NCBI RefSeq assembly: GCF_024298965.1
Contig: NZ_CP085193.1
Coordinates: forward strand, 9,858,001 to 9,922,000
Direction: 5' to 3'
DNA: 64,000 nt
Source of the DNA: Streptomyces rapamycinicus NRRL 5491
GTDB taxonomy: Bacteria > Actinomycetota > Actinomycetes > Streptomycetales > Streptomycetaceae
Below, one piece after another: positions 1 to 64,000 of this stretch; within the stretch, counting starts at the first letter, position 1, and the number at the start of each line of letters is the position of its first letter. The notes under the pieces are model-generated. The model made no database searches and had not been told where the DNA came from. It worked only from the letters and a program-made list of their open reading frames with translations. The translations under genes were made by a program, and so were the position numbers.

Positions 1-2610
1 CTGGCCGGCCAGGACTACGCGGCCGCGCTCGCCGCGCAGCCGGGGGCCGAGGGCTATCTGATGACGGGCAACGCGTCGAGCGTCGCGTCCGGTCGGGTGG
101 CGTACACGTTCGGCTTCGAAGGTCCCGCGGTGACGATCGACACCGCCTGTTCGTCGTCGTTGGTGGCGATGCACCTCGCGGCCCAGGCGCTGCGCAGCGG
201 GGAGTGCTCGCTGGCCGTGGCCGGGGGAGTGACGGTGATGTCCACGCCGGGACCGCTCGCGGAACTCGCGATGCAACGCGCCATCTCGGCGGTAGGACGG
301 TCCAAGTCCTTCTCCGAGGCCGCTGACGGCATGGGAATGTCCGAGGGCGTGGGCGTGGTGCTGCTGGAGCGGCTGTCGGAGGCGCAACGGCTCGGGCATC
401 CGGTGCTGGCGGTGCTGCGCGGCAGCGCGGTCAACCAGGACGGGGCGAGCAACGGTCTTTCGGCGCCGAACGGCCCCGCGCAGGAGCGGGTGATCCGCCG
501 GGCCCTGGCCGACGCCCGCCTGTCGGGCTCCGATGTCGACGCGGCGGAGGGGCACGGTACGGGGACCCATCTGGGCGACACGATCGAGGCCCAGGCGATG
601 CTCGCCACCTATGGCCAGGACCGCCCCGAGGACCGGCCGCTGTGGCTGGGGTCGGTGAAGTCCAACATCGGCCACACGCAGGCGGCGTCGGGCGTGGCCG
701 GGGTGATCAAGATGGTCGAGGCGATGCGGCACGGGACGCTGCCGGCGACGCTGCACGTGGACGAGCCGTCACGGCAGGTCGACTGGTCGGCCGGTGACGT
801 ACGGCTGCTGACCGGGGCCCGGCCGTGGGAGTCCGACGGACGTCCGCGGCGCGCGGGCGTATCGACGTTCGGGATCAGCGGCACCAACGCGCACGTGATC
901 CTGGAACAGGCCCCCGCCGTGCCGGTGCCGCCCCGCGGCGACACCCCGGCCCGCTCGGCCCTGGGCGACCTGGTGCCATGGGCGGTGTCCGCGCGTACCG
1001 ACGGTGCGCTGCGGGCCCTGGCGGCCGACGTCGCCGACTGGGCCGGGCGGAACCAGGACGTGCCGATGGCGGACGTGGCCGCATCGCTGGCCGCGAACCG
1101 GGCCGGCTTCCGCTGCCGCGCGGTGGTGTGGGCGGCCGACCGGGAAGACCTCGTCGCCGGGCTGCGCGGCGTCGCCGAGCGGCTGCCGGTCGAGTACGCC
1201 CGTACGGCGGTGACCCGGCCCGGGCGCGTCGCGTTCCTCTTCCCCGGCGCCGAGTCCTCCTGGCCCGGCATGGCTCTCCGGCTCGCCGAGCAGTCAGCGG
1301 TCTTCGCGGACGCGCTGACGGAGGCACAGGCCGCCCTGGAGCCGCTGATCGGTTCCGAGGGGGACACGCGGCGACGGGCGGAGCACGCCGGGGTCTTCGC
1401 GGTCGAGGTGGCACTGGCGGCGCTGCTGCGGTCCTACGGACCGCGCCCCGACTTCCTGCTGGGCGACTCGGTGGGCGAGGTGGCAGCGGCGTACCTGGCC
1501 GGTGTGTTCTCCCTGGCCGACGCCGGCCGGCTGGTGGTCGCGCGGGCCGACGGGACCGGGCTGCGGGAAACGGTGGACCAGATCACCTTCTCCGCACCTT
1601 CCGTCCCGATGGTTTCCGCGGTGACCGGCAAGCTTCTCGATCCCTCGGAGATCGCGAGCCCCGGCTACTGGAGCCGCCCGGCCGAGGCGCCGGACGGACT
1701 GGAGGACGGCGTACGGCTGCTGCGCGACCGGGGCGTCACCGGCTTCCTCGAGGTCGGCCCGGACGGTGTGCTCAGCCCGGCGGTCAGCGGCGCCCTGGCC
1801 GATGTCGACGACCGGGGCTGGGCGACCAGCGTGCTGCTGCGCGACCAGGGCGACGCCTCGCGCGTGCTGAGCTTCCTGGCCGAGGCCTACGTGGGCGGCG
1901 CGTCGGTGGACTGGACCGCGCTGCTGGCCGGCTCCGGCCGGAGCCGGGCCGGACTGCCCACCTACCCGTTCCAGCGCCGTCGCTTCTGGCCGTCCGCACC
2001 GGCCGCGGCCGGTGCGCACCCGTTGCTCGGGACGGCCGTTGAACTGGCCGACCCCGCCCAGCGGTGGTTCGGCCGGACGGACATCACACCGGTGCTGTCC
2101 GCCGGTGCGCGCGCCGACTGGGCGGTGGCCGCCGCTCGCGCTGTCGGTGCGCCGGCCGCCCTGCGCGACCTGGTCTTCCCGGAGCCGGACACCGAGTCGG
2201 TGGGACCGGCCGCCGTGCAGACCGCGGTGCGTACCGGCGCGGCGCCGATGCGGATCGACGGGTACGTCCGTGCGTCCGGCGCGTCCGGTGCCGGGTGGAC
2301 GGCGTACCTGGGTGCGGAGATCGCCGAGCCGGAACCGGCCGATGACCTCCCGGACCGCGCCGACGGCGGCCTGACCCAGGTCACGGGCGACTCCGCCGCC
2401 GAGGTGCTCGACGGGTGCCTCCGGCTGGCCGCCGCCGGGGGGAGCGTGGCCTCTGCCGAGCGGCTCGAACTCTTCGACGACGTGCCGGGGGAGGTCTGGT
2501 GCCGGGTGCGCGGTCGCGGGGACCTGAGCGACCTGGACCTGGTGTCGGCCGACGGCGCCCCGGTCGCGCGGATAACCGGCCTGCGGTGCCACCCGAAGGC
2601 GACGGCATGA
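1..2610 (+). CDS. Type I PKS 3' end: KS, decayed AT and DH, no ACP (5' partial)
   Basis: The reading frame is open from base 1, so the N terminus lies outside the window. The ketosynthase looks active: Cys in DTACSSS (codon 148-150), His in GHGTGT (where most KSs read AHGTGT) and His in KSNIGH. The acyltransferase that follows is broken. Its GQG box reads FPGAESSW, the nucleophile motif reads GDSVGE with the usual His changed to Asp, and about 100 residues that should carry the catalytic His are absent. A DH-like stretch begins at HPLLG but lacks HxxxGxxxxP. The protein then stops without an acyl carrier domain, which is odd for the last PKS of a line. The next gene supplies a carrier domain on an AMP ligase. 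By inference this is the terminal subunit of a polyketide line separate from the rapamycin PKS, possibly that of actinoplanic acid. Confidence 0.85.
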
Positions 2611-2624
2611 CCGAGGCACTCAGA

Positions 2625-2670
2625 GCCTGTGTCATATCCCCGGCCGGGCGTGCGGCGATATGACACAGGC
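2625..2670. terminator. 14-bp perfect stem hairpin after the PKS gene
   Basis: GCCTGTGTCATATC at 2625-2638 pairs exactly with GATATGACACAGGC at 2657-2670. The loop is 18 nt. It starts 15 bp after the PKS stop and ends before the ribosome binding site of the next gene. There is no T-run, so it may act as a partial terminator or an RNA processing and stability element rather than a full stop. Confidence 0.55.
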
Positions 2671-2707
2671 CCTCACCCACGATCCAAGTCCAAGGAAAGG
2701 TTGTTCC

Positions 2708-4555
2708 ATGTCGAACCTCGATGCCGTCAGCCCGGTGCTCGCGGTCATTGAGCGTCATGCGCAGACCCGGGGTGACGCGCCCGCGATCATCGTGCCGGGC
2801 GAACCGGCCGGGCTGAGCTACCGGCATCTGTCCGGCCGCATGCACGCCGTCCGCACGGCGCTGACCGGGCTCGGGGTGCGCCCCGGGCACCGGGTCGCGG
2901 TGGTCCCCGGAGAGGACGCCGACAGCGCCGCGCTGCTGCTCGGGGTGGTCGCCGCCGCGGCCTGCTGCCCGGTCAATCCGCTCTGGTCGGCCGCCGAGAC
3001 CCAGGACTACCTGGACACGCTCGACGTCGCGCTGATCGTGCTCGCCGACGGAGCCGGAACCGCCGCCGCGCAGCAGGTGGCGGCGGCCAAGGCAGCCGCG
3101 GTGACGCTCCGGTTCAGCGGCGAGGACGTGGTGGTGGAGCCGCGGGGCGGCGGCCGCCCGGCCGAGACGGCGGCGACCGGGCCGTATCCGGACGAGGCGG
3201 TGCTGCTGCGGACCTCGGGTACGACGTCCATCGGCAAGGTCGTGTCCCTCAGCGCCGCCGGCGTGGTCGCGGCCGCCCAGGCCACGGTGGACGCCTACCA
3301 CCTGACCGACTCCGACCGCCGGTTCAACATCATGCCGTTCTTCCACGTCCAGGGCCTGGTCGGTTCGCTGATCGCCTCGCTGCTCCCGGGCGGCAGCATC
3401 GTCTGCGCGCCGGCCCCGGACCCGGCCACCGCACTGCGGCACGCGCTGGACAGCGAGGCGACCTGGCTCTCGGCCACCCCGACCATGCACCGGCTGATGG
3501 TGCGGTACGTCCCCCGGGACCGCGAGTGGCCCGGCCCGCTGCGCTTCGTCCGCTGCGGCTCCGGAGCCCTGACGGCGGGCCTGCGGGCCGAACTCGAGGC
3601 CGGTTACGGCCTGCCGGTGGTCGAGTCGTACGGGATGTCCGAGGCGCATCAGATCGCCTCGACCCCGCTGCCGGGCGATCCGGACGCCGCCGGGCTCGTC
3701 CCCACCGGCTCCGAGGTCGCGGTCCTCGACCAGCACGGCCGGGTCAGCACCGCGCCGGACGCGTCCGGCGAGATCGTCATCCGCGGCGCCAACGTCATGC
3801 ACGGGTATGTGTGGCCGCCCGGCCTGGAGTCCCCGTTCGTGCGCGGCGGTTCCGCCGGTGACACGGAAGGGGCCGGCTGGCTGCGCACCGGTGACCTGGG
3901 CCGGTTGCTGCCGGACGGCTCGTTCCTGATCACCGGGCGGGCCAAGGAGATGATCAACGTGGGTGGCGAGAAGGTGTCGCCGTTCGAGGTGGAGGCCGCG
4001 ATGCTGAGCCATCCCGCGGTGGCCGAGGCGGTCGCGTTCGGCATCCCCGACCCGGTCCGCGACGAACAACTCGGTACCGTGCTCGTGCTCAGGCCGGGAG
4101 CGACGCTGGGTGACGAGGAGTTCCGGACGTACCTCGGGCAGCGGCTCGCTCCGGTCAAGGTTCCCCGGTTCTTCCTGCGCCGCGCGGACATCCCGGTCGC
4201 CGAATCCGGCAAGATCCAGCGCGGCTCGCTGGCCAAGGTGCTGGCCGACGAGTTGGACGCGGCCGGGCCGATGGCGGAATCGGACGGGCGGACCGCACCA
4301 CGGACGCCGGTCGAGGCCATGGTCAAGGGGCTGTGGTCGCTCGTGCTCAAGCGGGAGGACATCGGCGTGGACAACGACTTCATGGCCCTGGGCGGGGACT
4401 CGATGGCCGGGATGGCGCTGCTGAGCCTGGTCGAGGACAGCCTCGGCGTGGCCATCACCCCGGCTGAGCTCTTCACCGACATCACGACGATCGAGGCGAT
4501 GGCCGCGGCGATCAGCGAACGCACCTCCGGCACCGCGGAAGGAGCCGGCCGATGA
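2708..4555 (+). CDS. Acyl-AMP ligase fused to a C-terminal carrier (PCP) domain
   Basis: A 615-residue ANL-superfamily enzyme that should adenylate a carboxylic acid and load it on its own carrier. Visible motifs are the P-loop LLRTSGTTSIGK (the usual G/P position reads I), ESYGMSE, the TGDL hinge and SGKIQRGSL with the catalytic Lys. The carrier follows, with LGGDS and phosphopantetheine Ser565. I start at 2708, behind AAGGAAAGG, rather than at the in-frame ATG at 2660, which lies inside the preceding hairpin. The next gene overlaps it by ATGA, so the two are translationally coupled. It lacks the long N-terminal part of a standard NRPS A domain and resembles acyl-CoA-ligase-like enzymes. Substrate is not readable; tricarballylate is a hypothesis if this is the actinoplanic acid locus. 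Confidence 0.85.
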   Translation: MSNLDAVSPVLAVIERHAQTRGDAPAIIVPGEPAGLSYRHLSGRMHAVRTALTGLGVRPGHRVAVVPGEDADSAALLLGVVAAAACCPVNPLWSAAETQDYLDTLDVALIVLADGAGTAAAQQVAAAKAAAVTLRFSGEDVVVEPRGGGRPAETAATGPYPDEAVLLRTSGTTSIGKVVSLSAAGVVAAAQATVDAYHLTDSDRRFNIMPFFHVQGLVGSLIASLLPGGSIVCAPAPDPATALRHALDSEATWLSATPTMHRLMVRYVPRDREWPGPLRFVRCGSGALTAGLRAELEAGYGLPVVESYGMSEAHQIASTPLPGDPDAAGLVPTGSEVAVLDQHGRVSTAPDASGEIVIRGANVMHGYVWPPGLESPFVRGGSAGDTEGAGWLRTGDLGRLLPDGSFLITGRAKEMINVGGEKVSPFEVEAAMLSHPAVAEAVAFGIPDPVRDEQLGTVLVLRPGATLGDEEFRTYLGQRLAPVKVPRFFLRRADIPVAESGKIQRGSLAKVLADELDAAGPMAESDGRTAPRTPVEAMVKGLWSLVLKREDIGVDNDFMALGGDSMAGMALLSLVEDSLGVAITPAELFTDITTIEAMAAAISERTSGTAEGAGR

Positions 4556-5862
4556 CCGAGTCGGACAAGCACCGGTTGATGGTGCCGGACGACAAAGTCC
4601 TCGCCGGTGGCCTGATGAGCGTGCCCATTCTCTACCGGTTCCGCGGACCACTGGACCGGGCCGCGCTCAGCCGTGCGCTCGACCGGGTGGTGGACCGGCA
4701 CGTATCGCTGCGGATCCGTTACGAGCGGGCCGGTCTGCGGAGGCTGCGCGAGCACGTCCTGCCACCCGGCGTTCACCTGCCGCTGGGCGAGACCGTCGTA
4801 TCCGACCCGGACGAGGCCGAGCGGCTGATCGTCGCGCGCATGGCCGAGATGTTCGACCCGGACGGCCTGCCGCTCACGGCCGACCTGTACCGGCTGGCCG
4901 ACACCGAGCATCTGCTGCTGATCAACGTGAACCACCGGGTCACCGACGCGTGGTCGAACGCCCTGATCCGCCGTGACCTGGCCCGGTTCTACAACGCCGA
5001 AACCGGTGTGGAGACCGAGCCGCTCCCCGACATCGAATGGCTGCCCGGCGACTACTACGCCTGGCGGGACACCCGGATGGCCGGCGAGCCGGGTCGCCGC
5101 CACGCCGAGTACTGGGACCGGCAGGCGCCCCTGCTGAAATGGGCCGGGCTGCGCCGCCACCCCGAGAAGTTCGGCGCTCGGCGGCCACCGTTCCGGACGG
5201 TGGATCTCCCGTTCTCCCCCGCCGACGCGGCCGCGCTGCGGGAGCTTGCCGCCGCCGAGCGCACCACGATGTACGCGGTGTTGCTGGCCCTGCTGTTCGG
5301 CGTGCTGCACGCCGCGACCGGGGAGCGCGCTCTGGTGGTCTGCTCGATCCACGCCAACCGGATCCGCCCGGAGACCTGGAACACCGTGGGACAGTTCGCC
5401 AATCTGACCTATCTGCGGGTGGACCTGCCCCCCGAGCCCGCGTTCCGGGACGTGCTGAGGGCGACCCGGACCACGTCACTGGACGCGCTGGCCCATCAGG
5501 AGTACCCGCTCCTCAATGTCGTGACCCACCCCGGCACGACGCCGCGGACCGTGTCCCGGGCCGGCGAGGTGGCGTTCAACATGCTGGCCACGCCGCCGGG
5601 AGCGGACGGGCTCCACGGGGCGGACTTCCACGGTCTGCAGACGGTGGCGCTGCCCTTCCCCGCCGGTGTGAGCAGCCACTTCGACCTGGAACTGTTCATC
5701 ACGCCCGGCCCTGACGGCCCGGGCGGCGCGCTGCGCTGGGCCGAGGGCGTCTACGAGCCGGAATTCGTGGCCGATTTGGCGGACACGTACGCATCAATAG
5801 TTTCGGCAGTGGCACAGGACCCGGACGTGGCGCTGTCCGACTTCCGCAAACGCTTCCGATGA
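4552..5862 (+). CDS. Stand-alone condensation-domain protein
   Basis: A 436-residue NRPS-type condensation domain with nothing attached. The active site reads NHRVTDA (His128, Asp132) in place of HHxxxDG. The catalytic second His is kept, but the first His is Asn and the Gly is Ala. Start overlaps the ligase-carrier stop (ATGA), so the pair probably works together: the carrier-bound acid is the donor and a hydroxyl or amine is the acceptor. Stand-alone C domains paired with a loaded carrier are known for ester formation, for example tricarballylate on fumonisin. Ester rather than amide formation is inferred from context, not from residues. Confidence 0.85.
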   Translation: MTESDKHRLMVPDDKVLAGGLMSVPILYRFRGPLDRAALSRALDRVVDRHVSLRIRYERAGLRRLREHVLPPGVHLPLGETVVSDPDEAERLIVARMAEMFDPDGLPLTADLYRLADTEHLLLINVNHRVTDAWSNALIRRDLARFYNAETGVETEPLPDIEWLPGDYYAWRDTRMAGEPGRRHAEYWDRQAPLLKWAGLRRHPEKFGARRPPFRTVDLPFSPADAAALRELAAAERTTMYAVLLALLFGVLHAATGERALVVCSIHANRIRPETWNTVGQFANLTYLRVDLPPEPAFRDVLRATRTTSLDALAHQEYPLLNVVTHPGTTPRTVSRAGEVAFNMLATPPGADGLHGADFHGLQTVALPFPAGVSSHFDLELFITPGPDGPGGALRWAEGVYEPEFVADLADTYASIVSAVAQDPDVALSDFRKRFR

Positions 5863-5870
5863 GCGGGTAA

Positions 5871-6647
5871 TCAGCCGATCATGAACTGGCCGCCGTCGAC
5901 GTGAATGGCGGCGCCAGTGATGGCCGCGGACCGCTCGGCCGCGAGGAACGCGCACGCCCAGGCGATCTCCGCGGGCTGCGGCTGCCGCTTGATCGCGATG
6001 GTTTCCCGGGCGAACCGCTCCGACCGCCCGGGAGTCATCCCCGGATGGGTCTCCAGGTCGCGGACGGTGTCGGCGAATCCCGGGTTGATGTCGTTCACCG
6101 TGATCCCGAACGGCCCGAGGCTGCGGGACAGGGAGCGGGTAAGGGTCCGCAATCCGCCCTTGGCGGTGGAGTGGGGTATCCGGGTCGGGCCGCCGATCCA
6201 GCCGTCCGGCCCGTTCATGTGCACGATCCGGCCCCAGCCGTGCTCGCGCATCCCCGGCGCGAACGCTTTGGCGAGGTACCACGACGCGGTCAGCTGCTGG
6301 TTGAGGTGATGGTGCCAGTCCTCGTCCGTCGTGTCCCAGAAGTCCTTGTGCAGCCGCCGGGCGGCGTTGCTCACATAGATGTCGACACGCCCGAACGCCT
6401 GCTCCGCCCGGGCCTTCAACTCCAGCACCGTCGACTTCTCGGCCGCGTCGCCGAGCACGACGATGGCCTTCGCGCCGAGGGCCTCCGCCTCGTCCTTGAC
6501 CTCGTTGGCCTCGTCCGCGTTCGACCTTGAATTGATGACGACGTTCGCGCCGCGGGCAGCGAACTCGAGGACGATCGCCTTGCCGAGATTACGGCCGGAT
6601 CCGGTGACGAGCAGCGTCTTCCCGGCGATCCCGAACTCATCGGACAT
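5871..6647 (-). CDS. SDR-family protein with altered catalytic residues
   Basis: A 258-residue Rossmann protein of the short-chain dehydrogenase family. The cofactor motif TGSGRNLG is near the N terminus and the family's C-terminal GGQFMIG-type end is present. Start is placed at MSDEFG, behind a GGAG; the longer in-frame extension runs through a MITE-like repeat and is not credible. The catalytic tetrad is abnormal: the Ser of the VNISS region reads HMNG, and the Tyr of YxxxK reads His (PHSTAKGG), so only Lys survives. It may act on an unusual substrate, or bind cofactor without classical hydride chemistry. It converges with the C-domain gene, 8 bp away. Confidence 0.8.
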   Translation of the reverse strand: MSDEFGIAGKTLLVTGSGRNLGKAIVLEFAARGANVVINSRSNADEANEVKDEAEALGAKAIVVLGDAAEKSTVLELKARAEQAFGRVDIYVSNAARRLHKDFWDTTDEDWHHHLNQQLTASWYLAKAFAPGMREHGWGRIVHMNGPDGWIGGPTRIPHSTAKGGLRTLTRSLSRSLGPFGITVNDINPGFADTVRDLETHPGMTPGRSERFARETIAIKRQPQPAEIAWACAFLAAERSAAITGAAIHVDGGQFMIG

Positions 6648-6682
6648 GTGGTGCTCCGCCTCTCTCCTGGCGTCCCTGGCCT

Positions 6683-6876
6683 TAGGGTCCTTCTGACGGA
6701 TCTCCGCGGCGTGGCGGCGTCCGGCACGTCCTCTCGCCGCACCGCACGAAAACCCAAGTAGCTCCGCTACGAGGGTCTCCGCGCGGCACGCCGAGAGCAC
6801 GCTCCCCCAGCTACCGCTGGGAGGTGCCCCCTGACGCCGCTCCGGTCCTCCACGGAGATCCGTCAGAAGGACCCTA
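6683..6876. mobile_element. MITE-like element with 24-bp perfect terminal inverted repeats
   Basis: TAGGGTCCTTCTGACGGATC and four more bases (6683-6706) are repeated exactly in reverse complement at 6853-6876, giving a 194-bp element with no coding capacity. The termini TAGGG...CCCTA suggest a TA target, as for IS630/Tc1-type elements. The interior holds further small hairpins, including one with AGCTACCGCTGG. It fills most of the 359 bp between the SDR and hydrolase starts and probably carries or disrupts their divergent promoters. Confidence 0.6.
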
Positions 6877-7006
6877 GCGGTGGTGCCAACTGGCTCAGTG
6901 GCCCGATGGTGGGATGGGCAGGGATCTTCGAAATCATAGGCGACGAAATGGACTTGAGGTGAGGATCCCGCTCGAGCGGCCGCCGCCCTCTGGTTGACTT
7001 TCCCGC

Positions 7007-7906
7007 ATGACCACATCGGCTGATCCGGATTCCACCGCGCCGCCCGCGTGGTACACCGCCGCGCTGGCTACGCCGGTCACCGAACATGAGATCACGGTGG
7101 CGGGCACCCCGATCGTCTACCGGGCCTGGGGCGAGCCGACCGGGCGCGGCATCGTACTCGTACATGGGGCCGCCGCACATTCTCGCTGGTGGGACCATGT
7201 CGGCCCGCAGTTGGTCAGCGGCCGGCGGGTCATCGCGCTGGACCTGTCCGGACACGGTGACAGCGGCAGGCGCGACGCGTACGGCCTCGAGATCTGGATG
7301 CGTGAAGTGCTCGCCGTCATCGCGGACGCGGGGCTCGACGTGCCGCCGGTGGTGATCGGGCACAGCCTGGGAGGCGCGGTGACGCTCCGGCTGGCCGCGC
7401 TGTCCGGGCACCGCATCGAGGGGGCCGTCCTGATCGATTCCCCCATGATCGGCCCGGTGGCGGCGAAACGCGCGACGCGGGAACAGCGCACCTTCGGGGC
7501 GGCGACACGCCTCTATTCCTCGCGTGCGGCGATCATCGGGCAGTTCAGTCCCATGCCCAGCCAACCGGTGCTCGGTTACGTCGCCGACCATGTCGCCGCC
7601 ACGTCCATCCGCGAGGTGGCCGGTGGTTGGACCTGGAAATGGGACCCCGCCATTTTCGCGCGGGAGCGTGTCGAAAACCCGTTGATCCCACTGGACTGCC
7701 GGGTGGCGCTGGTGCACGCGGAGCGTGGCATCGTCTCGGCGGAACGCCGCGAAGCCATGTATGACCAGCTCGGCCGGGTCGCCTCGGTCATCGAGGTCCC
7801 CGGCGCGAGACATCACATCATGCTCGACCAGCCCCTCGCGCTTGTCGCCGCGATCCGCACCCTGCTCTCCGACTGGGCGCATTCCCCGTCAGGGCGATCG
7901 GGCTGA
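7007..7906 (+). CDS. Alpha/beta hydrolase
   Basis: A 299-residue alpha/beta hydrolase fold protein. LVHGAAAHSRWW forms the oxyanion-hole region, GHSLGG carries nucleophile Ser120, and GARHHIML near residues 267-273 supplies the catalytic His. No signal peptide is seen, so it is cytoplasmic. It is divergent from the SDR gene across the MITE. Sitting beside a PKS that ends without a thioesterase, it could hydrolyse or edit an acyl thioester or ester of the left-hand pathway. This is inference; the fold is common and the substrate cannot be read. Confidence 0.8.
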   Translation: MTTSADPDSTAPPAWYTAALATPVTEHEITVAGTPIVYRAWGEPTGRGIVLVHGAAAHSRWWDHVGPQLVSGRRVIALDLSGHGDSGRRDAYGLEIWMREVLAVIADAGLDVPPVVIGHSLGGAVTLRLAALSGHRIEGAVLIDSPMIGPVAAKRATREQRTFGAATRLYSSRAAIIGQFSPMPSQPVLGYVADHVAATSIREVAGGWTWKWDPAIFARERVENPLIPLDCRVALVHAERGIVSAERREAMYDQLGRVASVIEVPGARHHIMLDQPLALVAAIRTLLSDWAHSPSGRSG

Positions 7907-7980
7907 ACCCGCTGGAGGCGCGTCTGCGGCCGGCGGTCGCTCGAAGTGCTCCGCTGCTGTGACACCCGTTTGTGGCGCTG

Positions 7981-8048
7981 ATGTTCTATCGGAACGTCGC
8001 TGTGGTTCAAGTCCGCGCCGTGCCGATCTTCCTAGGCTTCGGAAGCAG
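7981..8048 (+). promoter_or_regulatory. Promoter-like block shared with the rapH upstream region
   Basis: TGTGGTTCAAGT followed by CTTCCTAGGCTTC closely matches 36417-36457 upstream of rapH (12 identical bases, then about 18 of the next 28). Weaker similarity extends upstream and to GCGGATG about 20 bp downstream. It lies some 430 bp before the SARP start, so it may be a leftover promoter of a lost gene. Function is inferred from the match only. Confidence 0.4.
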
Positions 8049-8099
8049 CGCAGACCCGAGCGGATGTAAGCCCCGCGTACGTGAAAGACGAGAGACCCG

Positions 8100-8300
8100 T
8101 GAACCAGGAAATTCCGGCCGCGTGGCCGTCATCACGGGCGCCGGTTCCGGCCTCGTGGGGCCGCTGTCGCGCACACGTTCGCACCGGCGGCCGTCGAAGC
8201 GCATCGCCAACCGGGGCCCGTCCACCGTACTGATCAACGGCCTGGCCGGATGTGCCATGGAAGTGGGCCGGAAAGCGCGGCGCGTCGCCCGCCGAGAAGT
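8100..8300 (+). pseudogene. Remnant of an SDR gene (N-terminal Rossmann piece)
   Basis: One frame reads RVAVITGAGSGL, the classic N-terminal nucleotide-binding motif of SDR enzymes, near 8120-8156. The expected GRA continuation then appears only after a frame change, and no further SDR sequence follows. It looks like a decayed gene fragment that kept a start region after a promoter-like block. Confidence 0.4.
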
Positions 8301-8336
8301 CTAGTGATATCCGTGGCCAATTATGGAACCTTTCGT

Positions 8337-8358
8337 GTCAGATACACATGTATCTGAC
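8337..8358. promoter_or_regulatory. 22-bp near-perfect palindrome, probable operator
   Basis: GTCAGATACA and TGTATCTGAC are exact reverse complements separated by CA. A perfect 12-bp palindrome, CGTTGGCCAACG, follows at 8373-8384. Both lie 100-140 bp before the preferred start of the SARP gene. They suit binding by a dimeric repressor such as a TetR- or PadR-type protein, though no such gene is in the window. If the upstream ATG at 8323 were used, this palindrome would be coding, which argues for the later start. Confidence 0.5.
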
Positions 8359-8478
8359 TGTGGCAGCACTAACGTTGGCCAACGGTTGCGAATGAGTAGC
8401 CAGGTCGGCATGAGTTCCGCCGCCCAATTGCGCGAGCCGGACCAGGTCTGGCGGGTACCACAGGAAACAGGGTTGTGC

Positions 8479-11394
8479 ATGGCAGCTTCGGCAGACTACG
8501 ACGGCAGTGGCGTGACGGCGGCTCCCTTCCGGGTGCTCGGGCCGCTTGAGGTGAGCGGTGAGCTGGGGGCCGTGTACGTGGCACCGGGGCGGCAGGAGAT
8601 CGTCCTCGGGGCTCTGGTGCTCGAACTGAACCGGGTGGTGGAGACCACCTATCTGGTGGATGTCATCTGGGCGCACGATCCGCCGAAGACCGCACGCACC
8701 CAGGTGCAGATCTGCGTCTCCCGGCTCCGCAAGGCGCTGGCGGACGGGGGAGTCGACGCCACCATCGAGACCCGCGCCCACGGGTACATCCTGAGGGCAC
8801 CGGAGGACGCGACCGACGTCGGCAACTTCCACCGCCTGCTGACTGAGGCGCATGCCCTGGCCCGTGAGGGCCTGAAGGTGGCCGCGGTGGACGCGCTCCG
8901 CGCGGCGACAGGCCTGTGGCGGGGCCGGTGCCTGGCCGGTGTACTCAGCGAGGTCCTGGCCGGTACGGCGGCGCAGTTGGACGAGAGCCGCCTGGAGGCG
9001 GTGGAGACCTGCATGCGGCTGGAACTGGAGCTGGGCCGTCACGAGCACCTGGTCGGCGAACTGCAGCAGCTTGTCGCCGGGCATCCGCTGCGCGAGCGGC
9101 TGCGGGGGCACCTCATGGTCGCGTTATTCCGCTCGGGCCGACAGGCGGAGGCGCTGGACGCCTATCACCAGGGCCGCGCGTTGCTCACCGAAGAACTGGG
9201 CCTGGACCCGGGAAGGGAACTGCGCGACCTGGCGCAAGCGATCCTGACCGACGACGCCGACCTGGCACTGGCCGAACCGGCCGAGCCACGTTCTCTCGTG
9301 GCGACGCCGCTCCCCGAGGCGGTGCAAGAGCGTGGTGCCGATCCCAATCCGGTCGTGACCCCGAGGCAACTTCCCGCCGACATCGGCGACCTGGTAGCCG
9401 ATGACGTGATCGTTGCGGCGGTCTGCGACGCCGTCACCGGGGGACAGGAGAAGGGGCAACTGAACGTGGTCCTGGTGCTCGGCGGACCTGGTGTCGGCAA
9501 GAGCACGTTGGCCAGGCATGTGGCGCACCGGCTCGCGGCCGGGTACTTCCCGGACGGACAGCTCTACTGCGACCTGCGAGGGCCGGGCGGACAACCGGTG
9601 GGCTCCGCCGAGGCGCTGGGGCGGTTCCTCCGGGCGCTGGGCGTACCGGGCCAGGCCATACCCGACGCGCTGGATGAGCGCGCGAAGATGTACCGCAGTC
9701 TGCTGGCCGATCGCCGGATCCTGGTGTTGCTGGACGACGCGGTGAGCGAGTCGCAGGTGATGCCGCTGCTGCCCGGAACCGGCAGCAGCGGTGTGCTGGT
9801 CACCAGCCGCGGCCAGCTCACGGCGCTGCCGGGCACCCGCCGGTTCGACTTGGAGCCGCTGGGCCAGGAGCAGGCCGTCCAGCTCCTGGGGCGGATCATC
9901 GGAGAGCATCGTGTGGAGGGCGAGCGGGAGGCGGCACGGGCCCTCATACGCCTGGTGGGCGGGCTGCCCCTCGCGCTGCGCATCATCGGCGCGCGGCTGG
10001 CCGCGCGCCCGCACTGGTCACTGACCTCCATGTGGCACCGGCTTGAGAACGAGCACCGCCGGTTGGACGAGCTGGCATACGGCGAGCTGTCGATCCGGGC
10101 GAGTCTTTCCCTCAGCTACGACGGGCTGGCGGCGGCCGACCGTCGCCTGTTATGTCTGATCAGCCTGGCCGAGGGGACGGAGATTCCGGGCTGGCTGGGT
10201 GCCGCCCTCATCGACGACCGCACGCCGCACCCTGCCGACCTGCTGGAACCGCTCATCGACAGGCGGCTCCTCGACATCACCGCCATGGACCAGGGCGGGG
10301 AGTTCCGATGCGGACTGTCGCAGATGGTGCGGACGTTCGCGCACGAACGGCTGCCCCTGGAGATCCCCGAGGCGGAACGCGCCGGAGCGGTGCGGCGGAT
10401 GGTCGGTGGCTGGATGGCGCTCGCGGAGAGGGCGCACAAAGAGATCTACGGCGGTGCGTACACCATCGTGATGGGCCGGGGCGAACGGTGGCATCCGCCG
10501 GAGGAGCATGTCCGGCGGTGCCTGCGCGACCCGCTCGGATGGCTGGAGAGCGAGCAGACCAACCTGTTGAACGCGGTCGAGTTGGCGGCCCGGTCCGGGC
10601 TGGACGAGTTGTGCTGGGAGCTGGCCACGACCCTGGTGACGCTCTTCGAGGCCCGTGGCTATCCCGAACTCTGGGCACGCACCCATCGGATAGCGCTGAC
10701 CGCGGTACAGGAGGCCGGTAACGAGCGGGGCCAGGCGGCGGTTCTCGGCTCGTTGGGGACCCTGCACCTGCACCGGGGCGAGCATGAGGCGGCAGGCCCT
10801 TACCTCAGCGCCGCTTTGGAGATCTTCGAGCGGATCGGGGAGCTGAGTGGCCAAGCGCTGTGTCTGCGTGACCTGGCGCGCATCGAGCGGCACCATGGTG
10901 ACGACGACCGGGCGCTGGCCCTCTACGAGAGCGCCGAGCGCAACTTCTCACGGGCGCAGGACGTCATCGGCCGGGCGTATGTGCTCGGCGAGATGGCACA
11001 CATCACGATGCGGCGAGCAGACTTCGCGCGGACCCGTTCGTATCTCGACGAGGCTCTCGGGATCTGCCGGTCAGCCGGCTTCGACCGGGGCCAGGCCCTC
11101 ACACTGCGGCGCCTGGGCCAAATGCTGATGCACCAGCACCGGTACGAGGCGGCGGAACGGACCCTGCTCGAGGTCCTCGCGATGGTCAGAGCCAGCGGCG
11201 ACCTGGTCGGAGAGGGGTACGTGCTGCACGACCTCGGCCGGGTCAACGCCCACCTGCGCCGCGTGGAACAGGCCGTCCAGTACTACTCGCAGTCGGCCAG
11301 GGTCCGCGAGCGGATCCTGGACCACGGCGGGGCCGCCGCCGTACGCGCTGACATCGTTGCCATCCTGGGCAGGCCGATGACGTCGGTCGGCTGA
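8479..11394 (+). CDS. Large SARP transcriptional activator (SARP, NB-ARC, TPR)
   Basis: 971 residues with AfsR-like order. An OmpR-type winged helix and bacterial transcriptional activation domain occupy about residues 15-260 (FRVLGPLEV; QICVSRLRKAL). An NTPase follows with P-loop GGPGVGKSTLARH near residue 335, and the C-terminal third is TPR-like repeats. I prefer ATG 8479, after AGGAAACAGGG, over the in-frame ATG 8323, because the longer version would encode the palindromic operator region. Two TTA leucine codons (9124-9126 and 10150-10152) make translation likely to depend on bldA tRNA. It is a candidate activator of the middle pathway through the 11-bp repeats at 21049 and 32463. Confidence 0.85.
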   Translation: MAASADYDGSGVTAAPFRVLGPLEVSGELGAVYVAPGRQEIVLGALVLELNRVVETTYLVDVIWAHDPPKTARTQVQICVSRLRKALADGGVDATIETRAHGYILRAPEDATDVGNFHRLLTEAHALAREGLKVAAVDALRAATGLWRGRCLAGVLSEVLAGTAAQLDESRLEAVETCMRLELELGRHEHLVGELQQLVAGHPLRERLRGHLMVALFRSGRQAEALDAYHQGRALLTEELGLDPGRELRDLAQAILTDDADLALAEPAEPRSLVATPLPEAVQERGADPNPVVTPRQLPADIGDLVADDVIVAAVCDAVTGGQEKGQLNVVLVLGGPGVGKSTLARHVAHRLAAGYFPDGQLYCDLRGPGGQPVGSAEALGRFLRALGVPGQAIPDALDERAKMYRSLLADRRILVLLDDAVSESQVMPLLPGTGSSGVLVTSRGQLTALPGTRRFDLEPLGQEQAVQLLGRIIGEHRVEGEREAARALIRLVGGLPLALRIIGARLAARPHWSLTSMWHRLENEHRRLDELAYGELSIRASLSLSYDGLAAADRRLLCLISLAEGTEIPGWLGAALIDDRTPHPADLLEPLIDRRLLDITAMDQGGEFRCGLSQMVRTFAHERLPLEIPEAERAGAVRRMVGGWMALAERAHKEIYGGAYTIVMGRGERWHPPEEHVRRCLRDPLGWLESEQTNLLNAVELAARSGLDELCWELATTLVTLFEARGYPELWARTHRIALTAVQEAGNERGQAAVLGSLGTLHLHRGEHEAAGPYLSAALEIFERIGELSGQALCLRDLARIERHHGDDDRALALYESAERNFSRAQDVIGRAYVLGEMAHITMRRADFARTRSYLDEALGICRSAGFDRGQALTLRRLGQMLMHQHRYEAAERTLLEVLAMVRASGDLVGEGYVLHDLGRVNAHLRRVEQAVQYYSQSARVRERILDHGGAAAVRADIVAILGRPMTSVG

Positions 11395-11769
11395 TACCAG
11401 GGGGCACGCTGGTCCATCATGTCCACGGCGTGTTGGCGAGGGGCTTTTCGTCGGCCGGTGTCACGGCTACCGCGGCAGCCGGTGACTTCTCGATGGCCAT
11501 CTTCAGTTCTCCTCGCCTCGCGATCCGTTCGGACGTTGCTGGAACCAGCGTGAACCAGGTGCCCATCGCGGCCGCATGCTCGCGCTATCACCGTCCTATC
11601 CCGGCCCCGTCCCGCCGTGGATGCGCCGTGATGCCGGGCCGATAGGGCGACACCGGAGATTGGGTCCTGCCGACCTCGGAGCCCCTTCAGCCCCTTCGGG
11701 GGACGGCTCTCAAGGGGTGGTCCGAAGGACCGTAGTGACCACCGTGACTCAGGGGAAGGTGCACGGCCG
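11395..11769. other. 375-bp intergenic region with a candidate small ORF and hairpins
   Basis: It lies between the SARP stop and the methyltransferase start. It carries one credible small ORF on the minus strand (11417-11500). It also has repeated CCCCTTC elements (11682-11698) facing CAAGGGG (11711-11717), and a small hairpin GGTCCGAAGGACC at 11718-11730. The promoter of the 7-deazaguanine operon should be here, but I cannot place its -10 and -35 boxes. Confidence 0.5.
11417..11500 (-). CDS. Candidate 27-residue small peptide
   Basis: ATG at 11500 is preceded at good spacing by AGGAGAAC, one of the strongest ribosome binding sites in the window. The frame encodes 27 residues starting MAIEKS and ending NTPWT, rich in Ala and Pro, with no Cys. 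It is divergent from the 7-deazaguanine operon and convergent with the SARP gene. It could be a peptide substrate or scaffold, a leader peptide, or chance. No precursor family is recognised. Confidence 0.35.
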   Translation of the reverse strand: MAIEKSPAAAVAVTPADEKPLANTPWT

Positions 11770-12552
11770 ATGACGATGGACGCGGAGTTCTACTCCCGGG
11801 TGGCCGAGCGGTTCGGCGGCTACTTCAGCGATGCGCGGAGCACCGACGTATTCCCCGATGGCCGCCCGGATGCCGTCTTCGATGAGCTGGTGACCGCGCT
11901 GGGCGCCCCGCAGGCCCGACTGCTGGATGTCGGCTGTGCCGACGGGCGTAGTCTGCTGCGCGTCTCTTCCGCGTACGGCGCCGCGACCGGGATGGATCTG
12001 TCGCCCTCGATGCTGGAATGCGCCGCGCGGTACCGAGCGGAGGCGGGCCTGGCGCACGTCACGTTCGAGCTGTGCGATGCCGCCCACACCGGACTACCCG
12101 ATGGGGACGTCGATGTGGTCACTTCCCGCCGCGGTCCGCTGATCGCCCAAGAGTTCAAGCGGGTGCTCCGCCCCGGCGGTGCCGTGGTGTACATGGGAAT
12201 CGGGGAGCAGGACGCGCGCGAGCTGAAAGAAACGTTCGGCCGAGGCCAGGACTTCGACAGCTGGAACGGCAGGCCATTGTCGGAGGAGATCGCTCAAGAA
12301 CTGTCCGACGCGGGCTTCGTCGTGACAAGAAACCAGGCGTTCCGGTTCGAGGAGTTCTACCACTCGCCGGGCGATCTGGACACTTTTCTGCACCAGGTGC
12401 CAATCATCGACAACTACGATTCGGCGGCGGACGAGGAGGCATTCGATCGATATGTCACCGCGGCGACCACCGATCAGGGCGTCCGGCTGAGCCGGCATTG
12501 GTTCATCGTGCAGGCGCAGAAGCCGACGGCTGTCGAGTCGTCCCACTCATAG
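11770..12552 (+). CDS. Class I SAM-dependent methyltransferase
   Basis: 260 residues. Motif I LLDVGCADG is near residue 55, followed by the acidic DLSPSM and the post-motif VLRPGGAVVYMG. The C-terminal part has no recognised substrate domain. It stands first in the run leading to queE (13 bp away) and probably methylates the deazaguanine or an amino acid of the final product, although self-resistance by RNA methylation cannot be excluded. GGGGAAGG lies 11 bp before the ATG. Confidence 0.8.
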   Translation: MTMDAEFYSRVAERFGGYFSDARSTDVFPDGRPDAVFDELVTALGAPQARLLDVGCADGRSLLRVSSAYGAATGMDLSPSMLECAARYRAEAGLAHVTFELCDAAHTGLPDGDVDVVTSRRGPLIAQEFKRVLRPGGAVVYMGIGEQDARELKETFGRGQDFDSWNGRPLSEEIAQELSDAGFVVTRNQAFRFEEFYHSPGDLDTFLHQVPIIDNYDSAADEEAFDRYVTAATTDQGVRLSRHWFIVQAQKPTAVESSHS

Positions 12553-12565
12553 GAAACGGTGCGCC

Positions 12566-13279
12566 ATGGAGCAGGATCTCGTAGTCAACGAAATCTTCGG
12601 TCCGACCGTCCAGGGCGAGGGCCGGTCCCTGGGACGCAGATGCGCGTTCCTGCGACTCGGCGGGTGCAACCTGTCGTGCTCGTGGTGCGATACGCCGTAC
12701 ACGTGGGACTGGACCGGAGCCAGTGAGAGCGGGGTCGCCCACGATCCGCGCAAGGAACTGCACCGCCGCCCGGTCGGAGATGTCCTCACGGAATTGCTCG
12801 CATTCGACACCGAGCTGATCGTGATCTCCGGCGGTGAGCCCCTGGGCCAGCAGGAGCGGCTGATTCCTCTGGTGGCGGCACTGACCGGACACGGTAAAGA
12901 GATCGAGATCGAGACCAACGGGACGCACGCCGCGCACCCCGAACTCATCGCCGCCGGCGTCAGGTTCAACGTCTCGCCGAAGCTGTCGCACTCGGGCGAC
13001 ACCCTGCAGCGCAGGATCGTCCCTGAGGCACTCACCAGCCTCTCGGCACTGCCGGGAAGCACGTTCAAGTTCGTCTGCCAGAACACCCGCGATCTCGACG
13101 AAGTGGCCCAGCTGGTCGCCACCTTCGACCTGTCCTCGGTATGGATCATGCCGATCGGGCGTACCGCCGACGATGTCACAAAACACATGAGCGAGCTGGC
13201 CGACGCCGTGGTGGAGCGCGGCTGGAACCTGACGACCAGACTTCACACCTTGTTGTGGGACGAAAAACGCGGCGTGTGA
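12566..13279 (+). CDS. queE: QueE: 7-carboxy-7-deazaguanine synthase
   Basis: A 237-residue radical SAM enzyme. The cluster motif reads CNLSCSWC (Cys34, Cys38, Cys41), and FGPTVQGEG near the N terminus is typical of QueE. It converts 6-carboxy-5,6,7,8-tetrahydropterin to 7-carboxy-7-deazaguanine (CDG), the ring-contracting step. ISGGEPL, the GGE-like SAM site, is at about residues 89-95. queD, folE and, after one intervening gene, queC follow, so GTP-to-preQ0 is complete in this operon. Confidence 0.93.
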   Translation: MEQDLVVNEIFGPTVQGEGRSLGRRCAFLRLGGCNLSCSWCDTPYTWDWTGASESGVAHDPRKELHRRPVGDVLTELLAFDTELIVISGGEPLGQQERLIPLVAALTGHGKEIEIETNGTHAAHPELIAAGVRFNVSPKLSHSGDTLQRRIVPEALTSLSALPGSTFKFVCQNTRDLDEVAQLVATFDLSSVWIMPIGRTADDVTKHMSELADAVVERGWNLTTRLHTLLWDEKRGV

Positions 13280-13316
13280 GCACCGGCACACGCAAAGGAG
13301 AAGGGAACTCGGATCG

Positions 13317-13679
13317 ATGACATTTCGAATCACGAAGAAATTTGAATTCTCGGCCAGTCATCGGCTTACCGGCCTTGCTCCTGAGCACCAGTGTGCCCGA
13401 ATGCACGGGCACAACTATGTGATCGAGTTGGAGCTCGCGGCCGATGACGCGGATCTGTTGCCCGTGGGCTTCGTTCGAGACTACGGAGACTTGTCCGCGT
13501 TCAAGGTCTGGCTGGACAACCATCTTGATCATCGGCATCTGAACGATGTGATGGACGAAAATCCGACGGCTGAGAATATGGCAGCCTGGGTCTACAAGAC
13601 ATGGTCGATGGAGTTTCCCGAGTTGACCTGCGTGCGTGTCTCGGAAACTCCCAAGACTTGGGCCGAGTACCGGCCGTGA
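13317..13679 (+). CDS. queD: QueD: 6-carboxytetrahydropterin synthase
   Basis: A 120-residue protein of the PTPS/QueD family. Zn ligands are in FSASHRL and MHGHNY, the catalytic Cys is in HQCARMHGH, and LDHRHLN and NPTAENMA are family hallmarks. It turns dihydroneopterin triphosphate into 6-carboxytetrahydropterin for QueE. AAGGAG and GAAGGGA precede the start. The first third is clearly less G+C-rich than its neighbours (runs such as AAGAAATTTGAATTC), which hints at a different origin. It is 37 bp from both queE and folE. Confidence 0.93.
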   Translation: MTFRITKKFEFSASHRLTGLAPEHQCARMHGHNYVIELELAADDADLLPVGFVRDYGDLSAFKVWLDNHLDHRHLNDVMDENPTAENMAAWVYKTWSMEFPELTCVRVSETPKTWAEYRP

Positions 13680-13716
13680 GGTCAGTGACTCCGAAGCCCG
13701 GACGAAAGGTGACCGC

Positions 13717-14307
13717 ATGTCGGTGACAGAATTGGACCTCGATGGTGACTCATCGGCGTCGAGGACGACCGAGGACCCTCTGGTCGGGATCGCCCGCCAA
13801 CTGCTGGAGGAGATCGGCGAGGACCCGAATCGCGACGGACTGCGCGACACGCCCGCGCGATTCGCCCGCTGGTGGCGAGAGTTCATCAACTACGACCCGG
13901 GTTCGCTGGGCACTCTCTTCGAGTCCATCGGCACGAGCCAGCTCGTAGTCGTCTCGGACATTCAGGTCTGGTCCCTGTGCGAGCACCACCTCCTGCCGTT
14001 CAACTGCTCGGTGACGATCGCGTACCGCCCGGCGGGGCAACTGCTCGGCCTGTCGAAGTTCGCCAGGGTCGCCCATCAGTACGCGCACAAGCTGCAGGTC
14101 CAGGAGCGCCTCGTGGACCAGATCGCGCTCGAGATCAGCACCCTGAGCGGCACCCCGGACGTCGCGGTCATAGCGAAGGGCGAGCACCTCTGCATGTCGA
14201 TGCGCGGCATCAAGGCCGCCGCGCAGATGACATCCACCGCGTATCGCGGGGAGTTCAGCACGGACGCCGGACTCCGGGGCGAGCTGTTCGACCTGCTCCG
14301 GGCGTGA
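13717..14307 (+). CDS. folE: GTP cyclohydrolase I (FolE)
   Basis: 196 residues. WSLCEHHLLPF and GEHLCMSMRG contribute the Zn-binding Cys, His and Cys; LLGLSKFARV and LQVQERLVDQI are conserved family blocks. It converts GTP to dihydroneopterin triphosphate, feeding QueD. I start at ATG 13717 behind CGAAAGGTGA; the frame is open upstream but would overlap queD. A pathway-dedicated copy beside queD, queE and queC indicates precursor supply for a 7-deazapurine product rather than folate. Confidence 0.93.
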   Translation: MSVTELDLDGDSSASRTTEDPLVGIARQLLEEIGEDPNRDGLRDTPARFARWWREFINYDPGSLGTLFESIGTSQLVVVSDIQVWSLCEHHLLPFNCSVTIAYRPAGQLLGLSKFARVAHQYAHKLQVQERLVDQIALEISTLSGTPDVAVIAKGEHLCMSMRGIKAAAQMTSTAYRGEFSTDAGLRGELFDLLRA

Positions 14308-14315
14308 CGAGCCAT

Positions 14316-14329
14316 CCGATTCGAATCGG
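14316..14329. promoter_or_regulatory. 14-bp perfect palindrome after folE
   Basis: CCGATTCGAATCGG is self-complementary, 8 bp after the folE stop and about 65 bp before the hydroxylase start. It could be an operator for the downstream genes or a small RNA hairpin. There is no T-run. Confidence 0.35.
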
Positions 14330-14392
14330 CGCTGACCGACTTCACCAGCGCATCGCCGGAGCGGTGGGTTTTCTCGTCATGAAAGGACAACG

Positions 14393-15373
14393 ATGAACGA
14401 CAATGACTCTTTGACGCCCGCGGAAGCGGTTCGCCTGCTCCCCGCGCTGGACGCCGACCGGCTGGTGGCCGACCTGATGACGGCGCGCGACCACCTGTGG
14501 GACCAACAGCGCGTGTACCGAGACGGGGCTGTGGTCAGGCAGGCCGAGGAGGACTGGCGCTGCCTCGCGGTGCGCAGCCCCGGTGGTGACAAGACACGTA
14601 CCGACCCGGGCGGCCCCGGTGGTGCGGAGTTCGCCGACACCGAGTGGCTGGCCCATATGCCGTACGTCCGGGAGATCCTGCGTTCGATCCCCGGACCCCT
14701 CTTCGCGGCCCGGTTCATGGATCTCGGCCCCGACACCGTCGGCTACCGCCATTGCGACTTCAAGTTCGCCCCGGACTGGGGAATGGCCCGGCTGCACATC
14801 CCGGTCATGACCCACGAGAAGGCCACGCTGGAGCTTGACGGGGTGACCTATCGCTGGCAGCCCGGCGAGTTCTGGTTCGGTGACTTCAGCCGCATGCACC
14901 AGATCGAGAACCTCGGTCCCGAGCATCGGGTGCACCTGGTCGTGGACGTACTTGTCACACCGGAGCTCGCGCAGCTGTTCCCGGCTGACTGGGCCGACTA
15001 CTTCAACGGCCCGGACGTGCTCTACAACCGGCCGGCGGTGGCCTTGACCGACGGCGAGCGGGAAGCGGCCCCGTGTTCGTTCGACGCGCCGGAGCACCTG
15101 CTGGAGGTGGAGGAGTTCGGGTCGCTCACCTGCCCGCAACCGCAGGCCACCTTCCACGTCGTCGACACCGGCACGGAGCTCGCCATCCGATCCCCCCGGG
15201 ACCACCTGTTCCCGCTGGTTGCCCTCGGCGGAGACGAGTACCGCCTGGTCGGGTGGAGCGAGGAGCGAACCGTGACCATGCGGCTGGACGCTCCGCGGCC
15301 CGAGGTCGAGCTGACCTACCGCAGGGGCCGGCGGGCGACCCGGCTGGTCGTCCCGGCCACGCCGGCGGCATGA
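14393..15373 (+). CDS. Aspartyl/asparaginyl beta-hydroxylase-like Fe(II)/2OG oxygenase
   Basis: 326 residues. The N-terminal half matches the Asp/Asn beta-hydroxylase cupin: YRHCDFKFAP, RLHIPVMTHEKATLEL, PGEFWFGDFSRMHQIENLG and HRVHLVVD supply the metal-binding His and 2OG-binding Arg. The C-terminal 120 residues have no recognised domain and may be an extra beta domain. AAAGGACAACG directly precedes the ATG. Within a 7-deazaguanine and peptide pathway it probably hydroxylates an amino acid or a carrier-bound residue; the substrate is not readable. A 29-codon ORF overlaps its stop by ATGA. Confidence 0.82.
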   Translation: MNDNDSLTPAEAVRLLPALDADRLVADLMTARDHLWDQQRVYRDGAVVRQAEEDWRCLAVRSPGGDKTRTDPGGPGGAEFADTEWLAHMPYVREILRSIPGPLFAARFMDLGPDTVGYRHCDFKFAPDWGMARLHIPVMTHEKATLELDGVTYRWQPGEFWFGDFSRMHQIENLGPEHRVHLVVDVLVTPELAQLFPADWADYFNGPDVLYNRPAVALTDGEREAAPCSFDAPEHLLEVEEFGSLTCPQPQATFHVVDTGTELAIRSPRDHLFPLVALGGDEYRLVGWSEERTVTMRLDAPRPEVELTYRRGRRATRLVVPATPAA

Positions 15374-15459
15374 CCGGCACCGTGCGGCAACCGCTGTGCA
15401 CGGCGGCGCCGAGCCACGCGTCCGCCGCCGTGTCCGCGCACGGCACACCGCCGCTCTGA
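15370..15459 (+). CDS. Candidate 29-residue peptide coupled to the hydroxylase gene
   Basis: ATG at 15370 overlaps the hydroxylase TGA and the frame runs 29 codons, beginning MTGTVRQPLC and ending HGTPPL. 26 of the 28 codons after the start end in G or C, as expected for real Streptomyces coding, and the ATGA overlap would allow translational coupling. One Cys is present. It may be a genuine small peptide or just read-through sequence in the 134-bp gap before queC. Confidence 0.3.
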   Translation: MTGTVRQPLCTAAPSHASAAVSAHGTPPL

Positions 15460-15507
15460 TCCCCAGGCACTGATCCACAACCATTTCCATCCGCCGGAAG
15501 GCGACGC

Positions 15508-16197
15508 ATGCCCAAAACTGTCGCAATCGTGTCCGGCGGCCTGGACTCGGTCACCATGGCCTATCACCTCCAGGCACAAGGACACACGCTCCGACTGCTG
15601 TCCGTGAACTACGGGCAGCGCCACCTCATCGAGCACGAGTTCGCCGCGAAGGCGGCTCGAACCCTCGGGGTGCCGCACGACGTCGTCGACCTCAGCCCGG
15701 TCGGCAAGCTCATGCACGGCTCCTCGCTCACCGACCCGGACGTCGACGTGCCGGATCAGAAGAGGGACTCGCCCGGCGAGAGCCCGAACGTCGTGCCCAA
15801 CCGCAACGCCCTGCTGCTGTCCGTCGCCTTCGCGGTCGCCGTCGCCGAGAAGGCGGAAGCGGTGGCCATCGGGGTGATCGACGACCCACAGGCCGCGCCC
15901 GACGCCAATAGCGCGTTTCTCGACTCCTTCCTCGCCATGGAGAAGATCGCGACCCACGGATACGCGCACCCCGAGCTGACCTTGACGGCGCCGCTGGCCG
16001 AACTGCGCAAGAGCGGCGTGGTGTCGCTCGGCGAGGAGCTCGGCGTCCCCTGGACCGATACCTGGACCTGCATGCGTAGCGGCCCGCTGCACTGCGGACG
16101 GTGCGCTTCCTGCTGGGACCGCCAGGAAGCGTTCCAAGACGCCGGCGTGACCGACCCGACGACCTACCAGACCAGCAATGCGAAGGTGCTGCCATGA
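15508..16197 (+). CDS. queC: QueC: 7-cyano-7-deazaguanine (preQ0) synthase
   Basis: A 229-residue PP-loop ATP pyrophosphatase. SGGLDSVTM at residues 9-17 is the ATP site, and VVPNRNALLLS is the conserved middle motif. Four cysteines near the C terminus (in TWTCM, HCGRC and ASC) form the Zn site. It uses ATP and ammonia to convert CDG to preQ0. queF, tgt and queA are absent from the window, so preQ0 or CDG is likely drawn into a secondary metabolite. It overlaps the next gene by ATGA. Confidence 0.93.
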   Translation: MPKTVAIVSGGLDSVTMAYHLQAQGHTLRLLSVNYGQRHLIEHEFAAKAARTLGVPHDVVDLSPVGKLMHGSSLTDPDVDVPDQKRDSPGESPNVVPNRNALLLSVAFAVAVAEKAEAVAIGVIDDPQAAPDANSAFLDSFLAMEKIATHGYAHPELTLTAPLAELRKSGVVSLGEELGVPWTDTWTCMRSGPLHCGRCASCWDRQEAFQDAGVTDPTTYQTSNAKVLP

Positions 16198-17219
16198 CCG
16201 ACCCCTTTCCGGTGCTCGACCTCCGTGACGCCGCCGGTTCGGAAGAAACCCGGGCAGAGTTCCTGAACCGGTTGCGCAAGGCCATCCACGAGGTCGGCTT
16301 CTTCCAGCTCGTCGGTCACGGTGTCGAGGACTCCGACGACATGCTCGAGCTGGCCCGCCAGTTCTTCGCCCTGCCCGAGGCCGATCGGCTCGCGCTGAAC
16401 ATCCTCGACTCGCCGCTGTTCCGCGGCTACTCCGAACTCGGCCGCGAACACACCAAGGGAATCCCCGACCAGCGCCAGCAGCTGGACATCGGGCCGGAGC
16501 AGCCCACGAGGACGTCCGCGCCCGGCGATCCCGCCTACCGGTGCCTGATCGGCCCGAACGAGTGGCCCAAGGCGATGCCCGAGCTGCGCCCGGCCATCGA
16601 GTCTTGGATCACCCGGCTGACCGATCTGTCACATCGACTGCTACGGCTGATGCTCGAGTCGCTCGACGCCCCCGCCGGGTTCCTGGACGACGTGGTCGAT
16701 CCGGATCCGCAGATCCACCTGAAGCTTCTGCACTATCCCGGTCCCACGCGGACGAGCGAGGACGACGGCTCCGGCCAGGGGACCGGCATCCACAACGACC
16801 TCGGGCTGCTCACCCTGCTCGTCCAGGACGACAACGGTGGCCTCCAGGTCGCGGTCGAGGAAGACCAGTTCATCGATGTGCCGGTGATCCCGGGGGCGTT
16901 CGTGGTCAACCTGGGGGAGCTGCTGGAGGTGGCGACGAGGGGCTATGTGCGTGCCACCCTGCACCGGGTGGTCCGGCCCGCCCCGGGCGTCAACCGCTAC
17001 TCCATTCCCTTCTTCTACAACCCTCGGCTGGACGCCACGATGCAGCCGCTGCCCAGCCCATATGTCGAGGGCGCCGGCGGAGTCATCGACGTCGCCGACA
17101 ACCCGCTGTTCGCGCTGTACGGCGACAACGTCATGAAGGGGCTGGTCCGCTCCTTCCCCGACATCGTGGCCCGGCACCACCCGAACCTGGCCGCGGCGGC
17201 CAAGTCCACGAGTGCCTGA
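16194..17219 (+). CDS. IPNS-like Fe(II)/2OG-dependent oxygenase
   Basis: 341 residues, isopenicillin N synthase/2OG family. FPVLDLR and GFFQLVGHGV mark the N-terminal DIOX domain. GIHNDLGLLTLL gives the HxD pair, ATLHRVV the distal His and NRYSIPFF the RxS 2OG motif. I start at 16194, overlapping the queC stop, because the longer open frame is queC out of phase. Coupling to queC suggests it acts on preQ0, CDG or a product derived from them; oxidation, desaturation and ring closure are all possible for this family. Confidence 0.88.
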   Translation: MTDPFPVLDLRDAAGSEETRAEFLNRLRKAIHEVGFFQLVGHGVEDSDDMLELARQFFALPEADRLALNILDSPLFRGYSELGREHTKGIPDQRQQLDIGPEQPTRTSAPGDPAYRCLIGPNEWPKAMPELRPAIESWITRLTDLSHRLLRLMLESLDAPAGFLDDVVDPDPQIHLKLLHYPGPTRTSEDDGSGQGTGIHNDLGLLTLLVQDDNGGLQVAVEEDQFIDVPVIPGAFVVNLGELLEVATRGYVRATLHRVVRPAPGVNRYSIPFFYNPRLDATMQPLPSPYVEGAGGVIDVADNPLFALYGDNVMKGLVRSFPDIVARHHPNLAAAAKSTSA

Positions 17220-17691
17220 CCTGGAGCCGCACACCCGAGCAGGCCGCCGGGCCGGCCGGCCGATTCAGCCGCGTCGGAGTGCTGAAGTTCGACGATAGGG
17301 CGCGGCTCGTGCCGGCGGAGGCGATGAGCGCGGTGCGGGCCGAGGCCGGCCGGCTCATCGCCGAGCACGGAAGCCCCCGTGACCTCGTTCTGGAGCAGAT
17401 CGCCGCCGGCGAGGTCACGCCGAAGAGATTGTTCGTTCGCCGGGCCACTCGCCCGGAGGAGGCGCCCACGAAGCGCCCCGACCCTGGTCGGACCCGAGGC
17501 ACGCGCCATCCACGCGGCCACGGACGGCACGGACAGGCAGCGTTCCACGAGCGACGCGGGCCGGCACTCGCCGGGGACGAACGTCCGGGCGGACCGCGTC
17601 GCCGGCCGGGGTGACGCCGGGCAGGGCGGCTGCGATCCGGCACCGAACTCCTCTGACGGGGACCGAACGAACATGAGGCAGGGCGAATTTC
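17220..17691. other. 472-bp region without a convincing gene
   Basis: One plus-strand frame (about 17279-17450) encodes a plausible helical piece, with RAEAGRLIAEHG and LVLEQIAAGE, then degrades into an Arg/Pro/Gly-rich tail typical of non-coding GC-rich DNA. It could be the start of a broken gene. I see no clear terminator for the operon and no SARP-type repeats before the second SARP gene. Confidence 0.4.
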
Positions 17692-19524
17692 ATGAGAATC
17701 AACCTTCTCGGGCCGCTCCAGGCCTACGGGGACGATCACCGCGTCGACCTGGCGCCGGCCGCCCAGAAAGTACGTCAGACACTGGCACTGCTCGTGCTGA
17801 ACGCGGGCCGGGTGGTGCGCTTCGAGCAACTCATGGACGAACTGTGGGACGACGACCCACCGGCCAGCGCGCACACCGCCCTGCAGACGTATGTGTACCA
17901 GCTCAGGAAGCGGTTCTCCCTCGGCAACCCGAGGAGCGGCGGCGCGGTACGGGCGGCCGGCCCGCTGCTGGGCACGGTCGACGGCGGCTACCAGCTTTCG
18001 CTGCCCGCCGACCACGTGGATGTCTTCCGCTGCGAGCCGCTGCTCGCCCGCGCCCGTGCGGAGTTCCGTGACGAGGACTTCGCCCGGGCCCGTGACACGG
18101 CCGCCGCGGCGCTGCAGCTGTGGCGGGACGATGCCCTGGTGGACGTACGCAAGGGGCCCGCGCTGCAGGCCGAGGCGGTCCGCCTGAAGGAGCTGCGTAC
18201 CAGCGCACACCACCTGCGGATCGAAGCCGACCTGCACCTCGGCCGGCACCACGAGGTGCTCGGCGAACTCAGCTCGATGGCCGGGCGGGAACCCACGAAC
18301 GAGTGGGCCCAGCGCAATCTGATGACGGCTCTCTACCGCATGGACCGGCGGGTGGAGGCGCTCCAGGTCTACCAGCGGGCACGCGAGCGGATCGCCACCG
18401 AGCTGGGCCTCGACCCTTCCCCCGAACTCCAGGCCCTGCACACGGCCGTGCTCACGTCGGACGAGGAGCTGCTGCGTCCCGCCGGGCGGCTGACGGCCGT
18501 GACCGCCGCCACCCGGGCGCCCTGCCATCTGCCCGCCCCGCGCGAACGCCTGACCGGACGCGCCGGCCAACTGGCGCGCATCACCGCGGCGCTGGCGGGC
18601 CGGGCGCGGGAGGACCGGCCGCTCGTGATCGTGGGGGGCGCTCCCGGCACGGGGAAGAGCGAGCTGTGCCTGCACGCCGCGCATCAGGTGAGCGGCCACT
18701 ACCCGGACGGACGGCTCTACGCACGTCTCCGTGACGGCGCCGGGCGGCGGGTGCGGCCCGCCGAGATCCTCCGCTCGTTCCTGCGTGGACTCGGCGCGAC
18801 GGAGGAGCAGTTGCGGCTGGGCACCACCGACCTGAGCCTGCTGTTCCGCAGCTGGACCGCCGACCTGCGCGTCCTGGTGGTGCTCGACGACGTGTGCGAC
18901 GTACGGGACCTGACGCCGCTGCTGCCGTCCGGCGGTGGCTGCGGCGTGGTGATCGGCAGCCGGCGGCGGCTGTTCGTGTCCTCGTCGGCGGTCCACGTCG
19001 AACTGGCCGGACTGTCCTTCGACGACTGTCTGCACCTGCTGGCATCCTCCGTGCCGAACCACCGGACCACCATGGACCCGGAGGGGCTGCGGCGGCTGGC
19101 CGGGCTGTGCCGGGGGCTGCCGGGCGCGCTCTTCGCGGTGGCTTCGCAGCTGCGCCGCCGCCCGCACTGGACGGCCCGGCAGGCCACTGCCTGGGTCCTC
19201 GCGTCCGGGGGCGGCGACAGCGATCCGCTGGGCGTGCGGGCCGGATTCGACCGGACGCTCGCGACGCTGCCCGCCGAGTCGCGGTCCCTGGCGTACGCGC
19301 TGTTGTCCCCCGGCGTCCCCGACCGGCTCACGCCGGCGCTTGCCGCCGTGGCCCTGGGGATCAGCGACCAGCGGGCCGAGGATCTGCTGGAGGAACTGTC
19401 GGAGAGCTACCTGCTGCGCGCGCGGCACCTGTGCGTGAACGGCCGGTTCTCCTACGAGTGGGAGCCTGGGGTACGCCCGTTCGCGGCGCGGCGGAGCAAC
19501 GCGCCGGTCATGTGCTCGGCCTGA
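17692..19524 (+). CDS. SARP transcriptional activator with NB-ARC domain
   Basis: 610 residues. The winged helix begins at MRINLLGPLQAY (QTYVYQLRKRF) and the activation domain extends to about residue 260 (ELGLDPSPELQAL). An NTPase domain follows with P-loop GGAPGTGKSELCL near residue 320 and VLVVLDDVCD as Walker B. It has no TPR region, so it is shorter than the SARP at 8479. It sits between the 7-deazaguanine operon and the first ATP-grasp gene, so it is the best placed regulator of the middle pathway. No TTA codon was noticed. Confidence 0.87.
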   Translation: MRINLLGPLQAYGDDHRVDLAPAAQKVRQTLALLVLNAGRVVRFEQLMDELWDDDPPASAHTALQTYVYQLRKRFSLGNPRSGGAVRAAGPLLGTVDGGYQLSLPADHVDVFRCEPLLARARAEFRDEDFARARDTAAAALQLWRDDALVDVRKGPALQAEAVRLKELRTSAHHLRIEADLHLGRHHEVLGELSSMAGREPTNEWAQRNLMTALYRMDRRVEALQVYQRARERIATELGLDPSPELQALHTAVLTSDEELLRPAGRLTAVTAATRAPCHLPAPRERLTGRAGQLARITAALAGRAREDRPLVIVGGAPGTGKSELCLHAAHQVSGHYPDGRLYARLRDGAGRRVRPAEILRSFLRGLGATEEQLRLGTTDLSLLFRSWTADLRVLVVLDDVCDVRDLTPLLPSGGGCGVVIGSRRRLFVSSSAVHVELAGLSFDDCLHLLASSVPNHRTTMDPEGLRRLAGLCRGLPGALFAVASQLRRRPHWTARQATAWVLASGGGDSDPLGVRAGFDRTLATLPAESRSLAYALLSPGVPDRLTPALAAVALGISDQRAEDLLEELSESYLLRARHLCVNGRFSYEWEPGVRPFAARRSNAPVMCSA

Positions 19525-19677
19525 GGCTCACGGCTCCAGGACGACTTCCCCCGTCGCGCCGCGCGTCTCCAGCGCGTGGCGCGGCTCCGTGCTCGCCGGG
19601 ATGATCTCATGCGGGACCGCACCGGCCGGCCCGCCTCGCCCGAACCGCCCAAGCAACCGAACCCTTGGAGAACCGTC

Positions 19678-20949
19678 ATGCCACAGCGCCCGAAACTCGT
19701 CCTCGTCGGCCAGTTGTCCGTGTATCCCTGGGTGTTCGAAGCAGCCGAGCGTGCCGGTATCGACCTGATCCTCATCCCCAGGGGGGACGACTCGGCGGAG
19801 TCCGCCGGGCGGGCCAAGGCGGTGGTCGAAGTGCTGCCACTGGACATCGAGGAAAACCCGGAAGGTGCGCTGATCGCGCTCGCCGAGCGCTACCGGCGGG
19901 AGCCCTTCGGCGGAATCATGGCGGGCAACGAGAGGGTCGTGCCGTTCGTGGCGCGCGCCGCCCGAGAGCTGGGCCTCACCGGCCTGACCGAGGAGGCGGC
20001 GGCCGTGGTGCGCGACAAGCGCAGCATGCGCCAGCACCTGCGGGAGGCGGGTCTGGGCGCGCCCGGCTTCGTGGCCGTCGAGGATCCGGACGGCTGGACC
20101 GAGGCGCTGACCTTGCGGTTCCCCGTCGTGGTCAAGCCGGCGAACGGCCACTCCAGCCTCGGTGTGATCCGTGTGGATGACAAGGACAGCCTTGAGCAGG
20201 CCGTGGCCCGCACCTGGAAGCTCATCGAAACCCACCACCTGGGGGCCGCCGACGGATCGGCCCCGGAATCCGGTGTGCTGGTCGAGGAGTACCTGGATGG
20301 GCCGGAGGTCTCCGCCGAATCCCTCGTGCGCGACGGGCGGGTACGGGTCTGTGGCATCAGCTGGAAGGGGGAACTGGCGGGTCCCTACTTCGAGGAGACC
20401 ACGCTGCGGGCCCCCGCCCAGCTGCCCGCCGAGATACTCGCCGCGATCGAGGCGGAGGTGATCGGTGCCCACCACGCCTTCGGCGTCACGGAGGGCACCA
20501 CGCACACCGAAGTGCGGCTGGTCGGCGGGGTGCGGCCGGTGCTGCTGGAGATGGGCGCGCGGATCGGCGGCGGCGGCTTCATGCACCACCTCGTCCACCT
20601 CAGCAGCGGGATCGACCTGGCCGCCGAGGCGATGCGCATCCACCTCGGCCAGGAACCGCTCTGCTGGAGTGAGGAGCCGGAACCGGTCGGCCACGTGGCG
20701 GCCTACCAGGTGGCGGTCGGCAGCGGTGGACGGATGAAGCGGATACGCGGCTTGGACGCGGTGCGCGACGACCCGCGGGTGGACTACGTGGTGGAGGCCG
20801 TGAGCCCCGGCACACTGCTGGCCCCCTACCCGGACCACTCCGGATACCCGGTCATGGTGATCTCCCGTCATGAGTCGGATGCCGAGGCCGAGGAGTACCG
20901 CGCCCACCTCGAGCGGACGCTGCACGTCGAGTACGAAGAGCAGGGTTGA
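19678..20949 (+). CDS. ATP-grasp amide ligase
   Basis: A 423-residue ATP-grasp enzyme of the amino acid ligase type. FPVVVKPANGHSSLGV holds the ATP-binding Lys, VLVEEYLDGPEVS contacts the adenine, and LLEMGARIGGGG is the metal-binding loop. Start is MPQRPKL behind TTGGAG; upstream frame is the 3' end and spacer of the SARP gene. Family members join two amino or carboxylic acids through an acyl phosphate, for example dapdiamide-type Dap ligation. Directly upstream of the diaminopropionate genes, it may couple Dap or its NRPS product. A terminator follows. Confidence 0.85.
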   Translation: MPQRPKLVLVGQLSVYPWVFEAAERAGIDLILIPRGDDSAESAGRAKAVVEVLPLDIEENPEGALIALAERYRREPFGGIMAGNERVVPFVARAARELGLTGLTEEAAAVVRDKRSMRQHLREAGLGAPGFVAVEDPDGWTEALTLRFPVVVKPANGHSSLGVIRVDDKDSLEQAVARTWKLIETHHLGAADGSAPESGVLVEEYLDGPEVSAESLVRDGRVRVCGISWKGELAGPYFEETTLRAPAQLPAEILAAIEAEVIGAHHAFGVTEGTTHTEVRLVGGVRPVLLEMGARIGGGGFMHHLVHLSSGIDLAAEAMRIHLGQEPLCWSEEPEPVGHVAAYQVAVGSGGRMKRIRGLDAVRDDPRVDYVVEAVSPGTLLAPYPDHSGYPVMVISRHESDAEAEEYRAHLERTLHVEYEEQG

Positions 20950-20970
20950 GCACACGCCACCGAGTGACCC

Positions 20971-21016
20971 GAGGGGCTGTTCAGTCGTCCGTTGTGGACG
21001 GGCTGAACAGCCTCTC
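20971..21016 (+). terminator. Rho-independent-like terminator after the ATP-grasp gene
   Basis: GAGGGGCTGTTCAG at 20971-20984 pairs with CTGAACAGCCTCTC at 21003-21016, with one G-T wobble. The stem extends inward through TCGTCC and GGACGG, and TTTT follows at 21021. It separates the ATP-grasp gene from the sbnA promoter. The inverted 1,110-bp repeat begins exactly at that T-run. Confidence 0.75.
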
Positions 21017-21048
21017 TCCCTTTTCTGTCTTCGGGTGTTTGTCGTAGT

Positions 21049-21081
21049 GCGCTTGAGTCGCGGTTGAGCCGCTTCGACCGG
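21049..21081 (+). promoter_or_regulatory. SARP-type direct repeats before sbnA copy 1
   Basis: GCGCTTGAGTC, GCGGTTGAGCC and GCTTCGACCGG are consecutive 11-mers, so TTGAG recurs every 11 bp, the helical spacing used by SARP activators. They end about 20 bp before the ATG. There is no Shine-Dalgarno sequence before the ATG, so a leaderless mRNA with a -10 near CAGACT is plausible. The same TTGAGTCGC core recurs at 32477. Confidence 0.65.
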
Positions 21082-21101
21082 TTCCGTGCCAGACTCGGCC
21101 C

Positions 21102-22118
21102 ATGCTCCACGGGCGTGCGGATCAATCTCTGATCGAACGGGCAAGGCAAATTCGCAGGGGCCTTATGGGAACCCCGCTGATTCCTCTGGCGGACGAGCAG
21201 TGTGACATCGTCGCGAAGCTGGAATTCTGCAATCCCACGGGAAGCAGCAAAGACCGTTCGGCGCTGTGGATTCTGGAACAGGCGATCGGCCGCGGGGAGA
21301 TAGCGCGGGGCACGACGGTGGTCGAGTCCTCGTCCGGCAATTTCGCGCTGGCCCTGGCCTTCTACTGCCGGATGCTCGGCATCTCGTTCGTCCCGGTCAT
21401 CGATCCGAACTGCAACGAGGCCACCGAGGCCCAGCTCCGGCTGCTGTGCGAGCGGGTGGAGAAAGTCGCCATCCGTGACGGGTCGGGCAGCTACCTGAAG
21501 AACCGGCTGTCCCGGGTCCGGGAACTGCTGGTCGAACTCGACTCGGCCTATTGGCCCAACCAGTACGCCAATCCCGATGCCCGCGACGCGCATTACCACT
21601 TCACCGCGGGCGAGCTGATCGCACAGGCCGGCCCGCTGGACTATCTCTTCGTCGGCGTGGGCACCGGCGGCACGATCGCCGGGCTCTCCCGCCGGATCAA
21701 GGAAACCTACCCCGACTGCGTCGTCGTCGCCGTCGACGCCGAAGGCTCGGTGATCTTCGGCGGCCCGCCGAAGAAGCGGCGGATCCCCGGCATCGGCTCC
21801 AGCATCGTGCCACCGCTGTGCGGCCAGGCGCTGATCGACCACGTCGAGATCGTCTCCGAGGCACGAGCCGTCGAGGCCTGCTCCGCCCTGGCCGCCGAGT
21901 ACGGCCTGTACGCGGGCGGCTCGACCGGCAGCACCTACGCCGCCGTCCAGGACTACTTCGCCCGGCACCGCCCCGGCACCCACCGTCCCCGGGTCGCCTT
22001 CATCGCCGCCGACCGCGGCCACGCCTACGCCCAGACCATCTACGACCCCCTATGGGTCCAGCAACTGCACGCGGAAACGGCACAAACCCCCGGCGTCGAA
22101 ACCCTGGCCGTCAACTGA
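21102..22118 (+). CDS. sbnA: SbnA-like PLP enzyme for 2,3-diaminopropionate (copy 1)
   Basis: A 338-residue fold-type II PLP enzyme close to cysteine synthase. NPTGSSKDRS carries the Schiff-base Lys, SSSGNFAL is the substrate loop and VGTGGTIAG binds the phosphate. SbnA-type enzymes condense O-phospho-L-serine with L-glutamate to N-(1-amino-1-carboxy-2-ethyl)-glutamate. The sbnB partner starts 15 bp downstream, which separates it from housekeeping cysteine synthases. It is preceded by SARP-type repeats and appears leaderless. A nearly identical copy lies inverted at 30061-31077. Confidence 0.9.
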   Translation: MLHGRADQSLIERARQIRRGLMGTPLIPLADEQCDIVAKLEFCNPTGSSKDRSALWILEQAIGRGEIARGTTVVESSSGNFALALAFYCRMLGISFVPVIDPNCNEATEAQLRLLCERVEKVAIRDGSGSYLKNRLSRVRELLVELDSAYWPNQYANPDARDAHYHFTAGELIAQAGPLDYLFVGVGTGGTIAGLSRRIKETYPDCVVVAVDAEGSVIFGGPPKKRRIPGIGSSIVPPLCGQALIDHVEIVSEARAVEACSALAAEYGLYAGGSTGSTYAAVQDYFARHRPGTHRPRVAFIAADRGHAYAQTIYDPLWVQQLHAETAQTPGVETLAVN

Positions 22119-22132
22119 AGGAGAACCACCCC

Positions 22133-23152
22133 GTGTCCACCATGGTCCCGCCGCCCATGACCGTGATCGGCGCGGGCGACATCGCCGCCGAGACGGATCG
22201 TCACCGTCCAGAGCTCATCGAGGTCGTCCGTGCCGCCTACCTCGCGCACGATGCCGGACAGAGCTCGAACCCGCACAGCTCGTTCCTGCGCTTCCCCCAC
22301 CAGAGCCGGTCGCGCATCATCTCCCTGCCCGCCTATCTGGGCGGCGAGTTCGAGGTCGCCGGCAACAAGTGGATCGCCAGCTTCCCGGACAACACCCAGC
22401 ACGGGATCCCCCGCGCCTCGGCCACGCTGATCCTCAACGACTGCGTCACCGGCTATCCGTTCGCCTGCATGGAGTCCTCCATCGTCTCGGCGACGCGGAC
22501 CGCGGCCTCCGCGGTACTGGGCGCGCAGACGCTGCTCGGCGCGCGCCGTGCCCGCCGGGTCGGCATCGTGGGCACGGGTCTGATCGCCCAGCACGTATGG
22601 CGGTTCCTGCGTGATCTCGACTGGGAGATCGACGGCTTCCGGCTCTTCGACCTCGACCCGGCGGCGGCGGACCGCTTCGCCGCCGTCGTGGCCGAGCACA
22701 CCGAGGCCGAGATCGTGGTCGCCGAGGCGGTGGAGGACGCGTTCACCGACTGCGACCTGGTGGTGCTGACCACGGTGGCCGGCGAACCGCATCTGCACGA
22801 CCCCGGGCTGCTGGCCCACAACCCGGTGGTCCTGCATCTGTCCCTGCGCGACCTCGCCCCCGAGCTGATCCTCGCCGCCCAGAACTTCACCGACGACGTC
22901 GACCACGCCGTACGCGAGCGCACCTCGCTGCACCTGACCGAACAGCGCACCGGCAACCGGGACTTCGTCGACGGCACCCTCGCCGACCTGCTGCGCGGGC
23001 GGCTGCACCGGCAGCACGGACGCCCGGCGATCTTCTCGCCGTTCGGACTCGGCGTACTCGACCTCGCCGTCGGCAAGTGGGTGCACGACCGGGTCGTCGC
23101 CGCGGGCCGGGGCCACCGCGAGAGGGACTTCTTCACCGGGGTGGGGGTCTGA
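22133..23152 (+). CDS. sbnB: SbnB-like dehydrogenase giving L-2,3-diaminopropionate
   Basis: 339 residues, ornithine cyclodeaminase/mu-crystallin family. GIVGTGLIAQHVW is the NAD-binding loop, and NKWIASFPDN and SATRTAA are SbnB-like substrate motifs. It oxidatively cleaves the SbnA product to L-Dap and 2-oxoglutarate. I choose GTG 22133 because AAGGAGAAC, the end of the duplicated cassette, is correctly spaced for it. The frame is open far upstream only through sbnA out of phase. It heads the run sbnB, MbtH, thioesterase, NRPS. Confidence 0.9.
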   Translation: MSTMVPPPMTVIGAGDIAAETDRHRPELIEVVRAAYLAHDAGQSSNPHSSFLRFPHQSRSRIISLPAYLGGEFEVAGNKWIASFPDNTQHGIPRASATLILNDCVTGYPFACMESSIVSATRTAASAVLGAQTLLGARRARRVGIVGTGLIAQHVWRFLRDLDWEIDGFRLFDLDPAAADRFAAVVAEHTEAEIVVAEAVEDAFTDCDLVVLTTVAGEPHLHDPGLLAHNPVVLHLSLRDLAPELILAAQNFTDDVDHAVRERTSLHLTEQRTGNRDFVDGTLADLLRGRLHRQHGRPAIFSPFGLGVLDLAVGKWVHDRVVAAGRGHRERDFFTGVGV

Positions 23153-23155
23153 CGC

Positions 23156-23365
23156 ATGAGCGCCTCACCCGCCGCGCGCCCCGACGGGGACCGGTACGTC
23201 GTCGTGGTGAACCACGAGGAGCAGTACTCGGTCTGGTTCGCCGACCGTGAGCTGCCCGACGGCTGGACCGCCACCGGCGCGCAGGGCACCCGCCAGGAGT
23301 GCCTGGACCACATCGAGCAGGTGTGGACCGACCTGACCCCGCGCTCCGTACGAGCCGCACGATGA
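23156..23365 (+). CDS. MbtH-like protein
   Basis: 69 residues with the MbtH signature: NHEEQYSVW, then LPDGWTATG, then CLDHIEQVWTD. These proteins bind and activate NRPS adenylation domains, here most likely one or both in the NRPS that follows. It is 3 bp from sbnB, and its stop overlaps the thioesterase start (ATGA). Confidence 0.95.
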   Translation: MSASPAARPDGDRYVVVVNHEEQYSVWFADRELPDGWTATGAQGTRQECLDHIEQVWTDLTPRSVRAAR

Positions 23366-24099
23366 CGGCGGGTGCCCTCGCGACGGCCTGGCTGCGCGGG
23401 CTCGGCGGCCGTGAACACACCGCGCGGTGGCGCCTGTTCGTCTTCCCGCACGCCGGGGCGGGCGCCTCCGCCTACCGGCTGGCGGCGCACCTGCCGGAAA
23501 CCGTCGAAGTCTGCACGGTCCAGTTGCCCGGCCGGGAGAACCGGCTCGCCGAACCGGCCCTGACGTCGCTGGACGACGCCGTGGCCGCGCTCGCGCCGCT
23601 CATCGCGGACCACACGGACCTGCCGTACGCCTTCTTCGGGCACAGCATGGGCGCCCTGATCGCCTTCGAGACGGCCCGGCGGCTGCGTGCGCTCGGCACA
23701 CGCCTGCCCGACCGCCTGTTTCTGTCGAGCATGCGCGCCCCCGGCCTGCCGGACCGCGACCCGCGGCACACGCTGCCCGACGACAAGCTGCTCGCCACGG
23801 CCGAATTCGACGGCGTGGACCCCGAGTTGCAGGAGCTGCTGCTGCCGCTGCTGCGCGCGGACCTGACGCTGTGCGAGACGTACACGCACCGGGCCGAGGC
23901 ACCCCTGCCCTGTGGCCTGACCGTTCTGGCCGGCTCGGACGACGAAAGCGTCGACCGGACGGAGCTCAGCGGCTGGCGCGAGCACACCTCGGCCGACTTC
24001 GAACTGCACCTGTTCCCGGGCGCCCCCCACCTGTATGTGCGCGGCGCGGAACGACAGCTGGCAGAGACGATCACGCGTACCTTCCCCGCACGGGGCTGA
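23362..24099 (+). CDS. Type II thioesterase
   Basis: 245 residues, external thioesterase of the NRPS/PKS editing kind. FPHAGAGASAYR is the family's N-terminal motif, GHSMGA holds Ser95, and GAPHLYV near the C terminus holds the His. Its usual job is to clear misloaded carrier domains. As the NRPS lacks an internal thioesterase, it may also help release the product. Start is set by the overlap with the MbtH gene. Confidence 0.92.
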   Translation: MTAGALATAWLRGLGGREHTARWRLFVFPHAGAGASAYRLAAHLPETVEVCTVQLPGRENRLAEPALTSLDDAVAALAPLIADHTDLPYAFFGHSMGALIAFETARRLRALGTRLPDRLFLSSMRAPGLPDRDPRHTLPDDKLLATAEFDGVDPELQELLLPLLRADLTLCETYTHRAEAPLPCGLTVLAGSDDESVDRTELSGWREHTSADFELHLFPGAPHLYVRGAERQLAETITRTFPARG

Positions 24100-24126
24100 G
24101 AAGGGCCCGTACGGGGCTGAGAAGGG
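24090..24126 (+). repeat. 16-bp direct repeat, 21-bp period, across the thioesterase stop
   Basis: ACGGGGCTGAGAAGGG occurs at 24090-24105 and again at 24111-24126. The first copy contains the thioesterase stop codon; the second provides the AAGGG before the NRPS start. A similar 21-bp duplication spans the rapO stop at 46268-46309. Confidence 0.9.
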
Positions 24127-24134
24127 ATCCGTTC

Positions 24135-29077
<4,943 letters not shown>

Positions 29078-29081
<4 letters not shown>

Positions 29082-29122
29082 GCGGCACCGACGGCGCGAG
29101 CGTCGTCCCGGTCGGTGCCTAG
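29078..29122 (+). CDS. 14-codon ORF overlapping the NRPS stop (possible truncated gene)
   Basis: ATG overlaps the NRPS TGA and the frame ends after 14 codons (MSGTDGASVVPVGA), right inside the following hairpin. It may be the start of a lost downstream gene cut by the convergent operon, or chance. Confidence 0.2.
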
Positions 29123-29141
29123 TCGACGCCGTCGACTAGGC
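29117..29141. terminator. Hairpin between the convergent NRPS and oxygenase operons
   Basis: GCCTAGTCGAC and GTCGACTAGGC form a perfect 11-bp stem around a 3-nt loop. It lies between the NRPS stop and the stop of the minus-strand oxygenase, where a bidirectional terminator is expected. It lacks T-runs, which is common in Streptomyces. Confidence 0.65.
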
Positions 29142-29158
29142 CGCCGGCCCGGTAGGGC

Positions 29159-29995
29159 TCAGGTCCAGCTCACGACCGTTCGGGGATCGGTGAACCCCAT
29201 GATGAAGGACACCGTCGTGCGGTTGCCGGTGTTGGCGTCCACCGCGTGCACGAACGCACCGTTGAAGGCGTAGACGTCGCCCTCCCGGATGTCCAGGCGC
29301 AGTTCCTCGAAGTCCGCCAGGGCCTCGGCCTGGTAGGGCAGCCCCGTCAGCTCGATGTCGAGCGAGCGCCGGGTCGCGTCGTCGGGGCGGATGTTCCAGA
29401 TCACCAGCCGCCCTCCGGCGCTGTGTTCGGTGCACATGTTCACCGCGCAGATCTGGTGGTCCAGGACCCGCTGGATCTCGAAACCGGCCTGTCGCGGGTC
29501 CTTGCACTGCGCCTCGTCCTCGTGCGGGTCGAGGGAGAAGTCACCCTCCTTGTCCCACGCGCGGATCAGCGCGGCGCACGCCGAGCGGCCGTTCATCCGC
29601 GCCACCCGCAGGGACGCGCCCTCCTGCCGCAGGGCCTCGTCCACGCCCTGGCGGAACTCGTGCCAGGGCGAGTTCGGGGCGTCGATGACCTGCTGGACGT
29701 GCTCGGCGACCTCGGCGGACTCGTCGAGATAGGTGTCGGCGTCCTTGTTCCAGTGGTAGGCGCCGACGTAGTGCGAGGGCTCGCCCTCCCGATGCTGCCG
29801 GGCGGGGCTGGCCCAGAATCGTTCGGTCAGTTCCTTGCGCGCCGCCGTCGGTATGACATCCCGGAAGATCACGCCCAGCCTGCGGCCGTGCAGGACGTCC
29901 AGAACGAGCTCGTAGTCCAGTTCGCCGCGCTCCTCGAAGCGGAAGAACTCCGGATCGGCCTGCTGTCCGCTCAGCCGTATCTTGCTCTGCTGCAT
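29159..29995 (-). CDS. Fe(II)/2OG-dependent oxygenase
   Basis: 278 residues. DPHEDEAQ supplies His-x-Asp, AFVHAVD the distal His and NRTTVSF the Arg that would bind 2-oxoglutarate. The Asp is intact, so a hydroxylase is more likely than a halogenase. I start at MQQSKIRL, behind a GAGAGAG stretch; the long upstream frame is the antisense of sbnA. It is preceded 66 bp upstream by sbnA copy 2 on the same strand, so it is expressed from the duplicated cassette. The substrate is probably an amino acid such as Dap or a carrier-bound residue. Confidence 0.8.
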   Translation of the reverse strand: MQQSKIRLSGQQADPEFFRFEERGELDYELVLDVLHGRRLGVIFRDVIPTAARKELTERFWASPARQHREGEPSHYVGAYHWNKDADTYLDESAEVAEHVQQVIDAPNSPWHEFRQGVDEALRQEGASLRVARMNGRSACAALIRAWDKEGDFSLDPHEDEAQCKDPRQAGFEIQRVLDHQICAVNMCTEHSAGGRLVIWNIRPDDATRRSLDIELTGLPYQAEALADFEELRLDIREGDVYAFNGAFVHAVDANTGNRTTVSFIMGFTDPRTVVSWT

Positions 29996-30060
29996 CTGTT
30001 CTCTCTCTTTCACGCGTACACCACTGCCGTAGCCGCGCGGCGGACGGCGGTGGTTCTCCT

Positions 30061-31077
30061 TCAGTTGACGGCCAGGGTTTCGACGCCGGGGGTTTGTGCC
30101 GTTTCCGCGTGCAGTTGCTGGACCCATAGGGGGTCGTAGACGGTCTGGGCGTAGGCGTGGCCGCGGTCGGCGGCGATGAAGGCGACCCGGGGACGGTGGG
30201 TGCCGGGGCGGTGCCGGGCGAAGTAGTCCTGGACGGCGGCGTAGGTGCTGCCGGTCGAGCCGCCCGCGTACAGGCCGTACTCGGCGGCCAGGGCGGAGCA
30301 GGCCTCGACGGCTCGTGCCTCGGAGACGATCTCGACGTGGTCGATCAGCGCCTGGCCGCACAGCGGTGGCACGATGCTGGAGCCGATGCCGGGGATCCGC
30401 CGCTTCTTCGGCGGGCCGCCGAAGATCACCGAGCCTTCGGCGTCGACGGCGACGACGACGCAGTCGGGGTAGGTTTCCTTGATCCGGCGGGAGAGCCCGG
30501 CGATCGTGCCGCCGGTGCCCACGCCGACGAAGAGATAATCCAGCGGGCCGGCCTGTGCGATCAGCTCGCCCGCGGTGAAGTGGTAATGCGCGTCGCGGGC
30601 ATCGGGATTGGCGTACTGGTTGGGCCAATAGGCCGAGTCGAGTTCGACCAGCAGTTCCCGGACCCGGGACAGCCGGTTCTTCAGGTAGCTGCCCGACCCG
30701 TCACGGATGGCGACTTTCTCCACCCGCTCGCACAGCAGCCGGAGCTGGGCCTCGGTGGCCTCGTTGCAGTTCGGATCGATGACCGGGACGAACGAGATGC
30801 CGAGCATCCGGCAGTAGAAGGCCAGGGCCAGCGCGAAATTGCCGGACGAGGACTCGACCACCGTCGTGCCCCGCGCTATCTCCCCGCGGCCGATCGCCTG
30901 TTCCAGAATCCACAGCGCCGAACGGTCTTTGCTGCTTCCCGTGGGATTGCAGAATTCCAGCTTCGCGACGATGTCACACTGCTCGTCCGCCAGAGGAATC
31001 AGCGGGGTTCCCATAAGGCCCCTGCGAATTTGCCTTGCCCGTTCGATCAGAGATTGATCCGCACGCCCGTGGAGCAT
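30061..31077 (-). CDS. sbnA: SbnA-like PLP enzyme for 2,3-diaminopropionate (copy 2)
   Basis: 338 residues, identical to the copy at 21102 except Val for Ile in the segment AQTVYDPLW near the C terminus. All PLP motifs (SSKDRS, SSSGNF, GTGGT) are intact, so it should be active. It leads the minus-strand oxygenase operon and directly follows the GNAT-like gene. There is no second sbnB, so extra dosage alone gives no Dap. The cassette may have been kept for its SARP-controlled promoter. Confidence 0.92.
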   Translation of the reverse strand: MLHGRADQSLIERARQIRRGLMGTPLIPLADEQCDIVAKLEFCNPTGSSKDRSALWILEQAIGRGEIARGTTVVESSSGNFALALAFYCRMLGISFVPVIDPNCNEATEAQLRLLCERVEKVAIRDGSGSYLKNRLSRVRELLVELDSAYWPNQYANPDARDAHYHFTAGELIAQAGPLDYLFVGVGTGGTIAGLSRRIKETYPDCVVVAVDAEGSVIFGGPPKKRRIPGIGSSIVPPLCGQALIDHVEIVSEARAVEACSALAAEYGLYAGGSTGSTYAAVQDYFARHRPGTHRPRVAFIAADRGHAYAQTVYDPLWVQQLHAETAQTPGVETLAVN

Positions 31078-31097
31078 GGGCCGAGTCTGGCACGGAA

Positions 31098-31130
31098 CCG
31101 GTCGAAGCGGCTCAACCGCGACTCAAGCGC
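31098..31130 (-). promoter_or_regulatory. SARP-type direct repeats before sbnA copy 2
   Basis: Same three 11-mers as at 21049-21081, on the opposite strand (TTGAG at 11-bp spacing). They place sbnA copy 2 and the oxygenase under the same predicted control as the NRPS operon. Confidence 0.65.
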
Positions 31131-31163
31131 ACTACGACAAACACCCGAAGACAGAAAAAGGAG

Positions 31164-32315
31164 TCAGCAGTACGGCTTCCAGAGCTCGTACTCCAGGGCG
31201 TCGGAAATCGCGGGCGAGGAGTCGCGCAGGCGGTCGAGCATGGCGCGATTGTGCTCGCGGATCTCCTCGTCGTACCCGGCCAGCGGGCTGTCCTCGGACA
31301 GGTCCAGCAGCCACAGCGGCCGGAGCGTCGCGCCGCGCAGTGCCTTTCCTTCCGCGGTCTCGGTGCCCGCGTGCAGCCAGCGCACTCCCGGGAGCCGTAC
31401 CTGCGTGTAATAGGTGAGGTTGAAGTACTCGGCGGCCGAGACGAGTTGGTCGTGGTCGAAGCCGAGCGCCCGCAGGTACACGGTGTCGCCACATCGGTAG
31501 TACAGGCAGAAGCCGACGGGCGGTTCGCCGGCGCGCGAGCACAGCACCACCTCGGCGCGCGAACCGGCGAGTTCACCCTGCTCGCGGAAGGACTCGGCGA
31601 TCGGGGCCACGTCGACAGTCCTGCCGTAGCGCAGTAGCGAACGGGCCAGCAGCCGGGCGACGTCCTGCCAGCAGTCGGCGAGCGTCCGGTGCTCCACCTC
31701 GTATCCGGCCCTCTCGAACTTCCGTACCTCGCTGCGGATACGGCGGGCCCGGTGCGCCGACAGCGATTCCAGCCAGGCGTGGTAGCCGCCGGGCGGGATC
31801 CCGATCCAGGCGTCGGTACTCAGCGCGACCGGGGCGGTCCGCACCCCCGCCGCCCGCAGCGCCCGCACATCCTCGGTGGTCAGGTACATCGCCACGCGGG
31901 CGATCTTCGAGTCCTCGTGCAGGGGGGAGCGCAGCGCGCGGACCGCGTCGAGCACCGCGGCGGCGGCCTCGGTCCGATCGGTTCCCTCGCCGGTGAGCAG
32001 ATGCGCCAGGTAGCCGCGGCGCTGGCCGATGAGCAGGCCGCCCGGCTCGGGCGCCGGCAGGCCGCGCGCGGTCAGCAGGTCGTGCCACCGCAGCTGCGGG
32101 TTGGCTTCGTCGGTCACCGCCGCCACGGGGATCGCGGCCCTGCCGCCGCCCGGGGTCTCCACGTGCAGTCCGCCGGAGACCGACCCGGGCTCGAGGAAGG
32201 CGCACTGCCGCAGCCACAGCGCCGACGAGTAGAACCTGCCGTCGGCGAGCCGGTCCCACTCGGTGTCCCCGAGCCCGCCGATGGCGTCGGCGAAAGTGTC
32301 CGTCGTGGCGGTCAT
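31164..32315 (-). CDS. FemX/GNAT-like acyltransferase
   Basis: 383 residues. The second half resembles the BioF2/FemABX-like acetyltransferase fold: HRARRIRSEVRKFERAGYEVE, then CLYYRCGDTVYLRALGFDHD and a LTYYTQVRLPGVRWLHAGTE-type segment. Start is MTATTD, behind GGGAGG; the longer open frame has no ribosome binding site. Family members transfer acetyl or aminoacyl groups, the latter from aminoacyl-tRNA. Between the Dap genes and an ATP-grasp ligase it may add an acyl or amino acid unit. It is divergent from the ATP-grasp gene across four SARP-type repeats. Confidence 0.7.
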   Translation of the reverse strand: MTATTDTFADAIGGLGDTEWDRLADGRFYSSALWLRQCAFLEPGSVSGGLHVETPGGGRAAIPVAAVTDEANPQLRWHDLLTARGLPAPEPGGLLIGQRRGYLAHLLTGEGTDRTEAAAAVLDAVRALRSPLHEDSKIARVAMYLTTEDVRALRAAGVRTAPVALSTDAWIGIPPGGYHAWLESLSAHRARRIRSEVRKFERAGYEVEHRTLADCWQDVARLLARSLLRYGRTVDVAPIAESFREQGELAGSRAEVVLCSRAGEPPVGFCLYYRCGDTVYLRALGFDHDQLVSAAEYFNLTYYTQVRLPGVRWLHAGTETAEGKALRGATLRPLWLLDLSEDSPLAGYDEEIREHNRAMLDRLRDSSPAISDALEYELWKPYC

Positions 32316-32462
32316 GGCGCCTCCCATAGTCTCTGCCTGACCGTGCCCGCGAGCTCGCTGCGCGATCGGACGCCGAGTAACGTTCCCCCATTGCCGCACA
32401 GCCATTTCTTTCGGCTGTTCAAGTATCTAGTGTTAACACAGATGCTCCACGTCCACATGGGG

Positions 32463-32506
32463 CCATTGAGCGGCAGTTGAGTCGCAGTTGAGTCGCGCAT
32501 GAGATC
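32463..32506 (+). promoter_or_regulatory. Four SARP-type 11-bp direct repeats in a divergent promoter
   Basis: CCATTGAGCGG, CAGTTGAGTCG, CAGTTGAGTCG and CGCATGAGATC are four consecutive 11-mers with TTGAG/ATGAG in register. The pattern is typical of SARP operators, and the core TTGAGTCGC is shared with the sbnA promoters. They end 66 bp before the ATP-grasp ATG at 32573, with a possible -10 near CGTTGATT. The GNAT-like gene diverges on the other side. Confidence 0.75.
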
Positions 32507-32572
32507 GGGGTGAAACGTTGATTCCCGCGGGCTGAGGGGCTCAGTCACCATCGAGCGGGAGTTGGAGACTTC

Positions 32573-33970
32573 ATGTCGGCGGACCGGGTAGCAGCCCAGT
32601 ACAACGAGGAGTTCCGCATACCGGGCAGTGACTTGCCCACGGTCGCCCAGCACGTCAAGGACTTCCCGACGCTCGCCCCCTGGCATGGCGAGTATTTGGC
32701 CAGGCCCCTCTTCGTCGCCGAGCGTGAGATGCGCGAGTTCGCCGATGACCTGCAGCATCTCATCGACACGGTTTTTTCCTTGCCGGACCGGATGTTCGGC
32801 GGCGATCTGGACGCATTCCGGTCGGTGCTCGGCATCAGCGACGGCCGCTGGGAAGCGATACGGCGGTTCGGTGACGTACCGCCACCCCAGTTCGGCCGGG
32901 CCGACATGTACCACGACGGCACCTCGTTCAAACTCCTCGAGTTCAATCTGGGGAGCGAGGCCGGCGGCTGGGGCCTCGCGAGTGAAATCTCCAGGGCGAC
33001 GATGGAGATTGACGCCTTCGCCGACTTCGCGCGCCGGAATCGGCTTGGTTACGTGCATCCCATTCGCGCCGTGGTGGAGGCGCTGCGCCACTTCGCCGCC
33101 CGGGTGGCACCCGGGCGCGAACCGGTGGTGGCCCTGCTTGAATGGCGTGGGGGTCTGAAGGACTACGGCGAACTCTGGCTCAACTTCCAGTCCGCACTGC
33201 GCTCGGCGGGCCTGGACATCCTGGTGGCCGAGGTCTCCGACGTGCACGAACGCGGCGGGGCGCTCTACCTCGGGGACACGAAGATCGACGTGGTCTACCG
33301 CTCCTTCGTCCCGGACCAGATCGCCGAGGAGCCCGACGGCTGGGACCTGGTCGCGCCCCTGCTGCGTGCGCACCGGGCGGGCGAGACGCTGACATGGACC
33401 CCGCTTTCCAGCAACATGTTCGCCAACAAGGCCTGTATGGCGCTGCTTTCGGATCCGGCGTGGCGGCGCGACCTCGGCGAGGACGAGTGCCGGCTCATCG
33501 ACCGGGTGCTGCCCTGGACCCGGCTGATCAACACGGACGCGCTCAAGACCGACCTCGTCGACGAATGCGTGGCGCGGCGCGAGCAGTTGATCCTGAAGGT
33601 CAACGGGCGCGGCGGGGGAGTGGGCGCCGTGGTGGGCTGGGAAACGGACGACGCCACTTGGCGGCGGGCTCTGGAGGACTCCGCCGCCGAAGGATGTGTC
33701 GTACAACAGCGGGTGATCCCCCGGCCCGAGCTCGTGGTGGACCCGGTATCCGGGGAAACCGAGGAATGGCATGCGGCCTATGGCATGTTCTACACCCCGC
33801 ACGGCTGTGCCGGAGCGTTCGCCAAGGTGGTGCCGACCGGTTCGGGCGGCATCATTTCCATCGCGGCGCACGCCAAGGCGCGCAGCGCGGCCGTCTTCCA
33901 TCAGAGCCAGCTGCCCGTCTGGGGCGAAGTGCCTGCCGTGGGCGAATTGCCCGCCGATGCGCCGAAGTAA
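32573..33970 (+). CDS. ATP-grasp-type ligase (second)
   Basis: 465 residues. FKLLEFNLGSEAGG matches the metal- and nucleotide-binding region of ATP-grasp proteins, and EQLILKVNGRGGGVGAVVG looks like the ATP-binding Lys and Gly-rich loop. Motif order suggests a circularly permuted ATP-grasp, as in glutathionylspermidine synthase-like enzymes. These form amide bonds between a carboxylate and an amine. With the ligase at 19678, the NRPS and the GNAT-like protein, the pathway has several independent amide-forming steps. The exporter gene follows after 9 bp, so the pair is one operon from the four-repeat promoter. Confidence 0.75.
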   Translation: MSADRVAAQYNEEFRIPGSDLPTVAQHVKDFPTLAPWHGEYLARPLFVAEREMREFADDLQHLIDTVFSLPDRMFGGDLDAFRSVLGISDGRWEAIRRFGDVPPPQFGRADMYHDGTSFKLLEFNLGSEAGGWGLASEISRATMEIDAFADFARRNRLGYVHPIRAVVEALRHFAARVAPGREPVVALLEWRGGLKDYGELWLNFQSALRSAGLDILVAEVSDVHERGGALYLGDTKIDVVYRSFVPDQIAEEPDGWDLVAPLLRAHRAGETLTWTPLSSNMFANKACMALLSDPAWRRDLGEDECRLIDRVLPWTRLINTDALKTDLVDECVARREQLILKVNGRGGGVGAVVGWETDDATWRRALEDSAAEGCVVQQRVIPRPELVVDPVSGETEEWHAAYGMFYTPHGCAGAFAKVVPTGSGGIISIAAHAKARSAAVFHQSQLPVWGEVPAVGELPADAPK

Positions 33971-33979
33971 AGAGAAGTC

Positions 33980-35344
33980 ATGATGTCGCGGCATTCCCCC
34001 GCGCCTTCGGCGTGGCGGCGGATTCAGACGGCCTGGGGTCTGCCGGACCTCGCGGGAAAGGGCCGCTTCGTCACGGCCAATCTGATCGACAGCCTGGGCA
34101 ACGGGTTGGTGATGGCGTTCACCGTCGTCTTCTTCGTGAAGACGACGTCGCTGTCACTGGTCGCCGTCGGCGCCGCGCTGACCGCCGGACAGCTGCTCGC
34201 CCTGCCCGTTCCGCCCTTTATCGGGTCCCTGTTGGACAAATACGGTCCGCGTATCGTGGTCGCTGCGGGCAACTGGATTTCGGTGGCCGGATTCATCGGT
34301 TTCCTGTTCTCGCACGCGGCCTGGCAGATCGTGCTGTGGCAGTTCGTGGTGCAACTGGGTTCCACCGCCTTCTGGATGGGCAACAGTCCGCTCATCGTGC
34401 TGGTCGCCCGGGGCGTCGAGCGGGCCCGCTGGTTCGGCTTCGTGCGTGCCCTCCGCAATGTCGGCGTCGGTTTCGGCGGCGCCGCGTCCGCGGTGGCCCT
34501 GAGCATCGGAACCGTCACCTGGCTGCGGGCGGTGATGGTGATCAACGTGGTCACCTTCGCCGTCGCGGGCTGGCTCGTGATCACCTTCCGGGGCGCGGAC
34601 GGGAGCGGGGCGGCCGATGCCGGCCCCGCGGAGGCGAAGCCCGCCGAGCCGGAGCGGGCGGCGGGCGAAGCCACCGGACAACCCTCGGGCGGCTTTCGCA
34701 CCGTACTGAAGGACACCCGGTATCTGCGGCTGGTCGCGACGAACATCGCCTTCGCCTTCGCCTCCACGGTGGTCGCGGTGCTGCTCGCCGTCTACGTGGC
34801 GGACAACCTCGCTGTCGGCTCCTGGATCGTCGGCGTGCTCGTCGTGCTGAACACGGTCATGGTCGCGCTGCTCCAGACGCTCGCCAGCCGGTGGATCGAG
34901 GCCCGCAGACCGGCGGCGGTGCTGGTGCTGGCCCTGCTGTTCAACGCGGCGGCGTTCGCCGTCTTCGGCACGCTGCTCGTGCTGCCCGGCTGGGCGGTGA
35001 TCGCCGGGCTGCTGATCGCGATGGTGCTCTACACCGTGGGCGAGATCCTCGGCTCGCCGCCGACCAGCGAACTGAGCGTGGTGATGGCGCCCGAGCATCT
35101 GCGGGGCCGCTATCTGGGCGTCTACCAGCTGTCCTGGTCGGTCGGCGGTGCCGTCGCCCCGGCGCTGCTCACAGCGCTGCTGGAGGGCGGTGCGGCGCTG
35201 CCCTGGGTGTTCCTCACCGCGATCAGCGTGCTGGCCGTACCGCTCGTGCTCGGGCTCGACCGGCGGCCCGCGGCCACGAGCGAGGCCGCACCGGCCGGGG
35301 ACGCCGCCTCCGTGGAGCAACTCGACGGCGGCCCCGTCGGCTGA
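33980..35344 (+). CDS. MFS efflux transporter
   Basis: 454 residues with about 12 hydrophobic segments and a charged, Ala/Glu-rich central loop (near residues 210-235) splitting them six and six. ALPVPPFIGSLLDKYGPR fits the family's conserved loop between helices 2 and 3. It is likely a proton-driven exporter in the cytoplasmic membrane. It is co-transcribed with the second ATP-grasp ligase, so it probably exports the middle pathway's product, although rapG begins just beyond. ATG at 33980 or 33983 could be used. Confidence 0.87.
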   Translation: MMSRHSPAPSAWRRIQTAWGLPDLAGKGRFVTANLIDSLGNGLVMAFTVVFFVKTTSLSLVAVGAALTAGQLLALPVPPFIGSLLDKYGPRIVVAAGNWISVAGFIGFLFSHAAWQIVLWQFVVQLGSTAFWMGNSPLIVLVARGVERARWFGFVRALRNVGVGFGGAASAVALSIGTVTWLRAVMVINVVTFAVAGWLVITFRGADGSGAADAGPAEAKPAEPERAAGEATGQPSGGFRTVLKDTRYLRLVATNIAFAFASTVVAVLLAVYVADNLAVGSWIVGVLVVLNTVMVALLQTLASRWIEARRPAAVLVLALLFNAAAFAVFGTLLVLPGWAVIAGLLIAMVLYTVGEILGSPPTSELSVVMAPEHLRGRYLGVYQLSWSVGGAVAPALLTALLEGGAALPWVFLTAISVLAVPLVLGLDRRPAATSEAAPAGDAASVEQLDGGPVG

Positions 35345-35356
35345 GCCTGCCCGGGT

Positions 35357-36349
35357 TCAGCTGTCGGTCAGCCCGGTTGAGCGGGCGTACTCGGTGGGCG
35401 TCTGGCCGTAGGTCTTCTTGAAGACCCGGATGAAGTGGCTGCTGTCGGCGAACTGCCAGTGGGCGGCGAGTTCCGAGACGCTCAGCCTGCCGGCCGAGGC
35501 GATGAGAGCGCGGCGGGCCTCTTCCAGCCGCCGGTGACGGATGTAGGCGATCAACGACTCTCCCGCCACGGTGAACGCCCGCTGCAAGGTGCGTAAGGAG
35601 ACGTTGAGTTCACGCGCCAGCATCGTGGGGGAGAGCTCGGGGTCGGTGAGGTGGCTGTCCGCGAGGTCCTTCGCGGCCCCGGCGAGCGCGGGCGCCAGCC
35701 GGGGCTCCACATCGTCGAACCGACGCCTCGCCACCGACTGGGCCAGTTCGAGCAGGGTGCTGTGGGCGGCTTGCACACCGGCCGGGCCCAGGCCGGTCAT
35801 GGTCTCGTACACCATATTCGCGTGGGCCACCAGCAGGCGTACCTCGGCCGAATCCGCGGGCCCGGTGACGGCCCGGTTTCCCAGCAGTGGGGTGAGCGGC
35901 CCGGGAGGCAGCAGAAGGATCTTCACCGTCGTGTGCGGCGCCGCCTCGAAGCGCCACGGCTGCCCGACGTGCCGGAGGAGGAACTGCCCGGCCGCCACGG
36001 TGTGCCGGTCCCGATCGCGCGAACCTGCCAACGTCCATGCGCCGCGTTTCACGACGTACATCCGTACCCGGTCCTCCACACCGCCCAGCGCGTGTGCGGT
36101 CCGGATGGCCGACATGCTGTGGAGATCGGTGAACGCCAGGTCGCGGACCTTGGCGGCGCGGCTCCTGACCCGGAAGTCACCGGTCACATCCCGGTTGAAG
36201 CTCCGCAGCGGCAAGCCGTCGCCGAGCTCCGCGTCCCACCCGCGCTGGAAGGCCTGGAAGAATCCTTGTGGTGCCGCGCCCGGGACGGTGGAGTCCACGG
36301 AGAACGCCCCGCGCGATCCGTCGGCCTCCGCTCCAGCGCCGTTGGTCAT
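35357..36349 (-). CDS. rapG: RapG: AraC-family regulator
   Basis: 330 residues. The C-terminal AraC/XylS domain has two helix-turn-helices: ELSPTMLARELNVSLRTLQR and LSVSELAAHWQFADSSHFIR, then FKKTYGQTPTEYAR. The N-terminal half is the AraC-like ligand-binding type. Start is MTNGAG behind GAAGGGA; the open frame continues upstream through the intergenic promoter. It is divergent from rapH. In rapamycin producers RapG is, from memory, a positive regulator of rapamycin synthesis. It marks the left border of the recognisable rap genes here. Confidence 0.88.
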   Translation of the reverse strand: MTNGAGAEADGSRGAFSVDSTVPGAAPQGFFQAFQRGWDAELGDGLPLRSFNRDVTGDFRVRSRAAKVRDLAFTDLHSMSAIRTAHALGGVEDRVRMYVVKRGAWTLAGSRDRDRHTVAAGQFLLRHVGQPWRFEAAPHTTVKILLLPPGPLTPLLGNRAVTGPADSAEVRLLVAHANMVYETMTGLGPAGVQAAHSTLLELAQSVARRRFDDVEPRLAPALAGAAKDLADSHLTDPELSPTMLARELNVSLRTLQRAFTVAGESLIAYIRHRRLEEARRALIASAGRLSVSELAAHWQFADSSHFIRVFKKTYGQTPTEYARSTGLTDS

Positions 36350-36397
36350 CCGCCGGTCCCTTCGCCTGTGTTGCTCCGGCTTTGTCTTGTGGCGGTC

Positions 36398-36463
36398 ATA
36401 TTCCACCAGACGGCGGTGTGGTTCAAGTTCGTGTTGTGTGCACCTTCCTGGGCTGCGAAACAG
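36398..36463 (+). promoter_or_regulatory. rapH upstream promoter block shared with 7981-8048
   Basis: TGTGGTTCAAGTTCG and CTTCCTGGGCTGC within the rapG-rapH divergent region match a block at 7981-8048, with GGCGGATGAAGGCCC further down also similar. It lies 160-220 bp before rapH and may contain the rapH promoter or a regulator site. Confidence 0.4.
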
Positions 36464-36619
36464 GGCAACCCCGGGCTGTTCCGGGCGGATGAAGGCCCGA
36501 ACAGACCGCTTGGCCTGAACCCCACTAGAGCTCCGCAATGTACTCGTCGATCAGCCGCAGAAGAGTCCGCGGTCACATACTTTGCGGTGGAAAGCAATTG
36601 GGTTGTCCGACGTGAGGTG

Positions 36620-39340
36620 ATGCCTGCCGTGGAGTGCTATGAACTGGACGCCCGCGATGACGAGCTCAGAAAACTGGAGGAGGTTGTGGACCGGGCGGGC
36701 AACGGCCGGGGTGTGGTGGTCACCATCACCGGACCGATCGCCTGCGGCAAGACCGAACTGCTCGACGCAGCCGCCGCGAAGGCCGACGCCATCACGTTAC
36801 GAGCGGTCTGCTCCGCGGAGGAACAGGCACTCCCGTACGCCCTGATCGGGCAGCTCATCGACAACCCGGCGCTCGCCTCCCACGCGCTGGAGCCGGCCTG
36901 CCCGACCCTCCCGGGCGAGCACCTGTCGCCGGAGGCCGAGAACCGGCTGCGCAGCGACCTCACCCGTACCCTGCTGGCGCTCGCCGCCGAACGGCCGGTG
37001 CTGATCGGCATCGACGACGTGCACCACGCCGACACCGCCTCTTTGAACTGCCTGCTCCACCTGGCCCGAAGGGTCGGCTCGGCCCGGATCGCCATGGTCC
37101 TCACCGAGTTGCGCCGGCTCACCCCGGCCCACTCACAGTTCCAGGCCGAGCTGCTCAGCCTGGGGCACCACCGCGAGATCGCGCTGCGCCCGCTCAGCCC
37201 GAAGCACACCGCCGAGCTGGTCCGCGCCGGTCTCGGTCCCGACGTCGACGAGGACGTGCTCACGGGGTTGTACCGGGCGACCGGCGGCAACCTGAACCTC
37301 ACCCGCGGACTGATCAACGATGTGCGGGAGGCCTGGGAGACGGGAGGGACGGGCATCAGCGCGGGCCGCGCGTACCGGCTGGCATACCTCGGTTCCCTCT
37401 ACCGCTGCGGCCCGGTCCCGTTGCGGGTCGCACGGGTGGCCGCCGTGCTGGGCCAGAGCGCCAACACCACCCTGGTGCGCTGGATCAGCGGGCTCAACGC
37501 GGACGCGGTGGGCGAGGCAACCGAGATCCTCACCGAAGGCGGCCTGCTGCACGACCTGCGGTTCCCGCACCCGGCGGCCCGTTCGGTGGTACTCAACGAC
37601 ATGTCCGCCCAGGAACGACGCCGCCTGCACCGGTCCGCTCTGGAAGTGCTGGACGACGTGCCCGTGGAAGTGGTCGCGCACCACCAGGTCGGCGCCGGTC
37701 TCCTGCACGGCCCGAAGGCCGCCGAGATATTCGCCAAGGCCGGCCAGGAGCTGCATGTGCGCGGCGAGTTGGACACCGCGTCCGACTATCTGCAACTGGC
37801 CCACCAGGCCTCCGACGACGCCGTCACCCGGGCCGGGCTGCGGGTCGAGGCCGTGGCGATCGAGCGCCGCCGCAACCCGCTGGCCTCGAGCCGGCACCTC
37901 GACGAGCTGACCGTCGCCGCCCGTGCCGGGCTGCTCTTCCCCGAGCACACGGCGCTGATGATCCGCTGGCTGGGCGTCGGCGGGCGGTCCGGCGAGGCAG
38001 CCGGGCTGCTGGCCTCGCAGCGCCCCCGTGCGGTCACCGACCAGGACAGGGCCCATATGCGGGCCGCCGAGGTATCGCTCGCGCTGGTCAGCCCCGGCAC
38101 GTCCGGCCCGGACCGGCGGCCGCGTCCGCTCACGCCGGATGAGCTCGCGAACCTGCCGAAGGCGGCCCGGCTCTGCGCGATCGCCGACAATGCCGTCATG
38201 TCGGCCCTGCGCGGTCGTCCCGAGCTCGCCGCGGCCGAGGCGGAGAACGTCCTGCAGCACGCCGACTCGGCGGCGGCCGGCACCACCGCCCTCGCCGCGC
38301 TGACCGCCTTGCTGTACGCGGAGAACACCGACACCGCTCAGCTCTGGGCCGACAAGCTGGTCTCCGAGACCGGGGCGTCGAACGAGGAGGAGGCGGGCTA
38401 CGCGGGGCCGCGCGCCGAAGCCGCGTTGCGTCGCGGCGACCTGGCCGCGGCGGTCGAGGCAGGCAGCACCGTTCTGGACCACCGGCGGCTCTCGACGCTC
38501 GGCATCACCGCCGCGCTACCGCTGAGCAGCGCGGTGGCCGCCGCCATCCGGCTGGGCGAGACCGAGCGGGCGGAGAAGTGGCTCGCCCAGCCGCTGCCGC
38601 AGGCCATCCAGGACGGCCTGTTCGGCCTGCACCTGCTCTCGGCGCGCGGCCAGTACAGCCTCGCCACGGGCCAGCACGAGTCGGCGTACACGGCGTTTCG
38701 CACCTGCGGGGAACGTATGCGGAACTGGGGCGTTGACGTGCCGGGTCTGTCCCTGTGGCGCGTCGACGCCGCCGAGGCGCTGCTGCACGGCCGCGACCGG
38801 GACGAGGGCCGACGGCTCGTCGACGAGCAACTCACCCGTGCGATGGGACCCCGTTCCCGCGCCTTGACGCTGCGGGTGCAGGCGGCGTACAGCCCGCCGG
38901 CGAAGCGGGTCGACCTGCTCGATGAAGCGGCCGACCTGCTGCTCTCCTGCAACGACCAGTACGAGCGGGCACGGGTGCTCGCCGACCTGAGCGAGACGTT
39001 CAGCGCGCTCCGGCACCACAGCCGGGCGCGGGGACTGCTTCGGCAGGCCCGGCACCTGGCCGCCCAGCGCGGCGCGATACCGCTGCTGCGCCGACTCGGG
39101 GCCAAGCCCGGAGGCCCCGGCTGGCTGGAGGAATCCGGCCTGCCGCAGCGGATCAAGTCGCTGACCGACGCGGAGCGGCGGGTGGCGTCGCTGGCCGCCG
39201 GCGGACAGACCAACCGCGTGATCGCCGACCAGCTCTTCGTCACGGCCAGCACGGTGGAGCAGCACCTCACGAACGTCTTCCGCAAGCTGGGGGTCAAGGG
39301 CCGCCAGCACCTGCCGGCCGAACTCGTCAAGGCGGAATAG
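36620..39340 (+). CDS. rapH: RapH: LuxR-family LAL transcriptional activator
   Basis: 906 residues. Walker A GPIACGKTEL is near residue 34 and Walker B is VLIGIDDVHHAD. A long helical middle follows, then a C-terminal LuxR HTH (LTDAERRVASLAAGGQTNRV, then TVEQHLTNVFRKLGVKGR). The start MPAVECYEL has GAGG only 2 bp away, so an upstream GTG (36617 or near 36588) is possible. A TTA codon at 36797-36799 (codon 60) predicts bldA control. RapH-type proteins activate rapamycin-family PKS genes. It is divergent from rapG and convergent with rapI. Confidence 0.93.
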   Translation: MPAVECYELDARDDELRKLEEVVDRAGNGRGVVVTITGPIACGKTELLDAAAAKADAITLRAVCSAEEQALPYALIGQLIDNPALASHALEPACPTLPGEHLSPEAENRLRSDLTRTLLALAAERPVLIGIDDVHHADTASLNCLLHLARRVGSARIAMVLTELRRLTPAHSQFQAELLSLGHHREIALRPLSPKHTAELVRAGLGPDVDEDVLTGLYRATGGNLNLTRGLINDVREAWETGGTGISAGRAYRLAYLGSLYRCGPVPLRVARVAAVLGQSANTTLVRWISGLNADAVGEATEILTEGGLLHDLRFPHPAARSVVLNDMSAQERRRLHRSALEVLDDVPVEVVAHHQVGAGLLHGPKAAEIFAKAGQELHVRGELDTASDYLQLAHQASDDAVTRAGLRVEAVAIERRRNPLASSRHLDELTVAARAGLLFPEHTALMIRWLGVGGRSGEAAGLLASQRPRAVTDQDRAHMRAAEVSLALVSPGTSGPDRRPRPLTPDELANLPKAARLCAIADNAVMSALRGRPELAAAEAENVLQHADSAAAGTTALAALTALLYAENTDTAQLWADKLVSETGASNEEEAGYAGPRAEAALRRGDLAAAVEAGSTVLDHRRLSTLGITAALPLSSAVAAAIRLGETERAEKWLAQPLPQAIQDGLFGLHLLSARGQYSLATGQHESAYTAFRTCGERMRNWGVDVPGLSLWRVDAAEALLHGRDRDEGRRLVDEQLTRAMGPRSRALTLRVQAAYSPPAKRVDLLDEAADLLLSCNDQYERARVLADLSETFSALRHHSRARGLLRQARHLAAQRGAIPLLRRLGAKPGGPGWLEESGLPQRIKSLTDAERRVASLAAGGQTNRVIADQLFVTASTVEQHLTNVFRKLGVKGRQHLPAELVKAE

Positions 39341-39393
39341 CCGCAGAAGCCACGGGACCGCGCCGCTTGGGAGGGGGAACGGGCGGCGTGTGG

Positions 39394-40176
39394 TCAGGCG
39401 TCCCCGCGGCGGGCGACGACCTGGTAGATGTCGGTGCCGGCGAAGAGCGGCTCCTGCTCGCTGAGGACCGTGAAGCCCTGCCCGCGCAGCAGTGTGAGGA
39501 CCTCGTCGAGCCTGCCGTCGATGTCGTGCACCTCGGTGACGACCTGGCGGATGCGCGGCCAGTCGGCCGCGTCGATCCCGGCCATCACATGCCGCTCGTT
39601 CTTCTCCACATCGATCTTGAGCAGTCCGATCGAGGTGATGCCCCGCTCCGCGATGACGTCGGAGAGGCGTACGACGGACGTCTCGATCACCTGGCTGGTG
39701 TCCGGCAGCTCGGCCAGCATCCGGTCGGCGGCCTCGGCACTGTACCCGCCGTTGATGGCGAGCCTGCGCAGCAGCTCCGCGCGGGTCGCCGGATCCGGGT
39801 GGAAGCCCGACATCATCGTGGTATCCGTGTAGAACGTCATCTTGCCGCGGCCGGCCACGTCCGAGACCGCGCACTGCTCGAACCGGCCCGCGATGCCGTA
39901 CCGCTCGGCATTGGCCCTGAGCGCGGCGTACGGCACCGGCGCCGGCTCGAAGGCGTGCACCGTGACATCGGGGCACTCCAGGTGGGCGAAGAGCGAGAAC
40001 ATGCCGATGTTCGCGCCGACGTCGAAGACCACGTCACCCGCTCGCAGCTCAAGGCCGCGCCGCAAGTAGCACCGCTCGGCGAAGATCTCCTGGTAGAGGA
40101 ACTGCGCCTCGCCCGGGTTGACGTGGGCGACGGTCTTGCCGTTCGGCAGCTTGATGGTCTGCACGGACGCGCTCAC
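39394..40176 (-). CDS. rapI: RapI: FkbM-type O-methyltransferase
   Basis: 260 residues, FkbM family SAM methyltransferase. VVFDVGANIGMFSLF is motif I, VHAFEPAPVPYAAL the acidic loop and LLKIDVEKNERHVM a family hallmark. I start at GTG 40176, which overlaps the rapJ stop (GTGA), giving the family's usual length of about 260; a longer frame would run into rapJ. From established rapamycin work, RapI methylates the 39-OH of the cyclohexane ring derived from the RapK product. Confidence 0.92.
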   Translation of the reverse strand: MSASVQTIKLPNGKTVAHVNPGEAQFLYQEIFAERCYLRRGLELRAGDVVFDVGANIGMFSLFAHLECPDVTVHAFEPAPVPYAALRANAERYGIAGRFEQCAVSDVAGRGKMTFYTDTTMMSGFHPDPATRAELLRRLAINGGYSAEAADRMLAELPDTSQVIETSVVRLSDVIAERGITSIGLLKIDVEKNERHVMAGIDAADWPRIRQVVTEVHDIDGRLDEVLTLLRGQGFTVLSEQEPLFAGTDIYQVVARRGDA

Positions 40177-41339
40177 TCCGCTCCCCAGGTGACCCGGAGC
40201 TCGGCCGGGCTGAACAGGCCCAGACCCTCGTTCATCGGCACGTCGCCCGCCAGTCGCACATCCGGGAAGCGCTCGAACAGGCGCAGCGTGGCGACCTTGA
40301 TCAACACGCGGGCGAGGTGCTGCCCCGGGCACTTGTGGATGCCGTACCCGAAAGCGAAGTTGTGTTCGGGCTTACGCGTGATGTCGAACGTGTCGGGGTC
40401 GGCGAAGACGCCGGGGTCGCGGTTGGCCGTCGAGTAGAGCGGGATCACGTTGTCGCCGGCGCTGATGGTCTGGCCGTGCAGCTCGACGTCCTCGACACAG
40501 ACCCGCGGCACGCCGAGCTGGTTGAGCGGCAGGAAGCGCAGCAGCTCCTCGACCGCGCCGTCGATCAGGTCCGGGTTCTCCCGCAGCGCCGCCCGCTGCT
40601 CGGGATGGGAGAGCAGCGCGTACAGACAGTAGCCGACCATCTGCTGCATCGAGTCGTGCCCGGCGAACAGCAGAGTGGCGAACACCCCGGTCGCCTCCTC
40701 GTCGCTGAGCAGGATCTCGTCCTCGCCGGACTCGGCCAGCCGGTGCAGAAGCCTGTCGCCCGCCTGCTCCCGCTTGGCACGCACCAGCGCCAGGACGTGA
40801 CCGAAGAATTCGTCGGTCAGCCTCTTGATGCTCTCCATGTCGGTGCCGCCCTCCATGGCCCGCATCTGGCCCTCGAGTACGGGCCCCTCCTCCTCATTCA
40901 GGCCGTAGAGGTCGTGGATGGCCAGGGACGCCAGGCGCTTGGCGTACCCGGGAACCAGATCGGTGCCGGGACCGGACGCCTCGATGTCGTCGAGGCAGGA
41001 GTCCGCCGCCCGGACGATGAACTCCTCCTGCTTGCGCGCGGCCCGCAGGGTGAAGTCCCGGGCGATCTTCTGCCGATAGCGGTTGTGCTCCGGCGAGTCC
41101 ATCCCGGAGAACCAGCCCGGCCGCCGGTCGCCGAGTATCCCGGACGGCGCCGCCGAGCTGAACCGGGGGTCGTTGGTGACCAGCTTGACGTCCTCGGCCG
41201 CGGCCACCAGCCATTGCTTGACGCCGAAGAGTTCGTGCGCGCCGACCGTGCCGGTCTCCAGGATCGTGCGGTGCCCGTCCTGGATCGAGAAGGGGCAGCG
41301 TGCGGTGGGCGTGCTCTCTTGCTGAGCTTCGGTGCTCAT
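40173..41339 (-). CDS. rapJ: RapJ: cytochrome P450
   Basis: 388 residues. I-helix LLFAGHDSMQQ (where many P450s have GxxTT), ExxR in VEELLRF, and heme loop FAFGYGIHKCPGQHLAR with the Cys ligand. In rapamycin synthesis RapJ oxidises C9 to the ketone that completes the tricarbonyl. It is translationally coupled to rapI. Electrons probably come from RapO or a housekeeping ferredoxin. The gene order J then I, next to rapK, agrees with the known cluster. Confidence 0.93.
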   Translation of the reverse strand: MSTEAQQESTPTARCPFSIQDGHRTILETGTVGAHELFGVKQWLVAAAEDVKLVTNDPRFSSAAPSGILGDRRPGWFSGMDSPEHNRYRQKIARDFTLRAARKQEEFIVRAADSCLDDIEASGPGTDLVPGYAKRLASLAIHDLYGLNEEEGPVLEGQMRAMEGGTDMESIKRLTDEFFGHVLALVRAKREQAGDRLLHRLAESGEDEILLSDEEATGVFATLLFAGHDSMQQMVGYCLYALLSHPEQRAALRENPDLIDGAVEELLRFLPLNQLGVPRVCVEDVELHGQTISAGDNVIPLYSTANRDPGVFADPDTFDITRKPEHNFAFGYGIHKCPGQHLARVLIKVATLRLFERFPDVRLAGDVPMNEGLGLFSPAELRVTWGAE

Positions 41340-41369
41340 CGGTGGTCCTTCCAGGTCAGCTCGGCGGGG

Positions 41370-42383
41370 TCACGCCACCACACCCTCGATCTCGACCAGC
41401 AGATCGGTGCGCGCGATGTCGGTGTGCAGTACGGCAACCGTGGCCTCGCGGGAGAGGCGCTCGGCGCAGATCCGACGTACGGTCGAAATATCCTCGCGGT
41501 GGCGTACATAGACCTTCAAATGGTCGACGTCGGCGAGGGCGTAGCCCCGGCGGAGCCCGTGCCGTCCCAGGTTCTCGGCACCGATCACCCGGGCGATGTT
41601 CTCGAGCGACACCTCGCATTGCGCGGCGACGTCGCCGTGGTGCACCGTCTCGTGACCGACGATGCCGGCGGTCGCGGAGACGAAGAGCCGGCCGTCGTCC
41701 GCCCCCGGCGGCGAGAGCCAGGTGGCCCGGGAGAAGACCGGCGGGCGGGGGCCGTACCGCTGCGGGTAGCGGTGAGCCGTGAGCACGGCCGGGTTCTCCA
41801 TGTTGACCCGGTCACCGGCGCGTGCGGCGATGAAGTAGCACGTGATGCCGCCGCCGTGGGCGCCGATGCCGGTCGCCGCCGGCATGGTCGCCGGGTCGAT
41901 CCCACGGGCGTCCAGCGCCTCGGCGCGGCCCACACAGAAGTCCCGGTAGACCTCGAGGCCATCGGCGTTCGGCGTGTTGATTCCGCTGACGTAGTTCCAG
42001 GTGCGGGCCAGACTGGGGTACCCCAGCGTCCCGATCAGGTCGAAGATTCCGGTGTAGACGGCCGCGGTGCCGGCCGCGTACCGGCCGCCCTCGGGCACCC
42101 GCGCGACACCGAAGAGGTAGTCAGGTGTCCGAGCCCAGGCGACGCCATCATGGCTGCCCGACTCCTTCGGCCCCTCCGCGTGCCACGCCTCGGCGAACGA
42201 CTCGTCCTCGCGGGTCGTCGTGTGTACGGCCGTCCGGGGACAGCCCTCGGCCAGTGAAACCCCGGTGTGTCCGGTGCGATGTTCGATGACGCCGAGAAGT
42301 GTCTCGTCGCCGTCGAGATCGGAGGCGCCGAGCTTCTCGAAGCGGCAGTACGGTGCCGTGACCGGCGGAGTCAATTGCCTCAC
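41370..42383 (-). CDS. rapK: RapK: chorismatase making the DHCHC starter acid
   Basis: 337 residues, FkbO/RapK family. TWNYVSGIN, YRDFCVGRAEAL, PAATGIGAHGGGITCYF and FSRATWLSPPG are family-specific blocks, and the fold is YjgF-like at the C terminus (YVRHREDISTVRRICAERL). It hydrolyses chorismate to pyruvate and 4,5-dihydroxycyclohex-1-enecarboxylate, the rapamycin starter unit. The start is GTG at 42383, but GGGAAGGG touches it, so an alternative nearby start is possible. It is divergent from rapL. Confidence 0.95.
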   Translation of the reverse strand: MRQLTPPVTAPYCRFEKLGASDLDGDETLLGVIEHRTGHTGVSLAEGCPRTAVHTTTREDESFAEAWHAEGPKESGSHDGVAWARTPDYLFGVARVPEGGRYAAGTAAVYTGIFDLIGTLGYPSLARTWNYVSGINTPNADGLEVYRDFCVGRAEALDARGIDPATMPAATGIGAHGGGITCYFIAARAGDRVNMENPAVLTAHRYPQRYGPRPPVFSRATWLSPPGADDGRLFVSATAGIVGHETVHHGDVAAQCEVSLENIARVIGAENLGRHGLRRGYALADVDHLKVYVRHREDISTVRRICAERLSREATVAVLHTDIARTDLLVEIEGVVA

Positions 42384-42734
42384 CCTTCCCCGCCGTTCCC
42401 TGGCGCGTACCAGGAAGAAAATACGGGCGCGCCAGATCCCGCAACCCCCTACAAACGGGCGCCCGGAGCTGCGGAATCATCCAGGGGGGCGTGGGGGGGT
42501 GAGGGTCGTCAGGTGACTGCTAGCGTCGCCGATGTCCGCTCGTGACCTGCCTTGCGTGCCGGCGGGCGGAGGTCGGCAGGGGAGGTGCGCCGAAGCTGCG
42601 GCGACCGTATCGCCCACACCGGCAGCGGCGCGACCGGGCGGTCGGCCGAGGCCGGTCGCGGCGACGTGGGCCGGCACCGGTGAGGACGAGATCCCTGAGA
42701 CCCCGCCGGGCCACGCTCACGAAAGAGAGGTGAC
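42384..42734. promoter_or_regulatory. rapK-rapL divergent promoter region
   Basis: 351 bp with G-runs (GGGGGGCGTGGGGGGG near 42484) and a possible -10 TAGCGT at 42521 for rapL. It should hold both divergent promoters and the RapH/RapG sites. I cannot place operators, and no 11-bp SARP repeats were found here, in contrast to the middle block. Confidence 0.45.
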
Positions 42735-43766
42735 ATGCAGACCAAGGTTCTGTGCCAGCGTGACATCAAGCGGATCCTCTCGGTGGTCGGCCGCGACGTC
42801 ATGATGGATCGGCTGATCAGCGAGGTGCACGCCGGTTTCGCGCGATTGGGCCGCGGCGAGACCGACGAGCCGCCACCGCGTACCGGCTTTGCCCGCGGCG
42901 GCGACGTTCCGGGCGTCATCGAGTTCATGCCGCACCGCGCGTCGGGCATCGGTGTGACGATGAAGACGGTCAGCTACAGTCCGCAGAACTTCGAGCGCTT
43001 CAACCTGCCCACCATCGTCGGGACCGTGTCGCGGCTCGACGACGACAGCGGAAGCATGGTCGCGCTCGCCGACGCGGCCACCATCACCGCCATGCGGACC
43101 GGCGCGGTCGCGGCCGTCGCCACCCGGCTGCTCGCCCGGCCGGGGAGCACCACCCTCGCCCTGATCGGCGCGGGCGCCCAGGCGGTCACCCAGGCACACG
43201 CCCTCAGCCGCGTCCTCCCACTGGAACGCATCCTGATCAGTGACATCAAAGCTGAGCACGCGGAGTCGTTCGCCGGCCGGGTCGCGTTTCTCGAGCTGCC
43301 CGTCGAGGTCACCGACGCGGCGACCGCGATGGCGACCGCGGACGTCCTGTGCACCGTCACATCGGTACCGGTCGGCGGCGGGCCGGTGGTGCCGGCCGAA
43401 CCGCGCCAGGCACATCTGCACGTCAATGGCATCGGCGCGGACGAGCAGGGCAAGACCGAGCTGCCCAAGGCGCTGCTCGACGACGCGTTCATCTGCGTCG
43501 ACCACCCCGGGCAGGCCCGCGCCGAGGGCGAGTTCCAGCAGCTGCCCGATCGGGAACTCGGCCCGTCGCTGGCCGACCTGTGCGCGGCACCCGAGATCGC
43601 CGCTCCGCACCCGGAGCGCCTGAGCGTCTTCGACTCGACCGGCAGCGCGTTCGCCGACCACATCGCCCTCGACGTACTGCTCGGCTTCGCCGACGAACTC
43701 GGCCTCGGCCACAAGATGTCGATCGAGTCGACGCCCGAGGACGTCCTCGATCCGTACTCGCTGTAG
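42735..43766 (+). CDS. rapL: RapL: lysine cyclodeaminase
   Basis: 343 residues, ornithine cyclodeaminase family. GIGVTMKTVSYSPQNF holds the substrate Lys region, ADAATITAMRTGAVAAVATR the cofactor-adjacent helix, LIGAGAQAVTQAHAL the NAD loop and VNGIGADEQGKTEL the conserved catalytic Asp. It converts L-lysine to L-pipecolate, which the NRPS RapP (outside the window) inserts to close the macrolactam. It starts behind AAAGAGAGG and leads the operon L, M, N, O. It shares its fold with the sbnB product at 22133 but not its motifs. Confidence 0.95.
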   Translation: MQTKVLCQRDIKRILSVVGRDVMMDRLISEVHAGFARLGRGETDEPPPRTGFARGGDVPGVIEFMPHRASGIGVTMKTVSYSPQNFERFNLPTIVGTVSRLDDDSGSMVALADAATITAMRTGAVAAVATRLLARPGSTTLALIGAGAQAVTQAHALSRVLPLERILISDIKAEHAESFAGRVAFLELPVEVTDAATAMATADVLCTVTSVPVGGGPVVPAEPRQAHLHVNGIGADEQGKTELPKALLDDAFICVDHPGQARAEGEFQQLPDRELGPSLADLCAAPEIAAPHPERLSVFDSTGSAFADHIALDVLLGFADELGLGHKMSIESTPEDVLDPYSL

Positions 43767-43869
43767 TGATGACCGACGTAGTGGTGACCGACCATCTCGC
43801 GCGCGTTCATCCACACCGAGTCATCTTCAGAGCAATGATCGAACCGATCCGGCGAATTCGGAGACCCGC

Positions 43870-46267
<2,398 letters not shown>

Positions 46268-46284
<17 letters not shown>

Positions 46285-46309
46285 GGAATCGAACCCCAGG
46301 ACTGAGGAA
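46268..46309 (+). repeat. 21-bp tandem duplication across the rapO stop
   Basis: TCGAACCCCAGGACTGAGGA plus A occurs twice head to tail (46268-46288 and 46289-46309). The first copy contains the last rapO codons and stop; the second is outside the gene and repeats the same stop in frame. It looks like a slippage duplication. Confidence 0.95.
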
Positions 46310-46325
46310 GCCGTCCGTGCGGCTT

Positions 46326-46383
46326 GTCGTCATACGTCCGAGGGGCGGCCTCACAAGAGGCCGCCCCTCGGACGTATGACGAC
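46326..46383. terminator. 26-bp perfect hairpin between convergent rapO and rapQ
   Basis: Bases 46326-46351 pair without mismatch with 46358-46383 around a 6-nt loop (CACAAG). The stem is very G+C-rich in its upper half. It lies between the ends of rapO and rapQ, where a bidirectional terminator is expected. Confidence 0.85.
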
Positions 46384-46386
46384 GGC

Positions 46387-47022
46387 TCACGCCTCCAGGG
46401 TGGCGACGATCGACTGTGTCCATCCGTTCGGCCCGGCCGACTCGTGATGGTCGATGGTGAAACCGTTCTCTTTCAGCCGGTCCACCAGGCCGGTTCCGAA
46501 CACCTCGGGGGCGAACTTCGGCTCCATGACCTTCATGAAGAGGTCCATCGTCCACCCGTACTTTGTCCGGCGGTCGAGATCGACGATGACGAAGCGGCCG
46601 CCGGGCTTGAGCACCCGCACGGACTCGCGGATCGCGCTGAGGCGGCCCGCGGTCGGGACCTCGTGCAGACCGAAGGCCGACATCACGGTGTCGAACGAGT
46701 CGTCGGGGTAAGGCAAGGTGGAAACGTCACCCTCGACCAGGGTGACGTTATCGATCCCCCGCGAGGCCAACTTGCGGCGGCCTACCGCGGTCAGTTCGGG
46801 TGACAGATCGATGGAGGTGGCCTGTACCTTCGAATGCCTTTCGGCCAGCATTCGCGACGCGAATCCGGTCCCGCCGCACAATTCCAGCACGTTTTCGATG
46901 CGACCGCCCTCGAGGAGGCGCATCAGTACGTCGTAGGGGTGACCCTGCAGGCGCGGATTGACAGCTTCGAGGAGCGGTCCGGTAAATCTGAACTTCAGGC
47001 GGTTACCCAATTCCAACATCAC
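46387..47022 (-). CDS. rapQ: RapQ: SAM-dependent O-methyltransferase
   Basis: 211 residues. VLELCGGTGFASRML is motif I, with Cys-Gly in place of the common Gly-x-Gly start; IDLSPELTAVG and RVLKPGGRFVIVDLD follow. In rapamycin synthesis RapQ methylates the 27-OH made by RapN. The first codons are GTG ATG behind AAGG, so ATG 47019 may be the true start. It lies directly downstream of the PKS gene on the same strand. Confidence 0.9.
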   Translation of the reverse strand: MMLELGNRLKFRFTGPLLEAVNPRLQGHPYDVLMRLLEGGRIENVLELCGGTGFASRMLAERHSKVQATSIDLSPELTAVGRRKLASRGIDNVTLVEGDVSTLPYPDDSFDTVMSAFGLHEVPTAGRLSAIRESVRVLKPGGRFVIVDLDRRTKYGWTMDLFMKVMEPKFAPEVFGTGLVDRLKENGFTIDHHESAGPNGWTQSIVATLEA

Positions 47023-47088
47023 CTTAAATTATTCTTGCCCAGCCGATGTGCCAAGTACGGGTATACACACACCACGTGTGACACCCTC

Positions 47089-50000
47089 TTATTCGTTCCT
47101 GGTCCTCCATTTTGCCGAGAGCTGTTCCAGCAGTTCGGAAATGGCCTTATGTTCCGCCGCGGTCATGTCGACGGCTTCTGCGTCCAGTTCGTTGATCTCT
47201 TCCAGCAGCGCATAAACGCCGGCCGCGTCGATGTCGGAATCAAGCAACGCATCCAAGTGCGCGGCCAATTCCGCCGACGTGGGGTGCTCGAAGAGAAGCG
47301 TGGACGGTAGATCGAGTCCGGTGGCCTTCGACAGCCGGTTGCGCAGCCGAACGGCGCTGAGCGAGTCGAATCCCAACTCCAGGAAGGACGAGTCGTCGAG
47401 TATGACGCCGGGGTCGGCCATGCCCAGGAGGCTCGCCACCTCCATGTGAACGAGTTCCAGCATGGTGCGGGGCTCATCCGCATAGGAGGGCTCGTCATAC
47501 TCGCCGCCCTCCTCCTCGACCACGGGCGCCACAGCTGTGGCATCCGGGGCGGCCGGGGCCAGCCAGTAGGACTGGTGCTGGAACGGATAGACCGGCAGAT
47601 CCACCGCCCGGCCGCCGGACAAGACCTTCGCCCAGTCGATTGCCGTCCCGCCCGCGTGCAACTCCGCGATGGCCGTCATCAGACAGACGTCCTCCGGCGA
47701 CCGCGGGCGTAGCACGGCGTGGAACGAGGCGTCGCCGCCCAGACACTCCACTCCGGCCGACGCGAGCGCCCCCGAAGGCCCTACCTCGACGAATGTGCCC
47801 ACACCCTGCTCGGCCAGTTCGCGGACGGCGTCCTGGAAGCGGACGGGTCGCCGGACCTGGCGCAACCAATACTCCGGCGTGCCCATCTCATCCTGGTCGA
47901 TCAGACGCCCGGTCACGGTCGATACCACGGGCAGCGCAGGGGCACGGAACTTCAGGGACTCCAGTGCCGTACGGAACTCATCCAGCACGGCCTCCACATG
48001 GCGGGAGTGGAAGGCATGGCGGACCTTCAGTTTCCTGGCCTCCCGCCCGGACGCCGTCCACGCGGCCTCGAAGTCCGCCACCGGCTCCGGCTCACCCGAC
48101 ACGACGACGGCCTCGGGGCTGTTGACCGCCGCCAGATCCAGCGCCGCACCGGTCCGGCTGAGGAACTCCCTCACCTCTTCCTCACCTGCCCGCAGCGCGA
48201 CCATGGCTCCCGGCGGTGTCGTCCGCAGCGCTCGACCCCGGGCGACGATCAGAGTGGTGACGTTTTCGAGCGAGAGCATCCCGCTGGCGTACGCGGCGGT
48301 TGCCTCACCGATGGAGTGCCCGGCGACGAAGTCGGGGCGCACGCCCCAGTCCTCCAGCAGCCCGAAAAGCGCGGCCTCCATCGCGAAAATGCCCGCTTGC
48401 GCGTAGAGGGTGTCATCCACGAGCCCGGCCGTCGTCGAACCGCCCTCACCGAAGCAGACGTCCGTCAGCGAGTGGTCGAGGTGCTTGTCGAACCCGGCGC
48501 TCACCGTGTCCCAGGCACGTGCGAAGGCGGGGTAGCTGTCGTACAGCTCCTTGCCCATTCCCAGCCGTTGGGTGCCTTGCCCGTCGAACAGGAAGGCAAC
48601 GCGCCGGGCCTTGGCGGTCGCGGTCGCGGTCGTGAGCCCGGGCCAAGGGGCGCCGTCCGCCAGCTTGGACAGCGCGCGCAGGAAGTCCTCCCGGCCGGAT
48701 CCCACCGCGACTGCCCGGTGGGCGAAGTCCGATCGTGTGGTCGCCAGGGAGTATCCGATGTCCAGCGAGTTCCACTCCGAGTCCCCGGCGAGGGAGGCGT
48801 ACAGCCGCCCGGCTTGCTCCCGTAGCGCTTTCGGGCTCTGCGCGGACAAGACCCACGGCAGCGGTCCGGGCTCATTCGGCGTGACCGGCGTGACCGGCGT
48901 GACCGGCGGGGCGGGCGTGACCGGCGTGACCGGCGGGGCGGGCGCCTGGTACTGCTCCAGCACCACGTGCGCGTTGGTACCGCTGAGCCCGAACGACGAC
49001 ACGCCGGCCCTGCGCAGCTTGGTGTCATCCGGCCACGGCTGGTGCTCCGTCAGCAGCGCGACGCTTCCCGATGTCCAGTCCACGTGAGGCGATGGCGCGT
49101 CCACATGGAGCGTACGGGGGAGCGAACCGTGCCCCATCGCCTCCACCATCTTGATCACGCTGAGCACGCCCGACGCCGCCATGGCGTGGCCGATGTTCGA
49201 CTTCAGCGAGCCGAGCCAGGCGGGCGCCGACCGCTCTTGCCCGTACGTCGCCAGAATGGCCTCTGCCTCGATCGGGTCGCCGAGCTTCGTGCCGGTGCCG
49301 TGCGCCTCGACCACATCCACGTCCGACGCGGTGAGACCGGCGTTGGCCAGCGCCTGCCGGATCACCCGCTGCTGGGACGTGCCGTTCGGTGCGGTCAGCC
49401 CGTTCGACGCGCCGTCGGAGTTCACCGCGCTGCCCCGGACGGTGGCGAGGACCCGGTGCCCCAGCCGACGGGCGTCGGAAAGCCGTTCCACCACCAGGAC
49501 ACCCACGCCCTCGGACCAGATCGTGCCGTCCGCCGACGCGGCGAACGACTTGCACCGGCCATCGGACGACAGGCCGCGCTGGCGGGAGAATTCCACGAAC
49601 ATCGCGGGCGAGGACATCACCGAGACCCCGCTCACCAGCGCCAGCGAGCACTCGCGCTGCCTCAACGCCTGGCTCGCGAGGTGCAGCGCCACCAGGGAGG
49701 AGGAGCAAGCGGTGTCCACGGTGACCCCCGGCCCCTCCAACCCGAGCGCGTATGACACCCGCCCCGACAGCAGGCTGACCGAGCTACCGGTGATCCCGTT
49801 GTCGTGCTGCTGGTCGACACCCACTCCGTAACCCTGTGCCGCGCCACCCACGTACACGCCCACATCGCGACCCCGGAGGGACTTCGGATCGATCTGCGCG
49901 CGCTCGATCGCCTCCCAGGTGGTTTCCAGCAACAGCCGCTGCTGCGGATCCATGCCCAGCGCCTCACGCGGGCTTATGCCGAAGAAGGGAGCGTCGAAGT

Positions 50001-53000
50001 CGGCCGCGGTGTCCAGGAAGCCGCCCTGCACGCAGTACGACTTACCGGCGGCGTCCGGATCCGGATCGAACAAGCCCTCGACGTCCCAGCCACGGTCGGT
50101 GGGGAAACCGGAGATCGCGTCAGTGCCGGACTCCACAAGGTGCCACAAACCCTCCGGGGAACTGACCCCGCCTGGCAGCCGGCACGCCATCGCCACGATG
50201 GCGATCGGCTCATTCGCCGACGGCTCATCCGCGACCGGATCGGCCGGGCCGGTGACCGTGCTCGGCGCCGGAGCTTCGAGGCGTTGCTGTACGGGCGGGA
50301 TATCGAGCTTGCCCAGCAGATGCGCGGCCAGAGCGTTCGCCGTCGGGTAGTCGAACACCATCGTGGCGGGAAGCTGCAGCCCGGTCTCCGCCACGAGGCG
50401 GTTACGGAGTTCGATCGCCGTCAGGGAATCCATGCCCAGATCCTTGAACGACGTGTCCGTCGCGATCGCATCCGCCGAGCTGTGGCCGAGTACGGAGGCG
50501 GCCTCTCCCAGCACGAGTTCGAGCATGATGCGGTGCTGCTCGACGCTCGTACGGCCGGTGAGACGGGCGCTCAGGGGCTGCGAGCCGACCTCGTTGCGTG
50601 CCGCGGTCCTGGACTGCGGACGCTTCACCGTTTGAAGTCCGCGCAGCAGCGCGGGGACCTCGACGTCCCCCCGTAGCGGAGACATCGCCGCGGCGAACAG
50701 GACCGGCTCACCGTGGCGTGACGCGCCGTCGAACAGCCGCATTCCGTGCTCGGCGGTGATGGTGCGCATGCCGCTGCGCCGGATCCGATCGTGGTCCGTG
50801 TCGGTCAGCCCGGAGGTGAGGCCGCTGGTGTCGTCCCATAGGCCCCAGGCGAGCGCGAGTGCGGGCAGGCCCTCGGCTCGGCGCTGTTCGGCCAGGGCAT
50901 CGAGGAAGGCGTTGGCCGCCGCGTAGTTGCCCTGCCCCGCGCCACCTATGACACCGGCGGCGGAGGAGTACATGACGAATGCCGCCAGGTCGGTGTTCTG
51001 GGTGAGTTCGTGTAGGTGCCAGGCGCCGTCGGCCTTGGGCCGTAGCACCGTGTCGAGCTGTTGTGTGGTGAGGGATTCCACGACGCCGTCGTCGAGTGCG
51101 CCGGCGGTGTGGATCACGGCGGTCAGGGGGTGTTCGGGTGATACGCCCGCCAGTACGCGCGCCAGCCCGGCACGGTCCGACACGTCGCAGGTGGCTGTGT
51201 CGACGTGGGCGCCCAGCTCGGCAAGCTCCTTGATCAGTGCTTGGTCGGGGGTGGTGCGGGACAGCAGCAGGAGGTGACGTGCACCGTGTTCGGCTGCCAG
51301 GTGGCGGGCGAGGATGCCTGCCAGGACGCCGGAGCCGCCGGTGATCAGGATGGTGCCGTCGGGGTCCGGCCGGCGGGGGATGGTGAGGACGATCTTGCCG
51401 ATGTGGCGGGCGCGGCTCATCCAGCTGAACGCATCGCGGGCCTGGCGGATGTCCCAGGCCTGCACCGGCAGGGGCAGTAGGACGCCTTGCGTGAACAGGG
51501 TGAGGAGTTCGGTGATGATTTCCCGTAGCCGGTCCGGGCCGGCGTCCATCAGGTCGAAGGCCTGGTAGGTGGTGCCCGGCCGGTCGGCGGTGACCTGGTG
51601 CGGGTCACGGATGTCGGTCTTGCCCATCTCGACGAACCGGCCGCCGCGGGGCAGCAGGTCGAGGGAGGCGTCGACGAAGTCACCGCTGAGGGAGTTCAGG
51701 ACGACATCGACGCCCTGGCCGTGTGTGTTGTTGAGGAAGGTTTCCTGGAAACTCAGTGTGCGGGAGTCGGCGATGTGGGTGTCTTCGAGACCGGCTTCGC
51801 GCAGGATGTGTTGTTTCCCGGTGCTGGCGGTCGCGTAGATCCGCGCGCCGAGGTGGCGGGCGATCTGGGTGGCTGCCATGCCGACACCACCCGCGGCGGC
51901 GTGGATCAGCACGGACTCACCCTCACTCAGCCCGGCCAGATCCACCAGCCCGTAGTACGCGGTGGCGAACACAACCGGGACGGACGCCGCCGTAGTGAAC
52001 GACCAGCCATCAGGAATCACGGCGAGCATTCGACGGTCGGCGATCGCGGCCGGCCCGAATGAGCCTGCCACCACGCCGAAGACGCGGTCTCCCGGGGCCA
52101 GATCCTGTACATCGGGGCCGACCTCGAGCACGACGCCGGCCGCTTCGCCGCCCGTCGGCCGGTTGTCATTGACCATGCCGAGGGCCACGACGACGTCGCG
52201 GAAGTTCAGGCCTGCGGCGCGTACGTCTATGCGTACTTCGCCGGGTCGCAGGGGCTGTTCGGCGGTGTCGGTGGGTACCAGGGCGAGGTCTTGCAGGGTT
52301 CCGCTGCGGGGTTGTTCCAGCAGCCAGGCACGACTGTCGGGGATCGTCAGCGGGGTGTCTTCGGGGGTGGTGTTGGTCCGGGCCAGTCGTGCTGCCTCGT
52401 ACCGGCCGTCGTTGATCCGCAGCCGTGGCTCGTCCAGTCCGACGGTGGCGGCCAGTTGGCGGAGGGTGAGGGTGTCGTCGTCGCTTTCGACCAGGATGAA
52501 CCGGCCGGGGTGTTCGGACTGGGCCGACCGCATCAACCCCGACACGGCGGCGGCGGCCAACCCGGTGCCGGTCCGCACGACCAGCGTGCTGTCGGTGAAG
52601 CGTTCCCCGGCCAGCCAGGTCTGGACGGTTTGGAGGACCTGGGCGGTCAGTGTGCGGGTCTGTGCCAGTGGGTCCGGCGGGTCCAGCGGGGCCGGCGGAC
52701 CCAGTGGGTTCTCGCTGCTGTTGGGGAGTGCGGTGAAGACCACCACGTCGGGTACCGGCATGTTGCCGTCCGCCAGGTCTTCGTACCTGCCCATGGTCAG
52801 GCTGGTCTCCTGGGGGGCCGGGATTTCCGTCCATGTCAGGGTGAGCAGGTCGTCCGTGGTGGAGCCGAGTGTGTCGGCGGTTACCGGCCGGGTGATGAGG
52901 GAGCCGATGGTGGCTACGGGCCTGCCGGTGTCGTCGGCGACCCGCAGACTCCAGCCGTCGGCTTCCTGTGTCACCGCGACCCGCAGCGTGGCCGGGCCAG

Positions 53001-56000
53001 TGGCATGGACCTGGACGTGGTTCCAGGAGAACGGCAGCCCCACACCCTCCTCGGCGTCGGGTGTGTTCAGGGTGCAGGCGTGCAGGGCCGCATCGAGCAG
53101 GGCCGGGTGCACGTCGTATCGTGCCGCCTCCTGCGCCTGCTCCTCGGCGAGAGCAACCTCGGCGTAGACGGTGTCCCCGTCACGCCACGCAGCCTGCAGA
53201 CCTTGGAAGGCGGGACCGTACTCGTAGCCTTCTGCCATCAGCCGGTCGTAGAAGTCGGCCACGTTCATCGGCTGGGCCTGGGCTGGCGGCCAGGTGTCAG
53301 ACTCCGGCAGCGAGAGGGGTGTGTCAGAGGTGCTGATAGTGGCGGAAACGTGCCGGATCCATGCGTCCGTGTTGTCCGCCTGGGAGAAGACCGTCACCGT
53401 GCGGTGTCCGGACTCGTCGGCCTCGGCGACGGACACGGACAGTTGGACGCCTCCGGTCTGCGGCAGCAGGAGCGGGGTTTCGATCACCAACTCGTCAACG
53501 ACGTCGCACTCGACCTCGTCGGCGGCGCGGACGACCAGTTCCACAAATGCGGTCCCGGGGAGCAGGACACTGCCCCGGACCGCGTGATCGGCCAGCCATG
53601 TATGGGTGGCCAGCGACACCCGCCCGGTGAGCACCACACCGTCGGAGCCGGGCAGTGCCACTACGGTGCCCAGCAGTGGATGACCGTCGGCAGCCGCCCG
53701 GTCCACGCTCTTGAGCCAGTACCGCTGGTGTTGGAAGGCGTAGGTCGGAAGGTCCAGTACCCGGGTTGTGGTGGTGCCGAGGATGGCGGGCCAGTCGACG
53801 GTGACGCCGTGGACATAGGCCTGTGCCAGGGCGGTGAGCATCCGGGTGGCGTCGCCGTCGTCACGACGCAGCGTGGCAACCGTGACGACATCGTCGTCCA
53901 TCGCCTGCAACAACACCGGGCTGGCGCTGACCTCGACGAACACGGTGTCGCCCTGGGCCTGCAACTGGCTGACGGCGGGGTGGAAACCGACCGGTTCACG
54001 CAGGTTCCGGTACCAGTACTCCCCGTCCAGCGGGCTGTCGACCCAGGTGCCGTCCACGGTCGACAGCCACGGCACGAGCGGGGTCTGCGAGCTGCTGTCG
54101 CTAGTGATGTCGAGTAGTTCGTCGCGGATCAGCTCGACGTGCGGGGTGTGCGAGGCATAGTCGACGGTGATCCGCCGCACCCGCACCCCTTGTGCCTCAT
54201 GAGCGGTGAGGACATGGTCGACCGCTTCCGGGGTGCCCGCGATCACGGTGGAGGCGGGCCCGTTGTGGGCGGCGATCCAGGCCCCGTCGACCAGCTCGAC
54301 ATCCTGCGCGGGCAGGGCGACGGATGCCATCGCGCCCCGGCCCGCCAGGCCCCGGGCGATCGCCTGGCTGCGCAAGGTCACGATCCGGGCGGCATCGCGT
54401 AGTGACACCGCACCCGCCACACAAGCTGCGGCGATCTCACCCTGCGAATGGCCGATCACCGCATCCGGCCGCACACCGGCCGCCTGCCACACCGCGGCCA
54501 GGGAAACCATCATCGCCCAGGAAGCGGGCTGGACCACATCAACCCGGTCCACCACCGCCGGATCATCCAGAACCGTGAACAGATCCCAGTCCACGAACTC
54601 GCGCAACGCCGCCGCACACTCGGCCATCCGCTCGGCGAACACCACCGACGAATCGCGCAGTGCACTGCCCATCCCCAGCCACTGCCACCCCTGCCCGGGA
54701 AAGACAAACACGATCCTGGGGTCGGTCACCGCGGTGCCGGTGACGGTGTCATCTCCAAGGAGTACGGCGCGGTGCTCGAACACCGACCGTGTCACCGCCA
54801 GCGTCGATGCCACAGCCCGTATATCCGCCCCGGGCGACGCCGCCAGGTAGGCGCGCAGCCGGTCTTCGTGTTCGGTCAGGGCGGGCTGGGTCTTGGCCGA
54901 TATCACCAGCGGCAGCACATCCGAGGCCACCACCGGCGTCTCAACAGGCTGCGCCTCCTCCGCGGGCTGAGCGGGGGGTGCGCTCTCCAGGATGACGTGG
55001 GCGTTGGTGCCGCTGACTCCGAAGGACGACACGCCCGCCCGACGGGGCCGGTCGGTGCCGGGCCAGGGCTGGTTCTCCCTCACCAGCTCAACCGCACCCG
55101 CCGCCCAGTCCACGTGCCGCGACGGCTCATCCACGTGCAGGGTGCGGGGAACCGTGTTGTGCTGCAGGGCCATGACCATCTTGATGACACCCGACACGCC
55201 CGAGGCGGCCTGAGCATGACCGATGTTCGACTTCAGCGAACCCAGCAGCAGGGGCCGTTCCCGGTCCTGACCGTAAGTGGCGATCAGCGCCTGGGCCTCG
55301 ATCGGGTCGCCCAGCGTCGTGCCCGTGCCGTGGGCCTCGACCACATCCACCTCGTGCGCGGCGAGGCCGGCGTTACTGAGAGCGGCTTGGATCACCCGCT
55401 GCTGCGAAGGACCGTTCGGCGCGGTCAGACCGTTGGACGCGCCGTCCTGGTTGACCGCCGAGCTACGGACCACCGCCAACACCTGATGGCCCTTGGCCTG
55501 GGCGTCGGAAAGCCGCTCTACCAGCAGCACACCAACGCCTTCAGCCCATCCCGTGCCGTCCGCGCTGTCTGCGAACGCCTTGCACCGGCCATCGGAGGCC
55601 AGACCACGCTGGCGGGAGAATTCCACGAAGCTTTGTGGTGTGGCCATCACGGTGACGCCGCCGACCAGGGCCAGGGAACACTCTCCCTGCCGGAGGGCAT
55701 ACCCGGCCTGGTGCAGTGCCACCAGTGATGACGAGCAGGCTGTGTCGACTGTGATGGCGGGGCCTTCGAGGCCGAAGAAGTACGACACCCGGCCGGACAG
55801 GACACTGGTCGCGCTGGCGGTGGCCGCGAAGCCGCCGAGGTCAGCACCGGCACCGTAGCCACCGGCGTACGCGCCCATGAAGACGCCGGTGTCGCTGCCG
55901 CGCACGGAACCGGGCTCGATCCCGGCCCGCTCGAAGGCCTCCCAGGACACCTCCATGATCAGCCGCTGCTGCGGGTCCATCGCCAGAGCCTCGCGTGGGC

Positions 56001-59000
56001 TGATGCCGAAGAATCCGGCGTCGAAGCTGGCTGCGCTGTCGAGGAAGCCGCCCTCTACGCAGTACGACTTCCCGACCGCGTCCGGGTCCGGATCGAACAG
56101 GCTCTCCGCGTCCCACCCACGGTCGGCGGGGAAACCGGAAATCGCATCCGTACCCGACTCCACAAGGCGCCACAGATCCTCAGGCGACGACACCCCGCCG
56201 GGCAGACGGCAGGCCATACCCACGACCGCCAGCGGCTCGTCCTGCCCCACCACCGACACCGACGGGCGTACCGGTGCAGGGTTCTCGCCGGTGAACAGCT
56301 CACCCAGCCGGGTGGCCAGGATGGCCGGGGTGGGGTAGTCGAACACCGTCGTGTTGGGCAGCCGCAGCCCTGTGGCTTTCGCCAGGCTGTTGCGCAGTTC
56401 CACCGCGGTCAGCGAATCGATACCCAGATCCTTGAATGCGGCGGCTGCGGGGATGGTGCTGGCGTCAGCGTGTCCCAGGACCAGAGCGGCGCTGTCACGC
56501 ACCAGCTTCAGCAGTGCGTCTTCCCGCTCGGCCGGTGCCAGGGCCGCCAGCCACCGCGCTGACGAGTCGCTGGTAGAGGCGGCCCGCCGGGCGACGGGAC
56601 GATGCAACGAGCGGAGGAGCGCGGGGACTTCCGCGTCCCAAACCGGGTCCATCGGTGCGGCGACCAGAATCGGGTTGCCATGGCGTGATGCGGTGTCGAA
56701 CAGCCGCATCCCGTACTCGGCGGTGATAGTCCGCAGGCCACCGCGCCGGATCCGGTCACGGTCCGTGTCGGTCAGTTGCGTGGTCAGGCCACTGGCGTCC
56801 TCCCACAGACCCCAGGCCACCGCGAGTGCGGGCAGGCCCTCGGCGCGGCGTTCTTCGGCGAGCGCGTCCAGGAACGCGTTTGCCGCCGCGTAGTTACCTT
56901 GCCCCCCACCGCCCATGACACCGGCGGCGGAGGAGTACATGACGAAGGCGGCCAGGTCGGTGTTGCGGGTGAGTTCGTGCAGATGCCAGGCGCCGTCGGC
57001 CTTGGGCCGCAGTACCGTGTCGAGCCGCTGCGCGGTCAGGGACTCGACAACACCGTCATCGAGTACGCCCGCGGTGTGAATCACTGCCGTCAGGGGGTGC
57101 TCCGGTGACACACCCGCCAGCACCTGGGCCAGCGCGGCACGATCGGACACGTCACAGGCCGCTGTCTCGACCCGGGCGCCCAGTTCGCCGAGTTGGTTGA
57201 TCAGTGCCTCGTCCGGGGCGCTGCGGGACAGCAGCAGCAGATGACGCACGCCGCGTTCGGCCACCAGGTGCCGGGCGGCGATCCCCGCCAGCACACCCGA
57301 ACCACCGGTGATCAGAACCGTGCCATCCGGATCCCAAACCGCTTCAGGCTCAGACCCACTGGCGTTCACACGAGCCAGTCGCGGTGCCTCGTACCGGTCG
57401 CCGCTGACCCGCAGCCGCGGCTCGTCGAGCCCGACGGTGGCGGCCAACTGGTCCGGGGCGAGCGTGTCGTCGTCGCTCTCGACCAGGACGAACCGGCCGG
57501 GGTGTTCCGATTGAGCCGATCGCATCAACCCCGACACCCCAGCGGCGGCCAACCGGGTGCCGGTCCGCACGACCAGCGTGCTGTCGGTGAAACGTTCCCC
57601 GCCAAGCCAGGTCTGGACTGCCTGGAGGACCTGAGCGGTCAGTACGCGGGTCTGTTCCAGCGGGTTCTCGCTGCTGTCGGGGAGTGCGGTGAAGACCGCC
57701 ACCTCGGGTACCGGCACATCAGCGTCCGACACCAGGTCCTCGAACCGGCCGACCGTCAGGCCGGTTTCCTGAGGGGCCGGGATCTCCGCCCAGGTCAGGG
57801 TGAGCAGGTCGTCGGTGCTGGTGGCAGGTTCGTAGACGGGGACGGTGCGCAGGGTGAGGGAGCGGACGGTCAGGACGGGGAGGCCTGTGCTGTCGGTGGC
57901 GTCCACGGACAGGGTGCCGTCATCGTGTGAGATGAGGCGGACGCGCAGCTCGGCAGGGTTGCGGGCGTGCAGGGTCAGCGCCTGCCACGCGGCGGGGGTT
58001 TCCTCACCGGCGGTGGTGAGGGCGGCGGTCAGGAGGGCAGGGTGCAGGGCATATGTGGTGGCGTCGTGGGTGCTGTCCAGGGCGACCTCGGCGAACACTT
58101 CGTTGCCTCGGCGCCACACCCCGCGCAGTGACGGTACTCCGGTCTCGACCGGGACCGCACCGGTCGGCGGCCACGCCTCCCCGGCCTGCCAGCCGGATAC
58201 CGTTCCCCTGGTGGCGAGGGTTGCGGTGGCCAAGCGTGTCCAGGGCTCGCTGTCGCTGTAACGGGCGTGGATACTGAGCCGGTGGCGACCGGCCTCGTCC
58301 GGTTCGCTCACCCAGGTCTGTACCTGGACGGCGCCATCGTCAGGAAGCAGCAGCAACGCTTCCACGTTCAGGTCCTCAACCAGACCGCAGCCGGCCTCGT
58401 CCGCCGCTGCCAGCGCCATCTCCACGAACACCGTCGCGGGCAGAACCGTCTGGTCCCGCAGCCACAGATCGCCGCTCCGGGAAACCCGGGCAGTGAACAA
58501 CACCCCGCTGGCCTCGGCCAGCCGCACCGCCGAACCCAGCAACGGATGGCCACCCGCAGTCGCCCGGTCCGTGCCCTCGAGCCAGTAGCGCTGGTGCTGG
58601 AAGGCGTATGTCGGAAGGTCCAGCACCCGTGTTGCCGGAGCATCGCCCAGGAGCGCGGGCCAGTCGACCGTGACGCCGTTGACATACAGGTGGGCCAGGG
58701 CGCCGATCGCGGCCTGGATTTCGTGGTCGCCGTGCAGCATCGCGACACCGTCGACCAGGCGGGCCAGTGACCGGTCGGCACCCAGCTCGACGAACACGGC
58801 GTCCTCGTACGAGGCCACCTGCTCGCCGAACCGGACCGTGTCCCGGACCTGCCGCACCCAGTACTCAGCGGTGGTCACCTGATCACCAACGGCCATGGAG
58901 ACCTGCGGCGTCCGGTAGGTCAGGCCTTCGGCGACCGCCCGGAACTCCTCCAGCATGGGTTCCATACGGGCGGAATGGAACGCGTGGCTGGTCGCCAGCC

Positions 59001-62000
59001 GCGTCCACTTCCCCAGCCCCTCCGCGGCCTGCAGCACGGCGGCCTCATCACCGGAGAGAACCACCGACGACGGGCCGTTGACCGCGGCGATCTCCACACC
59101 CTCACCCAGCACGGCCCGGGCCTCATCCTCCGAGACCGGGACAGCGACCATCACCCCACCCGCGGGCAGAGCCTGCATCAGACGAGCCCGCGCCGACACC
59201 AAAGTGCAGGCATCCTCCAACGACCACACCCCGGACACATACGCAGCCGCAAGCTCACCCACCGAATGGCCGATCACCGCGTCCGGTCGTACACCCCACG
59301 ATTCCAGCAGCCCGAACAGAGCCACCTGCATTGCGAACAGGGCCGGCTGGGCGTAACCGGTCTCGTTCACCTCCAGATCGGGCACATCGAGCAGGTCCCA
59401 CACCTGCTGATGGATCCGCGCGAAGACGGGGAACGCGGCGGCCAGTTCCTCACCCATGCCAGCACGCTGCGACCCCTGTCCCGGGAAGACGAACACCGCC
59501 CGAGGGTCAGACACAGCGGTGCCGGTGACGGTGTCATCTCCCAGCAGCACGGCACGGTGCTCGAACACCGACCGTGTCATCGCCAGCGTCGATGCCACAG
59601 CCCGCATATCCACCCCGGGCGACGCCGCCAGATACGCACGCAACCGGCCCTCGTGCTCAGTCAAAGCCGACTGGGTCCTGGCCGAAATCACCAACGGCAC
59701 CCACTCCGGTGCCCGCTCGATCACCGCGTTGTCCGCAGGCTGAGTGGGGGGTGCGCTTTCCAGGATGACGTGGGCGTTGGTGCCACTGATCCCGAAGGAC
59801 GACACGCCTGCCCGGCGCGCTCGGCCCATATCCGGCCACGGCTGGTTCTCCGTCACGAGCTGCACCGCGCCCGCCGACCAGTCCACATGCCGTGACGGCT
59901 CATCGACATGCAACGTGCGCGGCACCAGACCGTGTTGCAGGGCCATCACCATCTTGATGACACCGGACACACCCGCAGCGGCCTGCGTATGACCCAGGTT
60001 CGACTTCACCGAACCCAGCAGCACAGGCTGGTCACGGTCCTGGCCATAGGTAGCGATCAGCGCCTGGGCCTCGATCGGGTCACCCAGCGTTGTGCCCGTG
60101 CCGTGCGCCTCGACCACATCCACCTCAGCCGTGCTCAGACCCGCGTTGCTGAGAGCGGCCCGGATCACCCGCTGCTGCGAAGGACCATTCGGCGCGGTCA
60201 GACCGTTCGACGCACCGTCCTGGTTCACCGCTGATCCACGCACCACCGCCAACACCTGGTGACCGTTACGGCGGGCATCGGAGAGTCGCTCTACGAGCAG
60301 GACACCGACACCTTCAGCCCATCCCGTGCCGTCCGCGGCGTCGGCGAACGCTTTGCAGCGGCCGTCGGAGGCCAGGCCGCCCTGGCGGGAGAACTCCACG
60401 AAAGTCTGTGGCGTGGCCATCACAGTGACACCGCCGACCAGGGCCAGCGAACACTCTCCCTGCCGGAGGGCATACCCCGCCTGATGCAACGCCACCAACG
60501 ATGACGAGCAGGCCGTGTCGACTGTGAACGCGGGACCCTCGAGGCCGAAGAAGTACGACACCCGGCCGGACAGGACACTGACCGAACTGGCGGTGGCCCC
60601 GAAGCCGCCGAGGTCGGCACCGATGCCGTAGCCACCGGGGTACGCACCCATGAAAACGCCGGTATCGCTGCCGCGTACGGAACCGGGCTCGATCCCGGCC
60701 CGCTCGAACGCCTCCCAGGACACCTCCAGCACCAGCCGCTGCTGCGGATCCATCGCCAACGCCTCACGCGGACTGATCCCGAAGAATCCGGCATCAAAGC
60801 CAGCCGCGGCATCCAGGAAGCCACCCTCAGCACGGTGCGATTTTCCAGCCATGTCGTACAGGTTCTCGACGTCCCAGCCACGGTCGGTGGGGAAACCGGA
60901 GACCGCATCTGTACCCGACTCCAGGAGACGCCACAGATCCTCAGGCGACGAGACTCCACCGGGTAGGCGGCAGGCCATTCCCACGATCGCCAGCGGCTCG
61001 TCCTGCGCCACCGCCGACACCGGCCCGCGTACCGGTACGGGGTTCTCGCCGGTGAACAACTCGTCCAACCGGGCAGCCAAGGCGGCCGGGGTGGGGTAGT
61101 CGAACACCAGCGTGGCGGGCAGCCGCAGCTCCGTGGCCTTCGCCAGGCTGTTGCGCAGTTCCACCGCGGTCAGCGAATTGATGCCCAGATCCTTGAACGC
61201 CGTGGTTGCCGGAATCGTGCTGGTGTCGGCGTGTCCCAGAACCGTCGCGGCGCCGTCAGACACCAGCTTCAGCAGTGCCTTCTCCCGCTCGGCCGGTGCC
61301 AGGGCGGCCAGCCACCGCGCTCCACCGGCGGCAGCGGCCCGCCGAGCAATCGGGCGGTGCAACGACCGCAGCAATGCCGGGACTTCCGCGTCCCGTACCG
61401 GCTCCATCGGCGCGGCCACCAGAACCGGTTCACTGTGGCGTGACGCGCTGTCGAACAGCCCCATCCCGTGCTCGGCGGAGATGGCCCGCAGGCCACCGCG
61501 CCGGATCCGGTCACGGTCCGTGTCGGTCAGTTGCGCGGTCAGGCCACTGGCGTCCTCCCACAGACCCCAGGCCACCGCGAGTGCGGGCAGACCCTCAGCG
61601 TGACGCTGCTCAGCCAGCGCGTCCAGGAACGCATTGGCCGCCGCGTAGTTGCCCTGCCCCGCACTACCGAGCACACCGGCGGCGGAGGAATACATGACGA
61701 ACGCGGCCAGGTCGGCATCCCGGGTGAGCTCGTGCAGGTTCCACGCACCGTCGGCCTTGGGCCGCAGTACCGTCTCCAGCCGCTGCACGGTCAAAGACTC
61801 CACAACACCGTCATCCACCACGCCCGCGGTGTGAATCACGGCCGTCAGGGGATGCTCCGGCGAGACACCCGCCAGCACCTGCGTCAGCGCGGCAGGATCG
61901 GACACGTCACAGGCCGCTGTCTCGACCCGGGCCCCCAGTTCACCAAGCTCGCCGATCAGCGCCTCATCCGGGGCGCTGCGGGACAGCAGCAGGAGATGAC

Positions 62001-64000
62001 GCACGCCGCGTTCGGTCACCAGGTGCCGGGCGGCGATCCCCGCCAGCACACCTGAACCGCCCGTGATCAGGACCGTGCCATCCGGATCCCACGTCCTTTC
62101 AGGCTCAGGCTCTTCGGCATGTGTGCGGGTCAGCCGTGGTACTTCGTACCGGCCGTCGCTGACCCGCAGCCGCGGCTCATCCAGTCCGACCGCCGCCGCC
62201 AGCTGATCCTGGGTGAGGGCGTCGTCGCTTTCGACCAGGACGAACCGGCCGGGGTGTTCGGACTGGGCCGAGCGCATCAACCCCGACACCCCAGCAGCGG
62301 CCAACCCGGTGCCGGTCCGCACCACCAGCGTGCTGTCGCTGAAGCGCTCCCCGCCAAGCCACTCCTGGAGTGTGTGGAGGACCTGAGCGGTCAGCTTTCG
62401 TGTTTGCTCCAGCGGATCGTCGCTGTCGGGGAGTGCGGTGAAGACCGCCACCTCGGGTACCGGCACATCGCCGTCCGCCGCCAGGTCTTCAAACGCACCC
62501 ACCGTCAGGCCGGTCTGCTGGGGGGTGGGGATTCCTGCCCAGGTCAGGGTGAGCAGGTCGTCGGTGCTGGTGGCCGGTTCGTATACGGGGACGGTGCGCA
62601 GGGTGAGCGAGCGGGCGGTCAGGACGGGGAGGCCTGTGCTGTCGGTGGCCTCTGCCGACAGGGTGCCGTCATCGTGTGAGGTGAGGCGGACGCGCAGCTC
62701 GCCGGGATTGCCGGCGTGCAGGGTCAGGCCCTGCCACACGGCGGGAGTCTCCTCGCCTACGGTGGTGAGCGCGGCGGCCATCAGGCCGGGATGAAGCACA
62801 AACCTGGTGGCATCATGGGCATCGTCCAGGGCCACCTCGGCGAAGATGTCGCTGCCCAGGCGCCACACCGCCCGCAGTGAGGGTGCCGATGTCCCGACCG
62901 GGACCGCACCGGCCGGCGGCCACACCCCACCGGCCTGCCAGCCGACCGCGGCAGCGGCCACACCCGTAGTGGTGGCCAGGGTTGCGGTGGCCAAGCAGGT
63001 CCAGGGCTCGCCGTCACCGTAACGGGCGTGGACACTGAGCCGGCGCCGACCGCCCTCATCCGGTTCGCCCACCCAGGTCTGTACCTCGACGGCGCCATCA
63101 TCGGGAAGCAGCAGCAACGCTTCCACACTCAGATCCTCAACCAGACCGCAGCCGACCTCGTCCGCCGCTGCCAGCGCCATCTCCACGAACACCGTCGCGG
63201 GCAGAACCGTCTGGTCCCGCAGCCACAGATCACCGCTCCGGGAAACCCGGGCAGTGAACAACACCCCACTGGCCTCGGCCAGCCGCACCACCGAACCCAG
63301 CAACGGATGACCACCCGCAGTCGCCCGGTCCGTGCCCTCAAGCCAGTACCGCTGGTGCTGGAAGGCGTACGTCGGAAGATCCAGCACCCGGGTTACCGGG
63401 ACATCACCCAGCACCGCGGACCACTCGACACTCACGCCGTTCACGTACAGGTGAGCCAGGGCACCGACAGCGGCCTGCGCCTCATGGTCACCGTGCAGCA
63501 TCGCGACACCGTCGACCAGGCGGGCCAGTGACCGGTCGGCACCCAGCTCGACGAACACCGCATCCTCGAACGAGGCCACCTGCTCGCCGAACCGGACCGT
63601 GTCCCGGACCTGCCGCACCCAGTACTCAGCGGTCATCACCTGATCACCAGCGGCCATGGCGACCTGCGGCGTCCGGTAGGTCAGGCCTTCAGCGACCGCC
63701 CGGAACTCCTCCAGCATCGGTTCCATACGGGCGGAATGGAACGCGTGACTGGTCGCCAGCCGCGTCCACTTCCCCAGCCCCTCCGCGGCCTGCAGCACGG
63801 CGGCCTCATCACCGGAGAGAACCACCGACGACGGGCCGTTGACCGCGGCGATCTCCACACCCTCACCCAGCACGGCCCGAGCCTCATCCTCCGAGACCGG
63901 GACAGCGACCATCACCCCACCCGCAGGCAGAGCCTGCATCAGACGAGCCCGCGCCGACACCAAAGTGCAGGCATCCTCCAACGACCACACCCCGGACACA
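47089..64000 (-). CDS. rapC: RapC: modular PKS, modules 11 (part) to 14 (5' end outside window)
   Basis: 5636 visible residues from mid-AT of one module to the natural C terminus. Module 11: AT C-half (HAFHS, malonyl), dead DH, KR (62550-61330), ACP. Module 12: KS 60990-59760, AT (HAFHS, malonyl), dead DH, KR, ACP. Module 13: KS 56235-54970, AT (YASH, methylmalonyl), DH with [13 protein letters not shown] and [11 protein letters not shown] (HAAAGGVG), KR, ACP. Module 14: KS 50220-48960, AT (HAFHS, malonyl), ACP, then a helical end for docking. Extender pattern and reduction levels fit rapamycin C8-C16. KRs carry V/LDD, the B type. The first ACP reads GINSL, not GIDSL. Modules 11 and 12 share long near-identical tracts. 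Confidence 0.95.
48881..48943 (-). repeat. rapC: 9-bp minisatellite in the module 14 KS-AT linker
   Basis: Seven 9-bp units, built from GTGACCGGC and GGGGCGGGC and arranged in a 27-bp higher-order repeat, encode a flexible run of Pro-Val-Thr and Ala-Pro-Pro between KS and AT. The units keep frame, so copy number could vary without breaking the gene. Confidence 0.9.

Follow-up and report, generated by a model that had tools for sequence, protein, structure and literature searches.

We have analysed a window of 64,000 nt from the forward strand of Streptomyces rapamycinicus NRRL 5491 (GCF_024298965.1, NZ_CP085193.1, positions 9,858,001-9,922,000); all positions given here are window coordinates. 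The block considered spans about 24 kb (11770-35344) and adjoins rapamycin-type genes, and its genes were called by Pfam/NCBIfam profile matches (Table 1). Profiles, structure models and homologues confirm the inventory of an initial annotation of this DNA, namely que, sbn, NRPS, ligase, oxygenase, exporter and SARP genes. Its gene list stands for the genes that it named, but it had omitted the MbtH gene, the type II thioesterase gene and the second sbnA copy.

Table 1. Features of the locus in window coordinates, with the basis of each call.
Feature	Position	Strand	Basis
SARP1, large SARP-type regulator (BTAD, NB-ARC, TPR)	8323..11394	+	profiles
CTATCAC-N4-CTATCCC, 11-bp-spaced repeat, leader of the que operon; candidate SARP site	11585..11602	+	sequence comparison
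Methyltransferase, SAM-dependent (Methyltransf_25)	11770..12552	+	Pfam
QueE, CDG synthase, radical SAM	12566..13279	+	Pfam/NCBIfam
QueD, 6-carboxytetrahydropterin synthase	13317..13679	+	Pfam/NCBIfam
FolE, GTP cyclohydrolase I	13717..14307	+	Pfam/NCBIfam
hyd1, Asp/Arg-hydroxylase-type Fe/2OG oxygenase	14393..15373	+	Pfam
Divergent QueC (YPDC->APDA; zinc-loop CY->CM)	15508..16197	+	Pfam/NCBIfam, motif alignment
ox2, EFE/IPNS-family (DIOX_N/2OG) Fe/2OG oxygenase	16194..17219	+	Pfam
SARP2 regulator	17692..19524	+	Pfam
LAL, L-amino-acid-ligase-type ATP-grasp	19678..20949 (start approximate)	+	Pfam
Inverted-repeat arm 1 (SARP box 21053; sbnA 21102-22118)	21016..22130	+	profile, repeat comparison
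SbnB, L-Dap biosynthesis	22139..23152 (start approximate)	+	NCBIfam
MbtH-like protein	23156..23365	+	Pfam
Type II thioesterase; true start probably after ORF start	23299..24099	+	profile match
NRPS, A(Gly)-T-C-A(probably Dap)-T	24135..29081	+	profiles, A-domain codes
ox3, WelO5-family Fe/2OG oxygenase, intact HxD...H triad	29159..29995	-	homologues, alignment
Inverted-repeat arm 2 (second sbnA 30061-31077; SARP box 31109); by gene order, published orfDD	30049..31163	-	repeat comparison
FemX/MprF/Sbb17-type aminoacyl-tRNA-dependent transferase fold; by gene order, published orfD	31164..32405	-	structure prediction, Foldseek
SARP boxes, divergent orfD/orfE promoter	32466..32494	+	motif search
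Glutathione-synthetase-like ATP-grasp ligase; by gene order, published orfE	32573..33970	+	structure prediction, Foldseek
MFS exporter; by gene order, published rapF	33980..35344	+	Pfam

The families needed for CDG (folE, queD and queE) are all predicted by profile matches. QueE, QueD and QueC score under the curated cut-offs of their NCBIfam equivalogs, and their naming thus denotes family membership only. The sole match in the genome to the QueE of the window is QueE itself. The methyltransferase has an orthologue in 11 of the 11 genomes with a close que core, and homologues at 50-60% in EctB-type que clusters. The absence of tgt, queF and queA claimed in the initial annotation is borne out genome-wide, with zero matches at E 0.001 across the whole 12.47-Mb genome (PF01702 being used for tgt) and positive controls matched in 14/14, 8/14 and 9/14 genomes, respectively. 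Its claim that the que genes make preQ0 from GTP holds for the gene families, but CDG, not preQ0, is the probable base intermediate, given that the encoded QueC, as judged by its motifs, is of a divergent type. Among the genes scanned from 11770 to 35344, phosphoribosyl- and glycosyltransferase families gave no Pfam match.

At E 1e-30, PF06508 hits a single protein in the genome, this QueC. It keeps the canonical motifs SGGxDS (as SGGLDS), YxQxHxxE (YGQRHLIE) and VPxRN (VPNRN), and is without the equivalents of Y131 and Y189, having APDA and CM instead. Both tyrosines are absent from every aligned orthologue of the window protein and retained in 21 of the 28 QueC proteins from 199 Streptomyces genomes; in the alignment, the divergent clade has lost the tyrosine and cysteine of YxDC and retained the aspartate. 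According to the available text of PMC13329287, alanine exchange of Y131 or Y189 inactivates E. coli QueC for preQ0, while Y131F leaves partial activity. By analogy with these mutants, a set in which the available text shows no M/F exchange in the zinc loop, the QueC of the window is predicted to have lost preQ0 formation. In the fetched stretches, an amino-acid-ligase (LAL-type) gene lies near QueC in 7/7 divergent loci versus 0/21 canonical ones, the seven representing only three independent cluster types, with the window and G194 among them, and 3/5 of the ligase queries being taken from divergent loci; as a check, the seven loci also match two ligase queries from outside such loci. A diaminobutyrate transaminase is present in three que clusters with the divergent QueC type (G305, G005, G080), and sbnA, sbnB and EctB gave no match in two of the seven divergent loci (G048, G036).

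In the Dap/NRPS block, SbnA (TIGR03945, 367.5 bits, cut-off 350) and SbnB (TIGR03944, 405 bits, cut-off 327) both reach equivalog level. The A-T-C-A-T architecture and the glycine-like first code read initially for the NRPS are retained, but its start is corrected to near 24135: a long N-terminus of ~236 residues was rejected as a domain, being an out-of-frame reading of the thioesterase gene (23299-24099). No release domain was found in the NRPS (24135..29081). The A-domain codes, DILQLGLVW for A1 and DNWNFGEVT for A2, are identical in 15/15 NRPSs compared; we read them by motif at positions assumed to follow GrsA numbering. The A1 code presumably means glycine, and the substrate of A2 is probably Dap. 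The sbnA gene is duplicated and inverted, 21016-22130 and 30049-31163 differing by 3 mismatches in 1115. G334, a single-contig genome, also has two sbnA copies (0/1014 differences), and the sbnA of the window differs from that of G334 at 94 of ~1014 sites. Assembly collapse behind the near-identical copies is disfavoured by the 3/1115 differences in the window and by the two copies in the single-contig G334. General homogenisation of the copies is not borne out either: two S. iranensis fragments differ at 5/141 sites, and the 92.12% protein identity of orf1 and orfDD given in the available part of PMC12298158 speaks against it as well.

Among the oxygenases, hyd1 has a cis-4-proline hydroxylase as its nearest solved relative, a weak match; in four of eight loci without que genes, distant relatives of it are found no more than 10 kb from sbnA-sbnB, while here hyd1 stands within the que operon. 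The ox3 protein of the window itself has no significant Pfam match, and most of its homologues match PF22814, some carrying the name WelO5. The WelO5 halogenase has Gly/Ala where the Asp ligand would stand. In ox3, H158-x-D160, H250 and R259 are invariant in 20/20 aligned proteins; a halogenase was rejected on this intact HxD, and hydroxylase-type chemistry is therefore expected. LAL matches structure 3vot with 233 bits. The model of orfD (pLDDT 92.7) predicts a tandem GNAT fold, for which Foldseek matches Sbb17, MprF and FemX. Orthologues of the MFS protein (79-90%) occur in nine other genomes.

Two regulators accompany these genes. SARP1, 84-93% identical, lies upstream of the methyltransferase in 7/8 close loci, the Kutzneria locus being without it. 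Four loci in which no que gene was found have a SARP2 homologue (59-72%) close to sbnA-NRPS, one of these homologues being incomplete, at the end of its contig; in the window, SARP2 is flanked by ox2 and LAL. TTGAGYC-N4-TTGAGYC boxes precede both sbnA copies and also lie in the orfD/orfE promoter, and the window has none before the que operon, so that the initial annotation was correct in tying SARP-type repeats to the Dap/NRPS half only. Of the candidate repeat in the que-operon leader, the CTATCAC unit is identical in 8 Streptomyces rows and the second unit is variable; the repeat is missing from the Kutzneria row.

All 11 distinct genomes with a close que core, one of them a Kutzneria, also carry sbnA-sbnB-mbtH-TEII-NRPS. 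The whole set lies on one contig in 9/11, sbnA is cut by contig ends in 2/11 (G199, G206), and orfD/orfE/MFS are seen in 10/11. Across 392 Streptomyces genomes, QueE at at least 91%, SbnB at at least 91% and orfE at at least 85% occur in the same six (G000, G380, G334, G194, G137, G273), at thresholds chosen after the gaps were visible and below which the three sets differ. Gene order is reshuffled among relatives, yet the full set stays together: the NRPS block comes next after the MFS gene in seven and after MFS-rapG in G199, while the window and G334 have it between LAL and orfD, an arrangement that the contigs of G206 also suggest. An insertion of the NRPS block specific to the window, raised by 10-kb flanks of relatives without it, was rejected, as sbnB is found at 91-95% in all eight, mostly beyond MFS. 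Divergence of the que and Dap/NRPS genes is correlated (Mantel r=0.84, p=0.0002; 10-11 genomes without species-tree control, where shared descent alone would yield correlation). Distant relatives stand apart, with que and EctB in G080 and G305, SARP2-sbnA-NRPS and AurF in G164, G340, G197 and G188, and orfD-orfE-MFS at 74-81% without close SbnB in G305; each module can therefore work alone. For orfE, 41 homologues at at least 72% exist, Actinoplanes and Amycolatopsis being among their sources, and the comparison covered the neighbourhoods of a minority of them. The initial annotation had derived a single unassigned pathway from continuity and held that homologues always carrying the halves separately would speak against it. 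The opposite is seen in 11/11 genomes with a close que core, and joint inheritance of close orthologues supports its reading, but the more distant relatives of either half are also found apart. Co-inheritance largely answers the question of one cluster or two: as far as sequence comparison goes, the cluster is a fused composite of modules that is kept together in relatives.

On the basis of the gene content, its co-inheritance, the conservation of the NRPS codes, the alterations in the QueC motifs, the SARP-type boxes and the modelled folds, we propose that the block is one composite biosynthetic gene cluster for a 7-deazaguanine-peptide conjugate, which we consider rather probable, and that the que and Dap/NRPS halves may serve a single end product. 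In the order of steps that we infer, FolE, QueD and QueE would convert GTP to CDG, SbnA and SbnB would provide L-Dap, and the two-module NRPS with MbtH and the type II thioesterase would assemble a Gly-X dipeptide, X most likely being Dap. The altered QueC would activate the CDG carboxylate and pass it to the amine of the peptide or diamino acid, not to ammonia for preQ0, so that CDG would be joined to the Gly/Dap peptide. Further residues could be attached by LAL, by orfE as a glutathione-synthetase-like ligase and by orfD as a tRNA-dependent transferase, followed by tailoring by the methyltransferase and the three Fe/2OG oxygenases and export of the conjugate by the MFS protein (rapF). SARP2 may control the Dap/NRPS and orfD/orfE units via the TTGAGYC boxes, and SARP1 probably the que operon. 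A broader proposal, drawn by analogy and possible rather than probable, is that the divergent Streptomyces QueC clade acts as a small-molecule deazaguanylase capping the N-terminus of Gly-led or diamino-acid peptides with CDG. The products would form a deazaguanyl-peptide family (Dap type here, Dab type in EctB clusters), and the inverted sbnA copies, each with a SARP promoter, would let some clusters flip and exchange tailoring cassettes.

The same block could instead hold two (or three) pathways in a co-regulated supercluster, with a CDG metabolite and a Dap/Gly peptide that are co-inherited and act in concert. Indeed, distant relatives of every module stand alone in other genomes, the SARP-type repeats before the que operon differ from those before the Dap units, and the title of Mrak 2018, as cited in PMC9206652, describes rapamycin and actinoplanic acid as a conserved synergism of S. 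rapamycinicus. Yet hyd1, whose family often accompanies sbnAB elsewhere, sits within the que operon, and the exact union recurs in 11/11 genomes despite altered order, which makes two concerted pathways somewhat unlikely. A toyocamycin/huimycin-type cluster for a preQ0-derived nucleoside, beside an unrelated NRPS cluster, would match the folE/queD/queE/queC set and also the antiSMASH call of a toyocamycin-like cluster (30%) in the relative strain OE57, contained in the available part of PMC12298158 and presumably the same locus. It was already disfavoured and is improbable in view of the scan for phosphoribosyl- and glycosyltransferase families (11770-35344), which found none, the loss of the preQ0-forming tyrosines from QueC and the NRPS block in 11/11 genomes. 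A role of the que genes in tRNA queuosine synthesis or in DNA modification, as the known pathway families folE, queD and queE might suggest, we regard as practically negligible, since a genome search for the queuosine families TGT (PF01702), QueF and QueA, run with positive controls, gave no match.

The published names would make rapF, orfE, orfD and orfDD (assigned here by gene order) rapamycin biosynthesis genes. They adjoin rapG/rapH, and PMC12298158, in its available text, cites Molnar 1996 for rapG-rapF-orfE-orfD inside the rapamycin cluster and orfDD outside it. Against this stand eight genomes in which orthologues of orfE, orfD and rapF lie with que/Dap genes, in fetched loci where neither chorismatase nor lysine cyclodeaminase was matched at E 1e-20; among 10 relatives compared, a close rapG accompanies them in S. 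iranensis only. Rapamycin membership is thus very improbable, and the four genes, so far drawn as rapamycin flank, belong to the deazaguanine-Dap cluster.

The preferred reading of one composite cluster, conserved beside rapamycin-type genes, could account for both the inversion and the additional sbnA-like gene in the vicinity of the rapamycin cluster, which the available text of PMC12298158 leaves unexplained. Should the altered QueC prove to be a ligase, deazaguanylation of the QueC type would extend from anti-phage proteins to small molecules; natural-product chemists would gain a new amide-forming enzyme, and loss of YPDC with an amino-acid ligase nearby would become a genome-mining signature. 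No product of this conserved pathway was found in the open-licence literature searched. Echiguanines are free-base 7-deazaguanine derivatives from Streptomyces. No echiguanine gene cluster was found in the same literature, and echiguanine was dropped as a product name, no structure having been found to support a match; the available text of PMC6112128 lists echiguanine A as a deazapurine product.

In the available parts of PMC7439116 and PMC6112128, the toyocamycin/sangivamycin, tubercidin and huimycin clusters use folE, queD and queE for CDG as proposed here, and the huimycin cluster also has a methyltransferase. Unlike toyocamycin-type clusters, the block has a divergent QueC and no sugar-attaching enzyme was found among its genes; it further contains Dap and NRPS genes, a pair of ATP-grasp ligases, three Fe/2OG oxygenases and a protein with a tRNA-dependent transferase fold. 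The SARP2-sbnA-sbnB-mbtH-TEII-NRPS modules of G164, G340, G197 and G188 have A-domain codes identical to those of the window, but differ in an AurF-like N-oxygenase in 4/4 (81-100% to that of G197) and in that the stretches fetched contained no que genes. Sbb17 and Sba18, tRNA-dependent peptide synthases of streptothricin-type antibiotics, rank 1 and 3 in Foldseek for the orfD model (E 4.5e-10 and 9.0e-10), at ~15% identity and TM-scores of 0.5-0.65. The anti-phage Cap9/QatC systems modify proteins by QueC-family enzymes, Cap9 joining CDG to an N-terminal glycine according to the available text of PMC13279940; the reaction of QatC itself is not reconstituted, and the setting here is that of a natural product. 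Cap9 retains YxDC (PMC13329287, available text), whereas the divergent clade retains only the aspartate. By analogy, the NRPS of the window likewise begins with glycine, and we propose a small molecule as the acceptor here.

The window (positions 9,858,001-9,922,000) lies in a single-contig Streptomyces genome of 12,466,108 bases, and the cluster within it is flanked on the left by PKS/NRPS genes and on the right by a rapamycin-type cluster. From rapG onward, the latter comprises a LuxR-type regulator, an FkbM-type methyltransferase, P450s, a chorismatase, a lysine-cyclodeaminase-like gene, a ferredoxin and a long ORF that is presumably a PKS. All genes that the initial annotation had named for a joint deazaguanine, diaminopropionate (Dap) and NRPS pathway are found between these left-hand genes and rapG, together with an MbtH protein, a type II thioesterase (TEII) and a second sbnA beyond its list. 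Eight genomes have orthologues of orfD (transferase fold), orfE (ATP-grasp) and rapF (MFS exporter) in fetched loci that matched neither chorismatase nor lysine cyclodeaminase, so the boundary of the rapamycin cluster should be placed at rapG. The genes left of the regulator SARP1 may be where the actinoplanic acid cluster ends; this cluster adjoins rapamycin in S. rapamycinicus according to passages of PMC12298158.

Features of the window and of its edges
Feature	Coordinates	Strand	Remarks
Genes left of SARP1	61-7906		KS-AT, A-PCP, condensation, SDR and hydrolase genes
Inverted 1115-bp repeat	21016-22130 and 30049-31163		an sbnA copy with its SARP promoter in each arm; 3 mismatches between the arms
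orfDD (second sbnA), orfD, orfE, rapF	30061-35344		names of the rapamycin literature, by gene order
rapG	35357-36538	minus	AraC
Long ORF	47089 onward	minus	presumably PKS

One scan of the species-genome collection with the Fe/2OG oxygenase gene hyd1 of the que operon returned 16 loci, and in eight of these (L002-L009) the que core is present with 78-99% identity; all eight genomes also have sbnB (91-95%). The block sbnA-sbnB-mbtH-TEII-NRPS belongs to the same cluster in the fetched stretches, directly after the MFS gene in six of the eight, whereas it follows MFS-rapG in S. iranensis (hyd1 97% identical to that of the window) and in S. olivochromogenes occupies a small contig with both ends inside sbnA. 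Among 392 sampled Streptomyces genomes, orfE at at least 85%, SbnB at at least 91% and QueE at at least 91% identity select exactly the same six, with thresholds chosen after the gaps were seen; just below them lie orfE at 76% (G305), SbnB at 79-86% (G164, G340, G197, G188) and QueE at 75-77% (G080, G305). By their contig coordinates, G380, G194 and G273 coincide with three of the eight hyd1-scan genomes, which gives 11 distinct genomes, window included. Both halves occur in 11/11, on one contig in nine, and orfD, orfE and the MFS gene were seen in ten, the exception being G206, where they are absent from the stretches fetched. The que and Dap/NRPS divergence matrices correlate with each other (Mantel r 0.84, p 0.0002), and the other five pairs of matrices give r 0.52-0.85, all values uncorrected for the species tree. 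One of the 11 genomes is from Kutzneria, which belongs to another genus and another family than Streptomyces; its cluster proteins are 75-91% identical, which points to transfer of the gene set as a unit. Homologues of orfE at at least 72% identity include Actinoplanes and Amycolatopsis among the 41 listed, with neighbourhoods looked at for a minority.

Distant relatives hold the modules apart. Beside the joint inheritance, this leaves the reading of two co-inherited metabolites instead of one with a minor, still appreciable, probability, and a single metabolite is preferred. SARP2, sbnA, sbnB, mbtH, TEII and NRPS are found at 59-86% in G164, G340, G197 and G188, all four with an AurF-like N-oxygenase gene (L089-L095) and no que gene within the fetched stretch; a canonical QueC is encoded elsewhere in G164, and two ATP-grasps were scanned at the G197 locus. 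G080 and G305 carry methyltransferase-EctB-oxygenase-QueC-QueE-QueD-FolE with L-amino-acid-ligase-type (LAL) genes and methylaspartate mutase, and G305 has orfD-orfE-MFS (74-81%) on a different contig. Their loci (L098, L102, L099), where hydroxy-oxovalerate-aldolase-like and arylformamidase-like enzymes accompany the que cluster besides EctB (diaminobutyrate transaminase), are a second, unexplored type of deazaguanine-diamino-acid cluster. The eight more distant hyd1 loci (L010-L017) gave no que match; four hold sbnA-sbnB and a LAL-type gene, three a LAL with ox2-like (oxygenase) and MFS genes, and one neither, so that the hyd1 of today's que operon has its origin in a family otherwise often found alongside Dap or ligase genes. 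The four hyd1-sbnA-sbnB-LAL clusters (L010, L011, L013, L014; one from Rhodococcus) also show, by eye, ORFs resembling asparagine synthetase and an acyl-activating enzyme.

Candidate regulatory repeats link parts of the set. The box TTGAGYC-N4-TTGAGYC occurs in the window without mismatch before sbnA, its copy and orfE, and at up to two mismatches gives four sites, against 0-2 in each of ten mononucleotide shuffles. Zero-mismatch boxes precede sbnA and orfE in G200, G201, G202, G203, G204, G205, G334 and G137; S. iranensis (G199) has boxes before orfE, before the sbnA downstream of LAL and beside orfD, and the four AurF-bearing genomes before sbnA, those of G197 and G188 deviating at one position. 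G080, G305, L009 and the short contig of G206, which lacks the sbnA starts, gave no box, and isolated one-mismatch sites lie elsewhere in G334, G340 and G188. The que leader carries a different, 11-bp-spaced repeat whose first unit is conserved in Streptomyces only.

The codes of both NRPS adenylation domains are identical in 15/15 NRPSs, down to 70% identity. DILQLGLVW (A1) we take to denote glycine; as sbnA-sbnB precede the NRPS in each locus and a Glu stands directly before the YGPTE motif, we infer Dap as the probable substrate of A2 (DNWNFGEVT). No release domain was found in the NRPS. Large ORFs between NRPS and second sbnA in G334 (L087:8292-20140) and beyond sbnA in Kutzneria (L044/L045) look like PKS-NRPS genes by sequence start and NRPS similarity. 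LAL is nearest to the L-amino-acid ligase BL00235 (3vot, 233 bits). The orfE model (pLDDT 89.4) resembles in fold glutathionylspermidine synthetase and glutathione synthetase of the eukaryotic type (best E 1.9e-18, TM about 0.6), with ligase Cp1B, YgiC and YjfC among the matches listed. The orfD model (pLDDT 92.7) resembles Sbb17/Sba18, which are tRNA-dependent peptide synthases, as well as MprF and FemX (best E 4.5e-10, TM 0.5-0.65). The slot between LAL and orfD varies in content among the genomes compared: the window, G200 and G202 have the oxygenase gene ox3 there (partial in G206), and ox4 (PF10014) is found in G201, G203, G204, G205, G206, G334 and G137; neither matched in the fetched stretches of G199. 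PhyH lies between orfD and orfE in G201, G203 and G137.

The two sbnA copies differ at 3/1115 positions in the window and 0/1014 in the single-contig G334, where the pair is inverted too, while 94 of about 1014 sites differ between the two genomes; for the partial G206 copies, an alignment of 258 columns shows a single base difference and a single gap. Two S. iranensis fragments differ at 5/141, which rules out a general homogenisation of copies. In G202, an sbnA remnant of 58 residues still stands ahead of ox3, along with its box. The segment between the inverted repeats is possibly invertible. Passages of PMC12298158 describe an inverted order of orfDD, orf1, orfD, orfE, rapF and rapG in S. 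iranensis, and orf1 as like both orfDD and SbnA. Such rearrangements would be accounted for if the sbnA copies recombined with each other, a link of our own.

QueC itself separates into two kinds. Aligned to the solved QueC 2pg3, the window protein has APDA for YPDC and CM for the zinc-loop CY, and its orthologues show APDA or APDS and CM or CF. A PF06508 survey gave 28 QueC matches in 25/199 Streptomyces genomes; 21 keep both motifs and seven miss both, with one of each kind in G005, G036 and G048. A LAL-type gene lies within the fetched stretch at 7/7 divergent loci versus 0/21 canonical ones (stretches of 13-20 kb; Fisher p 8e-7, of smaller weight since the seven loci represent just three cluster types). 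Five of the seven came from a five-query ligase search, the window and G194 from separate scans. Because three of the five queries were taken from divergent loci, the seven were rerun with the two outside queries, which matched 7/7 (G194 via L006, same assembly); in the five-query search these two had matched none of the 21 canonical stretches. Two divergent loci (G048, G036) gave no sbnA, sbnB or EctB match. Together, these sequence comparisons are good evidence that the two kinds represent a functional split, and suggest that the divergent QueC may ligate CDG, the QueE product, to an amine. In E. coli QueC, Y131A and Y189A are inactive and Y131F is partly active (passages of PMC13329287). 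In Cap9 and B. subtilis QueC, a tyrosine stacks on the base and an aspartate reads its Watson-Crick edge (passages of PMC13279940); this aspartate is kept in the window QueC.
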